From Hymenobacter oligotrophus (GTDB lineage Bacteria; Bacteroidota; Bacteroidia; Cytophagales; Hymenobacteraceae), in assembly GCF_003574965.1 (NCBI RefSeq), contig NZ_CP032317.1:2232001-2296000 (forward strand): a stretch of 64,000 nt of DNA. The letters are read 5' to 3'. Shown here in pieces: positions 1 through 64,000 of this stretch; positions within the stretch are counted from its first letter, which is position 1; each line of letters opens with the position of its first letter. The notes under the pieces are model-generated. The model was not told the DNA's origin. It ran no database searches and was given only the letters and a program-made list of their open reading frames with translations. The position numbers and the translations under genes were made by a program.

Positions 1-465
1 CGGCAAGGCCGAAGCCCGGAAGGCAGTGCGTAGGTTGCCCCTCAACTCCTGCAGTGCTGCGGACCTAGGGAAGCCTTGCACCATTACCGTAGCGGCCGAG
101 GCAGTGATGCCGGCGAAATTAATGGTAAATGGCTGGGCTACTGGCAGCACGCTCGCCAGCAGTTGCTTGTATGCGCTTGGGTTTATTTGGCTTAGAGCAA
201 AGCCCTCGTAGCAGGAAATGAGCGTCAGCAGCGTGACGTGCATATCCGAGGGCGGATAATAGTATTGCTCGGGTTCGAGGCGGCGCAGTTGTTCCACGAA
301 CTCGGCCATGCGGTGCTTTACTTCCGCTGTAGGGCGAATGACCAAGGTGAGACCTAGGCGATGGTCGTTGGGGTCGTCGAGCAGTGGGTCTGTGGCCAGG
401 CTGTTGCTTGCTAACTTAGGCAAAGCTTCCTGCCACATGGCAGCGTAATGATCGGCTAAGGTCAT
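1..465 (-). CDS. 2H phosphoesterase / 2'-5' RNA ligase-like protein (partial)
   Basis: The gene begins at ATG 465 and runs off the left edge, so the C-terminal part is missing. The 155 visible residues contain a first H-x-T motif (MHVTLL, around residue 77) after an acidic and aromatic stretch (EQYYYPPSD). This is the arrangement of the 2H phosphoesterase superfamily, which hydrolyses or ligates 2',5' or 2',3'-cyclic phosphate bonds. The second H-x-T motif should lie beyond the edge and cannot be checked. An in-frame stop lies a few codons upstream of the chosen ATG. The substrate cannot be inferred. Two CCTAGG sites lie within the gene, as is typical of native genes here. Confidence 0.65.
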   Translation of the reverse strand, partial: MTLADHYAAMWQEALPKLASNSLATDPLLDDPNDHRLGLTLVIRPTAEVKHRMAEFVEQLRRLEPEQYYYPPSDMHVTLLTLISCYEGFALSQINPSAYKQLLASVLPVAQPFTINFAGITASAATVMVQGFPRSAALQELRGNLRTAFRASALP

Positions 466-586
466 GAATAGCCAGGAGGTATACCAAGGAAAAGTCAGAC
501 ATAGCTGTTAGAGCTAACGGCATAAGTTTAGCTCGGCGTGGCTCACCGCAAAACTCAATAGCAATGCCCCGCAGATATATTTTCCT

Positions 587-1300
587 TTAGTAGTCCACCT
601 CTTTGTCACAGGCCAAGCAATCGAAGCGGATCGACTCAAGTTTACCTTCGCTTAGTTCGTAAATGTGCCTTGGATTGTCTATGCAGGGCTCAAGAACAAC
701 GAATTTGATCTTCTGCTGTAGCCCTGCATCTATGGCTGTCAGGAACGTTGAGTAGAATTGATTAGCCGACATTCCGACCTTGACCTTGTTAGTTAATGCC
801 ACAGTGCTGTCTCTCAATTCGCCTTTAATTATGTAGGAGCCCCAGTAGCTATCAGGCGAATCATCTTTGGCGAAGAAGAGCAACAGCCTATCTTTTCCTT
901 TTATCAAACTGTGATACGTAGAGGCCTCACCATCTCTTAGGCGGGTTACCTGCTTATTGACTTTGAATCCTTTTAGCAGCGATTTACCGAGCATGGATTC
1001 ATCCTTGATGTTTCCAAAAGGGTAATAAACAAACTCAGCACAGGTTACCAGGAACAAGGTATCAGCCGAAACCCAAGCGGAATCATTGAACTCGAAAGAC
1101 TTTTTGGGTTTAAGCCATCCGCTGCTCAGCTTATAAGCGCCTGCTGTGTCCGTAAGCATAGTCGATTCCGCTGTTCGCTTGCCGAACGTGTGTTTACCGG
1201 TATCACCCTGCTGGCCTTGCTTGCCGCAGGAGGCCATAAACAAGGCCGCAAAGACACCATACCATTTGATGAAGCCCTGTGGATTATCAATCACGATCAT
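587..1300 (-). CDS. Hypothetical lipoprotein
   Basis: The predicted 237-aa protein opens with a short N-terminus, a hydrophobic stretch (GVFAALFMASC) and a lipobox cysteine at about residue 25, so it is probably lipid-anchored in the envelope. The rest is a mixed alpha/beta-looking sequence ending in a cysteine-containing tail (FDCLACDKEVDY). I recognise no family. ATG 1300 is preferred; GTG 1315 in the same frame is an alternative. Base composition is unlike the neighbourhood: a 60-base sample near the stop is 48% GC, and the gene lacks the CCTAGG palindrome, so it may be a recent acquisition. It stands alone, pointing away from the macroglobulin gene across a 255-bp gap. Confidence 0.6.
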   Translation of the reverse strand: MIVIDNPQGFIKWYGVFAALFMASCGKQGQQGDTGKHTFGKRTAESTMLTDTAGAYKLSSGWLKPKKSFEFNDSAWVSADTLFLVTCAEFVYYPFGNIKDESMLGKSLLKGFKVNKQVTRLRDGEASTYHSLIKGKDRLLLFFAKDDSPDSYWGSYIIKGELRDSTVALTNKVKVGMSANQFYSTFLTAIDAGLQQKIKFVVLEPCIDNPRHIYELSEGKLESIRFDCLACDKEVDY

Positions 1301-1517
1301 ACAATATTTGAGCACGGCGCATTAGTTAAGCTTTGCAAATAGTAGCCTGACTGACGCTTAGGCAAATTTGTCCGAGCTCTTAATTTTTACGCACAGCCTT
1401 ACTTGCTCAACCGGCAAGTGCCAAGCTGCCTCGCGGTTCTTATTGCTTAAAAGCTGCATTAGTTAGCTATTGACCTTTTAGCAGCTATAATACCCCTTAT
1501 CCATTAGCGTTTTTCTA

Positions 1518-1525
1518 TACCTTTC
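1518..1525 (+). promoter_or_regulatory. Possible Bacteroidota -7 element (TACCTTTC)
   Basis: TACCTTTC lies 31 bp before the macroglobulin ATG and matches the Bacteroidota TAnnTTTG element at seven of eight positions. No clear TTG is present at the expected -33 spacing, so this is tentative. Confidence 0.3.
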
Positions 1526-1555
1526 GCCCGCCGCTATCCTCCCCCTATCCTTCCG

Positions 1556-4500
1556 ATGACTACCCCCAAACTGCTTCGCCTGCCGCTGCTGGTGCTGCTG
1601 GCTTTGCTATGCGCGTGCTCCAAACCCGGCGAGGATGCCAACACAGCAACTGCTGCCGACGGCGAGGAAATCGACCCGTACGAAAACCTGATTTTCAGCT
1701 TCGAGGAGCCGGTAGCCTCGGAGGCCCAGCTGAACCGCTGGGACACCACGCAGGTAGTGCGCTTTGAGCCGGCGGTGCGGGGCAAGTTTAAGTGGGCGTC
1801 GGAGCGGGAGCTGGTGTTTTCGCCGGCCGAGCCGTTCCGGCCGAGCACCGCGTTTCGGGCCGAGCTGCGGCCGCAGGCGCTGCCCAGCGGCAAGCAGCAG
1901 AAACCACCTAGGCTGAGCCGCACGCAGTTTCATACGCCCTACTTACAGATGAGCGAGCCGCAGGTGTTCTGGACGGCCTCGGCGCAAAGCAGCGAGCCGG
2001 CCGTGCGCCTGAACGCGGTGTTCAACTACGCCGTGCGCCCCACCGACCTGCGCCAGCACCTGCGCCTCACGGTAGCCGGCCAGCAGGTGTCCTTCGAGGT
2101 AGTATCGGCCGAGCCCGACCGCGTGGTGGGCATCCGGCCCACGCAAACGGTAGCACCGGGCAGTACTGTTCAGCTCCACGTGGAACCTGGCCTGAAGCCC
2201 GTGGGCGGCGGCAACGGCACCAGCCGTGCCCTCGATGCCTCGGGTACCGTGCCCGATCCGCAACAGTTGCAGGTGCGCGAGCTGACGGGTTCCTTGCTCA
2301 ACGGCGAACCGGTGGTGACGGTGCTCACCGACCAACCCATATCAGCTGAGCAGGCGCAAACAGTAGTGCGCGTGCAGCCTGCCGTGGCCTTTGGTGTGGA
2401 GGCGCTGGAAAGCGGCTTTGTGCTGCGCGGCGGTTTCGAGGTAGGCAAAACGTATACGGTGAGCGTAGGCCCCGGCGCCTACGGCACCCTAGGTGGGCAT
2501 TTGGCCGAGCCGTTCAGCCAGGCCGTATCGTTTGGCGACGAGCGGCCGAGCATCAGCTTTGCCTCGGGCGGCGAAAAAGCCATGTACCTGGGCGCGCAGG
2601 GTTTGCGCAACCTAGGGCTGCGCCTGAACGAGGTGGAGCGCGTGAAGGTGAGCATCTACAAGGTGTACGCCAACAACATCCGGGAGCTGCTGCGCTCGGG
2701 CGAGCAGTACGGCTACGATGCCGGCGAGGAGGGCGAAGAAAGCCAGGACGAAAACGGCGAGTGGATAGACCGCAGCTACCGCTACTACAATACCGAGGAC
2801 TTCGGCAACCTGCTCACGGAGCGCACCTACAGCACCAGCGCCCTGCCCAAAGCCGGCGCGCTGCGCCTGCTGCACCTCTCGCTCGACGAGCTGGAGTTCG
2901 GCAACCAGATGAAAGGCCTGTACGTGGTGCGCGTGCAGGATACCGAGCGTCAATGGCTGCAGGTATCGAAGCTGGTGGCCGTGTCGGACCTAGGCGTGGT
3001 GGTGAAGCGCAACGGCACCGGCGGCGCCATGGTGTTCGTGAATTCGCTGCGCACGGCCAAGCCGGTGGGTGGCGCCTCGGTGCGCTTCATCAGCCACAAC
3101 AACCAAACGATGTTTACGGGCCAAACCAACGCCAACGGCGTGGCCATGCTAGGGCAGAGCGACAGCACCGCCAACAGCCGCTTCCGGCTGGACATGGTGA
3201 TGGTGCAGAGCGGCCCGGATTTCACCTTTCTGCAGCTGGAGCGCGCCCGCGTCGAAACCTCGCGCTACGACGTAGGCGGCCTGCAAAGCAACGCGGCCCG
3301 CTTCCAGGCTTTCCTGTACGGCGACCGTGACCTGTACCGCCCCGGCGACACTATCCGCACCAACACCGTGGTGCGCACCGACAACTGGCGCGTGCCCGGC
3401 GCCGTGCCCATGAAAATTAGGCTGCTATTGCCCACCGGCAAGGAGTACGCCAGCTACCGCCGCACCCTGAGCAAGGAAGACGGCTCGTTTGAGGCGCAGT
3501 TCATCGTGCCGCCTTCCGTAATGACGGGCCTCTACACGCTGGAGGTACTCACCGGCAACGACGTGCTGCTGACCTCGCGCAAAATCAGCGTGGAGGAGTT
3601 TATCCCCGACCGCCTGAAAGTAACCGTAACTGCCGCGCCCAAAGTGGTGCAGCCCGGCCAAACGGTGCGCGCCACGGCGCTGGCCCAAAACCTGTTCGGC
3701 CCGCCCGCTACCGACCGCAAGTTTGAGGTAGAGTTTTCGCTGAAGCAAAAGGCCTTCGCGCCCAAAGAATACGCCGATTACAACTTCAGCATCCGGAGTG
3801 GTGTGGAGCGACGCAACCAGTACGGCGGCGAAGAGCCGGAGTCGGCCTCGGCGCTGAACGAGCGGTTTGAGAAAGCCGTGCGCGAAGGCCGCACCAACGA
3901 GCAGGGCCGCGGCACGGCCGAGTACCAGGTGCCCGAATACCGCGACCTAGGCACGCTCGAAGGCACCGCCTTTGCCACGGTGTTCGACGAAACCGGCCGT
4001 CCCGTAAACCGCCTCGCCACCTTCGAGGTGCGCACCCAGGCCGTGATGTTCGGGGTGCAGCAATTGCCCGAGCTGCTGAGTACCCGCCAGGCCGTGCCCA
4101 TTCGGGTGGTGGCCCTTACGCCGCAGGGACAACCTACCCAGGCCCGCGGCGAGGTGCGCGTGGTGCGCATGCTCTGGGAAACCGTGCTGGAGCGCCAGGG
4201 CGGCCGCTACACTTACAACTCGCAGCGCCGCGAGCAAACTGTGCTCAGCCAAGCCATTCAGGCCGGCCCGGCGGCGGTGCTGAACTTCACGCCTACCTAC
4301 TCGGGCGAGTACGAGGTGCGCGTGTCGCGGCCCGGCGCTGCTACCTACGTGGCCAGCCGCTTCTACGCCTACGGCTACGGCGACACGCAGAGCAACGCCT
4401 TCGAGGTAAGCAACGAGGGGCAGGTGCAGATCGAGGCCGACAAGCCCAAGTACCAGCCCGGCGACAAAGCCACGCTGCTGCTCAAAACGCCCTTCGCCGG

Positions 4501-7114
4501 CCGCGTACTCGTGACGGTGGAGCGCAACCGCGTGCTGGAGCATTTTTACGTGGATACCGACGAAAAATCGGCGCGCGTAACGGTGCCCATTCGCGCCGGG
4601 CACGTGCCCAACGTGTACGTTACGGCCACGGCCATTCGGCCTATCTCGGCTGACTCCAAAATACCGCTGACCGTGGCCCGCGGCTTCGTGCCGCTGACGG
4701 TGGAGAAGCCCGATTCGCGCCTGCCTGTAGCCATCAAGGCCGTGGCGCAAAGCCGCTCCCAAACTTGGCAGACGGTGGAAGTGCAAACCAAGCCCAACGC
4801 AGCCGTAACGCTGGCCGTGGTGGACGAGGGCATATTGCAGATGAAGAACTACCGCACGCCCGACCCCTTCGGCTACTTCTACCAGAAGCGTGCCCTCGAG
4901 GTATCGGCCCACGATGTGTACCCCTTCCTGCTGCCCGAGCTAGGCTCCAGCAGCACCGGCGGCGACGGTTACGACCTAGCCCGCCGCACCACGCCCGTGC
5001 CCTCGCGGCGTGTGCAGCTGGTGGCCCGCTGGAGCGGCGTGAAGCGCGCCGATGCCAACGGCCGTGTGCAGGTGCGCGTGCGCGTACCGCAGTTTAGCGG
5101 GGCGCTGCGGCTGATGGCCGTGGCCTACAAAGGCGACGCGTTCGGCTCGGCCGAGCACACCATGCGCGTAGCCGACCCGGTGGTTATCAGCACCGCCCTA
5201 CCCCGCTTCCTCAGCCCCCGCGACACGATTGATGTGCCGGTAACGCTGACGAATACGACGGGAAAAGGCATGTTTGTTCTAGTCGAATGTTTACCATCAG
5301 GAACTTTGGCAAACACGCGATTCGCAAATTCACCTGGGCCATTTGGTAAGCCAGTGAGAGTTCAGTTGACCGCAGAGGAAGTTAAGTTACCTGCTAATGC
5401 AGAAGCTAGGGTTGTTTTCCAACTCAAGGCCAAGCAAACTATCGGCAATGGGACAGTGCAAATAATAGCCCATGAACTAGATGATAACGGTGGCTACAAA
5501 TCTTCTGAGAAGTTCACCGAAACCATCGAGCTACCCGTACGCCCCGCTTCGCCGCTGCAGATGCGTACCGGCTCGGGCATGGTGCAGGGCGGCAAAACGC
5601 AGCCGCTGGATTTGCGCACCGATTTCCTGCCGACTGCCCAGCGCAGCCAGCTGGTGCTGAGTCGCTCGCCCATGACGGAGTTCAGCAAAGACCTGCGCTA
5701 CCTGCTGCAGTACCCCTACGGCTGCCTGGAGCAAACGGTATCGGCTGCTTTCCCGCAACTATACTACCCCGATCTGGCCGCGGCCCTAGGTCAGGCGGGC
5801 AAGGCGCAGCGCTACAACCCCAACTACCACGTGCAGGAGGCTATCCGCAAGATTGAGGCGCAGCAGCTCTACAACGGTTCGTTGAGCTACTGGCCCGGAG
5901 GCGACTACGACAACTGGTGGACCACGGCCTACGCCGCGCACTTCCTGCTCGAAGCCAAGCGGGCCGGCTTCGCCGTGAACCAGGGCATTCTGGACAAGAC
6001 GCTGCGCTACCTGCAGTACCGCACCAAAAAGCGCGAAACCGAGCCCTACCAGTACCTCGATGCCGCGAACGTGGCCCGCGAAAAGACCATTGCCAAAAAG
6101 GAAATTGCCTACTCGCTCTACGTGCTGGCCCTGGCCGGCAAGCCCGACCCGGTGGCGCTAAACTACTACCGCGCCAACCAGCGCCTGCTCGCGCAGGATT
6201 CGCGCTTTGTGCTGGCCAGTACTAGCGCGCTGTCGGGCCAAACCAAAGGTTTCCGCGACCTGCTGCCCCGCTCCTTCTCGGAGCCCGCCGCCCGTCGTGC
6301 TCTGGATGGCTCGTTCTACTCGCCCGTGCGCGACCTAGGGCTGGCGCTGAACACCCTCATCGAAGCCGACCCCGAAAACCCGCTCGTGACGAGCATGGCT
6401 CGTCAGCTTTCTCGCCTCGTGAAAGGGGCAGGTTGGCTGAGCACGCAGGAAAGCGCTTTTGCGCTGCTGGCCCTAGGTAAGGTCGCCCGCCAAAACAAGA
6501 ACAGCACCGTAACCGCCACGCTTGCCGAAACGGGTGGCAAAGTGCTGGGCCAGTACAAAGGCCCGCAGAACCTGACTGTGAACAACGTAGCCAACCGCCG
6601 CCTCAGCCTGCAAACGGCCGGCATGGGGCCGCTGTACTACTTCTGGACGCTGGAAGGTATTTCGCGCACCGGCCAGGTGCGCGAGGAAGACCAATACCTG
6701 CAAGTGCGCCGCCAGTTCCTCGACCGCACCGGCCAGCCCCTAGGTCGGGCTGAGTTCCGCCAAAACGACCTGGTGGTAGTGAAAATCACGCTACAAGCCG
6801 CCGACTACGCCGGCGAGGTGCCCAACGTAGCCATTACCGACCTGCTGCCCGCCGGCCTCGAAATCGAGAACCCGCGCATTGGCGCCGTGCGCGAGCTTAC
6901 CTGGGCCACCGACGCCGCCACGCCCGACTACCTCGACGTGCGCGACGACCGCATCAACCTGTTCACCACCGCTACCCCGCAGCCCAAGTCGTTCTACTAC
7001 CTGGCCCGGGCCATATCGAAGGGCACCTTCAAGCTAGGTCCGGTAAGCGCCGACGCTATGTACAACGCCGAGTACCACTCGTACGCCGGCGCCGGAGTGG
7101 TACAGGTGCGCTAG
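1556..7114 (+). CDS. Bacterial alpha-2-macroglobulin family lipoprotein
   Basis: This 1852-aa protein has a lipoprotein signal (LLALLCAC, Cys21), which fits an envelope-anchored macroglobulin. Its length and organisation match bacterial alpha-2-macroglobulins of the ECAM/YfhM type: repeated beta-sandwich macroglobulin domains through about residue 1200, then a complement-like domain. The thioester motif is intact: CLEQ with Cys1390 in YPYGCLEQT. These proteins are known to trap proteases that cleave their bait region, then attach covalently. The start is the first ATG before the signal peptide. PBP1C lies three genes downstream, a pairing also known in Proteobacteria, and a chagasin-like inhibitor follows directly. 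An internal stretch at 5255-5523 has clearly lower GC and different codon choice without breaking the frame. Family assignment is firm; the target protease is unknown. Confidence 0.95.
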   Translation: MTTPKLLRLPLLVLLALLCACSKPGEDANTATAADGEEIDPYENLIFSFEEPVASEAQLNRWDTTQVVRFEPAVRGKFKWASERELVFSPAEPFRPSTAFRAELRPQALPSGKQQKPPRLSRTQFHTPYLQMSEPQVFWTASAQSSEPAVRLNAVFNYAVRPTDLRQHLRLTVAGQQVSFEVVSAEPDRVVGIRPTQTVAPGSTVQLHVEPGLKPVGGGNGTSRALDASGTVPDPQQLQVRELTGSLLNGEPVVTVLTDQPISAEQAQTVVRVQPAVAFGVEALESGFVLRGGFEVGKTYTVSVGPGAYGTLGGHLAEPFSQAVSFGDERPSISFASGGEKAMYLGAQGLRNLGLRLNEVERVKVSIYKVYANNIRELLRSGEQYGYDAGEEGEESQDENGEWIDRSYRYYNTEDFGNLLTERTYSTSALPKAGALRLLHLSLDELEFGNQMKGLYVVRVQDTERQWLQVSKLVAVSDLGVVVKRNGTGGAMVFVNSLRTAKPVGGASVRFISHNNQTMFTGQTNANGVAMLGQSDSTANSRFRLDMVMVQSGPDFTFLQLERARVETSRYDVGGLQSNAARFQAFLYGDRDLYRPGDTIRTNTVVRTDNWRVPGAVPMKIRLLLPTGKEYASYRRTLSKEDGSFEAQFIVPPSVMTGLYTLEVLTGNDVLLTSRKISVEEFIPDRLKVTVTAAPKVVQPGQTVRATALAQNLFGPPATDRKFEVEFSLKQKAFAPKEYADYNFSIRSGVERRNQYGGEEPESASALNERFEKAVREGRTNEQGRGTAEYQVPEYRDLGTLEGTAFATVFDETGRPVNRLATFEVRTQAVMFGVQQLPELLSTRQAVPIRVVALTPQGQPTQARGEVRVVRMLWETVLERQGGRYTYNSQRREQTVLSQAIQAGPAAVLNFTPTYSGEYEVRVSRPGAATYVASRFYAYGYGDTQSNAFEVSNEGQVQIEADKPKYQPGDKATLLLKTPFAGRVLVTVERNRVLEHFYVDTDEKSARVTVPIRAGHVPNVYVTATAIRPISADSKIPLTVARGFVPLTVEKPDSRLPVAIKAVAQSRSQTWQTVEVQTKPNAAVTLAVVDEGILQMKNYRTPDPFGYFYQKRALEVSAHDVYPFLLPELGSSSTGGDGYDLARRTTPVPSRRVQLVARWSGVKRADANGRVQVRVRVPQFSGALRLMAVAYKGDAFGSAEHTMRVADPVVISTALPRFLSPRDTIDVPVTLTNTTGKGMFVLVECLPSGTLANTRFANSPGPFGKPVRVQLTAEEVKLPANAEARVVFQLKAKQTIGNGTVQIIAHELDDNGGYKSSEKFTETIELPVRPASPLQMRTGSGMVQGGKTQPLDLRTDFLPTAQRSQLVLSRSPMTEFSKDLRYLLQYPYGCLEQTVSAAFPQLYYPDLAAALGQAGKAQRYNPNYHVQEAIRKIEAQQLYNGSLSYWPGGDYDNWWTTAYAAHFLLEAKRAGFAVNQGILDKTLRYLQYRTKKRETEPYQYLDAANVAREKTIAKKEIAYSLYVLALAGKPDPVALNYYRANQRLLAQDSRFVLASTSALSGQTKGFRDLLPRSFSEPAARRALDGSFYSPVRDLGLALNTLIEADPENPLVTSMARQLSRLVKGAGWLSTQESAFALLALGKVARQNKNSTVTATLAETGGKVLGQYKGPQNLTVNNVANRRLSLQTAGMGPLYYFWTLEGISRTGQVREEDQYLQVRRQFLDRTGQPLGRAEFRQNDLVVVKITLQAADYAGEVPNVAITDLLPAGLEIENPRIGAVRELTWATDAATPDYLDVRDDRINLFTTATPQPKSFYYLARAISKGTFKLGPVSADAMYNAEYHSYAGAGVVQVR
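5255..5523 (+). other. Low-GC mosaic tract inside the macroglobulin gene
   Basis: By direct count, 5281-5520 is 45% GC (109 of 240). The 60-base blocks on either side are 70% (5161-5220) and 67% (5521-5580). Codon choice switches to A/T-ending codons (GTT, GAA, TTA, AAA), while the frame continues. The encoded residues, about 1234-1322, form the domain just before the thioester region. Gene conversion or recombination with a lower-GC relative is the simplest explanation. Confidence 0.75.
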
Positions 7115-7158
7115 GTACCAGATTATATTTCATAGTGCTAATCTTCGCTACGCCAAAG

Positions 7159-7315
7159 CTAGGGTTAGAAGCTAGTTCCCCTCCTCAGATGAGGAGGGGT
7201 TAGGGGTGGTTGAAGAGCTAGAGTTAGAGGCTAGTTCTAGATGCTGTTCTGATGCAACAGTCAACCACCCCTAGCCCCTCCTCATCTGAGGAGGGGAACT
7301 AGCTTCTAACCCTAG
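7159..7315. repeat. Long inverted repeat with nested palindromes
   Basis: Two 55-bp arms (7159-7213 and 7261-7315) are inverted copies with one mismatch. Each arm carries its own perfect 22-bp palindrome, CCCCTCCTCAGATGAGGAGG plus GG. The 47-bp centre is unrelated. It fills most of the gap between the macroglobulin and chagasin-like genes and could fold as a large cruciform or RNA hairpin. A related copy lies at 16109-16163. No transposase is nearby, so a REP/MITE-like element is an inference. Confidence 0.85.
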
Positions 7316-7461
7316 TTATAACTAAAGCCTTATCAGCTTTGCCAGAGCCTCCAATTTTCCAGGTATCACTACACATCTTAAGAACGAGCCCCTAGCCTTA
7401 CCTCAACCATAGCTTGCGTGGCGGGTGGCGCGTACAACCTGCGCACTCCAGCCCCTTAGCC

Positions 7462-8214
7462 ATGCCTCGTTGCTCCATCGTTTTCACTCGATTCATCCTT
7501 GTGTTTGTCCTGCTGCTTTGCGCCCTAGGTGCGCAGGCGCAAGGCGCCATTACCACCATCACGGCCGCCGACAACGGCAAGGAAGTGCAGCTAACCGTGG
7601 GCGAGCGGCTGATTGTGCGCTTGCCCACGGCGGCCCCGCGCTATGGCTGGCGCTTGGTGCAGAACTACCCGGGCCAGCTCACGCTGGTAAGCAACCAAAC
7701 TTTGCCCGGGGTGCGCAGTGGCGTACCCGGCGCCCCGGCCACCCACGAAATGCACTTCCAAACCATCGGCTCGGGCGGGCTCGATCTGGTACTGGTGGCG
7801 GCGCTGCCGGGCACGGGCTACTCGCCGGTGGGCAGCTATTTCCACGTGTACCTCACCATCAACCAGCCCGGTGTGGCCAAAAACGTCAACATCACGGAGT
7901 ACGGCAACCGCAGCCGCGTAACCGTGAACAAAGGCGACCAGCTTAGCATCAAGCTAGGCACCACTGCCGGTTCTACTTCCCGGTGGGAGGTTATGCCGAT
8001 AGCCAACGAGATAGTGAAACTGGTAAACACCCAAACCGAGCAGGAGCAAAAGAAGTCGAAAAAAAAGCCGAAGCCCGGCACCCCGCAGGATATCACCTTC
8101 AATTTTCAGGCGCTCAATCCCGGCCAAACCACCATCCGCTTTCTGTACCGCGACGGCACAAACAACGACACCCCGCCCAAGCGCGACTTTGTGCTCGATG
8201 TAACGGTGCCGTAA
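7462..8214 (+). CDS. Secreted tandem chagasin-like (I42) protease inhibitor
   Basis: The 250-aa product has a clear signal peptide (VLLLCALGAQAQ) when started at ATG 7462; the frame extends 16 codons upstream but that part is not signal-like. Residues about 30-125 resemble the chagasin fold: a conserved strand (VQLTVGERLIVRLP), a loop near the NPTTGY position (APRYGW), and a GSGG loop followed by hydrophobic strands. A weaker second copy follows, about 130-250 (VTVNKGDQLSIKLG, then RWEV, then a C-terminal FVLDVTV strand), with a lysine-rich insert (KKSKKKPKP). Chagasins inhibit papain-like cysteine proteases. Its place beside the macroglobulin suggests periplasmic or extracellular protease defence. 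The canonical motifs are imperfect, so inhibitory activity is uncertain. Confidence 0.6.
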   Translation: MPRCSIVFTRFILVFVLLLCALGAQAQGAITTITAADNGKEVQLTVGERLIVRLPTAAPRYGWRLVQNYPGQLTLVSNQTLPGVRSGVPGAPATHEMHFQTIGSGGLDLVLVAALPGTGYSPVGSYFHVYLTINQPGVAKNVNITEYGNRSRVTVNKGDQLSIKLGTTAGSTSRWEVMPIANEIVKLVNTQTEQEQKKSKKKPKPGTPQDITFNFQALNPGQTTIRFLYRDGTNNDTPPKRDFVLDVTVP

Positions 8215-8317
8215 GGCTTATTGGTGGCGCAGAACGCAAAATGCTGGTACGCATAGATACGCGCTCTTCCTCTTCATTGGCTGCCGCTAATCAGGCTCGG
8301 GGCTACACCTAGGCGCC

Positions 8318-8325
8318 TATCTTTG
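8318..8325 (+). promoter_or_regulatory. Bacteroidota -7 promoter element (TATCTTTG)
   Basis: TATCTTTG is an exact TAnnTTTG match ending only 6 bp before the glycosyltransferase ATG at 8332. Transcription would begin at or just before the start codon, giving a leaderless or near-leaderless mRNA. Confidence 0.6.
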
Positions 8326-8331
8326 CCGCCG

Positions 8332-9210
8332 ATGAACTACCTGATTTACCTGGCCCACGGCCCGGCCGAGCTGCGCAGCGAAGCCTTGTACAGCCTGCTT
8401 TCTTATTTCCGGGCGGCACCGGTGGCACCGGCTCAGGTACTCATCTACACCGATGCACCCGAGGCGTTTCGGCAAGTGCTGGGCGAGCGGCCCGGTGTGC
8501 TGTACCCAAGCGTTATGGAGGCTGAGTGGCGGGCCTGGCGGGGCAGTGCCAACATGGTATACCTACTGAAGATTGGCGTGCTCGAACACGCCGCCGCGCA
8601 CTACCCTGGCAACCTGCTGTTCGTAGACACCGACACGATTTGGCAGCGCGACCCTACGCCCATTTTTGAGCAAATTGGCCAAGGCGCGCGCTTTATGCAC
8701 GACAACGAAGGCCTGCTGGCAACCGGCAACACGCTCAGCCGCAAAGTGTACCGGCACCTCAAGGGCCATACCTTCCAAACGGGCGCCTATCAGGTGCAGG
8801 TAACGCCCGCTACGCTCCTGTTCAACTCGGGCGTTATCGGTTTCCGTAGCCACGAGGCGACCCTGCTGCGCGACGTAATGCAGCTGGCCGAACAGCTCTA
8901 CGCCACTTACCACAAGCACATGATGGAGCAACTGGCTTTCAGCATGCGCTTTGCCGTGGATGGCCCCGTGCAAGAGGCTAAGCCCTACGTGGTACATTAC
9001 TGGAACCTGAAAGAGGTGCGCCCCACACTGGCGGCGCTGTTTTCCCGTTATCGGGGTGCCAGCCACGAGGAGTTGCTGCGCCGGCTTGATGCCCTAGGTC
9101 TGCCCGAGGTACACCGCGCCGAGCTGGCCTACCGCAACCTCGCCGGCTGGCAACGCACCCTGCGCAAGCTGGTAGGCCGGCGGTGGCGCATGCCTGTTTT
9201 TGAGGTGTAG
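8332..9210 (+). CDS. GT8-like glycosyltransferase
   Basis: This 292-aa protein has a GT-A-type nucleotide-sugar-binding layout. There is an N-terminal strand (MNYLIYLAHG), a conserved LLKIGVLEHA segment, and the metal-binding DxD at Asp99-Asp101 in LLFVDTDTIW. Later come FNSGVIGF, typical of family 8 and related retaining enzymes, and a C-terminal HYWN segment. No signal peptide or membrane helix is visible, so it probably works at the cytoplasmic face. ATG 8332 fits the promoter at 8318; an ATG nine bases earlier overlaps it. It lies between the chagasin-like gene and pbpC, with 146 bp to pbpC. Donor and acceptor are unknown; an envelope glycan is plausible from context. Confidence 0.7.
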   Translation: MNYLIYLAHGPAELRSEALYSLLSYFRAAPVAPAQVLIYTDAPEAFRQVLGERPGVLYPSVMEAEWRAWRGSANMVYLLKIGVLEHAAAHYPGNLLFVDTDTIWQRDPTPIFEQIGQGARFMHDNEGLLATGNTLSRKVYRHLKGHTFQTGAYQVQVTPATLLFNSGVIGFRSHEATLLRDVMQLAEQLYATYHKHMMEQLAFSMRFAVDGPVQEAKPYVVHYWNLKEVRPTLAALFSRYRGASHEELLRRLDALGLPEVHRAELAYRNLAGWQRTLRKLVGRRWRMPVFEV

Positions 9211-9239
9211 CCTAGGTCCGTTACCTTACTGACCCTGCT

Positions 9240-9287
9240 GTAGCGCAGTTCCACGCAGCACCAATCGTGCTGGCAAACGCGGACTAA
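9240..9287. repeat. Partial copy of GTAGCGCGG-type intergenic repeat
   Basis: The reverse complement contains GTCCGCGTTTGCCAGCACG and ends in GAACTGCGCTAC, matching pieces of the fuller elements at 14485-14585 and 50437-50537. It appears to be a degraded copy between the glycosyltransferase and pbpC. Confidence 0.45.
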
Positions 9288-9356
9288 ACCAAAGGTCGGC
9301 GCAGCCAAGCCCGCGCTGCATTTCGCAAGCCAGACCTGCTTCGTCTCCACATTCTG

Positions 9357-11708
9357 ATGCCACGCCAACCTGCTTCCGTGTTGCGCCGCTTGCGCCGGCC
9401 GCTGCTGGTGCTGTTGGGCGTGTTGGCAGTAGCCCTGGGGCTGAACTGGCTGTTGCCGCTGCCGTCGCCTCCGCCCTATTCGCCCGTGGTAACGGCTGCC
9501 GATGGCTCGGTGCTGCACGCGTATTTGTCGCCCGACCAAAAGTGGCGCCTAGCGGCCGATTTGCGCGACATCACCCCCACGCTGCGCAAGGCCATTGTAG
9601 CCAAAGAAGACAAGTGGTTTTACTACCACCCGGGCATCAACCCAGTAGCCTTGCTGCAGGCGGTTGGGCGCAACGCTCTAGATACTGGGCGCCGCACCGG
9701 CGCCAGCACCATCAGCATGCAGGTGGCGCGCATGCTCGAGCCCAAGGAGCGCACCGTAGGCAACAAGCTGCTCGAAATGCTGCGCGCTTTGCAGTTGGAG
9801 GCGCATTACTCCAAGGATGAGATCTTGCAGCTGTATCTCAATTTGGTGCCCTACGGCTCCAACGTGGAGGGCGTAAAATCGGCGGCGCTGCTGTACTACG
9901 GGCAGCCTCCGCATTACCTCTCGCTGGCGCAAACCGTTGCGCTGACCATCGTACCCAACAACCCCACGGGGTTGGCGCCGGGCCGGCACAACGCCCGGCT
10001 GCTGCAGGCCCGCAACCGGTGGCTGCGCCGCCTAGGTGCCGCAGGTGTTTTCCCGGCCAAGGATGTAGCAAATGCCTTGCAGGAGCCTTTGCTGGCGCAG
10101 CGCCGACCAGCGCCGCGGCTGGCTCCGCACCTCTCGCGGCGGTTGGTGCAGGCCGAGCTACAGAAGGCGGCCACCTTTGCGGGCTCCAAAGCCGGCCTGC
10201 AAGCCACGCTGGTGCGGGCCAAACAAGCCAAAGCCGAGGAGCTGACGCGTCACTACGTACGCCGCCTCGCTCCGCTGGGTATTACGCAAGCGGCCGTGCT
10301 GGTGGTAAACAACCGCACCCGCGCCGTGGAGGCCTACGTGGGCTCGGCCAATTTCGGCGACGTGCTGGGCCAGGGGCAGGTTGATGGCATTCGGGCCGTA
10401 CGCTCGCCGGGCAGCACGCTTAAGCCTTTCCTCTACGCCGTTGCCGCCGACCTAGGGCACGTTACGCCCAAGCGCATGCTGCCCGATGTGCCCACCAACT
10501 TTGCCGGCTTCCGGCCCGAAAACTTCGATAAACGCTGCAACGGCGAAGTTACGCTGGAGCGCGCCCTAGGGCACTCGCTCAACATCCCGGCCGTGCACGT
10601 GCTGCAGCAGGTGGGCGTGGGCACTTTTACGCAGCAGCTGCGCCGGGCTGGGTTCCGAACAGTAGCGCGGCAAGCCCCGCAGCTTGGGCTGAGCACCATT
10701 CTGGGGGGCTGCGGCGCCTCGCTCGAAGAGCTGGTGGGCCTGTATGCGGCTTTAGCGAACAAAGGCGCTTATGCGCCCTTGCGCTTTACGGCCGATGCGC
10801 CTGCTGCGCACCCTACGCAACTGGTATCGGAAGCCTCAGCCTACCTCGTTACCGATATTCTGTCGCAGTTGGTGCGGCCCGATTTGCCGGTGGGTTACGA
10901 AAACTCGCTTCGGCTGCCGCGCATCGCCTGGAAAACCGGCACCAGCTACGGCCGCCGCGATGCCTGGAGCATCGGCTACAACCGCCACTACACCATTGGC
11001 GTGTGGGTGGGCAATTTTACGGGGCAAGGCGCGCCCGCCCTTACCGGCACCGATGTGGCCACGCCCCTGCTCTTCGACTTGTTCAATGCCATCAGCTACA
11101 ACGACGGCGGCGAGTGGTTTGTACCGCCTGCCGGCCTCGATTTTCGGTTGGTGTGCTCGGTAACGGGCCAAGTGCCCGGCGTGCATTGCCCCAATCAGGT
11201 AATGGATTACTACCTGCCCGGCGTTTCCGATGCGCGCCGCTGCGAACATCAGCAAGAAGTGTTTGTGTCGCCGACGGGCGATGTAAGCTACTGCCGCGCC
11301 TGTTTGCCCGCCGTTGGCTACCGCCGCGAGCTGTACCCCAACTTCACGCCCGAAGTGCTGGCATTTAAAGCCGCCAACGGTTTGCCGCACGCCATTCGGC
11401 CGCCGCACAACCCCGCCTGCACCCTCGTACGCTCCGACGACGGCCCGGAGCAGGCGCCGCGTATCCTCTCGCCCACGCCCAACGCCGAGTACGTGCTCGA
11501 TGGCCGCGACTCGCAACAGCTGCAATTGCGCTGCGCCGCCGCCAACGATGTGCGCCAAGTGTACTGGTACGCCAACGACCAGTTTGTGCGGGCCGCCGCG
11601 CCCACCGAGGCCGTGTTTATTAGGCCCGGCAGTGGCGTGCTCAAAATTTCGTGCGCCGACGACCACGGCCGCAACACCAATGTGCAGGTGCTCGTGGAGC
11701 GGTTGTAG
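9357..11708 (+). CDS. pbpC: Penicillin-binding protein 1C
   Basis: The 783-aa bifunctional enzyme has one N-terminal membrane anchor (about residues 15-33). A GT51 transglycosylase domain follows, with its catalytic glutamate at Glu84 in AKEDKWFYYHPG and the signature TGASTISMQVARM. The transpeptidase domain has SxxK at Ser353-Lys356 (PGSTLKPF), SLN in GHSLNIP and KTG at Lys526. The C-terminal portion (about 690-783) resembles the PBP1C-specific beta domain. It polymerises and cross-links peptidoglycan in the periplasm. E. coli PBP1C is encoded next to its macroglobulin, and the same two genes are near neighbours here, separated by two others. Three CCTAGG sites lie in the gene. All key catalytic residues are present, so it should be active. 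Confidence 0.95.
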   Translation: MPRQPASVLRRLRRPLLVLLGVLAVALGLNWLLPLPSPPPYSPVVTAADGSVLHAYLSPDQKWRLAADLRDITPTLRKAIVAKEDKWFYYHPGINPVALLQAVGRNALDTGRRTGASTISMQVARMLEPKERTVGNKLLEMLRALQLEAHYSKDEILQLYLNLVPYGSNVEGVKSAALLYYGQPPHYLSLAQTVALTIVPNNPTGLAPGRHNARLLQARNRWLRRLGAAGVFPAKDVANALQEPLLAQRRPAPRLAPHLSRRLVQAELQKAATFAGSKAGLQATLVRAKQAKAEELTRHYVRRLAPLGITQAAVLVVNNRTRAVEAYVGSANFGDVLGQGQVDGIRAVRSPGSTLKPFLYAVAADLGHVTPKRMLPDVPTNFAGFRPENFDKRCNGEVTLERALGHSLNIPAVHVLQQVGVGTFTQQLRRAGFRTVARQAPQLGLSTILGGCGASLEELVGLYAALANKGAYAPLRFTADAPAAHPTQLVSEASAYLVTDILSQLVRPDLPVGYENSLRLPRIAWKTGTSYGRRDAWSIGYNRHYTIGVWVGNFTGQGAPALTGTDVATPLLFDLFNAISYNDGGEWFVPPAGLDFRLVCSVTGQVPGVHCPNQVMDYYLPGVSDARRCEHQQEVFVSPTGDVSYCRACLPAVGYRRELYPNFTPEVLAFKAANGLPHAIRPPHNPACTLVRSDDGPEQAPRILSPTPNAEYVLDGRDSQQLQLRCAAANDVRQVYWYANDQFVRAAAPTEAVFIRPGSGVLKISCADDHGRNTNVQVLVERL

Positions 11709-11722
11709 CGCAGCACCTAGGG

Positions 11723-12190
11723 TTAGCTAATGGCTGGCAGCGGATCGGCAACAGACTGGGCAGCGCCCGCAGCTTCGGTTTGCTGGGCTTGCAGCAGCCA
11801 TTCGGTAGCGTCGCCCTCCTGGCTGGCGTAGTTGAGGCGATAGGGCAGGCGCAAGCCGCCGGCAGCGTTGCTTTCTTGCTGAAAGCTTTCGGCAGCGGCC
11901 AGGTGGCTGGGCGAAATCAGGTAGCTCAGGTAAATAGGCCCGCCTAGCCGCTGCGCCAGTTGCGGAGCCAGCACATCAAAAATCCAGTTGGTTACCGCCG
12001 GGCTCGAGCTGGGCCGCCGGCGCGCATCGAGCAGCCAAAACCGGCACAGCGGCTCGGGCAGCGCCCCCAACTGGCGGTACACCCGGCGGGTTTCCTCGTC
12101 GGTGGTTACGCCCAGCCAGCGCACCACCACAATGTGCAAATCGGGCCGGTAAGAAATGTCGACAAGAGGTGTAGGCGAAGCGAGCAGCAT
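11723..12190 (-). CDS. Hypothetical protein, possibly STAS/SpoIIAA-like
   Basis: This 155-aa soluble protein has an N-terminal strand pattern (DISYRPDLHIVVVRWLG) followed by a helix (TDEETRRVYRQLG) and a strand with FWLLDARRR. This resembles small STAS or SpoIIAA-like proteins that are common in Hymenobacter relatives. No catalytic motif is evident. It points towards pbpC tail to tail, with only 14 bp between the stops and a CCTAGG site in that gap. The match to STAS is by secondary-structure impression only. Confidence 0.55.
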   Translation of the reverse strand: MLLASPTPLVDISYRPDLHIVVVRWLGVTTDEETRRVYRQLGALPEPLCRFWLLDARRRPSSSPAVTNWIFDVLAPQLAQRLGGPIYLSYLISPSHLAAAESFQQESNAAGGLRLPYRLNYASQEGDATEWLLQAQQTEAAGAAQSVADPLPAIS

Positions 12191-12540
12191 GCACGGGCGG
12201 AATTCGGGCCCTTTAGTCTACGCAACTGTTCAGCTTAGGTTACGCAACCGTTACCTAGGCTGGTGCAGTCCGCCTCGCAGTTGCCGCCGCGGGGCCATTG
12301 CCCGCGCCCCGCGGCGGCGGGCCAAACCAGAATTGGCACGGTTTTCGGAAATACCCTGGCAACAACGACGGGCTACCTGGAGACGTCACTTAGCCTTGCC
12401 GTTTGCTACAGTTGGTTGTCGCAGCTGAGACACCAACCGCAAAGCCCGAGCTTAACCTGCAGAATGAATTTTGCGTTATGGCACGGTGCTTGCAAACGAC
12501 GGATGTAGTTGTAAAGCAATCCACTAAACTTTACGAAGCC
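12191..12540. other. 350-bp gap with a GC hairpin
   Basis: No convincing gene is present. A hairpin with 11-bp arms (12284-12294 and 12307-12317, CCGCCGCGGGG against its complement) and one CCTAGG at 12254 are visible. The last 60 bp are AT-rich and probably contain the promoter for the glycine-zipper gene, but no clear TAnnTTTG is seen. Confidence 0.5.
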
Positions 12541-13131
12541 ATGAAAACCCTGAGCTATATCATGACCCTGGTGCTGTTGGTAACCGCGCTTTTCGCAGGC
12601 GAAGCCCAGGCTCAAGAACGCAAACCCTGGAGCCCCCAAGCTAAGGGCGCCGTAATTGGTGGCCTAGGTGGCGCCGCTGCCGGTGCTATCATTCATAAGC
12701 GCAACCGCGTGGTAGGTGGTGCAGTAGGTGCCGCCGCCGGCGCCGGTACCGGTTACATGATCGGCCGCAACGTGCAAAACAAGCGCAAAGCCCAAGCCGC
12801 CGAGGCTGCCCGCGTAGCCGCCGCCAACCGCGCAGCCCGCGCTGAGCGCCAGGCCGCCGCCGCCCGCGCCGAGCGCAACGCCCTGGCCCGCCGCGCCGAA
12901 GCCGCCGAGAAGAAAGCTGCGCTGGCCCAACAGCAAGTGCCGCAAATGCCCCAGGCCCAGCAATACCCCGCCATGGCCAACGGCTTTGCCGCTGCCGGTA
13001 CCCCGGCCATGCTGTACAACGGTGCCGCTGGTGCCCCGATGGCCATGAGCGCAGCCTATTTGCCCAACGAGTCGTATGGTGACCGTGCTACGGAATACCC
13101 GACTTCGGAATACCGTAGAAAGAGCTGGTAA
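12541..13131 (+). CDS. Glycine-zipper (YMGG-like) envelope protein
   Basis: The 196-aa product has a cleavable signal peptide (residues about 1-25, ending AQAQ). Next comes a glycine-zipper segment, GAVIGGLGGAAAGAIIH and GGAVGAAAGAGTGYMIG, that can insert in or pack against membranes. Residues about 80-135 are an Ala/Arg/Glu-rich helix, probably a coiled coil (AARAERQAAAARAERNALAR). The tail is Gln, Pro and Tyr rich. Such proteins associate with the outer membrane, as in the YMGG and Rick_17kDa-like families. The ATG at 12541 is chosen because the signal peptide starts there; upstream in-frame codons look non-coding. A hairpin terminator follows at 13151. Confidence 0.75.
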   Translation: MKTLSYIMTLVLLVTALFAGEAQAQERKPWSPQAKGAVIGGLGGAAAGAIIHKRNRVVGGAVGAAAGAGTGYMIGRNVQNKRKAQAAEAARVAAANRAARAERQAAAARAERNALARRAEAAEKKAALAQQQVPQMPQAQQYPAMANGFAAAGTPAMLYNGAAGAPMAMSAAYLPNESYGDRATEYPTSEYRRKSW

Positions 13132-13150
13132 GTCCGCGCTTTCTGATAAG

Positions 13151-13187
13151 TTTCGCCGACTTCAGCCCCGTGCCGAAGTCGGCGAAA
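13151..13187 (+). terminator. Hairpin terminator
   Basis: Perfect 13-bp arms (TTTCGCCGACTTC, 13151-13163, and its complement, 13175-13187) lie 20 bp after the glycine-zipper gene and are followed by TTGTTTC. Confidence 0.75.
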
Positions 13188-13222
13188 TTGTTTCACACCC
13201 TCTCTCCCAAAACCCTAGGTTT

Positions 13223-13696
13223 ATGAAGCCCCTCCTTTGCACGGTGCTCGTTGGCGCAGCCCTTGCCTCTGCCTCTTGCACCAAAACCGAGAAAAAAGAA
13301 GAAGCCGTAAACGTGCAGACGCTTAACCAACAGTTTGTTGGTGCTTGGAACAGCAAGAACGCCATTCAGCTGGATACCCTGTTTGCCGAAGACGTGCACT
13401 ACATCCAGGGCGAAGCCCACTACCAAGGCCGCTCCGAGGTGTCGAACCGCTGGGTGCGCGAAACCATGGGCACCATTGCCAACCTGCGCCTCAGCCCCGT
13501 TAGTACCGGCGCCGACACGCAACTGGCCTACGAGGCCGGCACTTTTTCGGTAGATGTGCTGCCCGCCAACCCGGCTTTGCCCATGGGCGAAGGCTCGGGC
13601 AACTTCACCCTGATCTGGAAGAAAAACCCCAAGGGTGCTTGGAAGCTGAGCTACGCCCAGCTGGAAGGCTTGCCCGTTCGGGCCCGTACGCGCTAA
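13223..13696 (+). CDS. NTF2-like (SnoaL/DUF4440) lipoprotein
   Basis: This 157-aa protein has a lipoprotein signal (GAALASASC, Cys19) and then one NTF2-like domain. The typical opening helix is seen (LNQQFVGAWNSKNAIQLDTLFAEDVHYIQG), as are the strands AYEAGTFSVDV and NFTLIWKK, and WKLSYAQLEG at the end. SnoaL/DUF4440 domains form a cone-shaped pocket that may be catalytic or simply ligand-binding; nothing here decides which. The ATG at 13223 fits the signal peptide. It stands alone between two hairpin terminators, so it is probably transcribed alone. Confidence 0.75.
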   Translation: MKPLLCTVLVGAALASASCTKTEKKEEAVNVQTLNQQFVGAWNSKNAIQLDTLFAEDVHYIQGEAHYQGRSEVSNRWVRETMGTIANLRLSPVSTGADTQLAYEAGTFSVDVLPANPALPMGEGSGNFTLIWKKNPKGAWKLSYAQLEGLPVRARTR

Positions 13697-13711
13697 ACGT
13701 TTACTTCCCGC

Positions 13712-13761
13712 AACACCACCACGCAGCCCCGCCAGAAGCTCTGCCGGGGCTGCGTGGTGTT
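13712..13761. terminator. Hairpin terminator
   Basis: CACCACGCAGCCCCG (within 13712-13731) pairs with CGGGGCTGCGTGGTG (13745-13759), 15 bp after the NTF2-like stop. The U-tract is weak (TTAAAG). Confidence 0.65.
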
Positions 13762-13860
13762 AAAGCGTCTGCCTGATTGGTGCCTTGGTTACTTCTATAG
13801 CCGCGTCGCGAGTACGAGGACCTTACGCCGGGGCTGTGCAAGAAGCAGTGCCTTGTGGGC

Positions 13861-13868
13861 TAGCTTTG
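13861..13868 (+). promoter_or_regulatory. Bacteroidota -7 promoter element (TAGCTTTG)
   Basis: An exact TAnnTTTG match ends 4 bp before the ATG of the DUF416 gene at 13873, so the mRNA should have almost no 5' leader. Confidence 0.55.
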
Positions 13869-13872
13869 CAGC

Positions 13873-14466
13873 ATGGCCGAACACATTCACGCGCAAATCA
13901 TCAGCTTATCCGACAACCAAAAAGCCGTATTTGCGGGCTTGGTCTGCGAGCGGCTGTACCCGCAATACGAGGCTTTTTGCCGCGCCACCAACTGGGGCAG
14001 CCCGGCCGTGTACGAGCGCGGTATTGAGCTGCTTTACAACTCGGGCCTAGGTGCTTTCCATAGCCAAGAGGCCACCTCGTTGCTCGAAAAGCTCGCCCTG
14101 GTTACGCCCGCGCTGTCGGATTTTGCCAGTGGCCTGACGCCCTTTGCCCTCGATGCTTGCATTGCGCTGGAAGAAGCCTTGCGCTTTCTTACCGATAAGC
14201 AAGAAAGCCACATGCTGCACTGCGCCACGGCTGCTGCCGACAGCGTGGAGGCATTTGCGCAAGAGCACCAAGGCCTCGACCCCAACCGCCGCGATTTCGA
14301 GGCCGCCGTGGCGGCCAACCCATACCTGCAAGCCGAAATAGCCCGGCAGCACCGCCTCACCGAAGCCTTGCTGAGCATCCACGAGTTCGATGCTGCGAGC
14401 ATTCATCAGCTGCGTCGGCTCAACGGCAGCGGCAGTATCATCGAGTTGGCGCGGATACCGGCCTAA
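13873..14466 (+). CDS. DUF416 (YjaG-like) protein
   Basis: The 197-aa all-helical cytoplasmic protein matches DUF416, the family of E. coli YjaG. It has the conserved opening (AVFAGLVCERLYPQYEAFCRAT, split by YPQY) and the central ALSDFASGL and CIALEEALRFL segments. The family has no established biochemical role; structures show a helical bundle. The gene is preceded by its own promoter element and followed by an inverted repeat rather than another gene, so it is probably a single-gene unit. Length is normal for the family. Confidence 0.8.
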   Translation: MAEHIHAQIISLSDNQKAVFAGLVCERLYPQYEAFCRATNWGSPAVYERGIELLYNSGLGAFHSQEATSLLEKLALVTPALSDFASGLTPFALDACIALEEALRFLTDKQESHMLHCATAAADSVEAFAQEHQGLDPNRRDFEAAVAANPYLQAEIARQHRLTEALLSIHEFDAASIHQLRRLNGSGSIIELARIPA

Positions 14467-14484
14467 TCAATGCCTTGGCTTGCA

Positions 14485-14585
14485 GTAGCGCGGGCTTTAG
14501 CCCGCGTTTGCCAGCACGTAATCGTAAGGCCAACACCGCTCAACGGTAGTCGTTCAAGCCAACGCGGGCTACAGTCGCGCGCTAC
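14485..14585. repeat. GTAGCGCGG-type intergenic inverted repeat
   Basis: The element begins GTAGCGCGGGCTTTAGCCCG and ends CGCGCGCTAC, with CGCGTTTGCCAGCACG and CCAACGCGGGCTA inside. The copy at 50437-50537 has the same length (101 bp) and order of blocks. It lies between convergent genes. Confidence 0.8.
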
Positions 14586-14601
14586 ACCGGGCCAGGCAGG
14601 C

Positions 14602-15129
14602 TCAGCTACCGCCGTCGTAACTGATGCTTGTTACCTCCACCACCTCGGGTTTGGGCCCTAGGTGCAGGGTTACTTGCTGGCCTAAGCGGGCACCCTGCAC
14701 CGCGCGGGCAATGGGCGCCACAAAGGCTATTTTGCCTTCGGCAATAGAGGCCTCATCAACACCCACGATGGTAAAGCGCCGCTCGGTGCCGGGTTTGCCG
14801 CCGCTGCGCGTAACAAGCGCAACCGAAGCTCCAAAGCGTACCTCGTCGGCGGGTTGCTGGCGCGGGTCAATTACTTTGGCCGAGGCAATGCGCGCACCTA
14901 GGGCGCTCAGCTTGCCGTTGAGGAGGCTGAGTTGGCGGGTACGGTCGGTGTCGTTGTCGCGGTTGGTTTCGGCCTGCCCGCGCTCGGCTTCCAGCTCGGC
15001 CAGCTCTTGGCGCAGCAGCTCGAGGCCCCGCGGCGTAACGTAGTTGGGCGTGTTGGGCGGCAGCGCGGCGCGGGGCGGCACAATGGGCGGCTGCTGCGAG
15101 TCGTCTTCTTTTACAAAACCTCGGCTCAT
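14602..15129 (-). CDS. GreA/GreB-type transcription elongation factor
   Basis: The 175-aa protein starts MSRGFVKEDD, the usual opening of Bacteroidota GreB-like factors. It continues with a helical hairpin (about 40-95, LRQELAELEAERGQ onward) and a C-terminal FKBP-like domain containing FVAPIARAVQGARLGQ. Gre factors enter the RNA polymerase secondary channel and stimulate cleavage of backtracked RNA through acidic residues at the coiled-coil tip. The tip here has NRDNDTDR, which is acidic. It lies 41 bp downstream of the DUF4130 gene on the same strand and could be co-transcribed with it. Confidence 0.85.
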   Translation of the reverse strand: MSRGFVKEDDSQQPPIVPPRAALPPNTPNYVTPRGLELLRQELAELEAERGQAETNRDNDTDRTRQLSLLNGKLSALGARIASAKVIDPRQQPADEVRFGASVALVTRSGGKPGTERRFTIVGVDEASIAEGKIAFVAPIARAVQGARLGQQVTLHLGPKPEVVEVTSISYDGGS

Positions 15130-15170
15130 GCTGCTGCTGAACGCAGCGCCAAAGCGCAGGTTGCAATGCG

Positions 15171-16085
15171 CTACTGCGCCGGCCGCTGCTTGTTGTCGAT
15201 GGGCCGGAAGTGCCGCTCCCTAGGTTGCTTTTCGGTGAGGTATTTCCAGTAGCGCTTGGGCATGTGGCGGCGGTGCAGCTTGATGTTGCGGCGCTCGGGG
15301 ATGTTCACGTGGTCGAAGTACGTTTGCCACAACGACTGAAACAGCGGCTCCCGCTCGTCGAGCACGGCGGCCGAAACGGCCGAGTTGCTCCCTTGCTGCC
15401 CGGCCTCGGCATCGAAGCTGACGATGTCGGTGCGCTCGAGGTCGTAGTACAGGCCGTAGCGCCGGCGCCGGTCAAAAATCAGCCAGCGCTGATCGGCGTA
15501 GCGTTTCGTAAAGTGCTCGGCTATCAGGGGCAGCACGTCGTAGTCGGGCTCGATGGTGGCATGGAATAGCCCGTCGTGCGTTTTCTCGAAGCGCACAAAC
15601 GCCTCCATGCGGTGCTTCTCGCGAAACATTTGCTTGGTGATATCGGCCACGGCCCGCACCGTGTCGTTGCCGAAGTTTTCGCTGATGTCCTGCCCGCCGG
15701 CCTCGATGGCCATTTGCGTGTACCGAAAAATCAGCAGCTCCCGCTCGGGGCTTTCCGACAAAAACGTTTTGTAGAGGTTGGTGCGCGCCTCGGCGGGCAT
15801 GTACTTCAGCATGCCTTCCCACACGCGCCGGGCGCGGGCTTCGTCGGAGGGCACAAAGCGCGTTTCGCTGAACAAGCCACCTTGTGCCGCGTCTTCGCTC
15901 TGGATGGCCTCGGGCCAACGGCGGCTTTCCCAGCAGGCCAGCAGCACGCACAGCAAGCCGTCGAAGGAGCCGTCGTAGGTGAACCGGGCGGTGCCATCGA
16001 AGCTGGGCGGCAACGGCGCAATACGCCGCACGCCGGCGGCAGCGTTGGCTTTGGCGGGTAGGTTGGTGCGGCGGGTTGGTTTCAT
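15171..16085 (-). CDS. DUF4130 / TIGR03915 putative DNA metabolism protein
   Basis: This 304-aa soluble protein matches the DUF4130 family. It has the opening FTYDGSFDGLLCVLLACWE, then TRFVPSDEARARRVWEGM, and the central LLIFRYTQMAI and FVRFEKT segments. Family members are known as partners of the TIGR03916 radical SAM protein, and some are fused to a uracil-DNA glycosylase domain. No such fusion is present here; the protein ends in a basic tail (RRHMPKRYWKYLTEKQPRERH). The radical SAM partner is 1.5 kb upstream on the same strand. The function has not been established biochemically as far as I know; a DNA repair or base-modification role is inferred from the partners. Confidence 0.8.
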   Translation of the reverse strand: MKPTRRTNLPAKANAAAGVRRIAPLPPSFDGTARFTYDGSFDGLLCVLLACWESRRWPEAIQSEDAAQGGLFSETRFVPSDEARARRVWEGMLKYMPAEARTNLYKTFLSESPERELLIFRYTQMAIEAGGQDISENFGNDTVRAVADITKQMFREKHRMEAFVRFEKTHDGLFHATIEPDYDVLPLIAEHFTKRYADQRWLIFDRRRRYGLYYDLERTDIVSFDAEAGQQGSNSAVSAAVLDEREPLFQSLWQTYFDHVNIPERRNIKLHRRHMPKRYWKYLTEKQPRERHFRPIDNKQRPAQ

Positions 16086-16108
16086 GGAAATACTCAGAAC
16101 GAAAAACT

Positions 16109-16163
16109 CCCCTCCTCAGATGAGGAGGGGACGCCGCAACGCAGTTGCGGCTGGGGTGGTTGA
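16109..16163. repeat. Copy of the CCCCTCCTCAGATGAGG repeat
   Basis: A 22-bp palindrome at 16109-16130 is identical in core to those in each arm of the element at 7159-7315. It is followed, after a CGCAACGCAGTTGCG hairpin, by the shared end GGGGTGGTTGA. This is a shorter half-element of the same family. Confidence 0.75.
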
Positions 16164-16215
16164 CGGGCGCCCGCGCCGCTTGCACGACCTAGGCGCCCGC
16201 AAATTCATCTATGCT

Positions 16216-16350
16216 GTCATCCTGAGGCGCGAGCCGAAGGACCTTGGCGGGACCTCACCCCCCGGCCCCCTCTCCCCAAGAGAGGGGGAGTGTATGCTAT
16301 CGGGTGTCAGCACGCGTGAGAAGGTCCTTCGGCTGGCGCCTCAGGATGAC
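16216..16350. repeat. Inverted repeat with 30-bp arms
   Basis: Arms 16216-16245 and 16321-16350 begin and end with GTCATCCTGAGGCGC and its complement and differ at one position. The centre has its own hairpin (CCCCTCTCC against GAGAGGGGG). The right arm supplies the stop codon and last two serine codons of the hydrolase gene at 16341, suggesting insertion at the gene's 3' end. Confidence 0.8.
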
Positions 16351-17225
16351 TGTGGATTTACTTGCTCCGCGAAAAACGCAAGCAGCATTTCCGTTACCCG
16401 TTGGGGTTCTTCGTGCTGCAGCCAGTGCGTGGCCTTGTCGAAGTACGTAAGGCGGCCGTGGTCGCAGTAGGCGAGGCTTTGCTGGGCCATGTCGGCTTGC
16501 AAAAAAGCATCGCGCTTACCCCATAGCATGTGCAACGGCACCGCCACGCGCCCGGGCTGCGTACCCTGCCGGCCGGTGCGCACGGCGGCGCGGTACCAAT
16601 TAATCATGCTGCGCATGGCGCCCGGTTTGGCCCACGCGGCGCGGTACTCGCGCAAATCATCGGGCGAAAAGATGCCGCGCCGACTGCTGCTGAGCAAGGT
16701 TTGGCGGCCAGCCCAGTAGTTGCTTAGGCTGGTAAGTGTTTCGGGCAACCACGGCAGCTGAAAGAAGAACACGTACCAGCTTTTGCGCAATTGCCCGGGG
16801 CTGCTGCGCAAGGTGCGGCCAAACACGGCGGGGTGCGGCACGTTCAGGATGGCCACGCGGTGCAGCCGATCGGGGTGATACATAGCCAAATGCCAGGCCA
16901 CAATGCCGCCCCAATCGTGGCCTGCTACGTACGCCTTGCGTTGTCCGGCCGCGTCCAGCAGCCCCAGCACATCGGCCGCCAGCTTCGGCAAGGTGTAGTC
17001 GCTCACGCGCGGCGGCTTATCCGAGAGGTTGTAACCGCGCTGGTCGGGTGCCCACACGCGGTAGCCGGCTTCGGCCAGGGCTTGTAGCTGGCGGTGCCAG
17101 CCGTACCAAAATTCCGGAAAGCCGTGCAGGAGCACCACCAACGGGCCGCTTTGGGGGCCGCATTGCACCACGTGCAACCGAATGCCGTTGGTGTCGACGT
17201 AGTGGTGTTCGGGTTCGTGGGCCAT
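16341..17225 (-). CDS. Epoxide-hydrolase-like alpha/beta hydrolase
   Basis: The 294-aa enzyme has the alpha/beta hydrolase core in order. The oxyanion-hole motif HGFPEFWYGW lies near residue 34, DQRGYNLSDKP follows, and the nucleophile elbow GHDWGG has an aspartate, as in epoxide hydrolases and dehalogenases rather than esterases. A hydrophobic cap with several aromatic residues follows, and the catalytic histidine is probably in KATHWLQHEEP. It hydrolyses an epoxide or ester through a covalent aspartyl intermediate; the substrate is unknown. It sits between the 57-aa protein gene and DUF4130 on the same strand, with a hairpin upstream. Its extreme C-terminus is encoded by repeat DNA. Confidence 0.85.
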   Translation of the reverse strand: MAHEPEHHYVDTNGIRLHVVQCGPQSGPLVVLLHGFPEFWYGWHRQLQALAEAGYRVWAPDQRGYNLSDKPPRVSDYTLPKLAADVLGLLDAAGQRKAYVAGHDWGGIVAWHLAMYHPDRLHRVAILNVPHPAVFGRTLRSSPGQLRKSWYVFFFQLPWLPETLTSLSNYWAGRQTLLSSSRRGIFSPDDLREYRAAWAKPGAMRSMINWYRAAVRTGRQGTQPGRVAVPLHMLWGKRDAFLQADMAQQSLAYCDHGRLTYFDKATHWLQHEEPQRVTEMLLAFFAEQVNPQSS

Positions 17226-17290
17226 GCCTCCGTATACCGCTCGGCCGGCCCTAGGTTGTGCCGGTGCCGCACCCCATTCGCGGCACGTGG

Positions 17291-17330
17291 CGCCTCAGCG
17301 GCTGGCCCCAAGGTGCCAGCCGCTGAGGCG
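17291..17330. terminator. Hairpin between the 57-aa gene and the hydrolase gene
   Basis: Perfect 16-bp arms (CGCCTCAGCGGCTGGC, 17291-17306, and complement, 17315-17330) are followed on the plus strand by AATTAAAAAA. It separates the hydrolase gene from the radical SAM/57-aa unit and may end transcription. Confidence 0.6.
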
Positions 17331-17398
17331 AATTAAAAAACCACCTAGGGTTTGGCCCTGGCGCCACAGCTTCCATTTGCCCTAGGTGCCTGTCCTAC

Positions 17399-17572
17399 CT
17401 AGGCAGCCTCGGCTTCGGGGCGCACGCCTTGGGCGGCGTCGCGCTTGGCCAGGAGCTGCTGCCGCACAATCGGCAACAAATCGGAGAGCTTGCAGCAGCA
17501 AGCCATGCGGGTTACTTTTTGGGCTTGATCCGCAGCTTGCTCGGTGGCGGGAAGGCGGTGCGAAATGGTCAT
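17399..17572 (-). CDS. 57-aa Cys-triplet small protein
   Basis: A small open frame with ATG 17572 and TAG 17399 encodes a soluble, mostly helical 57-aa protein. Its notable feature is three consecutive cysteines (MACCCKLSDLLP, Cys25-27) in mid-protein, flanked by Ala/Gln/Glu-rich helices. It follows the radical SAM gene by only 34 bp on the same strand, so co-transcription is likely. Codon use (CTG, CTC, GCC) is like that of the neighbours. The cysteines could bind metal, donate a ligand or be modified, but no family is recognised. The stop codon lies within a CCTAGG palindrome. Support is composition, start and context only. Confidence 0.55.
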   Translation of the reverse strand: MTISHRLPATEQAADQAQKVTRMACCCKLSDLLPIVRQQLLAKRDAAQGVRPEAEAA

Positions 17573-17606
17573 GGCGGTGGAGAAGGAAGAGTCGAATGCC
17601 TAGGGT

Positions 17607-18932
17607 TTAGCCAGCTTGGCGAAACAAATCGAGTTGGGGCGACACCAGATCGGGCGGCGCGATGATGGTGGGCTCGGGCGCGAACAAATCGAGCTGGCGC
17701 TTTACCAGGGCCGAGCGGGTTTGGCCGTCGCCGTACAAAATCTTGCGGCGCACGGTTTGCTCGTCGTAGTCGCGCTTTTCGAGGGCCATGCCGCGGCACG
17801 TGATGAAGTAGCGCGCACGGCGCAGCACCACGCCAAACTTGTGCAGGTGGTCGAGGGTAAGCGGAGCAAAGCGGCGGGCTGCCACAATGCGCTTTGCCGA
17901 CTTCATACCCACACCCGGCACGCGCAAGATGAGCTCGTAATCGGCGGTGTTCACGTCCACCGGAAACACGTGGCGGTTGCGCAAGGCCCACGCCAGCTTC
18001 GGGTCGATTTCCAGATCGAGGTGCGGATGGTGCGGATCGAGAATTTCATCGGCATCGAACCCGTAGAAGCGCATCAGCCAGTCGCTCTGGTACAGGCGGT
18101 GCTCACGCATCAGCGGGGGCTGCACCACTTGGGGCAGGCGGTCGTCGCCGCTCACGGGCACGTAGCCCGAGTAGTACACGCGCTTCAGCCCGTAGCCTTT
18201 ATACAGGCCGTCGGCGAGCTTGATGATCTGGTGGTCGGTTTCGGGCGAGGCGCCTACTACCAGCTGAGTGGTTTGGCCGGCGGGGGCAAACTGCGGCACT
18301 TTCCGAAACAGCTCGCGCTCCTCGCGGTTTTCGGCCACTTTGGTCTGGATCTGACTCATCGGAGTCAGAATCTCCTCGTAGTTCTTCTCGGGCGCGAGGG
18401 CCTTCAGGCTTAGCTCCGAAGGCAGCTCAATGTTTACGCTGAGGCGGTCGGCGTACAAGCCGGCTTCCTGGATCAGCTCTTCCGAAGCGCCCGGAATGGT
18501 TTTGAGGTGGATGTAGCCGTTGAACTTCTCCTCGAGGCGCAGCTTTTTGCAGATGCGCACGAGGCGCTCCATGGTGTAGTCGGGCGAGGAGAAGATGCCC
18601 GAGCTCAGGAACAAGCCCTCGATGTAGTTGCGGCGGTAGAAGTTCATGGTCAGGTCCACTACTTCCTCTACCGTAAAGGCGGCGCGCTTCACGTCGTTGC
18701 TCTTGCGCGACACGCAGTACGCGCAATCGAAAATGCAGTGATTGGTGAGCAGAATCTTCAGCAGCGATACGCAGCGGCCGTCCTCGGTGTACGAATGGCA
18801 AATGCCCATGCCCTCGGCATTGCCCAAGCCACGGTTTTCGTTTTTGCGCTTGCCACCGCTGCTCGAGCACGATGCATCGTACTTCGCGGCATCTGCCAAA
18901 ATACTTAGCTTTTCCTGAATCCGCTCGTTCAT
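17607..18932 (-). CDS. TIGR03916-type radical SAM protein with helix-hairpin-helix
   Basis: The 441-aa protein carries the radical SAM cluster motif CX3CX2C at Cys66, Cys70 and Cys73 (NHCIFDCAYCVSRKS). Additional cysteines lie upstream (Cys22, Cys45, Cys54) and might hold a second cluster. A TIM-barrel-like region follows. Near residues 330-365 there is a DNA-binding helix-hairpin-helix (VNTADYELILRVPGVGMKSA). This is the layout of TIGR03916, annotated as a putative DNA modification or repair protein and found with DUF4130. It probably binds DNA and carries out radical chemistry on a base, by distant analogy to spore photoproduct lyase. ATG 18932 is the start; one TTG codon precedes it. It heads the minus-strand group 18.9-14.6 kb. 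Confidence 0.85.
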   Translation of the reverse strand: MNERIQEKLSILADAAKYDASCSSSGGKRKNENRGLGNAEGMGICHSYTEDGRCVSLLKILLTNHCIFDCAYCVSRKSNDVKRAAFTVEEVVDLTMNFYRRNYIEGLFLSSGIFSSPDYTMERLVRICKKLRLEEKFNGYIHLKTIPGASEELIQEAGLYADRLSVNIELPSELSLKALAPEKNYEEILTPMSQIQTKVAENREERELFRKVPQFAPAGQTTQLVVGASPETDHQIIKLADGLYKGYGLKRVYYSGYVPVSGDDRLPQVVQPPLMREHRLYQSDWLMRFYGFDADEILDPHHPHLDLEIDPKLAWALRNRHVFPVDVNTADYELILRVPGVGMKSAKRIVAARRFAPLTLDHLHKFGVVLRRARYFITCRGMALEKRDYDEQTVRRKILYGDGQTRSALVKRQLDLFAPEPTIIAPPDLVSPQLDLFRQAG

Positions 18933-19084
18933 CAAAAGGGTGGCTTTCGGGGTGTAAACAAATAGAAAAACCGCTGATTACGCAACAATGTTCCGCCAAA
19001 AAGCCCGACTAATTTTTTTAGAATTAGTTCCCGAGTTCAACGCCACGCCTAGGCTTTCGTATCTTCGGCAGCAACCCCGAGCCG

Positions 19085-21010
19085 GTGGCCCGGGCCTGCC
19101 CTCCTGTGTTCAGCCTATTGCCCCGCTTTAGCCTACTCGCCCTCCTGTTGCTGCTGCATTGCTGCAGGCCAGCCGGCCAGGCTTTTGCCCAGCAAGTACC
19201 ACCGGCCGATACCACCCGCCGCCCGGCGGCCGAGCCGCCTGCCGATACCGTGCGCAAGCGCATCGACGAGCAGCGCATCCTGAGCGGCCTGCGCAACTAC
19301 GTGCGGCGCAAAACGCTGATTAGCCGGGCGGCTTCGGCCTTATTCAACTTCACCGAGCGCCGCGAAGAGCAAGCCGGCCTCGATGCCACCCTGCTCGACC
19401 GCCAGTACGACCGCCACAACTACAAAGTGGTGCGGCGCGTGGAGGTGCAAACCCTCGACGCGTTTGGCTACAACATCAACGACACCACGCGCGTGCCGCG
19501 CAACTTCCTGGAGAAAGGCGGCAACGCGCTGCACATCGTAACGGCGCGGCGCAAGGTGCGCAAGCTGCTGCTGTTTCGGCCGGGGCAAGAGCTGCAACCG
19601 CAAGCACTGGCCGAAACCGAGCGCCTGCTGCGCCAAACCAACTTTATCCTGGACGCGCGCGTGCTGGTGAACGAGCGCACCTCCACGCGCGACAGCGTCG
19701 ATATCAAGGTTATTACCAAAGACGTGTTCAGCACCAGCGCGGGCTTGCAAATCCGCGACGTGGGCGCGGGCGTGCTTACCCTGCGCGACAAAAATTTTCT
19801 GGCGCGCGGCCACGATTTCCGCAACCGCTTCAGCTACGGCCGCCCCGATCCGCAGGGCTGGGCCTACGACGGCAGCTACACCGTGCCGCTGCGCAACTAC
19901 CTGGTGGCCCAGGCGCGCTACCGCAACCAATACCAAACCGAGGAAAAAGCGGCCTCGCTCTCGCGCGGGTTTGTGGCCGTAAACACGCGCTACGCCTACT
20001 CCCTAGGTGCCGCGCAGTACCACTACGGCATTCAGCAGGGCAACCCCGAGCCGGGCCAGGAGCCTACCTTCAGCCCGCTCGATTTTACCGTGGCCGATGC
20101 CTGGCTGGGCCGTGCCTACCAGCCCCGCTCTTACGACCTAGGCTACGAAAACCCGGCCCGCATTATCGTGGCCGGCCGCCTGGTGCGCACCGATTACGCC
20201 CGCCGCCCCAACGCCACTTTCGCCAACAGCACCCTGGGGCTGCTGAGCGTGGGCTACAGCGTGCGCCGCTATTACAAAGACCGCTACCTCTTCGGCTTTG
20301 GCCGCACCGAGGACGTGCCCACCGGCAGCCTGCTTACCGTTACGGGCGGCTACGACCTGAACGAGAACGGCAACCGCCCCTACGTGGGCACGCGCCTGGG
20401 CCTGGCGGGCTTTAGCCCGCTGCGGGGCTACCTCTACATGAGCGGTGAGTACGGGCGCTTTTTGCGCAACGGCCGCTGGGCGCAGGGCGCTTTCACGGGC
20501 GAGGTGCTGGCGTTTACGCGCCTCTACCACACGGGCAACTGGCAGTGGCGCCATTTCTTCTGGAACCGCACGCTCATGGGCATCAACCGCCTGCCCGATG
20601 AACTGCCCCTGAACATTGAGGAGCAGCGCGGGCTGCGCGGTTTCCGGCCCGAGCAGCAGCTGCGCGGCCGCTCGCGCTTCGTCGTCAATTACGAGGCGAA
20701 CGTGTTCACGCCGGTGTCGTTTTTGGGCTTCCGCTTAGCGGGCATTGCGTTTGTTGATGCGGCCTGGCTGAGCACCAACGGCCGTACCTCGCCCTTCCGC
20801 GACAAGCCTTATACCGGTTTCGGCTTTGGCCTACGCTTCCGCAACGAATACCTCGCCGTGAACACCATTCAGCTGTACTTCGGTTTTTACCCGCGCGGGT
20901 TCGGCGACGGCACCGGCTCGCGCATCTTCCAAACAACGCGTAATTACTACACCTTCAGCGACTTTAGCTTCGGGCAACCCAGCATCGTTCGCTACGATCA
21001 GTTTCAGTGA
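19085..21010 (+). CDS. BamA/TamA-like outer membrane protein
   Basis: The 641-aa product has a signal peptide (LLPRFSLLALLLLLHC onward, cleaved after AFAQ). A periplasmic region of about residues 110-210 includes a POTRA-like fold (VRKLLLFRPGQELQPQALAE, then LRQTNFILDARV). The rest is a beta-barrel rich in alternating aromatic residues and G-Y pairs, ending in a strand with a terminal aromatic stretch (IVRYDQFQ). It is probably an Omp85-related barrel in the outer membrane; a surface antigen or transport role is possible. No ATG fits the signal peptide: GTG 19085 is the best start, a downstream TTG being possible. It is divergent from the radical SAM gene. Confidence 0.75.
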   Translation: MARACPPVFSLLPRFSLLALLLLLHCCRPAGQAFAQQVPPADTTRRPAAEPPADTVRKRIDEQRILSGLRNYVRRKTLISRAASALFNFTERREEQAGLDATLLDRQYDRHNYKVVRRVEVQTLDAFGYNINDTTRVPRNFLEKGGNALHIVTARRKVRKLLLFRPGQELQPQALAETERLLRQTNFILDARVLVNERTSTRDSVDIKVITKDVFSTSAGLQIRDVGAGVLTLRDKNFLARGHDFRNRFSYGRPDPQGWAYDGSYTVPLRNYLVAQARYRNQYQTEEKAASLSRGFVAVNTRYAYSLGAAQYHYGIQQGNPEPGQEPTFSPLDFTVADAWLGRAYQPRSYDLGYENPARIIVAGRLVRTDYARRPNATFANSTLGLLSVGYSVRRYYKDRYLFGFGRTEDVPTGSLLTVTGGYDLNENGNRPYVGTRLGLAGFSPLRGYLYMSGEYGRFLRNGRWAQGAFTGEVLAFTRLYHTGNWQWRHFFWNRTLMGINRLPDELPLNIEEQRGLRGFRPEQQLRGRSRFVVNYEANVFTPVSFLGFRLAGIAFVDAAWLSTNGRTSPFRDKPYTGFGFGLRFRNEYLAVNTIQLYFGFYPRGFGDGTGSRIFQTTRNYYTFSDFSFGQPSIVRYDQFQ

Positions 21011-21014
21011 GGAC

Positions 21015-21269
21015 AGTTTAGGAGTTTGTGAGTTTATGAAGTGTTGAGGTGTGGTTTTCCTGGCGCCATTCACCTTCGATGTGTTGCGGCTGAGGCGTTT
21101 GTGGGTTTTTACGGTGCGAAGGTTTGGCGCTGATAGCCGGCGTCAAGCGCCAGGCACCCGCCGCAGCCCCACGTTCGGGCAACGTGCGCACCTCTGCCAA
21201 CTCCCAAACTCAAAACTCACTAACTCATTAACTGCTTAAACTCTTTAACTCATAAACTCAAAACTGACT
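21015..21269. repeat. AT-rich inverted and tandem repeat region
   Basis: AGTTTGTGAGTTTATGAAGT (from 21023) is the approximate complement of CTCATAAACTCAAAACT (21249-21265). The right part repeats an ACTCAnnAACT-like unit about six times. It lies after the outer-membrane protein gene and has no coding potential. Confidence 0.55.
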
Positions 21270-21345
21270 TATCTATTATCACCTTTGCAGCCGCGCGCAA
21301 GCCTTTCGGGGTGCCGATTGCGTAATGCATAGAAGCCGCGCGGCT

Positions 21346-21392
21346 CAATGATCATGGCTCATTGATCATTGTTCATTGCTAATTGATCATTG
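21346..21392. repeat. AATGATCAATG-type repeat
   Basis: Alternating ATTGATCATTG and CAATGATCATG units form an imperfect palindrome just before the cvfB-like gene. A related element lies at 33149-33247. Confidence 0.6.
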
Positions 21393-21403
21393 CCTTTCCG
21401 CCC

Positions 21404-22234
21404 ATGAACCTAGGAGATTACAACGAACTGGAAGTAGCCCGCTTTGTCGAATTTGGGGTGTACCTCACCTCCGACGACGGCGACATTCTGCTGCCCGACC
21501 GCTACGTGCCGGCCGGCGTGCAAGTGGGCGACGTGCTGCGCGTGTTCGTGTACCGCGACTCCGAAGACCGCCTCGTGGCTACTACCGAGCAACCCCTGGC
21601 GCGCGTGGGCGATTTTGCGGCCCTCGCCGTGAAGGACGTAACAAACATGGGTGCTTTCCTGGATTGGGGCCTGATGAAAGACCTGCTGCTGCCCTTGCGC
21701 AACCAGCCCAAGCGCGTGCGCACCGGCGACCGGGTGGTGGTGTACGTGTACGTCGACGATGCCTCCGACCGCCTGGTGGCCACCGCCAAGTGGGAGAAAT
21801 TTACCGACCACGAGCCGCAACTGGAGCCCGGCCAGGAGGTACAGTTGCTTATTGCCGGCGAAAGCGACCTAGGCTACGCCGCCGTGGTCGACAGCCGCTA
21901 CCAGGGCATGTTATTTCGCAACGAGGTGTTCCGGCCCATGCGCACCGGCGATGTGCTGCGCGGCTACGTGCGCCAGGTGCGCCCCGACGGCAAAGTAGAC
22001 GTAAGCCTGCAACGCCAGGGCTACGACGAGGCCCTGGCCGCAGCCGACGCCCTAACGCAGGCCCTGCGCCAGGCCGGCGGCACCTTGCCCCTCACCGACC
22101 GCACCGACCCCGAAGAAATTTACCGCCGCTTGGGCATGAGCAAAAAAGTGTTCAAGAAAGCCCTAGGTGCCTTATACCGCCGCGGGGCCGTGCACCTGGC
22201 CGACGACCACACCCGCCTCATCGACGAAGAGTAA
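21404..22234 (+). CDS. cvfB: CvfB-like S1 RNA-binding protein
   Basis: This 276-aa protein has the CvfB architecture. S1-like RNA-binding domains come first (YNELEVARFVEFGVYL, VKDVTNMGAFLDWG, a third around AVVDSRYQGMLF), followed by a C-terminal winged helix (YRRLGMSKKVFKKALGALYR). CvfB proteins are cytoplasmic RNA binders affecting virulence factor expression in Firmicutes; the role in Bacteroidota is less clear. ATG 21404 is chosen because homology starts there; an in-frame ATG seven codons earlier lies in repeat-like DNA. Length is normal. The epimerase-like gene follows 86 bp later on the same strand. Confidence 0.85.
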   Translation: MNLGDYNELEVARFVEFGVYLTSDDGDILLPDRYVPAGVQVGDVLRVFVYRDSEDRLVATTEQPLARVGDFAALAVKDVTNMGAFLDWGLMKDLLLPLRNQPKRVRTGDRVVVYVYVDDASDRLVATAKWEKFTDHEPQLEPGQEVQLLIAGESDLGYAAVVDSRYQGMLFRNEVFRPMRTGDVLRGYVRQVRPDGKVDVSLQRQGYDEALAAADALTQALRQAGGTLPLTDRTDPEEIYRRLGMSKKVFKKALGALYRRGAVHLADDHTRLIDEE

Positions 22235-22320
22235 GCCCCAAGCACCTAGGCAACCTTCGGGCGCGTGCTCCGTTGGGAAAACCGCCGAACTCTACTCCCC
22301 ACTGCTCCTCTACGCGCGCC

Positions 22321-23010
22321 ATGGCCCCTTCTTCGTCGGCCCCCCAAAAAGTAGCCCTCATTGCCGGTGCCAGCGGTTTGGTGGGCAGCTACCTGCTCCC
22401 GTTGCTGCTGAACAGCGGACGTTACGCCAAAGTAATTGCCTTGAGCCGCCGCCCGCTGCAGCTAGTGCACCCCAAGCTCGATCAGCGCGTGGTCGATTTC
22501 GACCGCCTCGAAGACCACCGCCTCTCGCTTATCGCCGACGACGTATTTTGCTGCCTGGGCACCACCATGCGGCAAGCTGGTTCCAAGGAAGCCTTTTACA
22601 AGGTCGATTACCTGTACGTGGTGAAGCTGGCGGCGCTTACGGCCGCCAACTTTGCGGCGCAGTTTATGGTGGTGTCGGCCATGGGGGCCGATGTGGCATC
22701 GGCGTTCTACTACAACCGCGTGAAGGGCGACATGGAGGCGGCGGTGCGCCAAACGCCGTTCCGGGCCATTCACGTTTTCCGGCCTTCGTTGCTGCTCGGC
22801 GACCGGACCGACAAACGCCTGGGCGAGCAAGTGGGCGCCGTGGTGCTGCGCCTGCTCAACCCGCTGCTGGTGGGCCCGCTTAAGCGCTACCGCGGCATAC
22901 CCGCCCAAGCCGTGGCGCAAGGCATGCTGAACGCGGCTTACCAGGAGGGCGGCGGCGTGCGCGTGTACCTCTCCGATGAAATTGCCAGCGGCATTTCGCC
23001 CACGGCCTAG
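22321..23010 (+). CDS. NAD(P)-binding epimerase-like (HTATIP2-type) protein
   Basis: The 229-aa protein has an N-terminal Rossmann motif, ALIAGASGLVGSYLLPLLL, with a GxxGxxG-type glycine pattern. The VVSAMGAD and AFYYNRVKGDMEAAV segments carry a YxxxK-like pair, and FRPSLLLGDR follows. This pattern matches atypical short-chain dehydrogenases of the HTATIP2/TIP30 and nucleoside-diphosphate-sugar epimerase-like group. It probably binds NAD(P)H in the cytoplasm; the substrate is unknown. ATG 22321 sits just before the Rossmann strand, and the frame extending far upstream is an overlap artefact with the cvfB-like gene. It may be co-transcribed with that gene. Confidence 0.8.
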   Translation: MAPSSSAPQKVALIAGASGLVGSYLLPLLLNSGRYAKVIALSRRPLQLVHPKLDQRVVDFDRLEDHRLSLIADDVFCCLGTTMRQAGSKEAFYKVDYLYVVKLAALTAANFAAQFMVVSAMGADVASAFYYNRVKGDMEAAVRQTPFRAIHVFRPSLLLGDRTDKRLGEQVGAVVLRLLNPLLVGPLKRYRGIPAQAVAQGMLNAAYQEGGGVRVYLSDEIASGISPTA

Positions 23011-23087
23011 AATTGCACCGCAAGCCGTATGTTTGCCTGATAAAGCATAGATAAACGGCTTACGCTTAGCATTTCTTGTACCTTTTC

Positions 23088-23669
23088 ATGAACAAACCTG
23101 CTATCATCCTGCTCCTGCTGGCTTTGTGCCTGCCGGTTAGCTGGGCTTCGGCTCAATCCAAAAAAAGCTCTTCCAAATCGTCGGGCGGCAACGGCGGCGC
23201 GGGCTACCAAACGGCCATTGGCTTGCGCGGCGGCAACTACGCTTCGGGCCTCACCATCAAGCACTTTACGGGCGGCAAAAACGTAGCCATCGAAGGCTTA
23301 ATTACCACCGAGTACTACGCCAAGGGCGTGCGCGGCACTCTGCTGTTCGAAAAGCACTTTCCGCTGAAAGAGCTGCGCGGGTTTCAGTTTTACGTGGGCG
23401 CAGGCCTGCACGCCGGCGCCTACCGCGGCCGCTACTACTACGATGTGGCCTACCGCCAGCGAAACAAAAAGTACGAGGTGTACCGCTACTATTACTACGA
23501 TGACAAGGTATACCCCGTGTTCGGCGGCGACTTCCTGGCCGGCGCCGAGTACAAGTTCGACGACCTGCCCATCGTAGTCGGCGTCGATATCAAGCCGTAC
23601 TTCGATATTTTCGACGGCCGCACCGCTGCTTACACCGATGGTGCCGTGAGCATACGCTTCACGTTCTAA
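23088..23669 (+). CDS. Secreted outer-membrane beta-barrel protein
   Basis: This 193-aa protein has a signal peptide (IILLLLALCLPVSWASAQ) and a short Ser/Lys/Gly linker. Eight or so amphipathic strands follow (YQTAIGLRGGNY, GFQFYVGAGLHAGAY, AEYKFDDLPIVVGVDIKPYF) and it ends in a phenylalanine (SIRFTF), typical of small outer-membrane barrels. A Tyr/Arg-rich loop (YRQRNKKYEVYRYYYYDD) is probably surface exposed. I cannot name a specific family beyond the OmpA/OmpX-like barrels common in Bacteroidota. A strong hairpin terminator follows at 23698. Confidence 0.75.
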   Translation: MNKPAIILLLLALCLPVSWASAQSKKSSSKSSGGNGGAGYQTAIGLRGGNYASGLTIKHFTGGKNVAIEGLITTEYYAKGVRGTLLFEKHFPLKELRGFQFYVGAGLHAGAYRGRYYYDVAYRQRNKKYEVYRYYYYDDKVYPVFGGDFLAGAEYKFDDLPIVVGVDIKPYFDIFDGRTAAYTDGAVSIRFTF

Positions 23670-23697
23670 TCCAGGAGCGCAAGCTTTATAGCCTTAA

Positions 23698-23733
23698 CGA
23701 AACGGCCGCCGGAGCAATCCGGCGGCCGTTTCG
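23698..23733. terminator. Bidirectional hairpin terminator
   Basis: Perfect 16-bp arms (CGAAACGGCCGCCGGA and complement) around a GCAA loop lie between the convergent barrel and lipoprotein genes. Confidence 0.85.
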
Positions 23734-23752
23734 TTGCTTGCGACCTAGGTGC

Positions 23753-24016
23753 TTACCGCACAATAATTACGCGCCGGCCGGGCCGGGGAGCCGGCGGGTA
23801 GTAGGGCGCGCGGTAGCCGTGGCGGTACGGGGCCGGACGGTAGTAGCGCGGAGCACGCGGGGCGTAGTACGGGCGCGGAGCCGGGTAAGGCCGCACCACC
23901 ACGGGCCGCGGAGCGGGGGCTACCACCACGGTGCGGGCCGGCGTAACGCAGCTGCTCAGCATGGCGCCCGCGGCAGCTACTAGCACGGCCAACGAGGTTT
24001 TCAGAAGTGTTTTCAT
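23753..24016 (-). CDS. Pro/Tyr/Arg-rich lipoprotein
   Basis: The 87-aa product has a lipoprotein signal (LVAAAGAMLSSC, Cys23) and then a low-complexity chain made almost only of Pro, Tyr, Arg, Ala and Val (RPYPAPRPYYAPRAP). It is probably attached to a membrane and extended. Similar short Pro/Tyr-rich lipoproteins occur in Hymenobacter relatives but have no known role. ATG 24016 is preferred over one three codons earlier because the Lys-rich n-region begins there. It converges with the barrel gene on a shared hairpin. Confidence 0.65.
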   Translation of the reverse strand: MKTLLKTSLAVLVAAAGAMLSSCVTPARTVVVAPAPRPVVVRPYPAPRPYYAPRAPRYYRPAPYRHGYRAPYYPPAPRPGRRVIIVR

Positions 24017-24110
24017 AGCGGTCAATGGTTCGGGCTTCTTGCTGCATTAGAGTATTCGGCCGCCCCTAGGTTTAATGGGCCCGCCAAGCACCCGGCAGCC
24101 AATAACGAAC

Positions 24111-24146
24111 AACGCCCCGCCTGCACCGGAGTGCTAGCGGGGCGTT
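24111..24146. terminator. Hairpin terminator
   Basis: Ten-bp arms AACGCCCCGC (24111-24120) and GCGGGGCGTT (24137-24146) lie just after the OmpH-like stop on the minus strand. Confidence 0.75.
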
Positions 24147-24169
24147 GCCAGGGCAGCGAGTGGGGCTGC

Positions 24170-24823
24170 TTATTTCTTGCTGCGGTTGGCGTACTCGGCG
24201 TTCAGGCGGCCCAGTATTTCCTTCGTAATGTCGAGGCCGGGGCGGGCGTAGGCAATGGTGCCACCGCCGGCTACCAGTATCAGGTCGTAGTCGTTTTCCT
24301 TGCCGTAGGCTTCGAGCAGTTTGTTCACGCGGGTGAGCACCTGCTCGGTCATCTTGGCTTCTTCTTGCTGGGCCTGCTGCTGCAGCTGCTGCTGTTTGGC
24401 GGCTACTTGCTGCTCTTGGGCTTGCAGGCGCTGCACGGTAGCGGCGCGTTGCTCGTCGGTGAGGCCGGCAGCGGTTTTTTCGTAGGCTTGGGCGGCGGCT
24501 TGCAGGCCGCGCACGTTTTGCTCGTGCTGACGCTCCCAGCCGGCTATTTTCCGCTCAAACGCCTTGCGTGCATCCTGCAGGCCTTTGTACTGATCGAGGA
24601 GCTTGCTCGACTCCACGTAGGCGACTTTGCGCAGGTTGTCTTCGGGCAGGGCCGGCGCTGCTTTGGCCGTATCGAGGGCGACAACCTTCGTTTCTTTGGC
24701 GGGCGCGGTGGCCGCGGCAACGGGCGCCGGGGCAGCGGGCTTTTGGGCGAAGTGGAGGTAAAACAACACGCCCACGGCTATCAGCAGGATAGCGTTCAGC
24801 GCCAGTTGAAGCGAATTCTTCAT
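24170..24823 (-). CDS. OmpH/Skp-family periplasmic chaperone-like protein
   Basis: The 217-aa protein starts with a single N-terminal hydrophobic helix (LALNAILLIAVGVLFYLHF) and an Ala/Pro linker. It continues with the Skp/OmpH core: a beta strand (LRKVAYVESSKLLDQYKGL), a long Gln/Ala/Glu-rich coiled coil (residues about 100-170), and a return strand (DLILVAGGGTIAYARP). Skp proteins form jellyfish-like trimers that carry outer-membrane proteins across the periplasm. Here the N-terminus looks like a retained membrane anchor rather than a cleaved signal. It stands 200 bp downstream of the AstE-like gene and has its own terminator. Confidence 0.8.
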   Translation of the reverse strand: MKNSLQLALNAILLIAVGVLFYLHFAQKPAAPAPVAAATAPAKETKVVALDTAKAAPALPEDNLRKVAYVESSKLLDQYKGLQDARKAFERKIAGWERQHEQNVRGLQAAAQAYEKTAAGLTDEQRAATVQRLQAQEQQVAAKQQQLQQQAQQEEAKMTEQVLTRVNKLLEAYGKENDYDLILVAGGGTIAYARPGLDITKEILGRLNAEYANRSKK

Positions 24824-25024
24824 GCGTTGGAAAATCGAAAAATCAACCGGCTACGGCCACCGGCTCCCGGCAAAGAAACGCAGAAACCCGCAGGTTTTGA
24901 CATAGGCCGAGAAATCAGCCAACGGCCTGCCTTGCCCCACCACGCCGCCCTAGGTGCCCCGCACGCAACTGGCTGCATTTGTGGCTGGGGTTGCCGCAGG
25001 TACCGCGGGGCTGGGGTTGGCTGG

Positions 25025-26059
25025 CTACCCTCGCTCCGGCACGCCAATGTGCAGCAGCGCGTCGCCTTGGTTTACCACGGGCATGTGGTTGAGGCCGATA
25101 ATATAGCCGCTTACCGGCGCCACCAGCCGCACGGCCATTTCGCCGTAGGGGTCGGCCACAATGCCGTACTCCTGCCCTTTCTCCACGTACTGGCCGGTTT
25201 GCAGGTGCGTCCGGAAGAGGCCCGCAAACTTGGCCCGCAGCCAGGTATGCTTGCGGCACACCACCGGGGCCTGCGTGGGCTCGGGCGCTTCGGCCAGCAT
25301 GCCTAGGTGCTTGAGAAAGCGGAAGGTGCCGGCAGTAGCTATTTCGATGCCGTACTCATCGAGCCGCAACGACTCGCCGGTTTCGTACACGATAATGCGG
25401 CGGCCTTGCCGCATGGCCGCCTCGCGCAACGAGCCGGGGCGCAAATCGGCGTGCAGGGTAAAGGGCGCGGCAAAAGCGGTAGCCAGGGCATCGGTTTCGG
25501 CGTCTTCGCCCAGCAGGCAACGCACCTGCGGGTGGTTGGAGCGCGCCGCGCCGCCCGTGTGGTAATCGATGCCGTAATCAACCAAGGGCATGATTTCGCG
25601 CATGAAGCGGTGCGCCACCCGGCTAGCCACCGAGCCCCTGGGTGAGCCGGGGAACGAACGGTTCACGTCCTTGCCATCGGGCACCTCGCGCGAAAAGTTG
25701 AGGAAGCCGTAGATGTTGAGGATGGGAATGGCGATGATGGTGCCGCGCAACGGGCGCTGCAGTTGCCCCCGCCGAATCATGCGCCGAATGGTTTCGATGC
25801 CGTTTACCTCGTCGCCGTGCATGCCGGCCATCAGCAGCACCGTGGGCCCGGGCTCCACGGCCCGAAACACGTGCACTGGCACATCGATAACCGAGCCCGA
25901 GGGCAGCTTGGAAATTACCAGCCGCGTGAGCAACTGCTCGCCCGGGCCGATGATGTGGTTGTTGAGCAGGATATCGGGGTTGCGGGCGGGCGTACTCAAG
26001 AGCGCGAATAAAAGGAAACGAAGCGGTGGCTCGGCAGCTACCAGCAACCACCGGGCCAC
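25025..26059 (-). CDS. Succinylglutamate desuccinylase/aspartoacylase-family protein
   Basis: This protein of up to 344 aa is an M14-like zinc amidohydrolase of the AstE/AspA family. The metal-binding motif is HGDEVNG (His81, Glu84), with the third ligand His167 in DYHTGG and the conserved FLNFSREVPDGKDVNRSFPG between. The C-terminal beta domain (GQYVEKGQEYGIVADPYG) is typical of the RimK-associated subgroup. The GTG at 26059 is the far end of the frame; homology begins around residue 30, so the true start may be later. It lies in the same-strand run retropepsin-RimK-HelD-AstE, though the gaps of about 100-370 bp are not tight. It probably removes an acyl or amino-acid group; the substrate is unknown. 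Confidence 0.8.
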   Translation of the reverse strand: MARWLLVAAEPPLRFLLFALLSTPARNPDILLNNHIIGPGEQLLTRLVISKLPSGSVIDVPVHVFRAVEPGPTVLLMAGMHGDEVNGIETIRRMIRRGQLQRPLRGTIIAIPILNIYGFLNFSREVPDGKDVNRSFPGSPRGSVASRVAHRFMREIMPLVDYGIDYHTGGAARSNHPQVRCLLGEDAETDALATAFAAPFTLHADLRPGSLREAAMRQGRRIIVYETGESLRLDEYGIEIATAGTFRFLKHLGMLAEAPEPTQAPVVCRKHTWLRAKFAGLFRTHLQTGQYVEKGQEYGIVADPYGEMAVRLVAPVSGYIIGLNHMPVVNQGDALLHIGVPERG

Positions 26060-26155
26060 ACCGCTCCTAATTACCCATTATTTGCCGATTTAGCGCCCTG
26101 CCTCCTACGGCCTGCGCTCGGGTCTGGCACCTAGGGCCGCGCGTTGCCGGCGCGT

Positions 26156-28219
26156 TTAAGCCGACAAGAAGGCCGTCGGCTCGGCGGTGTACGTGAGCGT
26201 GAGGCGGTGCATGGCGCGGGTGCAGGCCACGTACAGCATGCTTTTATCTACCTCGGTGCGGTAGTTGCGCGCCGAGGCAAAGGGCACAATCACCTCGTCG
26301 AACTCGAGCCCCTTGGCCAAATGAGCAGTGGTAACGATGACGCCTTCCTTGAAAGCCGTTGACTCCTCGGTAAGCAAATACACGCCGGGGCCCTGCAGCG
26401 CCTCGTGCACCTGCGCTGCCTGCCGCTGGGTTTTGCAAATGATACCTAGGGAATGGTTACCGGAGCTGCGGAAGGCTGCCACCAGTTCCTGCACGGCCTG
26501 CAGCTCCTCGGCCGGGCTGGCGTAGCGAACCACGGCGGGCTCCGGACCGTGGCGCTCCAGCGGCATGATGTGCGGGTTGGGGCTGATGCGCTGCGCGAAG
26601 GCGGTAATTTCCAGCGTGGAGCGGTAGCTGCGGTTCAGCCGCACCACGTCGGCCTGCGGAAACACGCGCTCGATGGTTTCGGCCGAGGAGGCGCTGTACG
26701 GGTTCACCGTTTGGCTGACGTCGCCCAGAATGGTTTTGCGGCAGTGGAACAGGCGCGACAGCACGGCGTATTGCACCGGGGTGTAGTCCTGCATTTCGTC
26801 AACGAGCAAGTGCTTTACGTGGTCGTAGCCGGCGAGGCCCTCCATGCGAATGCGCAGGTAAATCAGGGCAAACACGTCGGCGTACTCCAGGGGCCGCTGC
26901 GGGTCGAGCTTGAGCAGATCGGGCCGGCCAACCCAGCGGTAAAAGTCGCGGTAAAATTCCAGCACATTCGCGTACCGGAACATGCGCGGTATGCCCTCCC
27001 CGATGGTGGCTTTTTCGCCGCCCGTGAGCTTGCGGTCCACTTTGTCGCGTACGTACGCACGCACGTCGTTGGCCACCTGCCCAAAGCGCCGGAGCAGCGG
27101 CACGCGGTGGTAGGCCTTAAACTTTTGCTGAATAAACGCCCCCGGCACCACGGTGCGGCCCACGCGCAGGTCGGCCACGCTGAAGTAGTTGTTCTCGACG
27201 TGCAGCAGGTACTGGTTTAGCTGGCTCAAAAACTCCGCCGACGACTTAAACCGAATCCGCTCGATGAAGGCCGCATCGTGCCGCTCGAGCAAGGCTGCTA
27301 CCTGCTCGAAAAACGTCTGGAACCGGAACTGCCCCTGGAGCAGATCGGCGGCCAGCTCCTCCATGCCCAGCTCCGGAATGTGCTCCTCGCCCAGCTCGGG
27401 CAGCACGTTGCTGATGTAGTCGGCGAATACCTTGTTGGGCGAGATGATGAGGATGTCCTTGGCCGCAATGGTGTCGCGGAAGCGGTAGAGCAAAAAGGCA
27501 ATGCGGTGTAAGGCAATGGAGGTTTTGCCCGAGCCGGCCACCCCCTGAATGACCATCACCGTCGCGTCCTCGTTGCGGATAACCGCGTTCTGGTCGCGCT
27601 GAATCGTGGCGACGATGTTCTTCATCTTGTCGTCCGACGACTTGGCCAGCTCGCGCTGCAGCACGTCGTCGTGGATGTTCACGTCGCTGTCGAGCATGAA
27701 CTCCATGCGCCCGTCGCGGATGCGGTACTGCCGCTTCAGGGCAATGCGCCCGGGCACGGGGCCCGTTGGACTGTCGTACGACGCCTCGCCCAGCTCAAAA
27801 TCGTAGAACAGCGAAGAAATGGGCGCCCGCCAATCGTAAATCCGGTTTTGGTGCGTCCGCTCATCCAAAAACGAATGCACCCCGATGTACACCGGCGTGC
27901 TCACCTGGTTCGGTGTCACAAAATCGAGGCGGCCGAAGTACGGCGACTGCACCAGCTTAAGCAGCCGGCGGCGCCGGGCCACGGCTGCCGTGCCCGTAAA
28001 GGCCATGCGGTCGATGGATTGCCCGGCGGCCACCATGTCGGCCTCGTCGAGGCCCGATTGGTGCTCGTGCAGGTATTGCTTTTGCTGGCGCAGCTCGCCC
28101 GAAAACTGCCGCACCGCATCATCCACGCGCTTTACCGCCAGCGTCAGCTGCTCTTTAATCTCCTCGAGGTACTCGCGTTCTTCTTGTTCGGTGGCGTTAA
28201 TCACTGGCGGCTTTGGCAT
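26156..28219 (-). CDS. helD: HelD-like UvrD-superfamily helicase
   Basis: The 687-aa protein opens with an antiparallel coiled coil (about 10-60) and the HelD hallmark YDWRAPISSLFYDF. The superfamily-1 motor follows: Walker A in GVAGSGKTS, IISPNKVFADYI, a Walker B-type VDEMQDYTPVQ, the Q-rich motif LGDVSQTVNPY and the C-terminal TTAHLAKGLEFDEVIVP. HelD proteins bind RNA polymerase and release stalled complexes using ATP; they are best known from Firmicutes and Actinobacteria. ATG 28219 is preferred over one 12 codons earlier because the sequence before it is not conserved-looking. It lies between RimK and the AstE-like gene on the same strand. Confidence 0.85.
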   Translation of the reverse strand: MPKPPVINATEQEEREYLEEIKEQLTLAVKRVDDAVRQFSGELRQQKQYLHEHQSGLDEADMVAAGQSIDRMAFTGTAAVARRRRLLKLVQSPYFGRLDFVTPNQVSTPVYIGVHSFLDERTHQNRIYDWRAPISSLFYDFELGEASYDSPTGPVPGRIALKRQYRIRDGRMEFMLDSDVNIHDDVLQRELAKSSDDKMKNIVATIQRDQNAVIRNEDATVMVIQGVAGSGKTSIALHRIAFLLYRFRDTIAAKDILIISPNKVFADYISNVLPELGEEHIPELGMEELAADLLQGQFRFQTFFEQVAALLERHDAAFIERIRFKSSAEFLSQLNQYLLHVENNYFSVADLRVGRTVVPGAFIQQKFKAYHRVPLLRRFGQVANDVRAYVRDKVDRKLTGGEKATIGEGIPRMFRYANVLEFYRDFYRWVGRPDLLKLDPQRPLEYADVFALIYLRIRMEGLAGYDHVKHLLVDEMQDYTPVQYAVLSRLFHCRKTILGDVSQTVNPYSASSAETIERVFPQADVVRLNRSYRSTLEITAFAQRISPNPHIMPLERHGPEPAVVRYASPAEELQAVQELVAAFRSSGNHSLGIICKTQRQAAQVHEALQGPGVYLLTEESTAFKEGVIVTTAHLAKGLEFDEVIVPFASARNYRTEVDKSMLYVACTRAMHRLTLTYTAEPTAFLSA

Positions 28220-28586
28220 GGTCCGAAGGGCAAAGGTCGGGGCAAATACCGGCAAACGGCAACTGCCCTTCGCAATTCGGCCTTGGCCACCTTGCTAAAC
28301 TCCTGCGCCGCGCCGCTGCCTGCCTGGGCCGCGGCGCGGCGCGGTACCTAGGGCCGCTGCACCACCGGCTGTTGGGTAGCTGGCTAACCAACTGGCCAAT
28401 GCCTCGCCGGTTTCAGCCGAACCCACGCGCCTTCAACCTCTACTTGCAGGCAGCAGTAAGCAAAGCCACGGCGGCAACTGCAACAGGCACTTGCGTAAAC
28501 GTTACCGCGCAAGCGCCCTATTTACCAGCTGCTTACCCCCCTAGGTGATTTTGGCACCGCAGCTAATGCGCAGCCGCCAACGGCCG
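28220..28586. other. Gap between helD and rimK
   Basis: About 370 bp with no credible gene. Two CCTAGG sites (28347, 28540) and a GC-rich stretch (GCCGCGGCGCGGCGCGG) are the only visible features. Confidence 0.5.
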
Positions 28587-29534
28587 TCAATCCGATTGGG
28601 TATCGGGCAAGGTTTTGGCCGCCGATTTGGGGCCTACTTTCTTCTTGCTGTCTTTTTTGCGCTTGCTCAACTCCTCGGTGTACTCAATGATTTTGCCGGC
28701 AATATCGAGGCCGGTGGCTTTTTCGATGCCCTCCAGCCCCGGCGACGAGTTTACCTCCAGCACCAATGGGCCGCGCTTGCTCTGCAGCATATCCACGCCG
28801 GCAATACCTAGGCCCAAGGCTTTGGTAGCCAGCAGGGCAGCGGCTTTTTCGGCGCGCGTCAGCTTCACCAGCTTGCCCGTGCCGCCGCGGTGCAGGTTCG
28901 AGCGAAACTCGCCCTCTTTGCCCTGGCGCTTCATGGCCCCTACCACCTCGCCGTTCACCACAAATGCGCGCAGGTCGGCACCTTTGCTTTCGGCAATAAA
29001 CTCCTGCACAATAATGCGGGCCTTGAGGTTGTGGAAGGCCTCAATAACCGACTGCGCTGCTTTTTCGGTTTCGGCCAGCACCACGCCCAGGCCCTGCGTG
29101 CCCTCGAGCAGCTTGATGATAACCGGTGCACCGCCCACCTGCTGAATCATCTCCAGCACCTCGTCGGAGTAATTGGTGAAGGCGGTTTTGGGCATGCCCA
29201 CGCCGGCGCGCGCCAAAATCTGCATCGAGCGCAGCTTGTCGCGGGAGCGCACAATGGCCTGGCTTTCGATGGCGGTGCGCACTTTCATCATTTCAAACTG
29301 GCGCACTACGGCCGTGCCGTAGAAGGTGACCGAGGCCCCGATGCGCGGGATGATGGCATCGAAGCCTTCGAGTTTGCGGCCCTCGTACACAATGCTGGGC
29401 GCGCCTTTTTCGAGCACCAGGTTGCACTGCAAATGGTCAACGACTTCAACCTGATGGCCGCGCAGCTCGGCCGCTTCCACCAGGCGCTTCGTGGAGTACA
29501 GCTTGGGCTCACGCGAGAGAATCGCCAGTTTCAT
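28587..29534 (-). CDS. rimK: RimK-family ATP-grasp ligase
   Basis: The 315-aa enzyme matches RimK closely: [38 protein letters not shown], and the ATP-grasp signature [18 protein letters not shown]. The metal-binding C-terminal [22 protein letters not shown] is also present. RimK adds glutamates to the C-terminus of ribosomal protein S6 in E. coli and can make poly-glutamate. The lysine-rich tail ([18 protein letters not shown]) is longer than in E. coli. ATG 29534 fits the conserved N-terminus. The retropepsin-like gene lies 51 bp upstream on the same strand, a known genomic association. The S6 substrate is not shown here, and other acceptors are possible. Confidence 0.9.
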
Positions 29535-29585
29535 ATGGTAAACGGGGGGTATAGCAGAGGAAGAAAACAAAGGGCCGGCCGCCGG

Positions 29586-30065
29586 TTACTCGGCGATGTG
29601 CAGGTGCTGGCTTTTGTACGACACGTTGCGCCTCGACACATCCACCATCAACCGGGCCCGGCGCAACAACAACCGGCCAATAAGTACGGGGTACTTCATA
29701 TCGGAGCGGTCGGAAAGCGAAAATTCCGTCTCGAAATCTTCGCCGAACAAGCGAATTACGGCCCTAATTACGTAACGCTCCTGCACTTCGCCGTTGGAGG
29801 AGCGAATGTCGCGCAGCGAAAACTCCTCGAACTGAAGCGGCCGGCCGTGGAACGCGGGGTGCGCATCGTCGAGCAGCAGCACGCGCAGCAGCGGGCGCCC
29901 GTCGGGCAAGGTATCCACGTGGATGTTGGAGCAGTGGATGGCGCCCGTAAACGCGCCGGTGTCCACCTTGGCCTCTACCCCCCGCAGCTGAAACTGCGGA
30001 AAGTCGACAAGCTCGCGGCGGCCTACGATACGCTTCGGGGGTCGTCGGGGGTGGGCCTTTTTCAC
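29586..30065 (-). CDS. RimB-like retropepsin (ATP-dependent zinc protease family)
   Basis: This 159-aa protein matches the family first named ATP-dependent zinc protease (PF05618) and now linked to RimB. It has a retropepsin-like Asp-Thr-Gly-Ala at residues 35-38 (EAKVDTGAFTGAIHCSNI), and RYVIRAVIRLFGEDFETEFSLSDR, then YPVLIGRLLLRR, as in dimeric aspartic proteases. In Pseudomonas, RimB trims glutamates added by RimK; here the two genes are adjacent. GTG 30065 is the start; no earlier ATG is in frame. No zinc-binding motif is seen, so the old name is misleading. Confidence 0.8.
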   Translation of the reverse strand: MKKAHPRRPPKRIVGRRELVDFPQFQLRGVEAKVDTGAFTGAIHCSNIHVDTLPDGRPLLRVLLLDDAHPAFHGRPLQFEEFSLRDIRSSNGEVQERYVIRAVIRLFGEDFETEFSLSDRSDMKYPVLIGRLLLRRARLMVDVSRRNVSYKSQHLHIAE

Positions 30066-30142
30066 AGCGGCAAAATACGGGCGCGGCTGCCAGTAGGTAG
30101 GTACGCGGGGTCTTTTTTTATTTGGCCCGGCCCTAGGTGCCG

Positions 30143-31249
30143 CTAGCCCGCGTAGCTGATGCGGTACACGCAGTTGTTCTGGTCGTCGGAAACAAGCAGC
30201 GAGCCGTCGGGCATTACCAGCAACGCCACGGGGCGGCCCCAGCTTCGCTCGCCCTGCAGCCAGCCCGAGGCAAAGGTTTCGTAGCTAATGGCTTGCTTGC
30301 CGGTGGCATCGAGGCGCACCAGCGTAATGCGGTAACCGATTTTGCTGGCGCGGTTCCAGGAGCCGTGCTCCGGAATAAATATCTGGTTGCGATACGGCGC
30401 CGGAAACATGCGCCCGGTGTAAAACTTCATGCCCAGCGGGGCTACGTGCGGGCCCAGCTTGCGCGCCGGCGGCACGAAGGCGCTTGGGCTTTTGCCCCGG
30501 CCAAACTGCGGATCGAGGATGTCGCCCTGGTGCACGTACGGAAACCCAAAGTGCTGACCCGGCGCGGCCAGGCGGTTCAGCTCGCAGGCGGGCTTGTCGT
30601 TGCCGAGCATGTCGCGGCCGTTGTCGGTAAACCACAACGTCTTATCTACGGGGCTCCAGTCGAAGCCCACGGAGTTGCGCACGCCGTAGGCCACGGTTTC
30701 GAGGCCCGTACCGTCGGGGTTCAGGCGGTTGATGGTAGCAAAGATGCGCTGCTCGGGCAGGCACACGTTGCAGGGCGCCCCCACCGGGATGTAGAGCTTG
30801 CCATCGGGCCCGAAGTTGATGTACTTCCAGCCGTGGTGCTCCCGGTCGGGCAGTTGGTCGTACACCACCACGGGCCGCGGGTTTTGCTTTAGGCGGGCGG
30901 CAATGTTGTCGTAGCGCAAAATGCGGCTGATTTCGGCCACGTACAGGGCGCCGTTGCGCACGGCCACGCCGTTGGGCTCGTTCAGGTTGGCGGCCACGGT
31001 AACCACCTCGTCGGCGCGGCCGTCGCGGTTGCGGTCGGGCAGCGCGTACACCTTGTTGCCGCGGGTGCCCACGTACACAGTGCCGTCGGCACCTAGGGCC
31101 AAGGAGCGCGCCCCGCCCACGTTCTGGGCAAAGTAGCTGATGCGGAAACCGGCCGGCAGCTTAATGCTTCCTAGGTTATCGGGGCCGGCAACGGGGTTTG
31201 CCCCGGCCAGGGGCAGCAACAAAAGCAGGGGCAGCAGTCGGCGGATCAT
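30143..31249 (-). CDS. Secreted sorbosone/glucose dehydrogenase-like beta-propeller
   Basis: The 368-aa product has a signal peptide (LLPLLLLLPLAGANP) and a six-bladed beta-propeller of the soluble glucose/sorbosone dehydrogenase family. Blade motifs include LALGADGTVYVGTR, LNEPNGVAVRNGALYVAEI and YGVRNSVGFDWSP, and there is the conserved FIPEHGSWNRA near the end. The family uses PQQ in the periplasm to oxidise sugars or aldehydes; no PQQ biosynthesis gene is in the window. The signal peptide starts at ATG 31249. The 2TM gene lies 48 bp upstream on the same strand. Confidence 0.85.
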   Translation of the reverse strand: MIRRLLPLLLLLPLAGANPVAGPDNLGSIKLPAGFRISYFAQNVGGARSLALGADGTVYVGTRGNKVYALPDRNRDGRADEVVTVAANLNEPNGVAVRNGALYVAEISRILRYDNIAARLKQNPRPVVVYDQLPDREHHGWKYINFGPDGKLYIPVGAPCNVCLPEQRIFATINRLNPDGTGLETVAYGVRNSVGFDWSPVDKTLWFTDNGRDMLGNDKPACELNRLAAPGQHFGFPYVHQGDILDPQFGRGKSPSAFVPPARKLGPHVAPLGMKFYTGRMFPAPYRNQIFIPEHGSWNRASKIGYRITLVRLDATGKQAISYETFASGWLQGERSWGRPVALLVMPDGSLLVSDDQNNCVYRISYAG

Positions 31250-31297
31250 ACCGCTACCAACTGCCGCCCCCGCGCAAAGGTTGCAGGTGCCGAGGCG

Positions 31298-31591
31298 CTA
31301 CAGGCGGCCGGCCTGCCGCTCGCGCAACAGCCGCTCGTACTCGCGCTCCGACCAGCTTTCCTGCCCGAAGCGGCCGTAGGTAGCCACCGCCTGAATGCCC
31401 AGGCCAATGCCCCAGAACAAGGTGGGCCACACCGGCCAGGGCAGCCCGTAGTTGCCCGAATGGCGGCTGGTGAGGGCCCAAATCGTCCAGAGCAGCGCAT
31501 TAACGAGCACGTAGGTAAGCGCGTGCGATTTGAACTGCGCGCGCGTTTTGGCCATACGCCAGAGTTGGGGGTCGCGGTCGGGGGTAGCCAT
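31298..31591 (-). CDS. 2TM-domain membrane protein
   Basis: The 97-aa protein has an N-terminal basic helix (AKTRAQFKSHALTYVLVN), two membrane helices (about 27-45 and 56-72) with a short WPVWPT turn, and a basic C-terminal amphipathic helix (SEREYERLLRERQ). This is the 2TM domain common in Bacteroidota, also found on histidine kinases, here as the whole protein. Function is unknown. It probably forms a unit with the downstream sugar dehydrogenase. Confidence 0.8.
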   Translation of the reverse strand: MATPDRDPQLWRMAKTRAQFKSHALTYVLVNALLWTIWALTSRHSGNYGLPWPVWPTLFWGIGLGIQAVATYGRFGQESWSEREYERLLRERQAGRL

Positions 31592-31705
31592 GACAGTGTT
31601 TGGTATCGGTCGGGGTGATGAGAATACCCGAATGTACTGCAGGTGAGTACCCTAGGTCAATAATTTATGTACCGAACGGCAACCATTTGGGGCCGAACCG
31701 TCTAA

Positions 31706-31750
31706 AAAGACCGACGAAGTGTCGGCCGCCGTCGGCCTTCGTCGGTCTTT
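31706..31750. terminator. Hairpin before the macro-domain gene
   Basis: AAAGACCGACGAAG (31706-31719) pairs with CTTCGTCGGTCTTT (31737-31750), with a second GTCGGCC stem inside. It ends 25 bp before the macro-domain ATG and could act as a leader attenuator or a terminator for an upstream transcript. Confidence 0.6.
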
Positions 31751-31775
31751 GGTTTTCCACGCTTTCCGTTGCAGC

Positions 31776-32336
31776 ATGTCACTCCCCCACTCTGCTTCCC
31801 ACGCATTCGGCCGCATCATGCTCGCCCACGGCGACATCACCCGGCTCGATACCGACGCCATCGTCAACGCGGCCAACTCCTCGCTCCTAGGTGGCGGCGG
31901 CGTCGACGGGGCCATTCACCGGGCCGGCGGCGCCCAAATCCTCGACGAGTGCCGCACGATTCGGGCGCGGCAGGGCAATTTGGCCACGGGCAAAGCCGTA
32001 ATTACCGGCGGCGGCAAGCTGCACGCGCGCCACGTTATTCATACCGTGGGGCCGGTGTGGCAGGGCGGCGGGCAAGAGGAGCCCCAACAGCTGGCCAACT
32101 GCTACACCAACTCCCTGCAGCTGGCCGCCGAGCACCAGCTGCGCAGCATTGCGTTTCCGGGCATTAGCACGGGTATTTATGGCTACCCCAAAGCCGAGGC
32201 CGCGCGCATTGCCGTGCAAACCGTGCGCGACTACCTGCTGCACCACGAGTTGCCCGAAATAGTGGTGTTTGTGCTGTTCGATGAGGAAAACCTGCACCTC
32301 TACGAACGCGAGCTAGCCGCCCTTTCCGAAGCTTAG
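31776..32336 (+). CDS. Macro-domain ADP-ribose hydrolase
   Basis: The 186-aa protein is a single macro domain with the ADP-ribose-binding motif DAIVNAANSSLLGGGGVDGA at about residues 27-46 and the second loop FPGISTGIYGYP. It matches the MacroD/YmdB class, which deacetylates O-acetyl-ADP-ribose and removes mono-ADP-ribose from proteins. The catalytic Asn/Asp positions (NAAN and GGVDGAI) are present. ATG 31776 follows a 45-bp hairpin. Its 3' end overlaps the convergent hydrolase gene by 4 bp. It belongs to no obvious operon, so a housekeeping role is likely. Confidence 0.9.
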   Translation: MSLPHSASHAFGRIMLAHGDITRLDTDAIVNAANSSLLGGGGVDGAIHRAGGAQILDECRTIRARQGNLATGKAVITGGGKLHARHVIHTVGPVWQGGGQEEPQQLANCYTNSLQLAAEHQLRSIAFPGISTGIYGYPKAEAARIAVQTVRDYLLHHELPEIVVFVLFDEENLHLYERELAALSEA

Positions 32337-33145
32337 GCCCAGCGCAGCTCCTCGGGGTGGCGGCGCAAGTAGCTCGCCACGTCGTAGATCAGGCCGGCGT
32401 GGCCGGTTTCCAGTATCACGGTGTGGGCGTTGCGAAGCGAGCCGATAAACTCGCGCAGCCCGGCGTGCGGAATTACCCGATCGTAGCGACCTAGGAAAAA
32501 CGTGACGGGCGTGGGCCGCTGGTTGAGAACTTGCACCAGCCGCCGCGTATCGAACACGAGGTGGCGGAAGCCCGTCCAGCTGCGGTACACGCGCAGGCGT
32601 TTTTCGCGGCTGTCGAGTTGCCACTGGGCAAAGCGCACCAGTCCCGTGTCTACGATGCGCCGCTGACCTAGGGCCTCAATCAGGTTGAGCAAGCGCTGGG
32701 GGCGCAGCACGGCCCGGCCCAGCACGCCGCGCATCCAAGGCGGGTAAGTAGCCAGCGAATACCAGAACTGCGTTTTGATGCCGTCGGGGGCAATGAGCCA
32801 AAGGTGCGCTACGCGCTCGGTAAAGTGCTCAGCCAGCGTGAGGGCAAACTTGGCGCCCATGCTAAAGGCCAGCAACCCAAAGTGCCCAATGCCCTGCTCC
32901 TGCAAAAACCGACCTAGGAGCTCGGCCAACCGTTGCTTGCGAATGGGCGAATCGGCCTTGCCCAGCCGGCTGCGGCCGTGGTAAAACAGGTCGAAGGAAT
33001 AAATGGTAACCTGCTCGCCCAGCAACGCCGCCACGCTGCGCCAGTGGCTTTCGTTTTGGCCGTAGCCGTGAAAGGCCAGCACCGGCAACGGCCCGCGGCC
33101 ATACACCTGGTAATGCAGCTTGGTAACGCCCGATTCGACGAACAT
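32333..33145 (-). CDS. Alpha/beta hydrolase
   Basis: The 270-aa protein has a typical small alpha/beta hydrolase layout: LAFHGYGQNESHW (oxyanion loop), YSFDLFYHGRSR, and a nucleophile elbow LLAFSMGAKFAL. A lid region is rich in Trp and Tyr, FFLGRYDRVIPH carries a catalytic-acid position, and ETGHAGLI contains a histidine. The nucleophile appears to be serine in FSMGAK. It is cytoplasmic; the substrate is unknown. ATG 33145 is preferred to a TTG two codons earlier. It converges on the macro gene with a 4-bp overlap. Confidence 0.8.
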   Translation of the reverse strand: MFVESGVTKLHYQVYGRGPLPVLAFHGYGQNESHWRSVAALLGEQVTIYSFDLFYHGRSRLGKADSPIRKQRLAELLGRFLQEQGIGHFGLLAFSMGAKFALTLAEHFTERVAHLWLIAPDGIKTQFWYSLATYPPWMRGVLGRAVLRPQRLLNLIEALGQRRIVDTGLVRFAQWQLDSREKRLRVYRSWTGFRHLVFDTRRLVQVLNQRPTPVTFFLGRYDRVIPHAGLREFIGSLRNAHTVILETGHAGLIYDVASYLRRHPEELRWA

Positions 33146-33148
33146 GGT

Positions 33149-33247
33149 CAATGATCAATTAACAATGAGCAATGAACAATTCAGTACGCAGAAGCTGGCC
33201 ATTAACCCACCCACAACTGCTCATTGTTCATTGATCATTATTCATTG
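33149..33247. repeat. AATGATCAATG-type inverted repeat
   Basis: The left arm (from 33149, CAATGATCAATTAACAATGA) pairs with the right arm ending TTGATCATTATTCATTG (33247). It fills the gap between the hydrolase and DUF502 genes and is related to the element at 21346-21392. Confidence 0.7.
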
Positions 33248-33250
33248 AAC

Positions 33251-33793
33251 TTACAGCTTCGCCACGCCGCCCGAAACGATAAACTTCATTACCTGGGCGC
33301 TTGGTAAATCGAGGTGCACCACGTTTTCGCGGGGCACCAGCAGCAGCTCGCCCGAAAAGTTGTAAGAGTCGGGGAAGTACACGGCCGTCAGGTCGTCGCG
33401 GTGCACGCCTGCCATCGACTCCTGCGTAACAAAGCCCAGCTTAAAGCACTCGGTACCGGCAAACACCTTCACCAGCACCGGTTGGCTGAACTTCTGCTCT
33501 TCGCCCAACAAAGCATCAAAGATGTCTTTGATACTGGAATACAGGATGTTGATGACGGGCAAGCGGTTCAGGATTCGTTCGCCCAGCACGATGAACGGCC
33601 GCACCTGCGTGCCCACGTAGCCCACAATGGTCAGCAGCACCGCAATAAGCAGCAACCCCAGCCCCGGCGGGTACCCCTCGATGGTGAACAAGTTGTTCAG
33701 CCACTGCAAGAAGGCCAGCAGAATGTAGACGGTGAGGGTAACGGGCGCCAGAATGAGCAGCCCACGCAAAAAGTAGCCAAGGATTTTTTTCAT
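33251..33793 (-). CDS. DUF502 membrane protein
   Basis: The 180-aa protein fits DUF502: two membrane helices (about 5-30 and 42-65), then RPFIVLGERILNRLPVINILYSSIKD, split by conserved LPV, and a soluble C-terminal beta domain (LVKVFAGTECFKLGFVT, AVYFPDSYNFSGELLLVP). The family is widespread in Gram-negative bacteria and plants (LCV/COV-like) but its function is not established. The ATG at 33793 directly precedes the first helix. It is followed upstream by ispH on the same strand, with a 75-bp gap containing a weak GCGCCCGGC hairpin. Confidence 0.85.
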   Translation of the reverse strand: MKKILGYFLRGLLILAPVTLTVYILLAFLQWLNNLFTIEGYPPGLGLLLIAVLLTIVGYVGTQVRPFIVLGERILNRLPVINILYSSIKDIFDALLGEEQKFSQPVLVKVFAGTECFKLGFVTQESMAGVHRDDLTAVYFPDSYNFSGELLLVPRENVVHLDLPSAQVMKFIVSGGVAKL

Positions 33794-33868
33794 CGCGGCG
33801 AAAAAGAAAGCGCCCGGCCAAAAGCCAGGCGCAAACTACTAAAAGCAGCAGGTTTTAAGCGAAGGTGG

Positions 33869-34753
33869 TTACGCCACGGCTTCGCCCACTTCGGCAATGC
33901 GGTCGGCCACGCGCTGCATCAGCCACATGGGCGTGCTGGTGGCGCCGCAAATGCCCACCGAGGTGGCGCCCTCAAACCAATCGTCTTGCAGCTCCTGCTC
34001 GTTTTCTACGAAGTAGCTGCGCGGGTTTTCGTGGTTGACTACCCCAAACAGGGCTTTGCCGTTGGAGCTTTTGCGGCCGCTCACAAACACCACCACGTCG
34101 TGCTCGTGCGCGAACTTGCGCAGCTGCGGCTCGCGGTTCGATACTTGCCGGCAAATGGAGTCGTTGGCGTCGAAGGTGGTTAGGTCGCCACCAGCAGCGG
34201 CAATGCGCTCCTCCATCATCTGCTTCATGCGGTAAAAGCCCGCGGTACTCTTGGTGGTTTGGCTGAAAAGCGTAACCGGACGCCGGAAGTCGATCTGGTC
34301 CAGGTCTTGCTCGGTCATCACCACAATGGCGCGGTTGCCGGTTTGGCCGTTCAGGCCGGTTACCTCGGCGTGGCCGGGTTGGCCGTACAGCACAATTTGC
34401 CCGTTTTGGCGGGTGGTGGCGTCGAAGGCGTGCTTCACGCGGTTTTGCAGCTTCAGCACCACCGGGCACGAGGCGTCGATCAGCTCGATGTTGTTGCGCA
34501 GGGCCAGCTGATAGGTTTCGGGCGGCTCGCCGTGGGCCCGGATCAGCACTTTGCAATCGTGCAATTGACCCAGCTGTTCGCGGTCAATCACGCGCAGGCC
34601 CTGCTGGTGCAGGCGCTCTACCTCCATGCGGTTATGCACGATATCGCCCAAGCAGTACAGCTCCGCGGAGTGGCCCAGCTCGTCTTCGGCCATCTGAATG
34701 GCGTACTCCACGCCGAAGCAGTACCCGGAATTCTTATCGATGGTGACGTTCAT
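33869..34753 (-). CDS. ispH: 4-hydroxy-3-methylbut-2-enyl diphosphate reductase
   Basis: The 294-aa enzyme is IspH (LytB), the last step of the MEP isoprenoid pathway, giving IPP and DMAPP. The three cluster cysteines are visible: Cys12 in GYCFGVEYA, one in DASCPVV and one in GICGATSTP. Substrate-binding AHGEPP and GQPGHAEVTG are also present. Length matches the family form found in Bacteroidota. It lies between cmk and DUF502 on the same strand; the ispH-cmk pairing is common in the phylum. ATG 34753 is the only sensible start. Confidence 0.95.
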   Translation of the reverse strand: MNVTIDKNSGYCFGVEYAIQMAEDELGHSAELYCLGDIVHNRMEVERLHQQGLRVIDREQLGQLHDCKVLIRAHGEPPETYQLALRNNIELIDASCPVVLKLQNRVKHAFDATTRQNGQIVLYGQPGHAEVTGLNGQTGNRAIVVMTEQDLDQIDFRRPVTLFSQTTKSTAGFYRMKQMMEERIAAAGGDLTTFDANDSICRQVSNREPQLRKFAHEHDVVVFVSGRKSSNGKALFGVVNHENPRSYFVENEQELQDDWFEGATSVGICGATSTPMWLMQRVADRIAEVGEAVA

Positions 34754-34858
34754 GTCGGTCGGTTCTTTTAGCCCAGCCGGCTGGCCTTCCCGCAGCTCTG
34801 CCGACTAACGTACCCTAGGGCACGAATCATTCCAAACTCTGCCGGGGCGGGCGTTTTG

Positions 34859-35563
34859 TCAGCCGATTTCGGCGGCCCGCAACCCATCCACCAATACGGA
34901 GGATACGCGCTCCAGGACGAAATCCACCTGCTCATCAATTGTAATGTGCGAGGTGTCGAGCAGCACGGCATCGGCTGCGCGGCGCAAGGGGCTTTCGGCA
35001 CGCGTCGAATCGAGGTAGTCGCGCTTCTGCAAGTTCTGGACAATGTCGTCGAGCGATACTTGCTCGCCTTTGGTGGCCAGCTCCACTTGCCGGCGCATGG
35101 CGCGGGTGTGCACGTCGGCGGTCATGAAGATTTTCACCTCGGCGTCGGGAAACACGGTGGTGCCAATGTCGCGGCCATCCATTACCACGCCGCGCTTGCG
35201 GGCCATGCGCTGCTGCTGGCGCACCATGGCGTGGCGCACGGCCGGAATAACCGACACTTCGCTTACAGCGTTGGAAATGCGCATCTGGCGGATTTCATCC
35301 TCCCGGATGACGCCGTCGAGGCACAGTTCGTTGCGCCCCGTGCGGCGGTTCCGCTTGAAGGTAATCTGCATATTGTGGAGGGCTTCCTCCACCCGCGGCA
35401 AGTCCTCGAACGCGATGTTGTGCTCGAGCAGGTAAAGCGTGACCCCGCGGTACATGGCCCCGGTGTCGATGTAAGCATAGCCAAGTTCGGCGGCAACGGC
35501 TTTGGCCGTAGTGCTTTTGCCGCAGGAAGAGTAGCCGTCGATGGCTATGACGATGTTTTTCAT
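34859..35563 (-). CDS. cmk: Cytidylate kinase
   Basis: The 234-aa enzyme has the P-loop IDGYSSCGKSTTAKAVA near residue 10, YIDTGAMYRGV, VVMDGRDIGTTVFPDAEVKIF and a C-terminal RRDYLDSTR-like lid (KRDYLDSTRAESPL). It phosphorylates CMP and dCMP using ATP. Its ATG (35563) overlaps the stop of the upstream 139-aa gene in an ATGA arrangement, which suggests translational coupling. The frame extends further upstream but that part overlaps the neighbour and is not conserved. ispH follows 105 bp downstream. Confidence 0.95.
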   Translation of the reverse strand: MKNIVIAIDGYSSCGKSTTAKAVAAELGYAYIDTGAMYRGVTLYLLEHNIAFEDLPRVEEALHNMQITFKRNRRTGRNELCLDGVIREDEIRQMRISNAVSEVSVIPAVRHAMVRQQQRMARKRGVVMDGRDIGTTVFPDAEVKIFMTADVHTRAMRRQVELATKGEQVSLDDIVQNLQKRDYLDSTRAESPLRRAADAVLLDTSHITIDEQVDFVLERVSSVLVDGLRAAEIG

Positions 35564-35979
35564 CTGGTGAGCGGTCGGCGGGCCGTCGTCGGGAGCGGGA
35601 GCGGAATCCACGTCAACCGACGAGCGGGCTGCGCCGTCAGGCGGCTGGGTACCGATTGGTAAAACCCAGACACCGATTCGGCGAGTCCATGCGTCAGTTG
35701 GCGGTCCACATGCTCGAACGGCCGCACAAAGGTATGCGCTCCAAGTTGGATGCCCACCACCCCGGCTTCATTGTGTATCCAGCAGCCCCCAAACGCGCGG
35801 ATGATGCACTCGCCCAAAAACGAGCCCAACGCACTGACTACGTTTACTTTGTCGGCATCGCCAATATCGTGGCGCTGCTTTTCAATAAATTCAGCAAGTA
35901 TTTGAACCGCGGCCTCGTCGAAGGCGGGTACATTGAGCTGTTGCCGCACAGCTTCGGCGGCAGCACGCAACTCTTCCAT
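35560..35979 (-). CDS. Hypothetical protein, paralog of 36150-36545
   Basis: This 139-aa soluble protein shares its whole plan with the next gene upstream. Both have AEAVRQQL, a short linker, FDEAAVQ.LA.FIE, a glycine-containing segment (VSALGSFLGECIIRAFGG), and a closing QLTHGLAESVSGFYQSVPSRL. The tail here is longer and Pro/Thr/Arg rich. No known family is recognised. Its stop overlaps the cmk start by 4 bp, implying co-expression with a nucleotide kinase, although that may be only positional. Confidence 0.65.
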   Translation of the reverse strand: MEELRAAAEAVRQQLNVPAFDEAAVQILAEFIEKQRHDIGDADKVNVVSALGSFLGECIIRAFGGCWIHNEAGVVGIQLGAHTFVRPFEHVDRQLTHGLAESVSGFYQSVPSRLTAQPARRLTWIPLPLPTTARRPLTR

Positions 35980-36081
35980 GGCAATAGGTGAAATAGAAAG
36001 AAGGAAAGAAGGACGAACCCGCTAACGGGTGATTACGTAGTTACAAAAGTTTTGCTGGATACCCGAATTGCGGGCAAAAAA

Positions 36082-36103
36082 AATCGCCTCTGGGGAGGCG
36101 ATT
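36082..36103 (-). terminator. Intrinsic terminator
   Basis: AATCGCCTC (36082-36090) pairs with GAGGCGATT (36095-36103). On the minus strand the hairpin is followed by a run of eight T, downstream of the 36150 gene. It separates the two paralogs transcriptionally. Confidence 0.85.
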
Positions 36104-36149
36104 ATGAAAAAATAATAAGATTTTTTTAGGAAAGTACTAGTAGGCGTGC

Positions 36150-36545
36150 CTACTGAATCCAACCCCGCCGCTTTACGGGCTCGGCCAATCTCGACGGTAT
36201 CGAAGCGTAAAAATCGGCTACGGATTCCTTTATTCCATTGTCAAATTGCAGCGCCACCCGGAAGAAAGGGTTGAAGAACCGCTCGCCCCGAAAACCCACG
36301 CCCGTGGTGCCGTCGGGGCCGGTGGCCCATTCGCCTTGGTAAGCCTGCACCATGCACTGGCCCAAAAAAGCACCTAGGGCCACCACCACGCCCTGGATGT
36401 TGTCGCGGTTGAGCAAAGGCCGCTGTTCTTCAATAAAGTTAGCAAGGCGCTGCACAGCGGCTTCGTCGAAGTCGTTTACCTGCAGCTGCTGGCGCACGGC
36501 TTCGGCAGCCTGGTGAATATGGGCAAGGGGGTTTTCGGAGGACAT
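36150..36545 (-). CDS. Hypothetical protein, paralog of 35560-35979
   Basis: The 131-aa product mirrors its neighbour: HQAAEAVRQQLQVNDFDEAAV, split as in the paralog, VVALGAFLGQCMVQAYQG, a glycine-rich loop with FRGERFFNPFFRVALQF, and SVADFYASIPSRL. ATG 36545 is preferred because an upstream in-frame extension is Arg/Pro rich and lies in the gap. No family is recognised. The repeated architecture suggests a recent local duplication with divergence. An intrinsic terminator follows, so it is not obligatorily co-transcribed with cmk. Confidence 0.65.
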   Translation of the reverse strand: MSSENPLAHIHQAAEAVRQQLQVNDFDEAAVQRLANFIEEQRPLLNRDNIQGVVVALGAFLGQCMVQAYQGEWATGPDGTTGVGFRGERFFNPFFRVALQFDNGIKESVADFYASIPSRLAEPVKRRGWIQ

Positions 36546-36609
36546 AGGCACAGAAAGTAAAAGCGGAAGACAACTACCTCTTACGGCAACCGGCGGTCCG
36601 CGGCAGTGG

Positions 36610-37278
36610 TTAGGGCGCGGGCGGCAGCGCCGCGGCACCCGGCTGAGGGGCCACAGCCTTCCAACTCAGGTATATATCAAGGATTTTGCCGATGTGCTCG
36701 GGGCCTACGTCAACCTTGCCCAGCTCCTGCGGTAGCGTGGGGTGGTCGTGCAATACCTCGGCCATAGCCTGCCGAAACTCGGCCCGCTTTTTCGGCAACA
36801 CCCGCACCGAGGCTCCGCCCGGCGTGGCCAGCAACAGGGTTTCGGGAGCGTCGTAGCGCATTACTACGTAGCCGGCTTTGCGGTAGAGCTGCCGCACAAA
36901 CGCCCGTTCCACCGTTGCTTTTCGCGCCACAAAATTTCGGGCTACCACAAAGGTATCCTGCCACACTACGTAGCGCTGCACCTCGCGGGGGTCGTACCAA
37001 GTGGGCGTTTTGTTGCGGCGGTCGTCGTTGGCTACGGCAATGCTATCGATGCCGGGCGCCAGTTGGGCGTCGTTCCAACGGCCATCGACCAACTGAAAGC
37101 GGCCACGCTCAAACGTTACGGCATTGCGCGGGCCATAATACATGGGCATGCCGGGCTGCCCCGGCACGGGCGGTGGCATACGCGGCGGCGAGTAGCTCGG
37201 GAAGGCCTGCCCATACGCGCAGGCCGGCCCGGCACCTAGGGCCAGCGTCAGCCACGCAAATCGGGTTACTACACTCAT
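36610..37278 (-). CDS. Secreted hypothetical protein
   Basis: The 222-aa protein has a signal peptide (FAWLTLALGAGPACAYGQA), a Pro/Met-rich linker (PPRMPPPVPGQPGMPMYYG), and a globular part with strands FERGRFQLVDGRW and VRQLYRKAGYVVMRYD. The last 60 residues share a pattern with the next gene: REFxQAM.EVL.DHPTL, then an acidic linker and a closing helix. I recognise no family. ATG 37278 is chosen for the signal peptide. It probably forms a unit with the 37321 gene, 42 bp upstream. Confidence 0.6.
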   Translation of the reverse strand: MSVVTRFAWLTLALGAGPACAYGQAFPSYSPPRMPPPVPGQPGMPMYYGPRNAVTFERGRFQLVDGRWNDAQLAPGIDSIAVANDDRRNKTPTWYDPREVQRYVVWQDTFVVARNFVARKATVERAFVRQLYRKAGYVVMRYDAPETLLLATPGGASVRVLPKKRAEFRQAMAEVLHDHPTLPQELGKVDVGPEHIGKILDIYLSWKAVAPQPGAAALPPAP

Positions 37279-37320
37279 TGAAAATGTACGCTTTGGCAAA
37301 AACTACTCGGCGCCGATGGG

Positions 37321-38007
37321 CTACTGGGCAAAAATGGCGGTTGTATTAAAGCCATCGGGCTTGTTGCGGAGGTAGGCATCCAAAATGGCGCGGGTGTGCG
37401 TCGCGTCGAGCTGGCCGCTTTGCAGCTGCTGGCTGAGCACGGGGTGGTCGGCCACCACGGCCTGCATGGCCTGCTGAAACTCTTTGCGCTGCGTGGGCAG
37501 GGCCAGGGCTTTTTGGTTGGGGAAGCGCAGCACCGGCACCATGCCGCCGGCACTGGCAAACTCGAACAGCTCTACCTGCGGTCGGCGCCAGGTGCGGCGG
37601 CCCAGCACCGTGGTGGGCGGCACGGGCCGCTTGTCTTTGCCGCTCGGCGGAAACTGCACGCTGTGCACCACCGCAAACGTATCGGTGCCAATAACAGCCT
37701 GGCGCAGCTCGCCTAGGCTGTACCGTTGATCCTCTTTGCCGGCCTCTACCTCTATCAGGTTGTTGGTGAGCAGCAATTTGCCTGTTTGCCAACTGCCCGC
37801 GGCGGCTTCCAGCTGGTAGCTGCCTTTGCCTTTGCGTGCAAACTCGGTATCGGCGGTGGCCAGCAGGGTTACGTTTACGGCGGCACGTACCAGGCCCACA
37901 ATAAGGCCTGCCTGCGCCGAGGCGCTGGTATGAATGCCTACCAGAAAAAGGACAGCGCACAGGCTGCGCAAAGCCGAGGCGCGGCCGCGTCGGTAAACGT
38001 GGATCAT
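37321..38007 (-). CDS. Secreted hypothetical protein
   Basis: The 228-aa product has a signal peptide (SLCAVLFLVGIHTSASAQA), then alternating strands (GSYQLEAAAGSWQTGKLLL, YSLGELRQAVIGTDTFAVV). The C-terminal helical segment, RKEFQQAMQAVVADHPVLSQ, is shared with the 36610 gene. The two are probably diverged paralogs. No catalytic motif or family is seen. ATG 38007 replaces a TTG two codons earlier. A small lipoprotein gene lies 61 bp upstream on the same strand and may start the operon. Confidence 0.6.
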   Translation of the reverse strand: MIHVYRRGRASALRSLCAVLFLVGIHTSASAQAGLIVGLVRAAVNVTLLATADTEFARKGKGSYQLEAAAGSWQTGKLLLTNNLIEVEAGKEDQRYSLGELRQAVIGTDTFAVVHSVQFPPSGKDKRPVPPTTVLGRRTWRRPQVELFEFASAGGMVPVLRFPNQKALALPTQRKEFQQAMQAVVADHPVLSQQLQSGQLDATHTRAILDAYLRNKPDGFNTTAIFAQ

Positions 38008-38068
38008 AAGCAAGTAGGTTGAAAAAACAGGCGGATGGGGCGGCAGTCGCCCTAGGTGCCGGGTGCGG

Positions 38069-38230
38069 CTAGTGGCTTTCGCAGGGGCAGGGCGTTTTGC
38101 CGCCGCGGGCTTTGCGCTTAAACGAAGCGGTTTTCTTCTGCTGCGGCGTCATGCGGGCACAGCTCGTAAGCAACGGGGTGGCCGTAGCCAAGGTAAGCGC
38201 CGAGAGCAGCAGGGTTATGGTCTTTCTCAC
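38069..38230 (-). CDS. 53-aa small lipoprotein with CPC tail
   Basis: A GTG-started frame (GTG 38230, TAG 38069) encodes a lipoprotein signal (LLLSALTLATATPLLTSC, Cys24) and a short basic mature part (MTPQQKKTASFKRKARGGK) ending CPCESH. The closing Cys-Pro-Cys-x-x-His could bind a metal or form a disulfide. A near-perfect promoter element lies at 38250, only 20 bp upstream, which supports expression. It is followed by two secreted hypothetical proteins on the same strand. No family is recognised; it is too small for routine gene calls. Confidence 0.6.
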   Translation of the reverse strand: MRKTITLLLSALTLATATPLLTSCARMTPQQKKTASFKRKARGGKTPCPCESH

Positions 38231-38249
38231 CGGTTAATCGGTTTTTAAA

Positions 38250-38257
38250 CAAAGATA
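38250..38257 (-). promoter_or_regulatory. Bacteroidota -7 element (TATCTTTG)
   Basis: On the minus strand TATCTTTG exactly matches TAnnTTTG and precedes the small lipoprotein GTG by 20 bp. A -33 TTG is not evident. Confidence 0.55.
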
Positions 38258-38319
38258 ACCTTCTTTGCCGGCTGGCTTTGCCGCTTTCTTCTGTTCGATG
38301 TTGTTTCTGCCCTTTGCCT

Positions 38320-39981
38320 ATGTCTGCTGATTTTGCGTTGCGCGCCAACGTGGTCGATATCCCCAACAAAACCATTCGCCCGGGCACCATTTGGGTAGCC
38401 AACGGCCGCATCGAGCGGGTTGCTTACGACGCGGCAGCCCCCGACCCTGCCTTGCCCTATGCCCTGCCCGGCTTCGTGGATGCGCACGTGCACGTAGAAA
38501 GCTCCTTGCTGGTGCCGGCCGAGTTTGCGCGCCTCGCGGTGGTGCACGGCACGGTGGCCACCGTATCCGACCCCCACGAAATTGGCAACGTGCTGGGCGT
38601 GGCCGGCGTGGAGTTCATGCTCGATAACGCCCGGCAGTCGCCGTTTCACTTTTGCTTTGGCGCGCCGTCGTGCGTGCCGGCCACGGTGTTCGAAACGGCC
38701 GGCGCCACCATCACCGCCGACGACATCGAGCAGCTGTTTCAGCGGCCCGAAATTGGTTACCTGGCCGAAATGATGAACTGGCCCGGCGTGCTGCACCACG
38801 ACGCCGACGTGATGCGCAAAATTGCCCTGGCCCGCCAATACGGCCGCCCCGTGGATGGCCACGCGCCCGGCCTGCGCGGCGACGACGCCCGCCGCTACGC
38901 CGCCGCCGGCATGAGCACCGACCACGAGTGCTTTACCGCCGACGAAGCCTTGGACAAACTGGCCTGCGGCATGCACATTCTTATCCGCGAGGGCTCGGCG
39001 GCGCGCAACTTCGAGGCGCTGGTGGATTTGCTGCACGAGTATTCGGCCCAGATTATGTTCTGCTCCGACGACAAGCACCCCGATTCGTTGGTGCTCAACC
39101 ACATCGACGAGCTGGTGCGCCGCGCCGTGGCCCGCGGCATCGAAGTCTGGAAGGTGCTGCAGGCGGCTTGCCTCAACCCGGTGCAGCACTACCGCCTCGA
39201 CCTAGGCCAACTGCGCGAAGGCGACGCGGCCGATTTCATCGCGGTGGACAACCTCCAGGAGTTCCGGGTTCAGCAAACCTACCTGCGCGGCCAACTGGTG
39301 GCCGAGCAAGGCCGCGCGCTGCTGCCGCCCGGCCGCAACGCGGCGCCCAACAACTTTGTGGCACAGCCCCTGCAGCCCGCCGATTTTGCCCTAGGTGCCC
39401 CCAGCGCCGCGGCTGCCACGGCACCGGTGCGGGCCATCCGTTGCTACGACGGCCAGCTGATCACCGCCGCCGACCCTGCCCAGGTACCTGTGCAAAGCGG
39501 CCTGCTCGTGCCCGATGTAGCCAACGACGTGCTCAAGCTGACAGTGGTGAACCGTTATCAACCCCACACCAAGCCCGCCGTGGCGTTTATCCGCGGGTTC
39601 GGGCTGCAACGCGGCGCCTTGGCCAGCAGCGTGGGCCACGATTCGCACAACATCACAGCCGTGGGCTGCTCCGACGAGGCCATTGCCCGCGCCGTAAACT
39701 TGGTAATTGCGGCCAAGGGCGGCTTAGCAGCCGTGGGCGACGACGGCGAAGAATTGCTGCTCCCGCTGCCGGTAGCCGGCCTCATGTCGGATGGCGAAGG
39801 CTACGCCGTGGCCGAGGCCTACACCGCCGTCGATCAGCTGGCCAAGCACCTAGGCAGCCCTTTGCGCGCCCCGTTCATGACGCTGTCGTTTATGGCGCTG
39901 CTGGTTATTCCGGCCCTCAAGCTGAGCGACAAGGGCTTGTTCGACGGCGAGAAGTTCGAGTTTGTGCCCGTGCTCATGTAG
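38320..39981 (+). CDS. ade: Adenine deaminase
   Basis: The 553-aa enzyme is an amidohydrolase-superfamily adenine deaminase of the E. coli Ade/YicP type. It has the metal-binding GFVDAHVHVESS, VSDPHEIGNVLG, the HAPGL and HECFT segments, and FCSDDKHPDSL. The C-terminal domain has SVGHDSHNITAVGCSD. It converts adenine to hypoxanthine in purine salvage and is typically a metal-dependent cytoplasmic enzyme. ATG 38320 matches the family N-terminus; the frame extends 14 codons upstream without homology. It is followed by a strong terminator at 40011. All metal ligands appear to be present. Confidence 0.95.
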   Translation: MSADFALRANVVDIPNKTIRPGTIWVANGRIERVAYDAAAPDPALPYALPGFVDAHVHVESSLLVPAEFARLAVVHGTVATVSDPHEIGNVLGVAGVEFMLDNARQSPFHFCFGAPSCVPATVFETAGATITADDIEQLFQRPEIGYLAEMMNWPGVLHHDADVMRKIALARQYGRPVDGHAPGLRGDDARRYAAAGMSTDHECFTADEALDKLACGMHILIREGSAARNFEALVDLLHEYSAQIMFCSDDKHPDSLVLNHIDELVRRAVARGIEVWKVLQAACLNPVQHYRLDLGQLREGDAADFIAVDNLQEFRVQQTYLRGQLVAEQGRALLPPGRNAAPNNFVAQPLQPADFALGAPSAAAATAPVRAIRCYDGQLITAADPAQVPVQSGLLVPDVANDVLKLTVVNRYQPHTKPAVAFIRGFGLQRGALASSVGHDSHNITAVGCSDEAIARAVNLVIAAKGGLAAVGDDGEELLLPLPVAGLMSDGEGYAVAEAYTAVDQLAKHLGSPLRAPFMTLSFMALLVIPALKLSDKGLFDGEKFEFVPVLM

Positions 39982-40010
39982 CACCTGTGCTACTGCTCCG
40001 CATGGCATAC

Positions 40011-40048
40011 AAAAAAGGCCGCCCGGAGTGCACCGGGCGGCCTTTTTT
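40011..40048. terminator. Strong intrinsic terminator
   Basis: Perfect 16-bp arms starting AAAAAAGGCCGCCCGG (40011-40026) and its complement (40033-40048) serve the convergent ade and response-regulator genes. Confidence 0.9.
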
Positions 40049-40065
40049 GTATTGCTTAGTTAGGG

Positions 40066-40482
40066 TTAGCCTACCATTTCAAAACGCTTCTCGAGCAGTA
40101 CGCGCAGCTTTTCTTCAGTGAGGGGCTTGGCCAAGTATTCCACGCCTTCGTACTGCGCCACGCGCGAGGTATCGGCCGAGTGCATGGAGGTGGTCAGCAC
40201 GGTCATCACCGTTTTGTCGCGCACTTCGGCGGGCAGTTGGCTGTATTGGTTCAAGAACTCAAAGCCATCCATGCCGGGCATTTTCAAGTCCACAAAAACC
40301 AAGTCGGGCCGCTGGTCGGTGGCCGTTGCGTCATTGCCCCAAAGCTGGGCAAAGGCCTGCTCGGCGTTCGTGAACAGCAGGATGTTTTCGGCCAAATCGA
40401 GCCGCTGCAACAGCCGGTTGTTCAAGAAGCTGGTGGTTTCGTTGTCGTCGATGAGCACCACCTGGTTGAGTTTGCGTGACAT
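40066..40482 (-). CDS. Single-domain response regulator
   Basis: The 138-aa protein is a lone CheY-like receiver domain. The acidic pair is Asp12-Asp13 (LIDDNETTSF), the phosphoacceptor Asp65 is in VFVDLKMPGMDG, the switch residue is in VLTTSM, and the conserved lysine is in AKPLTEEKL. No output domain follows, so it acts by protein interaction, as in chemotaxis, phosphorelay or polarity control. The NETTSFLNNRLL motif near the active site is common in Bacteroidota single receivers. No kinase is adjacent. The cysteine synthase-like gene lies 70 bp upstream on the same strand. Confidence 0.9.
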   Translation of the reverse strand: MSRKLNQVVLIDDNETTSFLNNRLLQRLDLAENILLFTNAEQAFAQLWGNDATATDQRPDLVFVDLKMPGMDGFEFLNQYSQLPAEVRDKTVMTVLTTSMHSADTSRVAQYEGVEYLAKPLTEEKLRVLLEKRFEMVG

Positions 40483-40552
40483 TGCGTAGGCCTAAAATTG
40501 TTAAAACGATACCGGCCACGCTTTGCAGTCGGGTATGCTAAAGATACTGAAT

Positions 40553-41533
40553 TTAATCGAGCCAGCCCTGCTCGCGCATCCACTCGTCGTTGTAGATCTT
40601 GCCTAGGTAACGCGTGCCGTGGTCGGGCAGCACAATCACCATCGTGTCTTCGGGCTTGAGGTTTTCCTTGGCATACTCGAGGGCACCGTGCACGGCCGAG
40701 CCGCACGACCAACCCACGAACAAGCCCTCCTCCTTGGCCAGGCGGCGCGTCATCACGGCGGCGTCCTTATCGGTTACCTTGATGAACAAGTCGATCAGGT
40801 CAAAGTCTACGTTTTTGGGCAAAATATCTTCGCCGATGCCTTCCGTCTTGTAGGAGTAAATTTCGTTCTCGTCGAAGATGCCCGTTTCCTTGTACTTCTT
40901 AAACACCGAGCCGTAGGTATCGAGGCCGATGCTTACGAGGCCGGGGTTTTGCTCTTTGAGGTACTTGGTGGTGCCGCACATGGTGCCGCCGGTGCCCACG
41001 CCGCAGGCGTAGTGCGTAATCTTACCTTCGGTTTGTACCCACAGCTCGGGGCCGGTGGTTTCGTAGTGCGCGGCCGTGTTCGAGAGGTTGTCGTACTGGT
41101 TCGGGTAGAACGAGTTCGGAATTTCGGCGTTCAGCTTGCGGGCCACCGAGTAGTACGAGCGGGGGTCGTCGGGGGCCACGTTGGTGGGGCACACGATTAC
41201 CTCGGCGCCTACGGCCTTCAGGATATCCTGCTTTTCCTTGCTTTGCTTGTCCGACATCGTGAAGATGCACTTGTAGCCTTTGGCAATAGCCGCCAGCGCC
41301 AGGCCCATGCCGGTGTTGCCCGAGGTGCCCTCGATGATGGTGCCGCCCGGCTTGAGCAGGCCCGCCTTTTCGGCGTCCTCGATCATGCGCAGGGCCATGC
41401 GGTCTTTTACCGAGTTGCCGGGGTTGAAGTACTCCACCTTGGCCAGGATGGTACCGGGAATGCCCTCGGCTACTTTATTGAGCTTCACCAGCGGCGTGTT
41501 GCCGATGGCTTCAACGATGTTGTTTAGGTACAT
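40553..41533 (-). CDS. Cysteine synthase / cystathionine beta-synthase-like enzyme
   Basis: The 326-aa protein is a fold-type II PLP enzyme. Lysine lies in NPGNSVKDRMA, the phosphate loop is GTSGNTGMG, and CGVGTGGTMCGTTKYL follows. It resembles the catalytic core of cystathionine beta-synthase (long GLDTYGSVFKKYKETG insert) more than CysK, but lacks C-terminal CBS domains. It joins serine or O-acetylserine with homocysteine or sulfide. A trans-sulfuration PLP enzyme is encoded at 56818, so a reverse trans-sulfuration route is possible. ATG 41533 matches the family start (MYLNNIVEAIGNTPLVKL). A good promoter element lies 22 bp upstream. Confidence 0.85.
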   Translation of the reverse strand: MYLNNIVEAIGNTPLVKLNKVAEGIPGTILAKVEYFNPGNSVKDRMALRMIEDAEKAGLLKPGGTIIEGTSGNTGMGLALAAIAKGYKCIFTMSDKQSKEKQDILKAVGAEVIVCPTNVAPDDPRSYYSVARKLNAEIPNSFYPNQYDNLSNTAAHYETTGPELWVQTEGKITHYACGVGTGGTMCGTTKYLKEQNPGLVSIGLDTYGSVFKKYKETGIFDENEIYSYKTEGIGEDILPKNVDFDLIDLFIKVTDKDAAVMTRRLAKEEGLFVGWSCGSAVHGALEYAKENLKPEDTMVIVLPDHGTRYLGKIYNDEWMREQGWLD

Positions 41534-41554
41534 GCGTGGGAGATTGGGAAAGCG

Positions 41555-41562
41555 CAAAGGTA
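41555..41562 (-). promoter_or_regulatory. Bacteroidota -7 element (TACCTTTG)
   Basis: An exact TAnnTTTG on the minus strand, 21 bp before the PLP enzyme ATG. Confidence 0.55.
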
Positions 41563-41663
41563 CGGTTTTGCCGGTGCGGCCGAACGATTGCCGCGCGGCC
41601 TGGCTTTGGGTTTGCCTTTGCAAATCGGTTGGTAACATCGCCGCGCCGCGGTTTGTGCCCGCC

Positions 41664-41718
41664 GCCGGCAATAAGCCTGTGCGCCGCGCCTTTGCCGGCG
41701 CGCAGGCTTATTGCCGGC
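41664..41718. repeat. Long inverted repeat
   Basis: GCCGGCAATAAGCCTGTGCG (from 41664) pairs with CGCGCAGGCTTATTGCCGGC (to 41718) across a short CGCGCCTTTGC centre. It lies between the divergent PLP enzyme and sucD genes, upstream of both promoters. Confidence 0.8.
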
Positions 41719-41823
41719 TCAAGGGCCCGCGCGCCTGCCTGCGGCCCGGGCAGCCCGCGCCACCTAGGGCCGGCCATGTCCGCGGTGGTTGGTTTCTTGC
41801 CTTGCCTCAGCCGCCGAAAAGCC

Positions 41824-41831
41824 TACCTTTG
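41824..41831 (+). promoter_or_regulatory. Bacteroidota -7 element (TACCTTTG)
   Basis: An exact TAnnTTTG, 56 bp before the sucD ATG, with a TTG-containing stretch (GCCTTGCC) near the -33 region. Confidence 0.6.
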
Positions 41832-41887
41832 CGCACGGCTCGCCGTAGGCGGGCTTTTCCACTGATTTATCTTCACTCCATTCCCAC

Positions 41888-42781
41888 ATGAGCGTACTGG
41901 TCAATAAGGACTCGAAAGTGATTGTGCAGGGTTTCACGGGCTCCGAAGGCTCGTTCCATGCCCAGCAGATGATGGACTACGGCACCAACGTAGTGGGTGG
42001 CGTAACGCCCGGCAAAGGCGGCCAAACCCACCTCGGCAAGCCCGTATTCAACACCGTAGCCGACGCCGTACGCGAAACCGGCGCCGACACCACCATCATT
42101 TTCGTGCCCCCGGCATTTGCTGCCGACGCCATTATGGAGGCTGCTGATGCCGGCATCAAGGTTATCGTAACCATCACGGAAGGCATCCCGACCAAGGACA
42201 TGATTGCGGTGAAGGAGTACCTGAAAAACCGCGAAGGCCTGCGCATGATCGGCCCGAACTGCCCCGGCGTAATGACCGCCGGCGAGTGCAAAGTGGGCAT
42301 CATGCCCGGCTTTATCTTCTCGAAAGGCCGCGTAGGTATCGTATCGAAATCGGGCACGCTGACCTACGAAGCTGTAGACCAGCTAACCAAAGCCGGCCTG
42401 GGCCAAACCACGGCTATCGGCATCGGCGGCGACCCCATCATCGGCACCACTACCAAGGAAGCCGTTGAGCTGCTCATGAACGACCCCGAAACCGAGGGCA
42501 TCGTGATGATCGGCGAAATCGGCGGCGGCATGGAAGCCGAAGCTGCTCGCTGGATCAAAGAAACCGGCAACAAAAAGCCTGTAGTAGGCTTCATTGCCGG
42601 CCAAACCGCACCTCCCGGCCGCCGCATGGGCCACGCCGGTGCCATCGTAGGCGGCGCCGACGACACGGCTGCTGCGAAAATGGCCATCATGCGCGAGTGC
42701 GGTATTCACGTGGTAGACTCGCCCGCCGAAATCGGCGAGACGATGCTGCGCGTGCTGAAAGGCGAGAAAGTAGAGGCGTAA
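41888..42781 (+). CDS. sucD: Succinyl-CoA synthetase alpha subunit
   Basis: The 297-aa subunit has the CoA-binding Rossmann domain ([18 protein letters not shown]), the segment [18 protein letters not shown], and the phosphohistidine in GHAGAIVGG. With the beta subunit (SucC, not in the window) it makes ATP or GTP from succinyl-CoA in the TCA cycle. The separate location of sucD and sucC is common in Bacteroidota. The gene has no CCTAGG site. It has its own promoter and terminator, so it is a single-gene unit. Confidence 0.97.
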
Positions 42782-42803
42782 TTGCACCCTAGGTTCCGAA
42801 TAC

Positions 42804-42840
42804 AAAAAGCCCCGGCTGATTCATCAGCCGGGGCTTTTTT
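42804..42840. terminator. Strong intrinsic terminator
   Basis: AAAAAGCCCCGGCTGAT (from 42804) pairs with ATCAGCCGGGGCTTTTT (to 42840), 22 bp after the sucD stop. Confidence 0.9.
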
Positions 42841-42873
42841 GTTAGAAGCCATTCTTGCGTAGAAACCTAGGTC

Positions 42874-42966
42874 GTCATGCAGAGCCGTAGGCGAAGCATC
42901 TCGCCGGATAGTAATTACTACCTGCCATCAGCACGCGAGATGTCTAGCCTGCAGCTCGACATGACG
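42874..42966. repeat. GTCATGC...ATCTCGC intergenic inverted repeat
   Basis: The ends GTCATGCAGAGCC and CTCGACATGAC are inverted, as are GCATCTCGC and GCGAGATG inside. The core ATAGTAATTACTA...CATCAGCACGCGAGAT corresponds to that of 56666-56770. It lies between sucD and a convergent lipoprotein gene. Confidence 0.75.
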
Positions 42967-42988
42967 TTCAGGAGAAGCGGATGACTTT

Positions 42989-43720
42989 CTAATCCCCTCG
43001 CCCGTCGCCGCCTACGTTGATAATCAGACCTAGGCTGAACACCGAGTTGCCGGCCGTGAGGTACTTGCGGTTTTTCAGGCCGAAGTTCCAGCCACTCATG
43101 GTTTGGAATTTCAGCGGGCCAACCAAGCCGATGCGGGTGTAGGTAACGGGCTCGAAGAAGATGTTGTCCTCGCCAGGAATGCGCTGGCCGTTCAGGCGCA
43201 GTTCGGGCGTGTTCATGTAGCTCAGGCGCAGGGCGGCCCCGTAGCGGAACGGCCACGTCCGACCTAGGAACTCAAACTCCTCGCGGTCTTTCTTGGTGTA
43301 GTTTACCTGCGCAAAGTACTTCTCGAGCCGGGCTTCTACCGTTTCGGTTACCTCGCCGGCGCGGGTGCGCTCGGTGCGCTTGCCTTTGCCGTATCCGGCG
43401 CCGGCGTATACCTCCAAAATGCGGCTTTGGTCGGCGCCGAAGCGGGTGTAGTAGCCCGCCCCCACTTCGCCAAAGTCTTGGTCGTAAACTTTGCGCTTGC
43501 CGTTGGTGTGCAGAAACGAGCCCGAGGCGATAATGCCCACGTGCTCGCCGGCGGCGTAGGCCCCCTGCGCCGTTACGTTGGCCTTCCAGTTGGTGTGCAA
43601 GCCCCCGCTGAACTCGCCCTTTTGGGTGAGCATGGGAGCGGCAGCAGGTGGCGGAAAATAAACAGAGGCACAGCTACTCAGCAGCGGCAGCCCCAGCAGC
43701 AACAGTCGACGTACGGCCAC
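42989..43720 (-). CDS. Outer-membrane beta-barrel lipoprotein
   Basis: The 243-aa protein has a lipoprotein signal (LLLLGLPLLSSC, Cys17) and then repeated amphipathic strands (GEFSGGLHTNWKANVTAQG, HVGIIASGSFLH, LEVYAGAGYGKG). A charged, Thr/Glu-rich loop (TERTRAGEVTETVEARL) and a closing barrel strand (SVFSLGLIINVGG) follow. It probably forms a small outer-membrane barrel or barrel-like sheet. The start is GTG 43720. No family name can be given. It is convergent with sucD. Confidence 0.65.
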   Translation of the reverse strand: MAVRRLLLLGLPLLSSCASVYFPPPAAAPMLTQKGEFSGGLHTNWKANVTAQGAYAAGEHVGIIASGSFLHTNGKRKVYDQDFGEVGAGYYTRFGADQSRILEVYAGAGYGKGKRTERTRAGEVTETVEARLEKYFAQVNYTKKDREEFEFLGRTWPFRYGAALRLSYMNTPELRLNGQRIPGEDNIFFEPVTYTRIGLVGPLKFQTMSGWNFGLKNRKYLTAGNSVFSLGLIINVGGDGRGD

Positions 43721-43922
43721 AGCAACGGGTAATGGTTTGCGCTAGCAACGAAGAAAAGGCTGTTTCGTTGTGCAAAGCCGTGTGCAATTTAGGCGCCGGA
43801 GGTACACGCAGGCCTCTCAACAAATAAAATTGGCTTGGCCAGCGAAGCTCGGCCGTGTGCGGGTGCTACCTTTCGGCGGTTATCGGGCCGGTGCCCGTTC
43901 GTTACGCATGCATCTTTTACCT

Positions 43923-44990
43923 ATGCGCTATTTATCGTGCTGCCTGCTGGGCGCGGGCGCTTTGGCCCTGGCCGGCTGCAAAAAAGACCCCATCGTCGAG
44001 ATTAAAGAAGTAGAGGTGCCTGCCCGCCGCAGCTGGACGGAAGTGCGCAACCTGCGCGGGCTCGACCGAACCATCCTAAGCATGGGCACCGACGGGCGCC
44101 AGCTATTTCTGCAGCAGCCGTACAATTTCACCAAATACTGGGGGCAAGCCCCCCAGAACTTGGTTGTGCACGCTGCCCGCTTGCCCTCGGATGTGCGCGT
44201 GCGCCTCGATCTGGCCCCGGCGTTTTTTGCTTATCCCGCCTACGACTCGCTACTGGTGGTGTCCACCACCGCGGCCCCGCTCACCCCGGCGGGCTACGTG
44301 CACCTGCGCCGGCTCGATGCCACGGCCGTGCGCTTTGCCACGCGCTACATGATTCCGTTTAAAACCACGGCCATCAGCGCGGCCAACCAAGTACTTATTG
44401 CCTACGACAACAACGACCCGGCACAGCCCATCACGTTGCTGCTGGCTACCATCAACCCGGCCACCGGCTTGGTGCAACGGGCGCAAGTCGTGCGCATTCC
44501 CGTCGACCGAAATGCGGGCATGCCCTACGTGCGCCACATTGCTGCCCTCGAGGATTACTTCGTGGCCGACCTAGGCGACGGGGGTTTGTACCGCATCGGG
44601 GCCGACGGGCAGTTCCGGCAGGTGTGGGGCTCCTCGCCGCTTACCGACGCGTTTTACACTTACGGCGGCACGGCCTATGCCCATGCCGAATGGGGGCGCC
44701 TGCTCACCTCCGCCGACAAAGGCCTTACCTGGCGGGAGTACACCGGCGCCCCGGCCATCTTCGATCAGTCGCGCTTTTACTTTGTGGGCGACAGCCTCGT
44801 GGGCAGCCAATTCGATCAGCTGTACACGCTGCACTGGCAGGGGCTCAACTACCGCGTGCGGCCGCTGAAAGCCGACGGCCTGGAGCGCGCCAGCGTAACG
44901 GGCATGGCCGTGCTGCGCGACTCGGTGTACGTGGCCACCACCACCGGCCTGTTTGCCCGGCCGCTGGCGCAGTTCTTCGATAAGAAATAA
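43923..44990 (+). CDS. Beta-propeller-like lipoprotein
   Basis: The 355-aa product has a lipoprotein signal (LLGAGALALAGC, Cys18). The mature part has regularly spaced short strands with D-G and S-A-D-K-G turns (GDGGLYRIGADGQFRQVW, LLTSADKGLTWREY, DSVYVATTTGLFARPL). This suggests a beta-propeller like those of BNR/Asp-box or photosystem-stability factor-like proteins. No catalytic residues can be identified. ATG 43923 precedes the signal peptide; an upstream in-frame extension is not signal-like. It stands alone between divergent and convergent neighbours. Confidence 0.65.
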   Translation: MRYLSCCLLGAGALALAGCKKDPIVEIKEVEVPARRSWTEVRNLRGLDRTILSMGTDGRQLFLQQPYNFTKYWGQAPQNLVVHAARLPSDVRVRLDLAPAFFAYPAYDSLLVVSTTAAPLTPAGYVHLRRLDATAVRFATRYMIPFKTTAISAANQVLIAYDNNDPAQPITLLLATINPATGLVQRAQVVRIPVDRNAGMPYVRHIAALEDYFVADLGDGGLYRIGADGQFRQVWGSSPLTDAFYTYGGTAYAHAEWGRLLTSADKGLTWREYTGAPAIFDQSRFYFVGDSLVGSQFDQLYTLHWQGLNYRVRPLKADGLERASVTGMAVLRDSVYVATTTGLFARPLAQFFDKK

Positions 44991-45113
44991 GCCCAGCCCT
45001 AGGTGCCTGCCCCGCCCGGCGCCGCGGCCACCTAGGGCGCCGGCGCGGCCCGGGCAACCAGTGCCCTAGGTGGCCCGGGCCGAAACACGCCCCCCGTGCC
45101 ACCCGAAAAAAGC
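44991..45113. other. Cluster of three CCTAGG sites
   Basis: Three copies in 73 bp (44998, 45031, 45065) lie in GC-rich DNA full of GCCGCGGCC-like words. No gene is present. Confidence 0.7.
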
Positions 45114-45149
45114 AAACGCCCGCCGCAACAGCTGTTGCGGCGGGCGTTT
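45114..45149. terminator. Perfect 18-bp palindrome terminator
   Basis: AAACGCCCGCCGCAACAG (45114-45131) is followed directly by its exact complement (45132-45149), between convergent genes. Flanking A and T runs make it a bidirectional terminator. Confidence 0.85.
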
Positions 45150-45169
45150 TGGCTTGGGCTACCCAGGGC

Positions 45170-46834
45170 CTACTTGGCGTAGGCCACGGCGCGCATTTCG
45201 CGAATTACCGTCACCTTAATCTGGCCGGGGTACTGCATTTCCTTCTCGATTTTCTGCGAAATCTCGCTGGAAAGCTCCTGGGCGCGGTCGTCAGTTACGT
45301 TGTCGGCATCCACAATCACGCGCAGCTCGCGGCCCGCCTGGATGGCGTAGCACTGGTTTACGCCTTTGAAGGCGTGGGCCGTTTCTTCGAGCTGCTTCAG
45401 GCGCTTGATGTAGCTCTCCATCATTTCGCGGCGGGCGCCGGGGCGCGAACCGCTGATGGCGTCGCAGGCCTGCACGATGGGCGAAATCAGCGCCGTCATC
45501 TCGATTTCGTCGTGGTGGGCGCCGATGGCGTTTACCACGTCGGGGTGCTCTTTGTACTTCTTGGCCAACTCCATACCTAGGATGGCGTGGGGCAGCTCGG
45601 GCTCCTCGGTGCTTACTTTACCAATGTCGTGCAGCAGGCCGGCGCGCTTGGCGTGCTTCACGTTCAGGCCCAGCTCGGCGGCCATGGTGGCGCACAGGTT
45701 GGCTACTTCGCGCGAGTGCTGCAGCAAGTTTTGGCCGTACGACGAGCGGAAGCGCATGCGGCCCACCATCTTGATCAGCTCGGGGTGCAAGCCGTGGATG
45801 CCCAGGTCGACGATGGTACGCTCGCCGATTTCGACGATTTCCTCCTCGATGTTCTTGCGCGTTTTGGCTACAATCTCCTCGATGCGGGCCGGGTGAATGC
45901 GGCCGTCTTTCACGAGCAAGTGCAGCGAGAGGCGGGCAATTTCGCGGCGCACTGGGTCGAAGCCCGAAATAATGATGGCCTCGGGCGTGTCATCAACGAT
46001 GATTTCGACGCCGGTTGCGGCTTCCAGCGCCCGGATGTTACGGCCTTCGCGGCCGATGATCTTGCCCTTTACGTCGTCCGACTCGATGTTGAACACCGAC
46101 ACGCAGTTCTCGATGGCGTGTTCGGCGGCGGTGCGCTGAATGGTTTCCAGCACCACCTTCTTGGCATCTTTGGTAGCTGTGAGTCGGGCTTGCGCCACGG
46201 TGTCTTTGATGTACGACGAAGCCTGAATCTGGGCCTCGTTCTTCAGCGATTCAACCAACTGCTCGCGGGCTTCGGCGGCTGTAAGGCCAGCAATGGCTTC
46301 GAGCTGGCGCTGCAAGTGGTGGCGCTGCTCGTCTACCTCGTCTTGGTCTTGGCGCAGCTGATCGAGCACTTGCTCGTGGGTCGCGCGGCGCTTTTCTTCC
46401 TGAGCTTCGAGCCGCTCCTGCTGGCGCTGGGCGTCGTTCTGTACTTTTTCGCGCAGCGTGTCGAGTTCTTTCTCTTTGCGCTGCACTTGCTCCAGCTGGC
46501 GCTGGGTTGCTTGGGTTAGCTGCTTGATGCTGGCTTCTTGCTGCACCACTACTTCGCGGCGCTGCGAGAGGTCCTGCTCGGCGTCTTGGCGCAGCCGACG
46601 CAGCTCCTGCTCAGACTCGTTCCGAATCTGGCGGGCTTTGTCTTTGGCTTGCTGAATGCGCTCTTCGCGCACTCGGTTGGCTTTGGCTTCGGCCTCTTGC
46701 AAGAGCTCCTGCGCGCGGGCTTGCGCCTGCGCCTCGGCGTCTTGCCGGGCTTTGCCTGCCATCTGCCGGCCGATGAAGAAGCCCACAACAAGGGCTACCA
46801 CGGCTGCCAGCACGATGTATATTATTTCGGGCAT
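45170..46834 (-). CDS. rny: Ribonuclease Y
   Basis: The 554-aa enzyme has an N-terminal membrane helix ([19 protein letters not shown]), a long charged coiled coil (about 30-190), a KH domain ([20 protein letters not shown]), and an HD domain with LLHDIGKV and AHHDEIEM. RNase Y is the membrane-bound endoribonuclease starting mRNA decay. ATG 46834 begins directly before the anchor; an upstream extension is not supported. The coiled coil is Gln/Arg/Glu rich and of normal length. It follows zapA, the order common in Bacteroidota. Confidence 0.95.
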
Positions 46835-46937
46835 GGTATGGTGATGTTGGGGAGGATGGAACAAACACCATAGCCTGCGCAAAGCGTTCTGCCGCAACGG
46901 CAGTTGGAGGCCGGGCCGTCTGCCCTAGGCCGTGAGC

Positions 46938-47047
46938 GGTATCGAGTAGTGGGTATCGGGTATTAGGTAGTCGGATGCCCGCCGGAGGGGCTAACAGTTA
47001 TGTCCGAGTTCTTAATACCAAATACGTAGTACTGTATACCAAGTACC
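46938..47047. repeat. Imperfect inverted repeat between zapA and rny
   Basis: GGTATCGAGTAGTGGGTATC (from 46938) is the rough complement of GTAGTACTGTATACCAAGTACC (to 47047, split GTAGTACTG/TATACCAAGTACC). It is AT-richer than the flanking genes. I looked for a 6S RNA here and could not recognise one. Confidence 0.45.
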
Positions 47048-47054
47048 AGTGCCC

Positions 47055-47345
47055 TTAGGCGAGTACCACCGATGCCAGCAGCTGATCGAGGCGGGAGAGG
47101 CGCTCGGTTAGTGCAGCGTCGGTACCATCCTTTTCCTTCACGGCCTTCATGCGGTCGGCCAGTGTGGTAAGCGCAATCATGGCCAGCAAGTCTTGCTTGT
47201 CCTGAATGCCGTATTGCTCCCGAAATTCCTTTATCCGCTCGTTGAGCATGCGCCCGGCTAGGCGCAGGCGTTCCTCTTCCTGCGGCGTTACCCGAAGGGG
47301 GTAGTCGCGGTCGGCAATGCGGATTTTAATGGATAATTCGGTCAC
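47055..47345 (-). CDS. zapA: Cell division protein ZapA
   Basis: The 96-aa protein has the ZapA N-terminal strand-rich part (LSIKIRIADRDYPLRVTPQEE) and a C-terminal helix with LLAMIALTTLADRM. ZapA bundles FtsZ filaments at the septum. GTG 47345 is the start; no ATG is in range. It forms a short unit with the coiled-coil protein gene 34 bp upstream and is followed by rny 220 bp downstream. Confidence 0.85.
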   Translation of the reverse strand: MTELSIKIRIADRDYPLRVTPQEEERLRLAGRMLNERIKEFREQYGIQDKQDLLAMIALTTLADRMKAVKEKDGTDAALTERLSRLDQLLASVVLA

Positions 47346-47379
47346 AGTCGCGGGTGCTTTGGGTGGGTGGGTTAGGCGG

Positions 47380-47676
47380 TTACTCCCTCAAATAGGCAAG
47401 GCACTTATCTAGTTCGCGGATGTATTCGTTGAGACGTTGTTTTAGCTCGGTTGCGGTAGCCGGTTCGCCAGCTATGGTGTTAGCAAGTTTAACAATATTT
47501 TCCTGGTTCTGGTGCTCGCGCAGCTGCTTGTCCCGGTCGCGCAGCTCGGCCTGGAGCTGCTGAATGGTGGTGTGGGCATCGGCCAGTTCTTCGCGCACTT
47601 GCTGATAGGCAGCCACTAAAGTGGTTACCTGCCGTTCCAATCGGTCGAGTTGGGCAAGCTGTTGCGAGGAGGCCAT
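47380..47676 (-). CDS. Small coiled-coil protein (ZapB-like by context)
   Basis: The 98-aa product is almost entirely coiled coil (LDRLERQVTTLVAAYQQV, then IQQLQAELRDRDKQLREHQ) with a short C-terminal helical tail (YIRELDKCLAYLRE). It lies between pheT and zapA, where Bacteroidota often encode a ZapA partner. By context it may be a ZapB-like division factor, but sequence alone shows only the coiled coil. ATG 47676 is chosen; upstream in-frame sequence is low in coding character. Confidence 0.7.
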   Translation of the reverse strand: MASSQQLAQLDRLERQVTTLVAAYQQVREELADAHTTIQQLQAELRDRDKQLREHQNQENIVKLANTIAGEPATATELKQRLNEYIRELDKCLAYLRE

Positions 47677-47756
47677 AATCAGGGAATTTCTGAGGCAAAG
47701 TAACGAATTGCGCGGATCTGCGGGCCTTTCCGGTTTGAAAGGGCTGGTAAGTAAAG

Positions 47757-47854
47757 CGCCGTAGCGCCAACTTTTGGCGCTGCACAGCACAGTAGCACTC
47801 AATTGCTGAGCTTACTACCCCGCCTGCGCAAGCCAGAAAGTTGGCGCTACGGCT
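47757..47854. repeat. GTAGCGCCAAC inverted repeat
   Basis: GCCGTAGCGCCAACTTT (from 47758) is the complement of AAAGTTGGCGCTACGGC (to 47853) across about 63 bp. It lies between pheT and the coiled-coil gene. Confidence 0.75.
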
Positions 47855-47869
47855 CTAACCTACTATGTC

Positions 47870-50305
47870 CTATTTCCGGATAACTGCGCCCGCTTGCTGC
47901 TCGAACTGCGTCATGAGTTTTTGCATCACCTGATCGATGGCCTGATCGGTGAGCGTACGCTCGGGGTCTTGCAGCAGGAAGCTCAGCGAGTACGATTTTT
48001 TGCCGGCACCTAGGTTTTCGCCCTGGTACACGTCGAACACGTTCACTTCGCGCAGCAGCTTCTTCTCAACTTTGGTGGCAATCTGGCGCAGCTGCTCGAA
48101 CGTCACGCCCAGGTCGACAACCAGCGACAAATCGCGGCGGACTTCGGGGAACTTGGGCAGCTCCTGCACCGTGAGGGCCCCGCGGTACTTCTTGGTCAGC
48201 CAAGCCCAGTCGAGCTCGGCGTACCACACGGGCTGGTTTACGTCCATCTGCTTCAGCACTTTCGGCGACACGCTGCCTAGGTGCACCACCGGCTGGTTGT
48301 GCAGCAGCAGCGTAAGGCCGCCGTTGAGGTAGGGGTGCTGCACGGGCTGCTGGCCCGGCTGCGCGTGGCCCAGGCTGCGCAGCACCTGCAGCACAGCGCC
48401 GGCCAGGTGGTGGTAAGCCGTTTTGGCGTCGGGCTGTTGCCAGCTTTCGGCCTGCAAGTTGCCCGTCAGGAAGATACCTAGGGTGGGGCGCTCTTTGTAG
48501 CTGCCGTCGGGCTGGCGGTGGTAGCTGCGACCGAACTCGTACAGCTTCAGGTCGCGCTGGCGGCGGTTTACGTTGTGGCGCACAATCTCGAGGCCCGAGT
48601 GCAGCAGCGTGGGGCGCATCACATCGAGGTCGGCCGAGTTGTAGTTCAGCACGCGCACCAAATCGGCAGCGGGCTGCTCGGCGGTTTCGAAGTAATCGGA
48701 GTTGACGAGCGAGTTCGTTACGATTTCGGAATAGCCCTGGCCGCTGAGCAGCTGCGACACGTCGCGGCGGAGCAGTTCGGCATCGGGCTGCGGGAAGCCG
48801 GCCAGGAAATCGGCGGCGTTGTGGGTGCGCAGCGGCACGTGGTCGAAGCCGTAAATGCGCAGGATTTCCTCCACCACATCGGCTTCGCGGGTAACATCCA
48901 CGCGGTACGGCGGCACCGATACAATCCACTCGGGCCCGCCGTGCACGTCGTTTTCCTCCACAATGAGGATGTCCAGATCGGTCAGGATCTGACGAATGCG
49001 GTCGGAGGCAATGTAGTGGCCGATGAGCTTCTCGACGCGCGGCAGCAGCAGGCGCACCGAGGTGTGCTCGATGTGCGTGGGAAACTCATCGACAATGGGC
49101 GCGGCCACGCGGGCACTGGCCACCTCTTGCAGCAGCAGGGCCGCCCGCTTGAGGGCCAGCGGCACCATGTGCGGGTCGGTACCGCGCTCGAAGCGGAACG
49201 AAGCGTCGGTTTTGAGCTGGTGATTTTGAGCGGTTTTGCGCGCTACGGCCGGGTCGAAGTAGGCACTTTCGAGAAATACGCGGGTGGTACCCTCGGTTAC
49301 GCCCGAGGTTTTGCCACCGAACACCCCAGCCAGCGCCAGCGCACGGCCTTGGGCATCGGCAATAACCAAGTCTTCGGCCTTCAGGGTGCGCTCGGCGCCA
49401 TCGAGCGTGGTGAATTGCTCCCCGGCAGCGGCGCGGCGCACCCGAATGCCGTTGCCGCCAATTTGGTCGGCATCGAAGGCGTGCAGCGGCTGGCCCAGCT
49501 CGTGCAGCACGTAGTTGGTTACGTCGACGACGTTATTGATGGGCGACAGGCCAATGCTGCGCAGACGGCGCTGCATCCACTCGGGCGAGGGGCCTACCTG
49601 TACGCTTTCGAGCAGCAAGCCAGCATAGCGGGGGCACGCCTCGGCATCCTCGATCTGCACGCCGATGGCTTGGCCTTCGGCCTGCACCGGCGCATGAAAG
49701 TGGCTAACATCGGGCAGCTGCACGGGCTGGCGCAGCAGGGCGCGCAAATCGCGGGCTACGCCGAAGTGCGAAGCAGCATCGGCGCGGTTCGGCGTCAGGC
49801 CGATTTCCAGCACGTGGTCGGAACCCAGGCCGAAGTACTCGGCGGCCGGCGTGCCGTTGGGCAGGTCGGTATCGAGTACCATAATGCCGGCGTGCGAAGT
49901 ACCCAGGCCGATTTCATCTTCGGCGCAAATCATGCCTTCCGAAGCCGCACCGCGGATTTTCGATTTCTTGATTTTGAACGGCTCGCCGCTGGTGGGGTGC
50001 AGCACGGCACCCTCCAGGGCAACTACCACGCGCTGGCCGGCGGCCACGTTGGGCGCTCCGCACACGATGTTGCGCGGGCTAGCGTCGCCTACGTCCACGG
50101 TAGTAATGCTGAGCTTATCGGCATCGGGGTGTTTTTGGCAGGTGAGCACCGTGCCTAGCACTACGCCCTGCAAACCGCCCGGCACACTTTCCAACTCCTC
50201 CAGGCCTTCAACCTCGAGGCCGGTGCTGGTAAGCAAAGCCGAAATTTCAGCCGGCGTTTTATCAGTAGGAAACAGGGTGCGGAGCCAGTCGAGGGAAATC
50301 TTCAT
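47870..50305 (-). CDS. pheT: Phenylalanyl-tRNA synthetase beta subunit
   Basis: The 811-aa subunit has all expected domains: tRNA-binding OB fold (VVLGTVLTCQKHPDADKLS), B3/4 editing domain (residues about 200-400, SPINNVVDVTNYVLHELGQP), and B5 domain. The core (VVEEILRIYGFDHVPL) and C-terminal FDX-ACB anticodon-binding domain (FPEVRRDLSLVVDLGVTFEQLRQ in two parts) are also seen. With PheS it charges tRNA-Phe and edits mischarged tyrosine. pheS is not in the window. ATG 50305 gives the standard start (MKISLDWLRTLFPTDKTP). Confidence 0.97.
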   Translation of the reverse strand: MKISLDWLRTLFPTDKTPAEISALLTSTGLEVEGLEELESVPGGLQGVVLGTVLTCQKHPDADKLSITTVDVGDASPRNIVCGAPNVAAGQRVVVALEGAVLHPTSGEPFKIKKSKIRGAASEGMICAEDEIGLGTSHAGIMVLDTDLPNGTPAAEYFGLGSDHVLEIGLTPNRADAASHFGVARDLRALLRQPVQLPDVSHFHAPVQAEGQAIGVQIEDAEACPRYAGLLLESVQVGPSPEWMQRRLRSIGLSPINNVVDVTNYVLHELGQPLHAFDADQIGGNGIRVRRAAAGEQFTTLDGAERTLKAEDLVIADAQGRALALAGVFGGKTSGVTEGTTRVFLESAYFDPAVARKTAQNHQLKTDASFRFERGTDPHMVPLALKRAALLLQEVASARVAAPIVDEFPTHIEHTSVRLLLPRVEKLIGHYIASDRIRQILTDLDILIVEENDVHGGPEWIVSVPPYRVDVTREADVVEEILRIYGFDHVPLRTHNAADFLAGFPQPDAELLRRDVSQLLSGQGYSEIVTNSLVNSDYFETAEQPAADLVRVLNYNSADLDVMRPTLLHSGLEIVRHNVNRRQRDLKLYEFGRSYHRQPDGSYKERPTLGIFLTGNLQAESWQQPDAKTAYHHLAGAVLQVLRSLGHAQPGQQPVQHPYLNGGLTLLLHNQPVVHLGSVSPKVLKQMDVNQPVWYAELDWAWLTKKYRGALTVQELPKFPEVRRDLSLVVDLGVTFEQLRQIATKVEKKLLREVNVFDVYQGENLGAGKKSYSLSFLLQDPERTLTDQAIDQVMQKLMTQFEQQAGAVIRK

Positions 50306-50382
50306 AATAATCAGTTGGCTGTGGCCTAGGTAGCCAGTGGCCGTTTGGGCTGAGGCAGCAAAGGTAAACGGTGCCGCACGAT

Positions 50383-50603
50383 GTAGCGCGGACTTTGCAA
50401 GTCCGCGTCCACAGATAGTAAACTCAATCGTTGCGTGTAGCGCGGGCTTTAGCCCGCGTTTGCCAGAACGGCTGGCGTCAGGGCAGTTCCGCGCGGTACC
50501 ACTCGTTCACGCCAACGCAGGCTAAAGCCCGCGCTACACCGCGCGCTCTAGGTCAGAAACATAAATTACTATCCGGGGACGCGGACTACAAAGTCCGCGC
50601 TAC
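50383..50603. repeat. Nested double inverted repeat
   Basis: An outer stem (GTAGCGCGGACTTTGCAAGT from 50383, complement ending 50603) encloses a full GTAGCGCGGGCTTTAGCCCG element (50437-50537), the same family and length as 14485-14585. It fills the gap upstream of pheT. Confidence 0.85.
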
Positions 50604-50609
50604 ACTGCG

Positions 50610-51239
50610 CTACAGTTCTTTGTACGTCTTCTCCCCTACCGGCACTTCCACACCCAGCCAGTTCTCTTTGGGCGGCATGGGGCACGAGGCGATGCTGTCG
50701 CCGTAGGCGCAGTACGGGTTGTAGGTGCGGTTGAAATCGAGCACCACTTGGTTGTCGTTTTCGCCGGGCGTTTCTACATCGAGGTAGCGGCCGCCGCCAT
50801 AGGTGGAGCGCCCGTTGGTTTTGTCGGTGAAGGGCACGAAGAGCGTGGGGTCGGTTTTGCTGGCGCGCTTCAGCAGCGTAAGGGTTTGCGGCTGTCCGCT
50901 CACCTCAAAGGTGGCGCGGCCAAAGCGGGTGTACTTGTCGGCGCCGCCTTCGGTGAGCGGCAGGCTGATGGTGTCGCCTTCGGGCAGGCGCTCGAGCTTG
51001 GCCACCAACCGCCACTCGCGGTTGGGCGTGTAGTAGCGCAGGCTGTCGAAGTTTTCGTGCAGCTCTTCGGGCAGCGGCGATTCGCTGTGGCTGCGGAATT
51101 GCTCGTTTTTCTGCTTGCGCTCCTGCTTCAGCTTAAACGCGTATTGATCGTCGCTGAGCACGAGGTCGGAAAAGATGTAGCCGAGCACGATGAGCAAGCC
51201 CAGACCTAGGAAAATTTTGGGCGCCGAAATTTTAGCCAT
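50610..51239 (-). CDS. DUF1684 membrane-anchored protein
   Basis: The 209-aa protein has one N-terminal membrane helix (IFLGLGLLIVLGYIFSDLV) and a DUF1684 domain. The typical C-terminal signature is LDFNRTYNPYCAYGDSIA, then CPMPPKENWLGVEVPVGEK. The family is of unknown function and is widespread in Bacteroidota and Actinobacteria. The conserved FNRAYNPYCAY-like motif may bind a ligand. Upstream of it lies radC on the same strand, 133 bp away with two CCTAGG sites between. Confidence 0.8.
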   Translation of the reverse strand: MAKISAPKIFLGLGLLIVLGYIFSDLVLSDDQYAFKLKQERKQKNEQFRSHSESPLPEELHENFDSLRYYTPNREWRLVAKLERLPEGDTISLPLTEGGADKYTRFGRATFEVSGQPQTLTLLKRASKTDPTLFVPFTDKTNGRSTYGGGRYLDVETPGENDNQVVLDFNRTYNPYCAYGDSIASCPMPPKENWLGVEVPVGEKTYKEL

Positions 51240-51372
51240 GCTGCAAAGCTAGACCACGAATGAACACGGATTGGACGGATTGCCCGGATTTTGTGACCAA
51301 CTGCAGTGCAGCGCCCGCTCCGGGGGCCCCTAGGTGCCCGAAGTTGATTGAGGCACCTAGGGCTTGCAAGAG

Positions 51373-52116
51373 TTACAAAATGCCCTCGTCGGCGAAGCTG
51401 TAGTAGCCGCGGTCGGTGTAGATGAGGTGGTCGAGCACGGGCAAGTCTAGAAACTTGCCGGCTTCTTTAAGCTTTTTGGTCAGGGCAATATCGGCGGCGG
51501 AGGGCTGGCGGTTGCCGCTGGGGTGGTTGTGCACCAGAATAATGCTGCTAGCCAGCTGCTCCAGGGCGTGCTTGAAGATCATCTTGGGGTCGGCTACGGT
51601 GCCGGCCACGCCGCCGCTGCTGATCTTTTCCTGCCGCATTACCACGTTGGCGCGGTTCAGCAGAATCACCCAAAACTCCTCGTGCGGCAAATCCTGCAAA
51701 GCGGGCCGTACCAGGTTGTAAATGTCGGTGGAGCAAGTGATGGTGGTGCGCTCGGCCGCGGCGGTTTCTTTGCGGCGGCGGCCCAGCTCGAGGGCTGCCA
51801 CAATAGTTATGGCTTTGGCCTCGCCAATGCCTTTGTGGCGCATCAGCTCCTTCACCGAGAGCCTGGCCAGCTGGTTTAAATCGTTGCCGGTGGCGGCCAG
51901 CACCAGCTTGGCCACATCCACGGCCGAGAGCTTGGCCGTGCCCGAACCCAGCAAAATAGCCATCAGCTCGGCATCCGACAGCGCGGCGCGGCCTTTCAGC
52001 AACAGCTTTTCGCGGGGGCGGTCTTCTTCGGCCCAGCTCTTGATGCTGAAGCTAACCGGCGCCTGATAGCTGCCCGCCGGGCTTTCGTCTTCTGTCGCGT
52101 TGTCAATCGAATCCAT
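51373..52116 (-). CDS. radC: RadC-family JAB-domain protein
   Basis: The 247-aa protein has an N-terminal helix-hairpin-helix region (MRHKGIGEAKAITIVAALEL) and a C-terminal JAB metalloprotease-like domain with HNHPSGNRQPSAADIALT and FWVILLNRANVV. RadC was once linked to DNA repair, but the family's true role is unsettled; some members act with natural transformation or anti-plasmid functions. All JAMM residues are visible. It is a single gene, divergent from the metallophosphoesterase gene. Confidence 0.9.
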   Translation of the reverse strand: MDSIDNATEDESPAGSYQAPVSFSIKSWAEEDRPREKLLLKGRAALSDAELMAILLGSGTAKLSAVDVAKLVLAATGNDLNQLARLSVKELMRHKGIGEAKAITIVAALELGRRRKETAAAERTTITCSTDIYNLVRPALQDLPHEEFWVILLNRANVVMRQEKISSGGVAGTVADPKMIFKHALEQLASSIILVHNHPSGNRQPSAADIALTKKLKEAGKFLDLPVLDHLIYTDRGYYSFADEGIL

Positions 52117-52228
52117 ACGGCACCACTATTGTTAAGGGGCGGAGTAAAGTAAAATTTCAACTTGTCCGTCTTACGTACAGACGCGCGGCTGCAACCAAAC
52201 GGCCGCCGCGGAGTTTGTTAGCCTCGAT

Positions 52229-53482
52229 ATGTCTCGTCTGTTTTCATCGTTTTTCTTTTTGGCGCTGCTGGTGGTGGCCGAGTGGTACGGCTCGCAAGCC
52301 ATTCGCACCTTGGTGCAGCAGTATTCGCAACACACCCGGCGCGTGGTTACAACCGCGTACTGGCTGGTTACCATCGGCCTGTGGGTTGCCGGCGTGTGGG
52401 CCATGAGCACGCGCCACATGGGCAGCAGCGCCTCCAAGTCGTACATCGGCGGCTTGCTGCTGGCGTTTGTGGTGGCCAAGCTCATCGTGCTGCTGTTTTT
52501 GCTGCCCGAAGACCTGGTGCGCCTCGGGCGCTGGGCAACGCGGCTGTTTACCCGCTCGGGCGATGGTGCCACGGCCGGCGGCGCGCCCATTACGCGCAGC
52601 GAGTTCCTGAGCAAAATGGCCCTGCTCGCGGCGGGCATCCCGTTTGTGGCGCTGATTTACGGCATGGTGCGCGGCGCCACCGATTACCGCGTGAAGCGCG
52701 TAACGCTGCGCTTTCCCAACCTGCCGGCCTCGTTCGATGGCTTCAAAATGGTGCAGATTTCCGACCTGCACACGGGCTCGTTTCAGTCGAAAGAGCCGCT
52801 GCGCCGGGCCGTGAACCTGATTAATCAGCAGGGTGCCGACCTGGTAGTAATGACCGGCGACCTAGTAAACAACTTCGCCCACGAGGTGGAGGAGCACATC
52901 GACACGCTGGCCGGCATTACCTCGGGCGTGGCCAAGCTCTCGGTGCTGGGCAACCACGACTACTCCGATTACGTGGACTGGGGCCCCCTTGGTGGCGCCG
53001 AGGCCAAGGCTGCCAACCTCGCCCGCATCAAAGAAAACCACGCCAAAATTGGCTGGCGCCTGCTGCTTGATGAAACGCACCACATTGAGCGCAACGGCGA
53101 GAAGATTGCCATTTTGGGTGTGCAGAACTGGGGCCAGCGCGGCTTTGCCAAGTACGGCAACCTCGCCAAAACCCACGCGGCCTCGGGCGAAGTGCCGTTC
53201 AAAATTCTGCTCTCGCACGACCCTTCGCATTGGGAGGCGCAGGTGCTCGAGTACAACGACATCGACCTGACGCTTTCGGGCCACACCCACGGCATGCAGT
53301 TCGGTGTGAACCTGCCGCACCTTAAGTGGAGCCCCGTGCAGTACGTGTACCGGCAGTGGGCGGGCTTGTACGAGCGCGGCAAGCAGCTGCTGTACGTAAA
53401 CACCGGCCTGGGCTTTATCGGCTATCCCGGCCGCGTGGGTTTCCTGCCCGAAATCACGGTGTTTGAGCTGCGCCGGGCATAG
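52229..53482 (+). CDS. Membrane-anchored metallophosphoesterase
   Basis: The 417-aa protein has three or four N-terminal membrane helices (about 5-25, 40-60, 72-95, 128-148) and a calcineurin-like phosphoesterase domain. All metal motifs are present: ISDLHTG, VMTGDLVNN, LGNHDYSDY and SGHTHGMQFG. Members of this YkuE-like group act on the membrane or periplasmic face, with substrates such as UDP-diacylglucosamine-like lipids or nucleotides suggested in different species. The substrate here is unknown. ATG 52229 precedes the first helix. Confidence 0.85.
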   Translation: MSRLFSSFFFLALLVVAEWYGSQAIRTLVQQYSQHTRRVVTTAYWLVTIGLWVAGVWAMSTRHMGSSASKSYIGGLLLAFVVAKLIVLLFLLPEDLVRLGRWATRLFTRSGDGATAGGAPITRSEFLSKMALLAAGIPFVALIYGMVRGATDYRVKRVTLRFPNLPASFDGFKMVQISDLHTGSFQSKEPLRRAVNLINQQGADLVVMTGDLVNNFAHEVEEHIDTLAGITSGVAKLSVLGNHDYSDYVDWGPLGGAEAKAANLARIKENHAKIGWRLLLDETHHIERNGEKIAILGVQNWGQRGFAKYGNLAKTHAASGEVPFKILLSHDPSHWEAQVLEYNDIDLTLSGHTHGMQFGVNLPHLKWSPVQYVYRQWAGLYERGKQLLYVNTGLGFIGYPGRVGFLPEITVFELRRA

Positions 53483-53618
53483 TTCTGCCGTCTCAAACTC
53501 AACCTTAGGTAACGCAACCTGGGCAGCAGCGTATAAGCCGCTGTGCACGGTGCCCGAAGTGCTTCTTCCGGAACGCACCTAGGCGCCGTGCCTTCCCTAA
53601 CCGTTGATTTACCTGATT

Positions 53619-54299
53619 ATGAAAAAGACCCTCATGCTAATGGCCTGCGCTGGTGCGCTGACCATGGCCTCGTGTAGCAGCGACAACAACACCGACTCGG
53701 CCGCTACCACTACCGAAACCACCACGACCACCGAAACCTCGGCCACCGGCAACGCTTCGGCGGCCATGGGCGGCTACTCCGACGCCGACTACAACAGCCG
53801 TGCCGACCGGATTTCGCAGGACTTGGCTACCAACATGAAGCTCGACGATGCCACCCGCCAAAAGGTGCGCACCGTGTACTACAACCGCTCGAAGCGCCTG
53901 GGCGAGCTGCACAACAAGTACGCCACCGACACCACCGGCATGGCCGCCGAAATGAACCGCGTGTACTCTGACACGGATACCGAGCTGAAGGGCATCTTTA
54001 CGGAGCCCGAAATGTATGCCACCTACGAGTCGAACCGCGACATGTACATTGAGGACCGCTACATGACCACCGACAACACCTCGATGGCTAGCGGCAGCGA
54101 CATGAACGCCGAAAACGCCTCGGGTTCGGCTTCGATGTCGGGTTCGACGAAAACCAAAGAAGGCGACGTGAAAGTGAAAATTCAGCGCGACGGCGACCTG
54201 AAAATCAAGGACGCCGCCGACAACAAAACCAAGATGGATGCCGACGACGGCACCGTGAAGCACAAGCCCGAAGAGGGCCAGAAGGTAAAAATGGAATAG
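53619..54299 (+). CDS. Acidic lipoprotein with Ser/Thr-rich linker
   Basis: The 226-aa product has a lipoprotein signal (LMACAGALTMASC, Cys19) and a Thr/Ser/Glu linker (TTTETTTTTETSATGNAS). A helical domain follows (about 60-145, YNSRADRISQDLATNMKLDD onward) resembling small periplasmic stress proteins. The C-terminal half is a charged, Lys/Asp-rich low-complexity tail (KIQRDGDLKIKDAADNKTK). The helix region may be Spy/CpxP-like, but this is only an impression. A strong terminator follows. ATG 53619 is preferred for the signal peptide. Confidence 0.65.
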   Translation: MKKTLMLMACAGALTMASCSSDNNTDSAATTTETTTTTETSATGNASAAMGGYSDADYNSRADRISQDLATNMKLDDATRQKVRTVYYNRSKRLGELHNKYATDTTGMAAEMNRVYSDTDTELKGIFTEPEMYATYESNRDMYIEDRYMTTDNTSMASGSDMNAENASGSASMSGSTKTKEGDVKVKIQRDGDLKIKDAADNKTKMDADDGTVKHKPEEGQKVKME

Positions 54300-54325
54300 C
54301 CGATTGGCTTAATTCCGGATTTTGC

Positions 54326-54365
54326 AAAAAAGCCTGCGCCGTTGCCAACGGCGCAGGCTTTTTTT
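54326..54365 (+). terminator. Intrinsic terminator
   Basis: AAAAAAGCCTGCGCCGTTG (from 54326) pairs with CAACGGCGCAGGCTTTTTT (to 54365), 26 bp after the lipoprotein stop. Confidence 0.9.
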
Positions 54366-54423
54366 ATCTCATTGGCCCGAGGCTTGAATACATTGCGGGC
54401 CGATTGCTTGTTTGCAGCCTTGC

Positions 54424-55209
54424 ATGGATATTTCGTTGGTATTGTATCGGTTGATTTTGCGGAGGTGGCTGGGCCTCTTGGCAGTGCTGCTGTGCCTGTG
54501 GGCCGCGGCGCCGGCCAGCGCGCAAACGCAAGTGCGCGTTACGGGCTCCATCAGCGACAAAGACACGCGCCAGGACATCCCGGGGGCGGCCGTTATCAAC
54601 CAGCGCACCCGCCGGGGCGTGGTGGCCAACGAGCAGGGCGAGTTCAGTTTGGTGGCGCAGCCCACCGATACGCTGGAGTTTCGGGCCATCGGCTACGCCT
54701 CGTACCGCATGCCCCTAGGTGGCACGGGCCTCTCGCAGCTGATTGTGCAGGTAAAGCTGCAGCGCACCAGCGTGCAGCTTACGGGCGTAACCATTCGCGA
54801 AGGCCGCCCCGACGATGCCACCATCAACAAAGCCCTGCGCAACATTCGGCGGCCCACGCCCCCGCCCAACGCGGTGAAGCGGCCGCCCCGGCCCAAACCC
54901 CTATTCCCCGTCGACTCAACGGCGCCTAAGGTGCCCGTACCCACGCTGGCCAACCCCATAAGTTTTATCTACGACCAGTTTTCGCGCGAGGGGGAGCAAC
55001 GCCGCAAGATGGAGGAGATTCAGGCCCAGAAGCAGTACAACGACGAGCTGGCCAGGCGCCGCGCCTATAACCGCCTCTTCCGCATCAACAAAGGCTACGA
55101 GGTAGAAACCGACTCCGCGTACGTGCCCATTTCGGTGCCGCGCACCTTGCCGGCGTTGCCCGCGCAACCCATGCAGCCGCCCGCCGGCAGCCTGGCACCT
55201 AAGCGGTAA
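54424..55209 (+). CDS. Carboxypeptidase-regulatory-like domain protein
   Basis: The 261-aa protein has a signal peptide (LLAVLLCLWAAAPASAQ). A CarboxypepD_reg-like beta sandwich follows (VRVTGSISDKDTRQDIPGA, VVANEQGEFSLVAQPTDTL, FRAIGYASYRM, VKLQRTSVQLTGVTIREG), the domain that begins SusC-like receptors. Here it is followed by a Pro/Arg-rich segment and a helix (SREGEQRRKMEEIQAQKQY) rather than a barrel. Such stand-alone proteins are common in Cytophagales and have unknown roles. ATG 54424 is used. Confidence 0.8.
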   Translation: MDISLVLYRLILRRWLGLLAVLLCLWAAAPASAQTQVRVTGSISDKDTRQDIPGAAVINQRTRRGVVANEQGEFSLVAQPTDTLEFRAIGYASYRMPLGGTGLSQLIVQVKLQRTSVQLTGVTIREGRPDDATINKALRNIRRPTPPPNAVKRPPRPKPLFPVDSTAPKVPVPTLANPISFIYDQFSREGEQRRKMEEIQAQKQYNDELARRRAYNRLFRINKGYEVETDSAYVPISVPRTLPALPAQPMQPPAGSLAPKR

Positions 55210-55293
55210 GCGCGCCCCCTGCCCGGGCAAGCCGGCCCTAGGTGCGCCGGCGCTTTTGCCAACCTAGGGAGCGGCCCCGGCGTAAGCCTAGCT

Positions 55294-56220
55294 ATGAGAA
55301 TTGGCTATCCTTGCGTCAACGAGTCGCTCGACTGCACGTCTACCTCCACCTTTCGGCTGGCTTCGTACTCGGCCGAGCGGCTGGAGCAGGCCGTGGCCAA
55401 CAACCTGGCCTGCCTGCAGCGCATTCTGGAGTACAACGTGCAGCACGAGCTGCGCTTCTTCCGGATTGGCTCGGGCATTGTGCCGTTCGGCTCGCACCCC
55501 GTCAATACCTACCCCTGGCAGCAGCGCTTTGCGGCCGAGTTTCGGGCCATCGGCGACTACATCAAGCAACACGATATGCGGGTGTCGTTTCACCCCGATC
55601 AGTTTGTGGTGCTAAACTCGCCCGATACCGGCATTGTGGAGCGCAGCGTGGCCGAATTGGTGTACCAGGGCTCGATGCTTGATTTGATGGGCCTCGACAG
55701 CAAGGCCAAGCTCCAGATACACGCCGGCGGCGTGTACGGCGACAAAGAATCGGCGCTGAAACGCTGGATTGCTACCTACAACGAGCTACTGCCCGAGGCT
55801 GTGAAGGTGCGCCTGGTGGTCGAGAACGACGACCGCCTCTACAGCCTGCAAGAGTGCCTGCGCCTCTACGACACGGTGGGCGTGCCGGTGCTGTTCGACA
55901 ATTTCCACCACGAGTGCCTGAACAGCGGCGAACCCATGCCCATGGCCTTGCAGCTGGCCGCCGCCACCTGGCACCCCGAGCAAGATGGCCCGCTGATGAT
56001 CGACTACAGCTCGCAGGCGCCGGGCGAGCGGAAAGGCAAGCACGTGAACAGCATCGAGGAAGACCTGTTCCGGGCTTTCGTGGATGATTTGCGCGGCATC
56101 GATGCCGACATCATGCTTGAAATCAAAGACAAAGAAGCCAGCGCCCACAAGGCCTGCGCGATTCTGCGCGACGTAGGCCGGCTCACGGCGCCGCGCACCC
56201 CCTCAGCCACTTCGTACTAA
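55294..56220 (+). CDS. uvsE: UV damage endonuclease
   Basis: The 308-aa enzyme is UvsE/UVDE: MRIGYPCVNESL opening, RILEYNVQHELRFFRIGSGI, the metal-binding VSFHPDQFVVLNSP, LQIHAGGVYGDKE, LVVENDDR and LFDNFHHE. The TIM-barrel endonuclease nicks DNA 5' to UV photoproducts and other lesions, an alternative to UvrABC. All recognised metal ligands (His, Glu, Asp) are present. The downstream 122-aa gene starts 16 bp later and may be co-transcribed. Confidence 0.95.
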   Translation: MRIGYPCVNESLDCTSTSTFRLASYSAERLEQAVANNLACLQRILEYNVQHELRFFRIGSGIVPFGSHPVNTYPWQQRFAAEFRAIGDYIKQHDMRVSFHPDQFVVLNSPDTGIVERSVAELVYQGSMLDLMGLDSKAKLQIHAGGVYGDKESALKRWIATYNELLPEAVKVRLVVENDDRLYSLQECLRLYDTVGVPVLFDNFHHECLNSGEPMPMALQLAAATWHPEQDGPLMIDYSSQAPGERKGKHVNSIEEDLFRAFVDDLRGIDADIMLEIKDKEASAHKACAILRDVGRLTAPRTPSATSY

Positions 56221-56236
56221 GCTATATCTCGCAATC

Positions 56237-56605
56237 ATGCAACAACCCTCCTCCGACGAAAACGCCGACCTGCTCGCCGATACCATTCATGCCTTGCAAA
56301 GCGGCCTCACGGCCGTGCCCCTCAGCCAAGCCATGACGACCACCGAGGCCTGGCAGCAGCAATTTTTGCAAAGCGGCCAGCCCGAACTGCAAAACATTGC
56401 CCGCGAAATCGGCAACCTGCAATCCATCCTCAGCAGCGGTCAGCTCGATGGCCCCGCCATTGGCCGCTCCCTGGGCATGCTAGGCGCCCAGGTAACCGAG
56501 ATTATGCCGCACGCCCCCGACGACCGCAAGGTGGGTCTTTCGCAGCTGAGCACTTTGCTGCTGCGCCTGGGCGGCGAGCTGGAAGCCGATAACAACGGGC
56601 GCTAG
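56237..56605 (+). CDS. Hypothetical helical protein
   Basis: This 122-aa soluble protein is helical (ADLLADTIHALQSGL, ATEAWQQQ-like TTTEAWQQQFLQSG, LQNIAREIGNLQSILSSG) and acidic. No family is recognised. It follows uvsE by 16 bp, suggesting a shared transcript. No signal peptide or metal motif is seen. Codon use is native. Confidence 0.6.
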   Translation: MQQPSSDENADLLADTIHALQSGLTAVPLSQAMTTTEAWQQQFLQSGQPELQNIAREIGNLQSILSSGQLDGPAIGRSLGMLGAQVTEIMPHAPDDRKVGLSQLSTLLLRLGGELEADNNGR

Positions 56606-56665
56606 CCTCCCCGCACCACTAAGCAAACGGCCTCCAAGCGCAAAGCGCTAGCACGGCCAAGAAAG

Positions 56666-56770
56666 AACGTCACTCCAAGCTTATCGAGGAATCTCGCGTG
56701 TTGGGTCAGATAGTCAATTGCTATCCGACGTCAGCACGCGAGATTCCTCGACTTCGCTCGGAATGACGTT
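56666..56770. repeat. Inverted repeat with ATCTCGCG core
   Basis: AACGTCACTCCAAGCTTATC (from 56666) pairs with the end CTCGGAATGACGTT (56770), and GAGGAATCTCGCGTG pairs with CACGCGAGATTCCTC. The inner ATAGTCAATTGCTAT and TCAGCACGCGAGAT match the element at 42874-42966. Confidence 0.8.
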
Positions 56771-56817
56771 CTGGTTTTTCCGGCCCGGGTAGCCTAGGTG
56801 GCTACGGGCTTGGATAC

Positions 56818-58137
56818 TTAAATAACCGCATCGTAGGCCGCGGTGGTGGCCACGGCAACGGGCTCGGCTTCATCACCGAATGCTTGGGCCAAATCGGCAA
56901 TGAGGTCGGCGGGGTCTTCCACGCCAATGCTCAGGCGCACCATGCTTTCGGTGATGCCCATTTCGCGCTGCAGCTCGGGCGTAATGTCGGAGTGCGTCAT
57001 GGTGGCAGGGTGCTCGGCCAGGCTTTCGGTACCGCCCAGGCTTACGGCCAGCTTAATAAGCTGCAAGCGGTTGAGGAAGCGGAACGCCTCGGCCTCGCCG
57101 CCGGCAATGTCAAACGAAATCATGGAGCCCGGCGAAAGGCACTGGCGCTGGTAAATGTCCTGCTGCGCGGCGTCGTGCTCCAGATGGCCCAGGTAGTAAG
57201 TGCGCGTAACCTGCGGGTGCTGGCGCAGCCAATCGGCCACTACGCGCGCCGACTGGGCGGCCCGCTCCATGCGCAGCTTCAGGGTTTCGAGGCTGCGCAT
57301 CAGCATCCAGCCGGTGTTGGGGTCGCACATACTGCCCATAAAGGTGCGCATGGCCCGTACCTCCTTCATCAGGGCTTTCGAACCTAGGGCGGCACCGGCA
57401 ATGAGGTCGGAGTGCCCGCCCAGGAACTTGGTAGCCGAGTACAGCACCAAATCGGCGCCGTGGCGCAACGGGTGCTGAAACACGGGCCCCAGGAAGGTGT
57501 TATCGACCACCACGCGGCAGGGGCGCTCGGCGGTGCCAGCCAGCTTGGCGGCCGCCACGCAGGCGTCGAGGTCAACGAGGTGGTTGGTGGGGTTGGCGGG
57601 CGTCTCCACGTACAGCACGGCCAGTTTATCACCTAGGGCGGCGGCACGGGCTTGCAGCGCTTCGGCCGGTAAGGTGGGCGAAAAGCCTTCGGCCGTAATG
57701 CCAAAGCGCGGCAGCACGTTTTTCAGGAAGAAATCGGTGCCGCCGTACACGGGCTCGGAGTGCAGCACCACGTCGCCGGGTTTTAGCAGGGCCAGCAGCG
57801 AGGTGCTGATGGCGGCCATGCCCGAGGCAAACGAGGCAGCGTCTTCGGCGCCGTCCCACAGCGTGAGGCGGTCTTCCAGGATTTCGAGCGAGGGGTTGTT
57901 GAGGCGCGAGTAAATCAGGCCCATTTCCTCTTCGGGCGCGGGCTGGCGCAGGCCGTAGGCCAGCTCGAAAAAGGCTTTGCCTTCTTCGGCGTTCTTGAAC
58001 ACGAACGTGGAGGTTTGAAAAATGGGGCATTTAATGGCGCCCTCGCTCCATTCGGGCCGAAAGCCGTAGCTCATCATCAGGCTTTCGGGCTTTAGCGGCC
58101 GGCCGTTTAGCTCGGCTTGCTTGCGCAACTCTTTCAT
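56818..58137 (-). CDS. Trans-sulfuration PLP enzyme (cystathionine gamma-synthase/lyase family)
   Basis: The 439-aa enzyme is a Cys/Met-metabolism PLP enzyme. The PLP lysine is in [13 protein letters not shown], the phosphate-binding FASGMAAIS and the aspartate-containing [12 protein letters not shown] are present, and [17 protein letters not shown] is the C-terminal signature. It could be a methionine gamma-lyase, cystathionine gamma-synthase or lyase; subtype cannot be decided from motifs. Start ATG 58137 matches the extended N-terminus common in Bacteroidota ([20 protein letters not shown]). It may work with the PLP enzyme at 40553 in sulfur amino-acid interconversion. Confidence 0.88.
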
Positions 58138-58230
58138 GGGTGGGAGGAATGTGGGTGGGAGGTAGCGAAGGTAGAACTTTGCCCTGTCCTGCTTGGCTTT
58201 CCCTAGGTGGCCACCAGCTCCCAAACGCAA

Positions 58231-58259
58231 AGGAGCCTGCACCAATGGCACAGGCTCCT
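58231..58259. terminator. Hairpin terminator
   Basis: AGGAGCCTG (58231-58239) pairs with CAGGCTCCT (58251-58259), just after the stop of the 143-aa repeat gene on the minus strand. Confidence 0.7.
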
Positions 58260-58283
58260 GCTAAAATGGCTTGGCGGGTAATG

Positions 58284-58715
58284 CTACATGCGCGAGCCCG
58301 AGGTGCTCGAGGTGGAGCGGCTGCGGTTACTCTTGGTTTTGGTGCGGGTGCCCTTCTGCGAGCTGTTGGCGCGGCCCTGGCCGCGTACCGTGCCGTTGGT
58401 GGTCGAGCCTTGGCCCATCGAGCCCGAGGTAGTGCCGCTTGTGGTGCCCATGGTGCCCGACGTGGTACCCGTGCCCGAGCCGCTGGTGCTCATGGTGCCC
58501 GAGCCGCTGGTAGAGCCCGACGTAGTGCCGGTGGTGCCGCTGGTGGTGCCCGAAGTGGTGGTGCCCATGGTTGTGGAGCCCGAAGTGCTGCCGCTGGTGC
58601 TCATGGTAGTAGAGCCGCTGGTGGTGCCACCCGACGTAGTGCCGCCCGTAGTGGTTTGGGCCTGCGCAGCAAAGCCTGCGGCGAACATAGCCGCCAGTAC
58701 AATTACTTTTTTCAT
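58284..58715 (-). CDS. Secreted Ser/Thr/Gly repeat protein
   Basis: The 143-aa product has a signal peptide (VIVLAAMFAAGFAAQAQ). Eighty or more residues follow built from TSG, TMGTTSG and STSGS units with almost no other residue types. The last 35 residues are strongly basic (KGTRTKTKSNRSRSTSSTSG). The repeats cause long apparent reading frames on the opposite strand. It could be a heavily O-glycosylated linker or surface protein: Bacteroidota glycosylate D-[ST]-[AILMVT]-type sites, but no such aspartates are present here. Function is unknown. Secretion is likely. Confidence 0.65.
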   Translation of the reverse strand: MKKVIVLAAMFAAGFAAQAQTTTGGTTSGGTTSGSTTMSTSGSTSGSTTMGTTTSGTTSGTTGTTSGSTSGSGTMSTSGSGTGTTSGTMGTTSGTTSGSMGQGSTTNGTVRGQGRANSSQKGTRTKTKSNRSRSTSSTSGSRM

Positions 58716-59154
58716 AACGAGGTGCTGTGGTTGAAGATGGATGTGGTTGAAGCCGGGTGGATAACCACCTACCGGAATGCGGGCTTACGCAGGGCATGCG
58801 GGCCTGGGTTATTGTTGAGCCAGGCTGCAACCGATATTTCCGTGCTTCTGCGGAAGCTTAGATCCGTACTTACCCCTAGGTCGGCAAGGGCGTTTTGAGC
58901 GCCGGGGCTTGGCACGCCCGCAACGTTCAGCCCCGGCTACCATGCCGTATCCGTTGCCGTTCCGCAGGGCTTGCCCCAAGCACACCCAATGCCCCGCGCT
59001 GGCCAATAAGACGAACCCGCTGTTCAGATAGATAAGCATTACATCGGCATAAATCGACGGCGCAAGCAAACCGCGAAGGATAGGTTTGAGCATTCAATCG
59101 GGCAGGCAAAGCCACCCGAGGTTCTTGCTCCTAACGCCTTGCTCCGCAGCAGCC
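58716..59154. other. 440-bp gap
   Basis: No supported gene. It contains one CCTAGG (58875) and several possible short frames on both strands without a signal peptide or conserved pattern. The 3' part leads to a small secreted protein gene. Confidence 0.4.
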
Positions 59155-59343
59155 ATGAAAAACTTTCGCTACTACCTCGCTTTGGCCCTGATGCTCATGC
59201 TCAGCCTTGCAGTGCGCGTGCACGCTGCCACGCCCGCGGCTAAAGCAGTTGCTCAGGCCCAGCGCGCCCACCACATAGCGCAGCACCTAGGCAGCCGCAC
59301 GCAACTGCTGCTGCAGCAAACGCACCACTCGGCCTTGCGCTAG
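59155..59343 (+). CDS. Small secreted His/Gln/Ala-rich protein
   Basis: The 62-aa product has a signal peptide (YYLALALMLMLSLAVRVHA) and a short mature region with several His and Gln (QAQRAHHIAQHLGSRTQLLL). No family is recognised. It starts at ATG 59155, and the signal peptide supports this start. A CCTAGG site (59286) encodes Leu-Gly in the mature region. It may be a small periplasmic peptide. Confidence 0.5.
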   Translation: MKNFRYYLALALMLMLSLAVRVHAATPAAKAVAQAQRAHHIAQHLGSRTQLLLQQTHHSALR

Positions 59344-59728
59344 CACATCAATTCAAAACGCAATTGCGCGTTGGGCACCTGGCTTCCCGACGACGTTCGC
59401 TACCGCAGCCGAATGATTTGTAGCGGCCCAAGGCCTCGCCCGGTTCGTGGGTATTGGCTTTGCCTGAACAGCTATACCGCGCGGCACCCGTGCGTAGCGC
59501 CCCTACCTGCCTGCAGGTGGGGGCGCTGCTGTTTGAGGCTAAGCCGGCTTCGGCCAGGGGCTTTTGGCTAGCGCGCCATTACTGGTTGGTACGGCCCGGT
59601 AGCGGTTCGTCCCATTTTCCGGGCCTTTCGTCACTTTTTGTTTCGGGCCGGGCGCGGGGCCGCTAACCTTGTGTGGCATTAGGGCAGCAGCGTGGTGCAG
59701 CGGCCCGCCCAACCCAACCCCAACTGCC
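59344..59728. other. 385-bp gap
   Basis: No credible gene. A GC-rich hairpin (CGCCCCTACCTGC against GCAGGTGGGGGCG, about 59500-59527) is visible. Confidence 0.45.
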
Positions 59729-60034
59729 ATGCACGCACTTGCACAATTACACCTAGTAGGCGGGCGGCTTTCGGGCTGGTTGCTGGTTGCGGCGGTTGCA
59801 GCGCTGGTATGGCTGGCCGCTGGGCGCGCGCTGCAAGGGCAGGCGCCGCGTCGGCTTCCGGCGCCCGTGCCGCCTGCCCACCCGCCGGTGCACACATTGC
59901 AGTTTCGGCAGCCAAAGCAGCCGCCCGAGCTGCGGCTTGCCGCGCGCTGGGTAACCGAGCTACCCCAGCACCGGGGTTGCCCCTGCTGCACCATTGCCTG
60001 CCTGAGCACGGCGTTTTCCTTCTTACTCACCTAG
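59729..60034 (+). CDS. Possible small membrane/secreted protein
   Basis: A 101-aa frame from ATG 59729 has a hydrophobic N-terminal segment (LSGWLLVAAVAALVWLAAG) and a Pro-rich middle, and ends in a Cys-rich hydrophobic stretch (GCPCCTIACLSTAFSF). The stop TAG lies inside a CCTAGG palindrome. The histidine kinase gene starts 28 bp later. No family is recognised, so it may be spurious; the position before a two-component pair is the main support. Confidence 0.35.
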   Translation: MHALAQLHLVGGRLSGWLLVAAVAALVWLAAGRALQGQAPRRLPAPVPPAHPPVHTLQFRQPKQPPELRLAARWVTELPQHRGCPCCTIACLSTAFSFLLT

Positions 60035-60062
60035 GGGTTGCAGCCCCGGCCATCTTCCGTTT

Positions 60063-61118
60063 GTGAAATACCTTAGCCTCTCTTGGTTTCCGGCCTACGG
60101 AACCTTGCCATCCGAATCCCGCAGCATTGTGCGCGATGCCCTTATTGGCCTGCTGTTGTGGGTTATGGGCTCCTTGCTGCTGTTTGCTGGCGAAAGCAAC
60201 GGCGAGCTTGTGTTATACTGGAGCTTTCTGGCAGTGCCGGCAGTGCTGTTGCATTGTTTTGCCTGCTACAAGCTTATTCCGGGCGTGGCAGGCCGTAAGC
60301 GCCCGTTTTGGGCCTACCTGCTGCGCCTCGTTCTTACACTGCTGCCCATGGCTTTGGTTTTGGGCGTGCTCTTGGGCGTGCTGCGCAACGACCCCGAAGC
60401 CGCCGCGGGCTACGTGGCCCTGCTGCTGCCCTTTCAGCTGCTGATTACCGCCCCGCTCGCGTGGTTGGTGTACCAGCGGCGCACCCGCGGCCAGCGGGCC
60501 CTGGAGGGGCTGCGGCAGGAGCTCGGGCACTCGAACGCCTCGCTCGATTTGCTGCGGGCCCAAATCAACCCGCATTTCCTGTTCAACGCGCTCAACACGC
60601 TCTACGGCACCGCGCTGCAAGAGCAAAGCGAGCGTACGGCGCAAGGCATTCAGATGCTGGGCGACATGATGCGGTTTATGCTGCACGAAAACCACCAGTC
60701 GCGCATTTTGCTGGCCCGCGAAATCGAGTACCTGCGCAACTACGTGGAATTGCAGTCGTTGCGCATCGCTACCTCGCCCAACATCACCATCGAAACCAAC
60801 ATCGAGGAGGTGCCCGAAGCCGCCTGGATTGCCCCCATGCTGCTAATCCCGTTTGTCGAAAACGCGTTCAAGCACGGCATCAGCCTACAGCGCCGCTCCT
60901 GGATTAAAACCACGCTGCATTACGCCAACGGCAAGCTGTATTTTGATGTGTACAACAGCACGCACCCCCGGGCCGAGCACGAGCCGCTGGCCGAAGAATC
61001 GGGCCTAGGCCTCAGCAACGTGCAGCAGCGGCTGGCGCTGCTTTACCCCAAGCGCCACGACCTGGTAATTCGGGAAACCGGCACCGAATTTTTCGTGCAT
61101 CTTACGCTGCAGCTGTAA
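60063..61118 (+). CDS. LytS-type sensor histidine kinase
   Basis: The 351-aa protein has four or so N-terminal membrane helices (about 25-135) and a His_kinase domain with the phosphohistidine His171 in QINPHFLFNALNTL. A C-terminal ATPase domain follows (LLIPFVENAFKHGI, the N box, and GLGLSNVQQRL, the G box). It lacks an extra sensor domain, as is common in Bacteroidota LytS-like kinases. GTG 60063 is the start. The LytTR regulator gene follows 27 bp later, forming a two-gene system. Confidence 0.9.
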   Translation: MKYLSLSWFPAYGTLPSESRSIVRDALIGLLLWVMGSLLLFAGESNGELVLYWSFLAVPAVLLHCFACYKLIPGVAGRKRPFWAYLLRLVLTLLPMALVLGVLLGVLRNDPEAAAGYVALLLPFQLLITAPLAWLVYQRRTRGQRALEGLRQELGHSNASLDLLRAQINPHFLFNALNTLYGTALQEQSERTAQGIQMLGDMMRFMLHENHQSRILLAREIEYLRNYVELQSLRIATSPNITIETNIEEVPEAAWIAPMLLIPFVENAFKHGISLQRRSWIKTTLHYANGKLYFDVYNSTHPRAEHEPLAEESGLGLSNVQQRLALLYPKRHDLVIRETGTEFFVHLTLQL

Positions 61119-61145
61119 GCGCCGCGTGTTTCTGTTCTGCTTCGC

Positions 61146-61832
61146 ATGATTGCCATTGCCATCGACGACGAGCCCATTGCCCTGAACGTAATTCGCGCCC
61201 TGGCCGCAAAGGTGCCGTTTATTGAGCTGAAAGCGTGTTTTACGAACGCGTTTCAGGGGCTGGAATACCTGCAGCAGGAGCCCGTCGATTTGCTGTTTAT
61301 CGATATCAACATGCCCGATATTTCGGGCCTGGAGCTGGTGAGCAGCTTGGCGCGCAAGCCGCTGGTGGTGTTTACCACAGCCTACGCCGAGCACGCCGTT
61401 ACCGGCTTTGAGCTCGATGCCCTCGACTACCTGCTGAAGCCTTTTTCGCTGCCGCGGTTTGTGAAAGCGTGCAACAAAGCCCACGAGCAGTTGCAGTTGC
61501 GCGGCGCCCATTCCGCCGCGCCTCCCACAGCCCCAAAAGACTACCTGTTCGTGAAAACCGGCTACGAGCAGGTACGCGTGCGCCACGCCGACATTCTGTA
61601 CCTCGAGGCCGCGGGTAACTACGTAACGTTTGTGCTGGAGGGCAAAAGCGTGCTCACGCGCATGACCATTAATGAACTAGCCGAGCTGTTGCCTGCCGAA
61701 CGCTTTGTGCGCGTGCACCGCTCGTTTATCGTGGCCCGCAACCGCATCGACCGCATCGAGCGGCATCAGGTAAGCATCGGCGGCAAATGCGTGCCCCTAG
61801 GTGCTTCGTACTTGCCGCAGCTGCGGGAGTAG
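61146..61832 (+). CDS. LytTR-family response regulator
   Basis: The 228-aa protein has an N-terminal receiver domain (acidic cluster IDDEP, phosphoacceptor Asp53 in LLFIDINMPDISG, KPF lysine). The C-terminal LytTR DNA-binding domain has YLFVKTGYEQVRVRHADILY, split before the conserved EAAGNYV segment, then RVHRSFIVARNRIDRI. It is the cognate partner of the preceding kinase. Its target promoters cannot be inferred from this window. Confidence 0.92.
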   Translation: MIAIAIDDEPIALNVIRALAAKVPFIELKACFTNAFQGLEYLQQEPVDLLFIDINMPDISGLELVSSLARKPLVVFTTAYAEHAVTGFELDALDYLLKPFSLPRFVKACNKAHEQLQLRGAHSAAPPTAPKDYLFVKTGYEQVRVRHADILYLEAAGNYVTFVLEGKSVLTRMTINELAELLPAERFVRVHRSFIVARNRIDRIERHQVSIGGKCVPLGASYLPQLRE

Positions 61833-61862
61833 CGCGGGGCTTGGCCGCATGCGCACGCGGCC

Positions 61863-62126
61863 CTAGGTGAGTAGCAGCGCGGCATATAGGCAGGCCCGGG
61901 CCCGGCTCCACAAATCGGTACGGGTTTCCATCTCGCTCAAAACCAAATCGTGGCAACTGTGCAGCAAGTGCGCTTGCTGCTCTTGGCCCAGCGCGGGCGT
62001 GCCTTCTTGTATCTGCACCCAGTGCGCCAGCAAGCACGCCGCCTCGATGGTACGGCCCTCGTGCATTGCTTCTTGCACGAGGGCCGCCGCCTGCAGCCCG
62101 GCCATGGCAGAGTTAGAGGCGCTCAT
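61863..62126 (-). CDS. Hypothetical small helical protein
   Basis: The 87-aa frame is helical and Ala/Glu/Leu rich (AGLQAAALVQEAMHEGRTIEAA, split before CLLAHW) with no signal peptide or known motif. It converges on the response regulator with a 30-bp gap, and its TAG stop lies in a CCTAGG site. Codon use is native. Evidence is the intact frame and composition only. Confidence 0.5.
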   Translation of the reverse strand: MSASNSAMAGLQAAALVQEAMHEGRTIEAACLLAHWVQIQEGTPALGQEQQAHLLHSCHDLVLSEMETRTDLWSRARACLYAALLLT

Positions 62127-62407
62127 CTTGTGGTTTGGTTATGGAAAAGGGCGGTTGGGTCTCAAATGTGCAACATTGCCCAGCCAACGGCAAGGAAAAA
62201 GTTGCTGCGCTTGTGACGCCTCTAAACGCCTGTTTTGCCTCATGGCCGTGTGCGCTAATTCGCTCCTAAAGCGTTTGATAGCAGCTTTTATGCCCGCGCA
62301 CCGACATTATTTTTGGCCTTTTGTGACATAGCGTGCGCCCTTTATTTCTCCTTTGCCCGTTTCGCCAGCCGAAATAGGCCCACAACAACCCAACCGCCAG
62401 AACGCGC

Positions 62408-62440
62408 AAAGACCCGGAGCACAGGGCACGCCGGGTCTTT
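62408..62440. terminator. Hairpin terminator
   Basis: AAAGACCCGG (62408-62417) pairs with CCGGGTCTTT (62431-62440). No gene lies directly before it on the plus strand, so its partner is unclear. Confidence 0.55.
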
Positions 62441-63084
62441 ATAATAGCAAAAAGGGAATTTGGGCTTTATACTGTCGAGCTTGCCAAAAGGTTTGGCGAG
62501 CCGGGGATTTTCGTGATAATATTTTTTAACGCTATGACTGCGACTGTTGGGCTACCAGCCTCAGAGTAGGATTGGAATCCAGCTCCGAAGTTTACAACAC
62601 CCATCAGTTTGTGCACAACCGCAGAAAAAACTCGCTCTGTATCACACAAAGCGGGTTATTAGTGGAGCTGCCTGCTCGAAATGATCTGGTACGCGGCCTA
62701 TTTAAGGCCAAATCACCGGCTGCGCGTGTATCGCATTGTGCCTCAGAATGTAGGCCCAACTAAAGGCATATACCGCCGTCGCCAACTCTTTCTACTAGCA
62801 CATCGGAAACGGGGCGGCGTAGCGCCTCAGCGCGGCGTGTTTGTTCAATTTTCAAGTACCCTGTGGCTTAACAGGTAGTGTCAATTGGTGTGCCAATACC
62901 TCTGGCACCGCCCCCGCTACCGATGCTATTGAATGGGCTCTTTGTCGTCAATTTAAAATAAGGGGAAGGCTTTCGCGCTGGCCAAACTGGGCGGGACGTT
63001 AGGAATGGGCACAGTCTACATAATGATACTGTAGCATCGCCGTCCAATGGTACTTCAGCCGCGCCGCGTCACAAGAGCGGAGCT
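62441..63084. other. AT-richer spacer with no gene
   Basis: About 640 bp visibly lower in GC than the neighbouring genes. Only short frames without coding character are seen, and no CCTAGG. It may be remnant mobile or foreign DNA preceding an accessory region. Confidence 0.5.
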
Positions 63085-63092
63085 TATCTTTG
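63085..63092 (+). promoter_or_regulatory. Bacteroidota -7 element (TATCTTTG)
   Basis: An exact TAnnTTTG lies 37 bp before the acyltransferase ATG. Confidence 0.6.
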
Positions 63093-63129
63093 CACGCCTC
63101 CTTAGTTTCCTATTCGCTTCCAACTGTAA

Positions 63130-64000
63130 ATGCAAGTTCAAGAGCCTGTCTTATCCGAAGCAATAGCCACGCCAACCGCGCGTCCCGCGAAGCCCTACTT
63201 CGGGGCGCTTACGGGCGTGCGGGCCGTGGCGGCGTACATGGTCTTTGTGCACCATTTCAATCCGTTCAAGGGGGCAACGTCAGCGGCTGGGCAGTTTTTT
63301 GAACGCCTTTGCGAAGAGCTGCACATCGGCGTGACGCTGTTCTTTGTGCTATCGGGGTTGTTGATCTGCGTGCGGTACATGGACCACGTCGAACTCAGCG
63401 GCCGCTGGGCGCTGCGCTACCTGCGCAACCGAGTGGCCCGCATCTACCCGTTGTACCTTCTGCTAACGCTGCTGACCTTCGCTGCCTTTGCCTTGCGCCC
63501 CGAGTTGGATAACCTCGAGCAGTGGAAGTGGTACGCTGCTCGGGATAAGCTGGCGGTCATCATATCGAACATCACCTTTCTGCGGGGCTTCTTTGACGAC
63601 CTAAAATTCTCCGGCATTGCCCAGGGCTGGTCGTTGACGGTGGAAGAGTGCTTCTACTTTACCGCGCCTTTTTTGCTGCTGGGGCTAACGCGCAGCCGCG
63701 GGCTCATCTGGCTTTACCCTCCGGTATTGGTTGGCCTGGGTCTGTTGCTGGTGCAAGTATTGGCTCCGCGCCAACTGCTCGGCTTGTTTGACTCGAACGA
63801 ATTTATGTTCATCTACACTTTCTTCGGTCGCAGCACCGAGTTTGTGGTGGGCATGGCGCTGGGCTTGCTAGTGAAGCGCCGCACGCGGCCGACGCAGCCC
63901 GGGTGGTTATGGACCGGCACCGGGCTGGTTTGGATATTTGGGTGCCTCCTCGTATTGATCAGCCTGCATTCGGAAACGCTAGGCGGCGGATTCGGCAGCC
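63130..64000 (+). CDS. Acyltransferase-3 (OafA/YrhL-like) membrane protein, partial
   Basis: The gene starts at ATG 63130 and runs past the right edge. The 290 visible residues show an acyltransferase-3 protein: LTGVRAVAAYMVFVHHFNPF with the conserved His pair, FFVLSGLLICVRYM, RNRVARIYPLYLL, and WSLTVEECFYFTAPFLLLG, with several membrane helices. Such enzymes O-acetylate cell-surface polysaccharides, LPS or peptidoglycan from the membrane. The C-terminal part is not visible. It lies after an AT-richer spacer and may belong to a surface-polysaccharide region beyond the window. Confidence 0.88.
   Translation, partial: MQVQEPVLSEAIATPTARPAKPYFGALTGVRAVAAYMVFVHHFNPFKGATSAAGQFFERLCEELHIGVTLFFVLSGLLICVRYMDHVELSGRWALRYLRNRVARIYPLYLLLTLLTFAAFALRPELDNLEQWKWYAARDKLAVIISNITFLRGFFDDLKFSGIAQGWSLTVEECFYFTAPFLLLGLTRSRGLIWLYPPVLVGLGLLLVQVLAPRQLLGLFDSNEFMFIYTFFGRSTEFVVGMALGLLVKRRTRPTQPGWLWTGTGLVWIFGCLLVLISLHSETLGGGFGS

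Follow-up and report, generated by a model that had tools for sequence, protein, structure and literature searches.

The hexamer CCTAGG, repeated throughout the genome of Hymenobacter oligotrophus, belongs to a longer and mostly directional word, ACCTAGG[G/C] (ACCTAGGS), of which it forms the core. We propose, tentatively and with somewhat less than even confidence, that the sites form a chromosome-wide self-recognition watermark that would work in the manner of the DNA uptake sequences known from Neisseriaceae and Pasteurellaceae. The window analyzed here is the whole stretch of 64,000 bases, and the genome that holds it is referred to as G000. Searches of a PubMed Central library brought up no earlier description of an iterated CCTAGG-type word.

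Exact recounting gave 97 copies of CCTAGG in the window, the first at position 64 and the last at 61862–61867, compared with 21.2 expected from base composition (4.6-fold). A preliminary description of this DNA, which had put the numbers at about 97 copies and roughly five times expectation, was accurate on both. The copies start at the following positions.

First part: 64, 353, 1907, 2488, 2611, 2989, 3946, 5785, 6334, 6472, 6739, 7524, 8308, 9093, 9211, 10031
Second part: 10451, 10565, 11716, 12254, 12663, 13214, 14046, 14657, 14897, 15219, 16188, 17250, 17344, 17381, 17398, 17599
Third part: 19048, 20002, 20137, 21409, 21868, 22162, 22245, 23744, 24065, 24949, 25302, 26130, 26445, 28347, 28540, 28807
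Fourth part: 30132, 31092, 31170, 31651, 31886, 32490, 32667, 32913, 34814, 36373, 37235, 37712, 38051, 39201, 39390, 39849
Fifth part: 40602, 41763, 42788, 42866, 43029, 43263, 44570, 44998, 45031, 45065, 45576, 46924, 48009, 48276, 48477, 50325
Sixth part: 51205, 51329, 51356, 53578, 54714, 55237, 55263, 56793, 57383, 57632, 58202, 58875, 59286, 60030, 61004, 61796, 61862

Among the 64 hexamer palindromes, CCTAGG ranks top in over-representation in the window, followed by AAATTT (3.3-fold) and TGCGCA (3.2-fold). A maximal-order Markov model almost masks this excess (76.7 expected, ratio 1.26) because the signal itself enters the pentamer counts. Under an order-2 model, 803 copies were observed in 556 kb of G000 versus 99.6 expected. 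The whole genome (4,188,814 bases) holds 5678 copies, or approximately one per 740 bases, whereas the sampled G+C (0.611) predicts about 1380; the reversed control word GGATCC occurs 67 times. Counts in the genome, which had been suggested as a check, thus lie far above both the order-2 and the composition expectations.

The preliminary description called CCTAGG a highly iterated palindrome. The iteration holds genome-wide, whereas the label of palindrome is not supported, since 82% of the sites are one-sided. In G000, 4682 of the 5678 CCTAGG sites read ACCTAGGS, with 2350 forward and 2332 reverse copies in 4.19 Mb; one-sided A.S flanks make up 82% of sites and A.T flanks 2.4%, and the palindromic form ACCTAGGT has only 138 copies. 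A symmetric preference acting independently on the two sides would leave at most 50% of sites one-sided, which argues against a palindromic preference. The strict part of the word comprises 8 bases, with C weakly preferred at positions −2 and +7 and G at −3. The halo of one-mismatch variants is weak, at 1.9-fold in G000, mostly at the last position, and 2- to 3.5-fold in Pontibacter pieces; the enrichment of about 11-fold given for a DUS and for HIP1 in the parts of Bakkali (2007, PMC1939737) consulted was computed with a different expectation.

Placement is permissive. Density is 2.53 sites per kb in intergenic DNA versus 1.04 per kb in coding DNA, and 335 of 366 coding sites share one phase, mostly encoding Leu-Gly (CTA GGN). 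According to our gene calls, 51 of the window's sites are coding in the phase NNC CTA GGN and 2 in a different phase; 43 lie between genes, and 1 is partial. The densest intergenic class, gaps between converging genes, is illustrated by a feature of the window.

44998–45070: cluster of three sites within 73 bases, in an intergenic gap between converging genes

Close pairs of sites are inverted in 23 of 29 cases (p = 0.002). Across 21 regions of G000, 289 sites lie on one replication strand and 298 on the other, with no region strongly skewed. The suggested examination of strand and replication pattern therefore gave no bias, which speaks against a replication mark, and against the segregation mark proposed earlier, insofar as such a mark is strand-biased.

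The trait is patchy, unlike DUS, which most of their clade carries: CCTAGG exceeds 5000 copies in 9 of 204 family genomes, although most of these were scanned for CCTAGG only, so that other dialects would raise the share. Five of the seven genus-mates, at approximately 80% identity, have just 123–249 copies each, and the word is present in 2 of 175 aligned comparisons with these five, several genomes being compared per site, so that the comparisons are not independent. In 60–85 kb of each low-copy genus-mate, no substitute word of like strength was found (best z 21, 12 copies), compared with z values of 54–136 and 92–430 copies for carriers in the same scan.

Other lineages have other words, namely ACCTAG[G/C]T (ACCTAGST), CCCTAGG[G/C] (CCCTAGGS), and CTAGGCCA, and in Pontibacter AGGTATAG or AAGTATAA. 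Words of other lineages occur 32–118 times per 100 kb, a density comparable to that of ACCTAGGS. A CCTAG core is common to the Hymenobacter-type dialects seen and absent from the two Pontibacter words. Intermediate CCTAGG counts (1209–2331) were considered as decaying relics, but in G041 and G129, the two such genomes examined for other words, they go along with a second word, CTAGGCCA. The top words of Hymenobacter ISL-91 (L149) and G023 (L293) were rejected as dialects, both being tandem arrays. The 20-kb word scan is incompletely sensitive, with the expected word on top in four of six carrier positive controls and second in L126 and L130; it gave no clear word in pieces of G138, G008, G016, and G118. 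None of 80 named RNase Y loci (8 from Hymenobacter) had more than five CCTAGG.

Gain and loss were followed in three carriers, G000, G004, and G007. Individual words of the window illustrate the range of outcomes.

31091–31098, plus strand: directional word ACCTAGGG, the same in all three carriers; the four low-copy relatives aligned have CCCAGG (3) and CCGAGG (1)
36372–36379, plus strand: ACCTAGGG, in all three carriers; five low-copy relatives have CCGAGG (3), CCCAGG (1), and CCTAAC (1)
21867–21874, plus strand: ACCTAGGC, in all three carriers; the three low-copy relatives aligned show AGCTGGGC
1906–1913, plus strand: word in G000 only; hexamer CCGAAG with G at −1 in G004 and G007, PPKLS to PPRLS; no outgroup aligned
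14896–14903, plus strand: word confined to G000; G004 and G007 each depart from it by three mismatches, SLLAA to SALGA; low-copy G005 matches these two downstream of the core
15218–15225, minus strand: word confined to G000; core changed at three positions with the protein unaltered (QPRER)
31169–31176, minus strand: word in the ACCTAGGA form, G000 only; amino acid changes DNLSN to DNLGS

Expected losses were calculated with separate rates for each branch, codon position, and type of base change. In coding DNA, losses amounted to 33 observed versus 75 expected in G000, 39 versus 76.8 in G004, and 64 versus 91.9 in G007; for ten control palindromes together, the numbers were 812 and 913. Among in-phase Leu-Gly words, CCTAGG was lost at 119 of 572 sites compared with 76 of 145 for CCT[GCT]GG (p = 3e-13), and comparison with four in-phase words (GCTGGG, CCTGGC, GCTCGG, and CCTCGG) gave p = 2e-4 in G000, 2e-10 in G004, and 0.55 in G007. 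Against the Leu-CTC words (CCTCGG plus GCTCGG, lost at 26 of 95 sites), the p value for retention was 0.18 overall and 0.035 for G000 and G004 only; CCATGG and TGCGCA were retained about equally well in coding DNA. Between genes, CCTAGG was lost at 28 of 169 sites and the ten palindromes at 55 of 199 (p = 0.012), and within 1–30 bases of 47 conserved intergenic sites, 27% of positions were variable, compared with 13–16% around random conserved hexamers. Loss at the neutral rate had been named as an outcome that would refute the idea; the word is retained above expectation in G000 and G004, and less clearly in G007, which looks relaxed.

Terminal branches of all three carriers show net loss, with 58 gains versus 164 losses. 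Their ratio, 0.35, is lower than the 1st percentile for control hexamers, 0.40. Of the 58 gains, 20 involved at least two changes, compared with 18.6% in control hexamers (p = 0.004; 283 kb). A first estimate in favor of block replacement as the source of new sites, 7 of 11 multi-change gains (92 kb), fell to this value, where about 11 would be usual. Divergence was 0.067 in the flanks of new sites, 0.057 on average, and 0.083 in the flanks of lost sites. New-site flanks are barely above average and below lost-site flanks; import by recombination is thus not visible. In the 175 nonindependent comparisons, aligned low-copy relatives had CCCAGG 35 times, CCGAGG 27 times, and CCAAGG 9 times, often with a different base at −1 as well. 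These varied source states, which include transversions and flanking-base changes, disfavor the simple single-base mutational hot spot that had been listed as a possible role.

Three of four small contigs sampled and one island-like stretch are nearly without the word. A single site occurs in the 20 kb taken from each of G000:C2, G104:C3, and G123:C2. G000:C2 is a putative plasmid, judged from partial matches that reach at most 59% of the query. A candidate plasmid, G123:C3, has 10 sites in 20 kb. The island-like stretch (L080) is site-free from 8.3 kb on, with none in its last 11.7 kb.

Of the roles listed in the preliminary description, a putative DNA uptake signal fits best, and the word appears to behave more like the DUS dialects of Neisseria and Haemophilus than like cyanobacterial HIP1. 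The watermark reading is supported by a directional word in thousands of copies, by placement that is permissive and free of strand bias, by lineage dialects, by retention in two of the three genomes, and, less clearly, by the scarcity of sites in most small contigs and in the island-like stretch. With the DUS of Neisseriaceae, the word shares a copy number in the thousands at about one per kb, equal orientations, permissive positions, better-than-expected retention (in two of the three genomes), dialects, and an excess of close inverted pairs; scarcity in most of the putatively acquired DNA sampled may be a further likeness. The sections consulted of Treangen et al. (2008, PMC2397512) report a similar signature for DUS, and those of Frye et al. 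(2013, PMC3630211) describe DUS dialects around a constant core and five Neisseriaceae genomes without obvious DUS. DUS are directional words of 9–12 bases, and the strict part of the present word has only 8. Points of difference are the phylum, the weak halo, the patchiness within genera, and the Pontibacter words, which lack the CCTAG core. Density, orientation, and placement also resemble the USS of Pasteurellaceae, as far as PMC1939737 (in part) and general knowledge describe them; the word differs, and the likeness is one of sequence pattern. In Bacteroidota, Riemerella columbina is described as preferring its own DNA (PMC7965970, in the portion consulted).

Under the watermark reading, a transformation or recombination pathway would include a DNA-binding component with a preference for word-carrying DNA, and word-bearing alleles would therefore spread via biased uptake and gene conversion. 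Such a putative protein reader would bias DNA uptake or recombination, a change of dialect would go with a change in the reader, and in G007 the reader may have been weakened or lost. Evidence against an uptake function comes from the patchiness, the weak halo, and the net decay seen on terminal branches, and also from retention not clearly better than that of Leu-CTC words, the invisibility of recombination import, and the 10 sites of G123:C3.

Alternatively, though this seems unlikely, the word could be bound all along the chromosome by a lineage-specific protein acting in nucleoid organization, recombination initiation, replication, or repair rather than through DNA uptake, with selection keeping about one site per 740 bases and specificity drifting between lineages. 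The sites are spaced a little more evenly than at random (CV 0.91 versus 1.03, SD 0.05), and this, together with retention above expectation and near absence from most small contigs sampled, agrees with such a binding site. Chi- or KOPS-like marks are expected to show strand bias; the present word, though short, over-represented, and lineage-specific like Chi sites as commonly understood, differs from them in showing none. Its absence in genus-mates of approximately 80% identity, moreover, indicates that it is dispensable.

Less likely still is a functionless drive, in which a horizontally acquired and lost mismatch-repair, gene-conversion, or similar system turned near-sites into the word and present sites are a decaying relic. 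A burst followed by decay would accord with the lack of nearly all aligned sites in low-copy relatives, the excess of losses on terminal branches, and the relaxed look of G007. CCCAGG, the commonest source state, accounts for 32 of 38 one-step gains on terminal branches and occurs 77 times per 100 kb in carriers versus 140 in the five low-copy mates. However, the word arises at many sites only through several distinct changes, transversions and the −1 base among them, and retention exceeds expectation in G000 and G004.

The preliminary description also likened the word to HIP1 and named methylation as a possible role. Elhai's proposal for cyanobacteria, a methylated palindrome maintained through methylation-directed mismatch repair, is in our view improbable for CCTAGG. 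The resemblance to HIP1 and alternate HIPs (PMC4390886, in part) stands for density, palindromic core, and patchy, lineage-specific replacement, and G030 favors the palindrome ACCTAGGT at 3262 of 5949 sites (55%). It fails for the directional word of the window's lineage and appears weaker for the one-mismatch halo, which is small, and for the methyltransferase families searched. Besides CCTAGG, no iterated palindrome had z >6.7 among the pieces scanned. The search for four methyltransferase families covered 30 of the 204 family genomes (9 high-copy, 4 intermediate, and 17 low-copy), and none of these enzyme families tracks the trait: PF00145 occurs in 2 high-copy and 8 low-copy genomes, PF01555 in 4 and 9, PF02086 in 0 and 4, and PF02384 in 8 and 16. 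Of these families, G000 has only PF02384 and G004 only PF01555. A methylation target is thus not supported by these four, leaving room for other enzyme families; the search for PF05063 (MT-A70) was uninformative because it gave no match even in control genomes.

Codon usage or composition is a very improbable cause despite the shared Leu-Gly phase, as intergenic density is 2.4 times that of coding DNA, genus-mates at approximately 80% identity lack the excess, and the excess is limited to ACCTAGG[G/C/A] while CTA-Gly words in general are without it.

Few groups are on record with over-represented chromosomal words, and to our knowledge no role has yet been settled for HIP1, which was reported in 1995. 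In the widest form of the present reading, which we hold a shade less firmly than the watermark itself, Hymenobacteraceae may possess a chromosomal self-recognition code with a putative reader that appears, disappears, and changes its specificity from one close species to the next, each change then rewriting thousands of sites (ACCTAGGS, ACCTAGST, CCCTAGGS, CTAGGCCA, AGGTATAG, AAGTATAA). Such a code would, as far as we know, be the first uptake-signal-type system in Bacteroidota. Because the trait is on or off between species that can still be aligned, gain, loss, and dialect change are traceable base by base, and the driver of the word can be sought by comparing carriers with noncarriers of one genus. 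Were the words to guide DNA uptake, they would set barriers to gene exchange within a large environmental family.

The preliminary description had called CCTAGG highly iterated, and an exact count bears this out: the window holds 97 copies versus 21.2 expected from base composition, ranking CCTAGG first in over-representation among the 64 hexamer palindromes. The complete genome (G000; 4,188,814 bases, with the window at C1:2232001-2296000) contains 5678 copies, versus 67 of the reversed control word, GGATCC. The top 8-mer in 556 kb of G000 is ACCTAGGG (430 versus 9.6 expected, order-2 Markov model). The iteration is real and strong.

The proposed palindromic unit did not survive. Of the 235 intergenic CCTAGG sites in a 444-kb sample of G000, 211 are flanked by A on exactly one side; since a one-sided A would be capped at half of the sites if both sides were independent and alike, the word is directional. 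Genome-wide, 4682 of the 5678 sites read ACCTAGGS (S = G or C), 2350 forward and 2332 reverse, and the symmetric ACCTAGGT accounts for just 138. Weaker flank preferences (444 kb) lengthen the word towards GCACCTAGGGC, and one-mismatch words of the core occur near background level.

Within the same 444 kb, with genes called by our own codon-model script and no standard annotator, CCTAGG occurs at 2.53 per kb between genes versus 1.04 per kb within them, and the phase NNC CTA GGN, encoding Leu-Gly, accounts for 335 of the 366 coding sites. Density is highest in gaps between converging genes. Sites are spaced slightly more evenly than random (CV 0.91 versus 1.03, SD 0.05), and 23 of 29 close pairs in a 416-kb block are inverted. 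The suggested test for strand and replication patterns showed no replication-strand bias of the word over 21 regions of G000 (289 versus 298).

Among 204 genomes of the family, nine exceed 5000 copies, four have 1209 to 2331, and 191 have fewer than 900.

Family genomes with more than 5000 copies of CCTAGG
Genus g1 (that of the window): G000, G004, G007
g4: G030, G036, G072, G088, G104, G123

Five of the eight g1 genomes hold just 123 to 249 copies, and the maximum outside the family is 1349 among 311 genomes of an order-wide sample (n = 390). Counts of GGATCC are uneven across g4 genomes (many at 0 to 30, many others at about 80 to 325), and its scarcity in some resembles restriction avoidance. 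In sampled pieces, CTCGAG occurs 36 times per 100 kb in the three g1 carriers versus 3 in the five g1 non-carriers.

Window positions 36,000-55,900 were mapped onto the carriers G004 and G007 and the five low-copy g1 genomes, whose identity to G000 over larger pieces is about 88% and 80%, respectively. The low-copy genomes have CCTAGG at the G000 sites in 2 of 175 comparisons, several of which share a site; ten other hexamers were kept at 11 to 68%, mostly 30 to 60%, in the same test. The low-copy states are CCCAGG (35), CCGAGG (27), CCAAGG (9), and more distant words, often with G where the carriers' word has its flanking A. This pattern implies either gain in the carriers' lineage or erasure in the other g1 genomes, and gain is the favoured reading. 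The same region contains a stretch of about 230 bases (50376-50614) matching copies on both strands; the matches listed place it at over 20 positions in G007 and at several in G004, and it looks like a dispersed, MITE-like repeat. Positions 42866-42980 and 50655-50845 have short, scattered extra copies in g1 carriers and non-carriers, again among the matches listed.

Turnover was followed in 283 kb of columns aligned in G000, G004, and G007, taken from one 416-kb block, with expected numbers drawn from separate rates for each branch, codon position, and type of base change. Loss at the neutral rate between close relatives, named earlier as evidence against a function, was not what the coding sites showed, least clearly so in G007: losses were 33 versus 75.0 expected in G000, 39 versus 76.8 in G004, and 64 versus 91.9 in G007. 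Intergenic losses were 28 versus 69. Ten control palindromes pooled lost 812 versus 913 (coding) and 55 versus 81.7 (intergenic), and coding retention of CCATGG and TGCGCA about equals that of CCTAGG. Among in-phase Leu-Gly words, CCTAGG was lost at 119 of 572 sites versus 76 of 145 for CCT[GCT]GG (p = 3e-13), much of the latter loss being of CCTGGG (63 of 105), the word from which new CCTAGG mainly arises. Such raw comparisons are affected by G+C drift that differs by branch, for which the branch-specific rate model allows. Against pooled GCTGGG, CCTGGC, GCTCGG, and CCTCGG, the contrast supports retention in G000 (p = 2e-4) and G004 (p = 2e-10) but not in G007 (p = 0.55); against the two Leu-CTC words alone (lost 26 of 95), p was 0.18 with all three genomes and 0.035 with G000 and G004 only.

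One-step gains also exceeded expectation (coding, 34 versus 20.1; intergenic, 4 versus 1.8). At least two bases changed in 20 of 58 gains, the share in other hexamers containing four G or C bases being 18.6% (p = 0.004). Several gains introduced Leu-Gly into the encoded protein (FDMAY became FDLGY, for example). Unique changes per base in the flanks were 0.067 for gains and 0.083 for losses (mean, 0.057), which gives no clear import signal, so recombination is not demonstrated as the source of gains. Losses outnumber gains on every branch (G000, 41 versus 21; G004, 48 versus 27; G007, 75 versus 10), and the word is thus out of balance at present.

Other lineages use other words, as judged from 20 to 120 kb per lineage, with flank counts alone being genome-wide. 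The core is flanked as ACCTAGGT and ACCTAGCT in G030, G036, and G123, as CCCTAGG[GC] in G072, and as a mixture in G088 and G104; two intermediate-count genomes, G041 and G129, have CTAGGCCA instead (84 per 100 kb). AGGTATAG occurs 21 times in 21.6 kb of Pontibacter lucknowensis (0.6 expected) and 30 times in 21.6 kb of Pontibacter sp. HSC-14F20 (0.7 expected), scattered on both strands, and AAGTATAA occurs 27 times in Pontibacter cellulosilyticus and 11 times in 20 kb of G154 (genus g6). These dialect words reach 32 to 118 per 100 kb in their own set and at most 14 where they are not the main word. The z score of the top 8-mer was at most 9.2 in order-2 simulations (15 per locus) versus 14.8 to 35.6 in five loci, and real loci without such an iterated word often still score 8 to 13.

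Three further observations concern repeated words. A Bacteroidia MAG (L166) has 13 scattered copies of CATTCTCC on both strands in 21.6 kb versus 0.8 expected, which may represent a further iterated word beyond the family. GTCGAGCA/CTGCTCGA are also in excess (GTCGAGCA, 16 versus 0.9 in locus L126; 30 versus 4.7 in pooled G088 and G104 pieces), which could reflect either a second word or codon usage. Hymenobacter ISL-91 (L149, near 3557) and one end of a G023 contig (L293, 1-75) contain arrays that repeat every 7 bases.

The putatively foreign DNA sampled is mostly poor in sites. The second contig of G000 (42,169 bases) has one CCTAGG in the 20 kb sampled; 25 plasmid records, all but one from Hymenobacter, match it in part, none of them over more than 80% of the query, and the contig is a likely plasmid. 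G104:C3 and G123:C2 have one CCTAGG each per 20 kb, unlike the candidate plasmid G123:C3, with 10 in 20 kb. Locus L080 has none beyond 8.3 kb, and this site-free part, with genes for an ABC transporter of the C39-peptidase kind and for proteins of ATP-grasp and HlyD type, is a putative island.

A role as methylation target, one of those suggested, found no backing in four methyltransferase families: G000 matches PF02384 once and lacks PF01555, PF00145, and PF02086, the sole match in G004 is one to PF01555, and none of the four tracks high CCTAGG among 30 genomes. The likeness to the cyanobacterial HIP1 (PMC4390886) gives way to a better fit with neisserial DNA uptake sequences (DUS). Passages of PMC2397512 describe for these a signature of permissive places, high conservation, and absence from acquired genes, with recently arisen sites that differ too much to stem from point mutation, and parts of PMC3630211 describe dialects around a constant core; this signature and these dialects match the word better than HIP1 does. 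The Hymenobacteraceae word differs from classical DUS in its patchy distribution and weak one-mismatch halo. Within Bacteroidota, Riemerella columbina prefers its own DNA, according to part of PMC7965970. In keeping with the earlier remark that no such element was known from the phylum, the literature listings covered, mostly of non-subscription papers, showed no earlier description of an iterated CCTAGG or AGGTATAG from these bacteria, and the word is apparently new to the literature. By analogy, it may work like a self-recognition watermark and is a candidate member of the DUS family.
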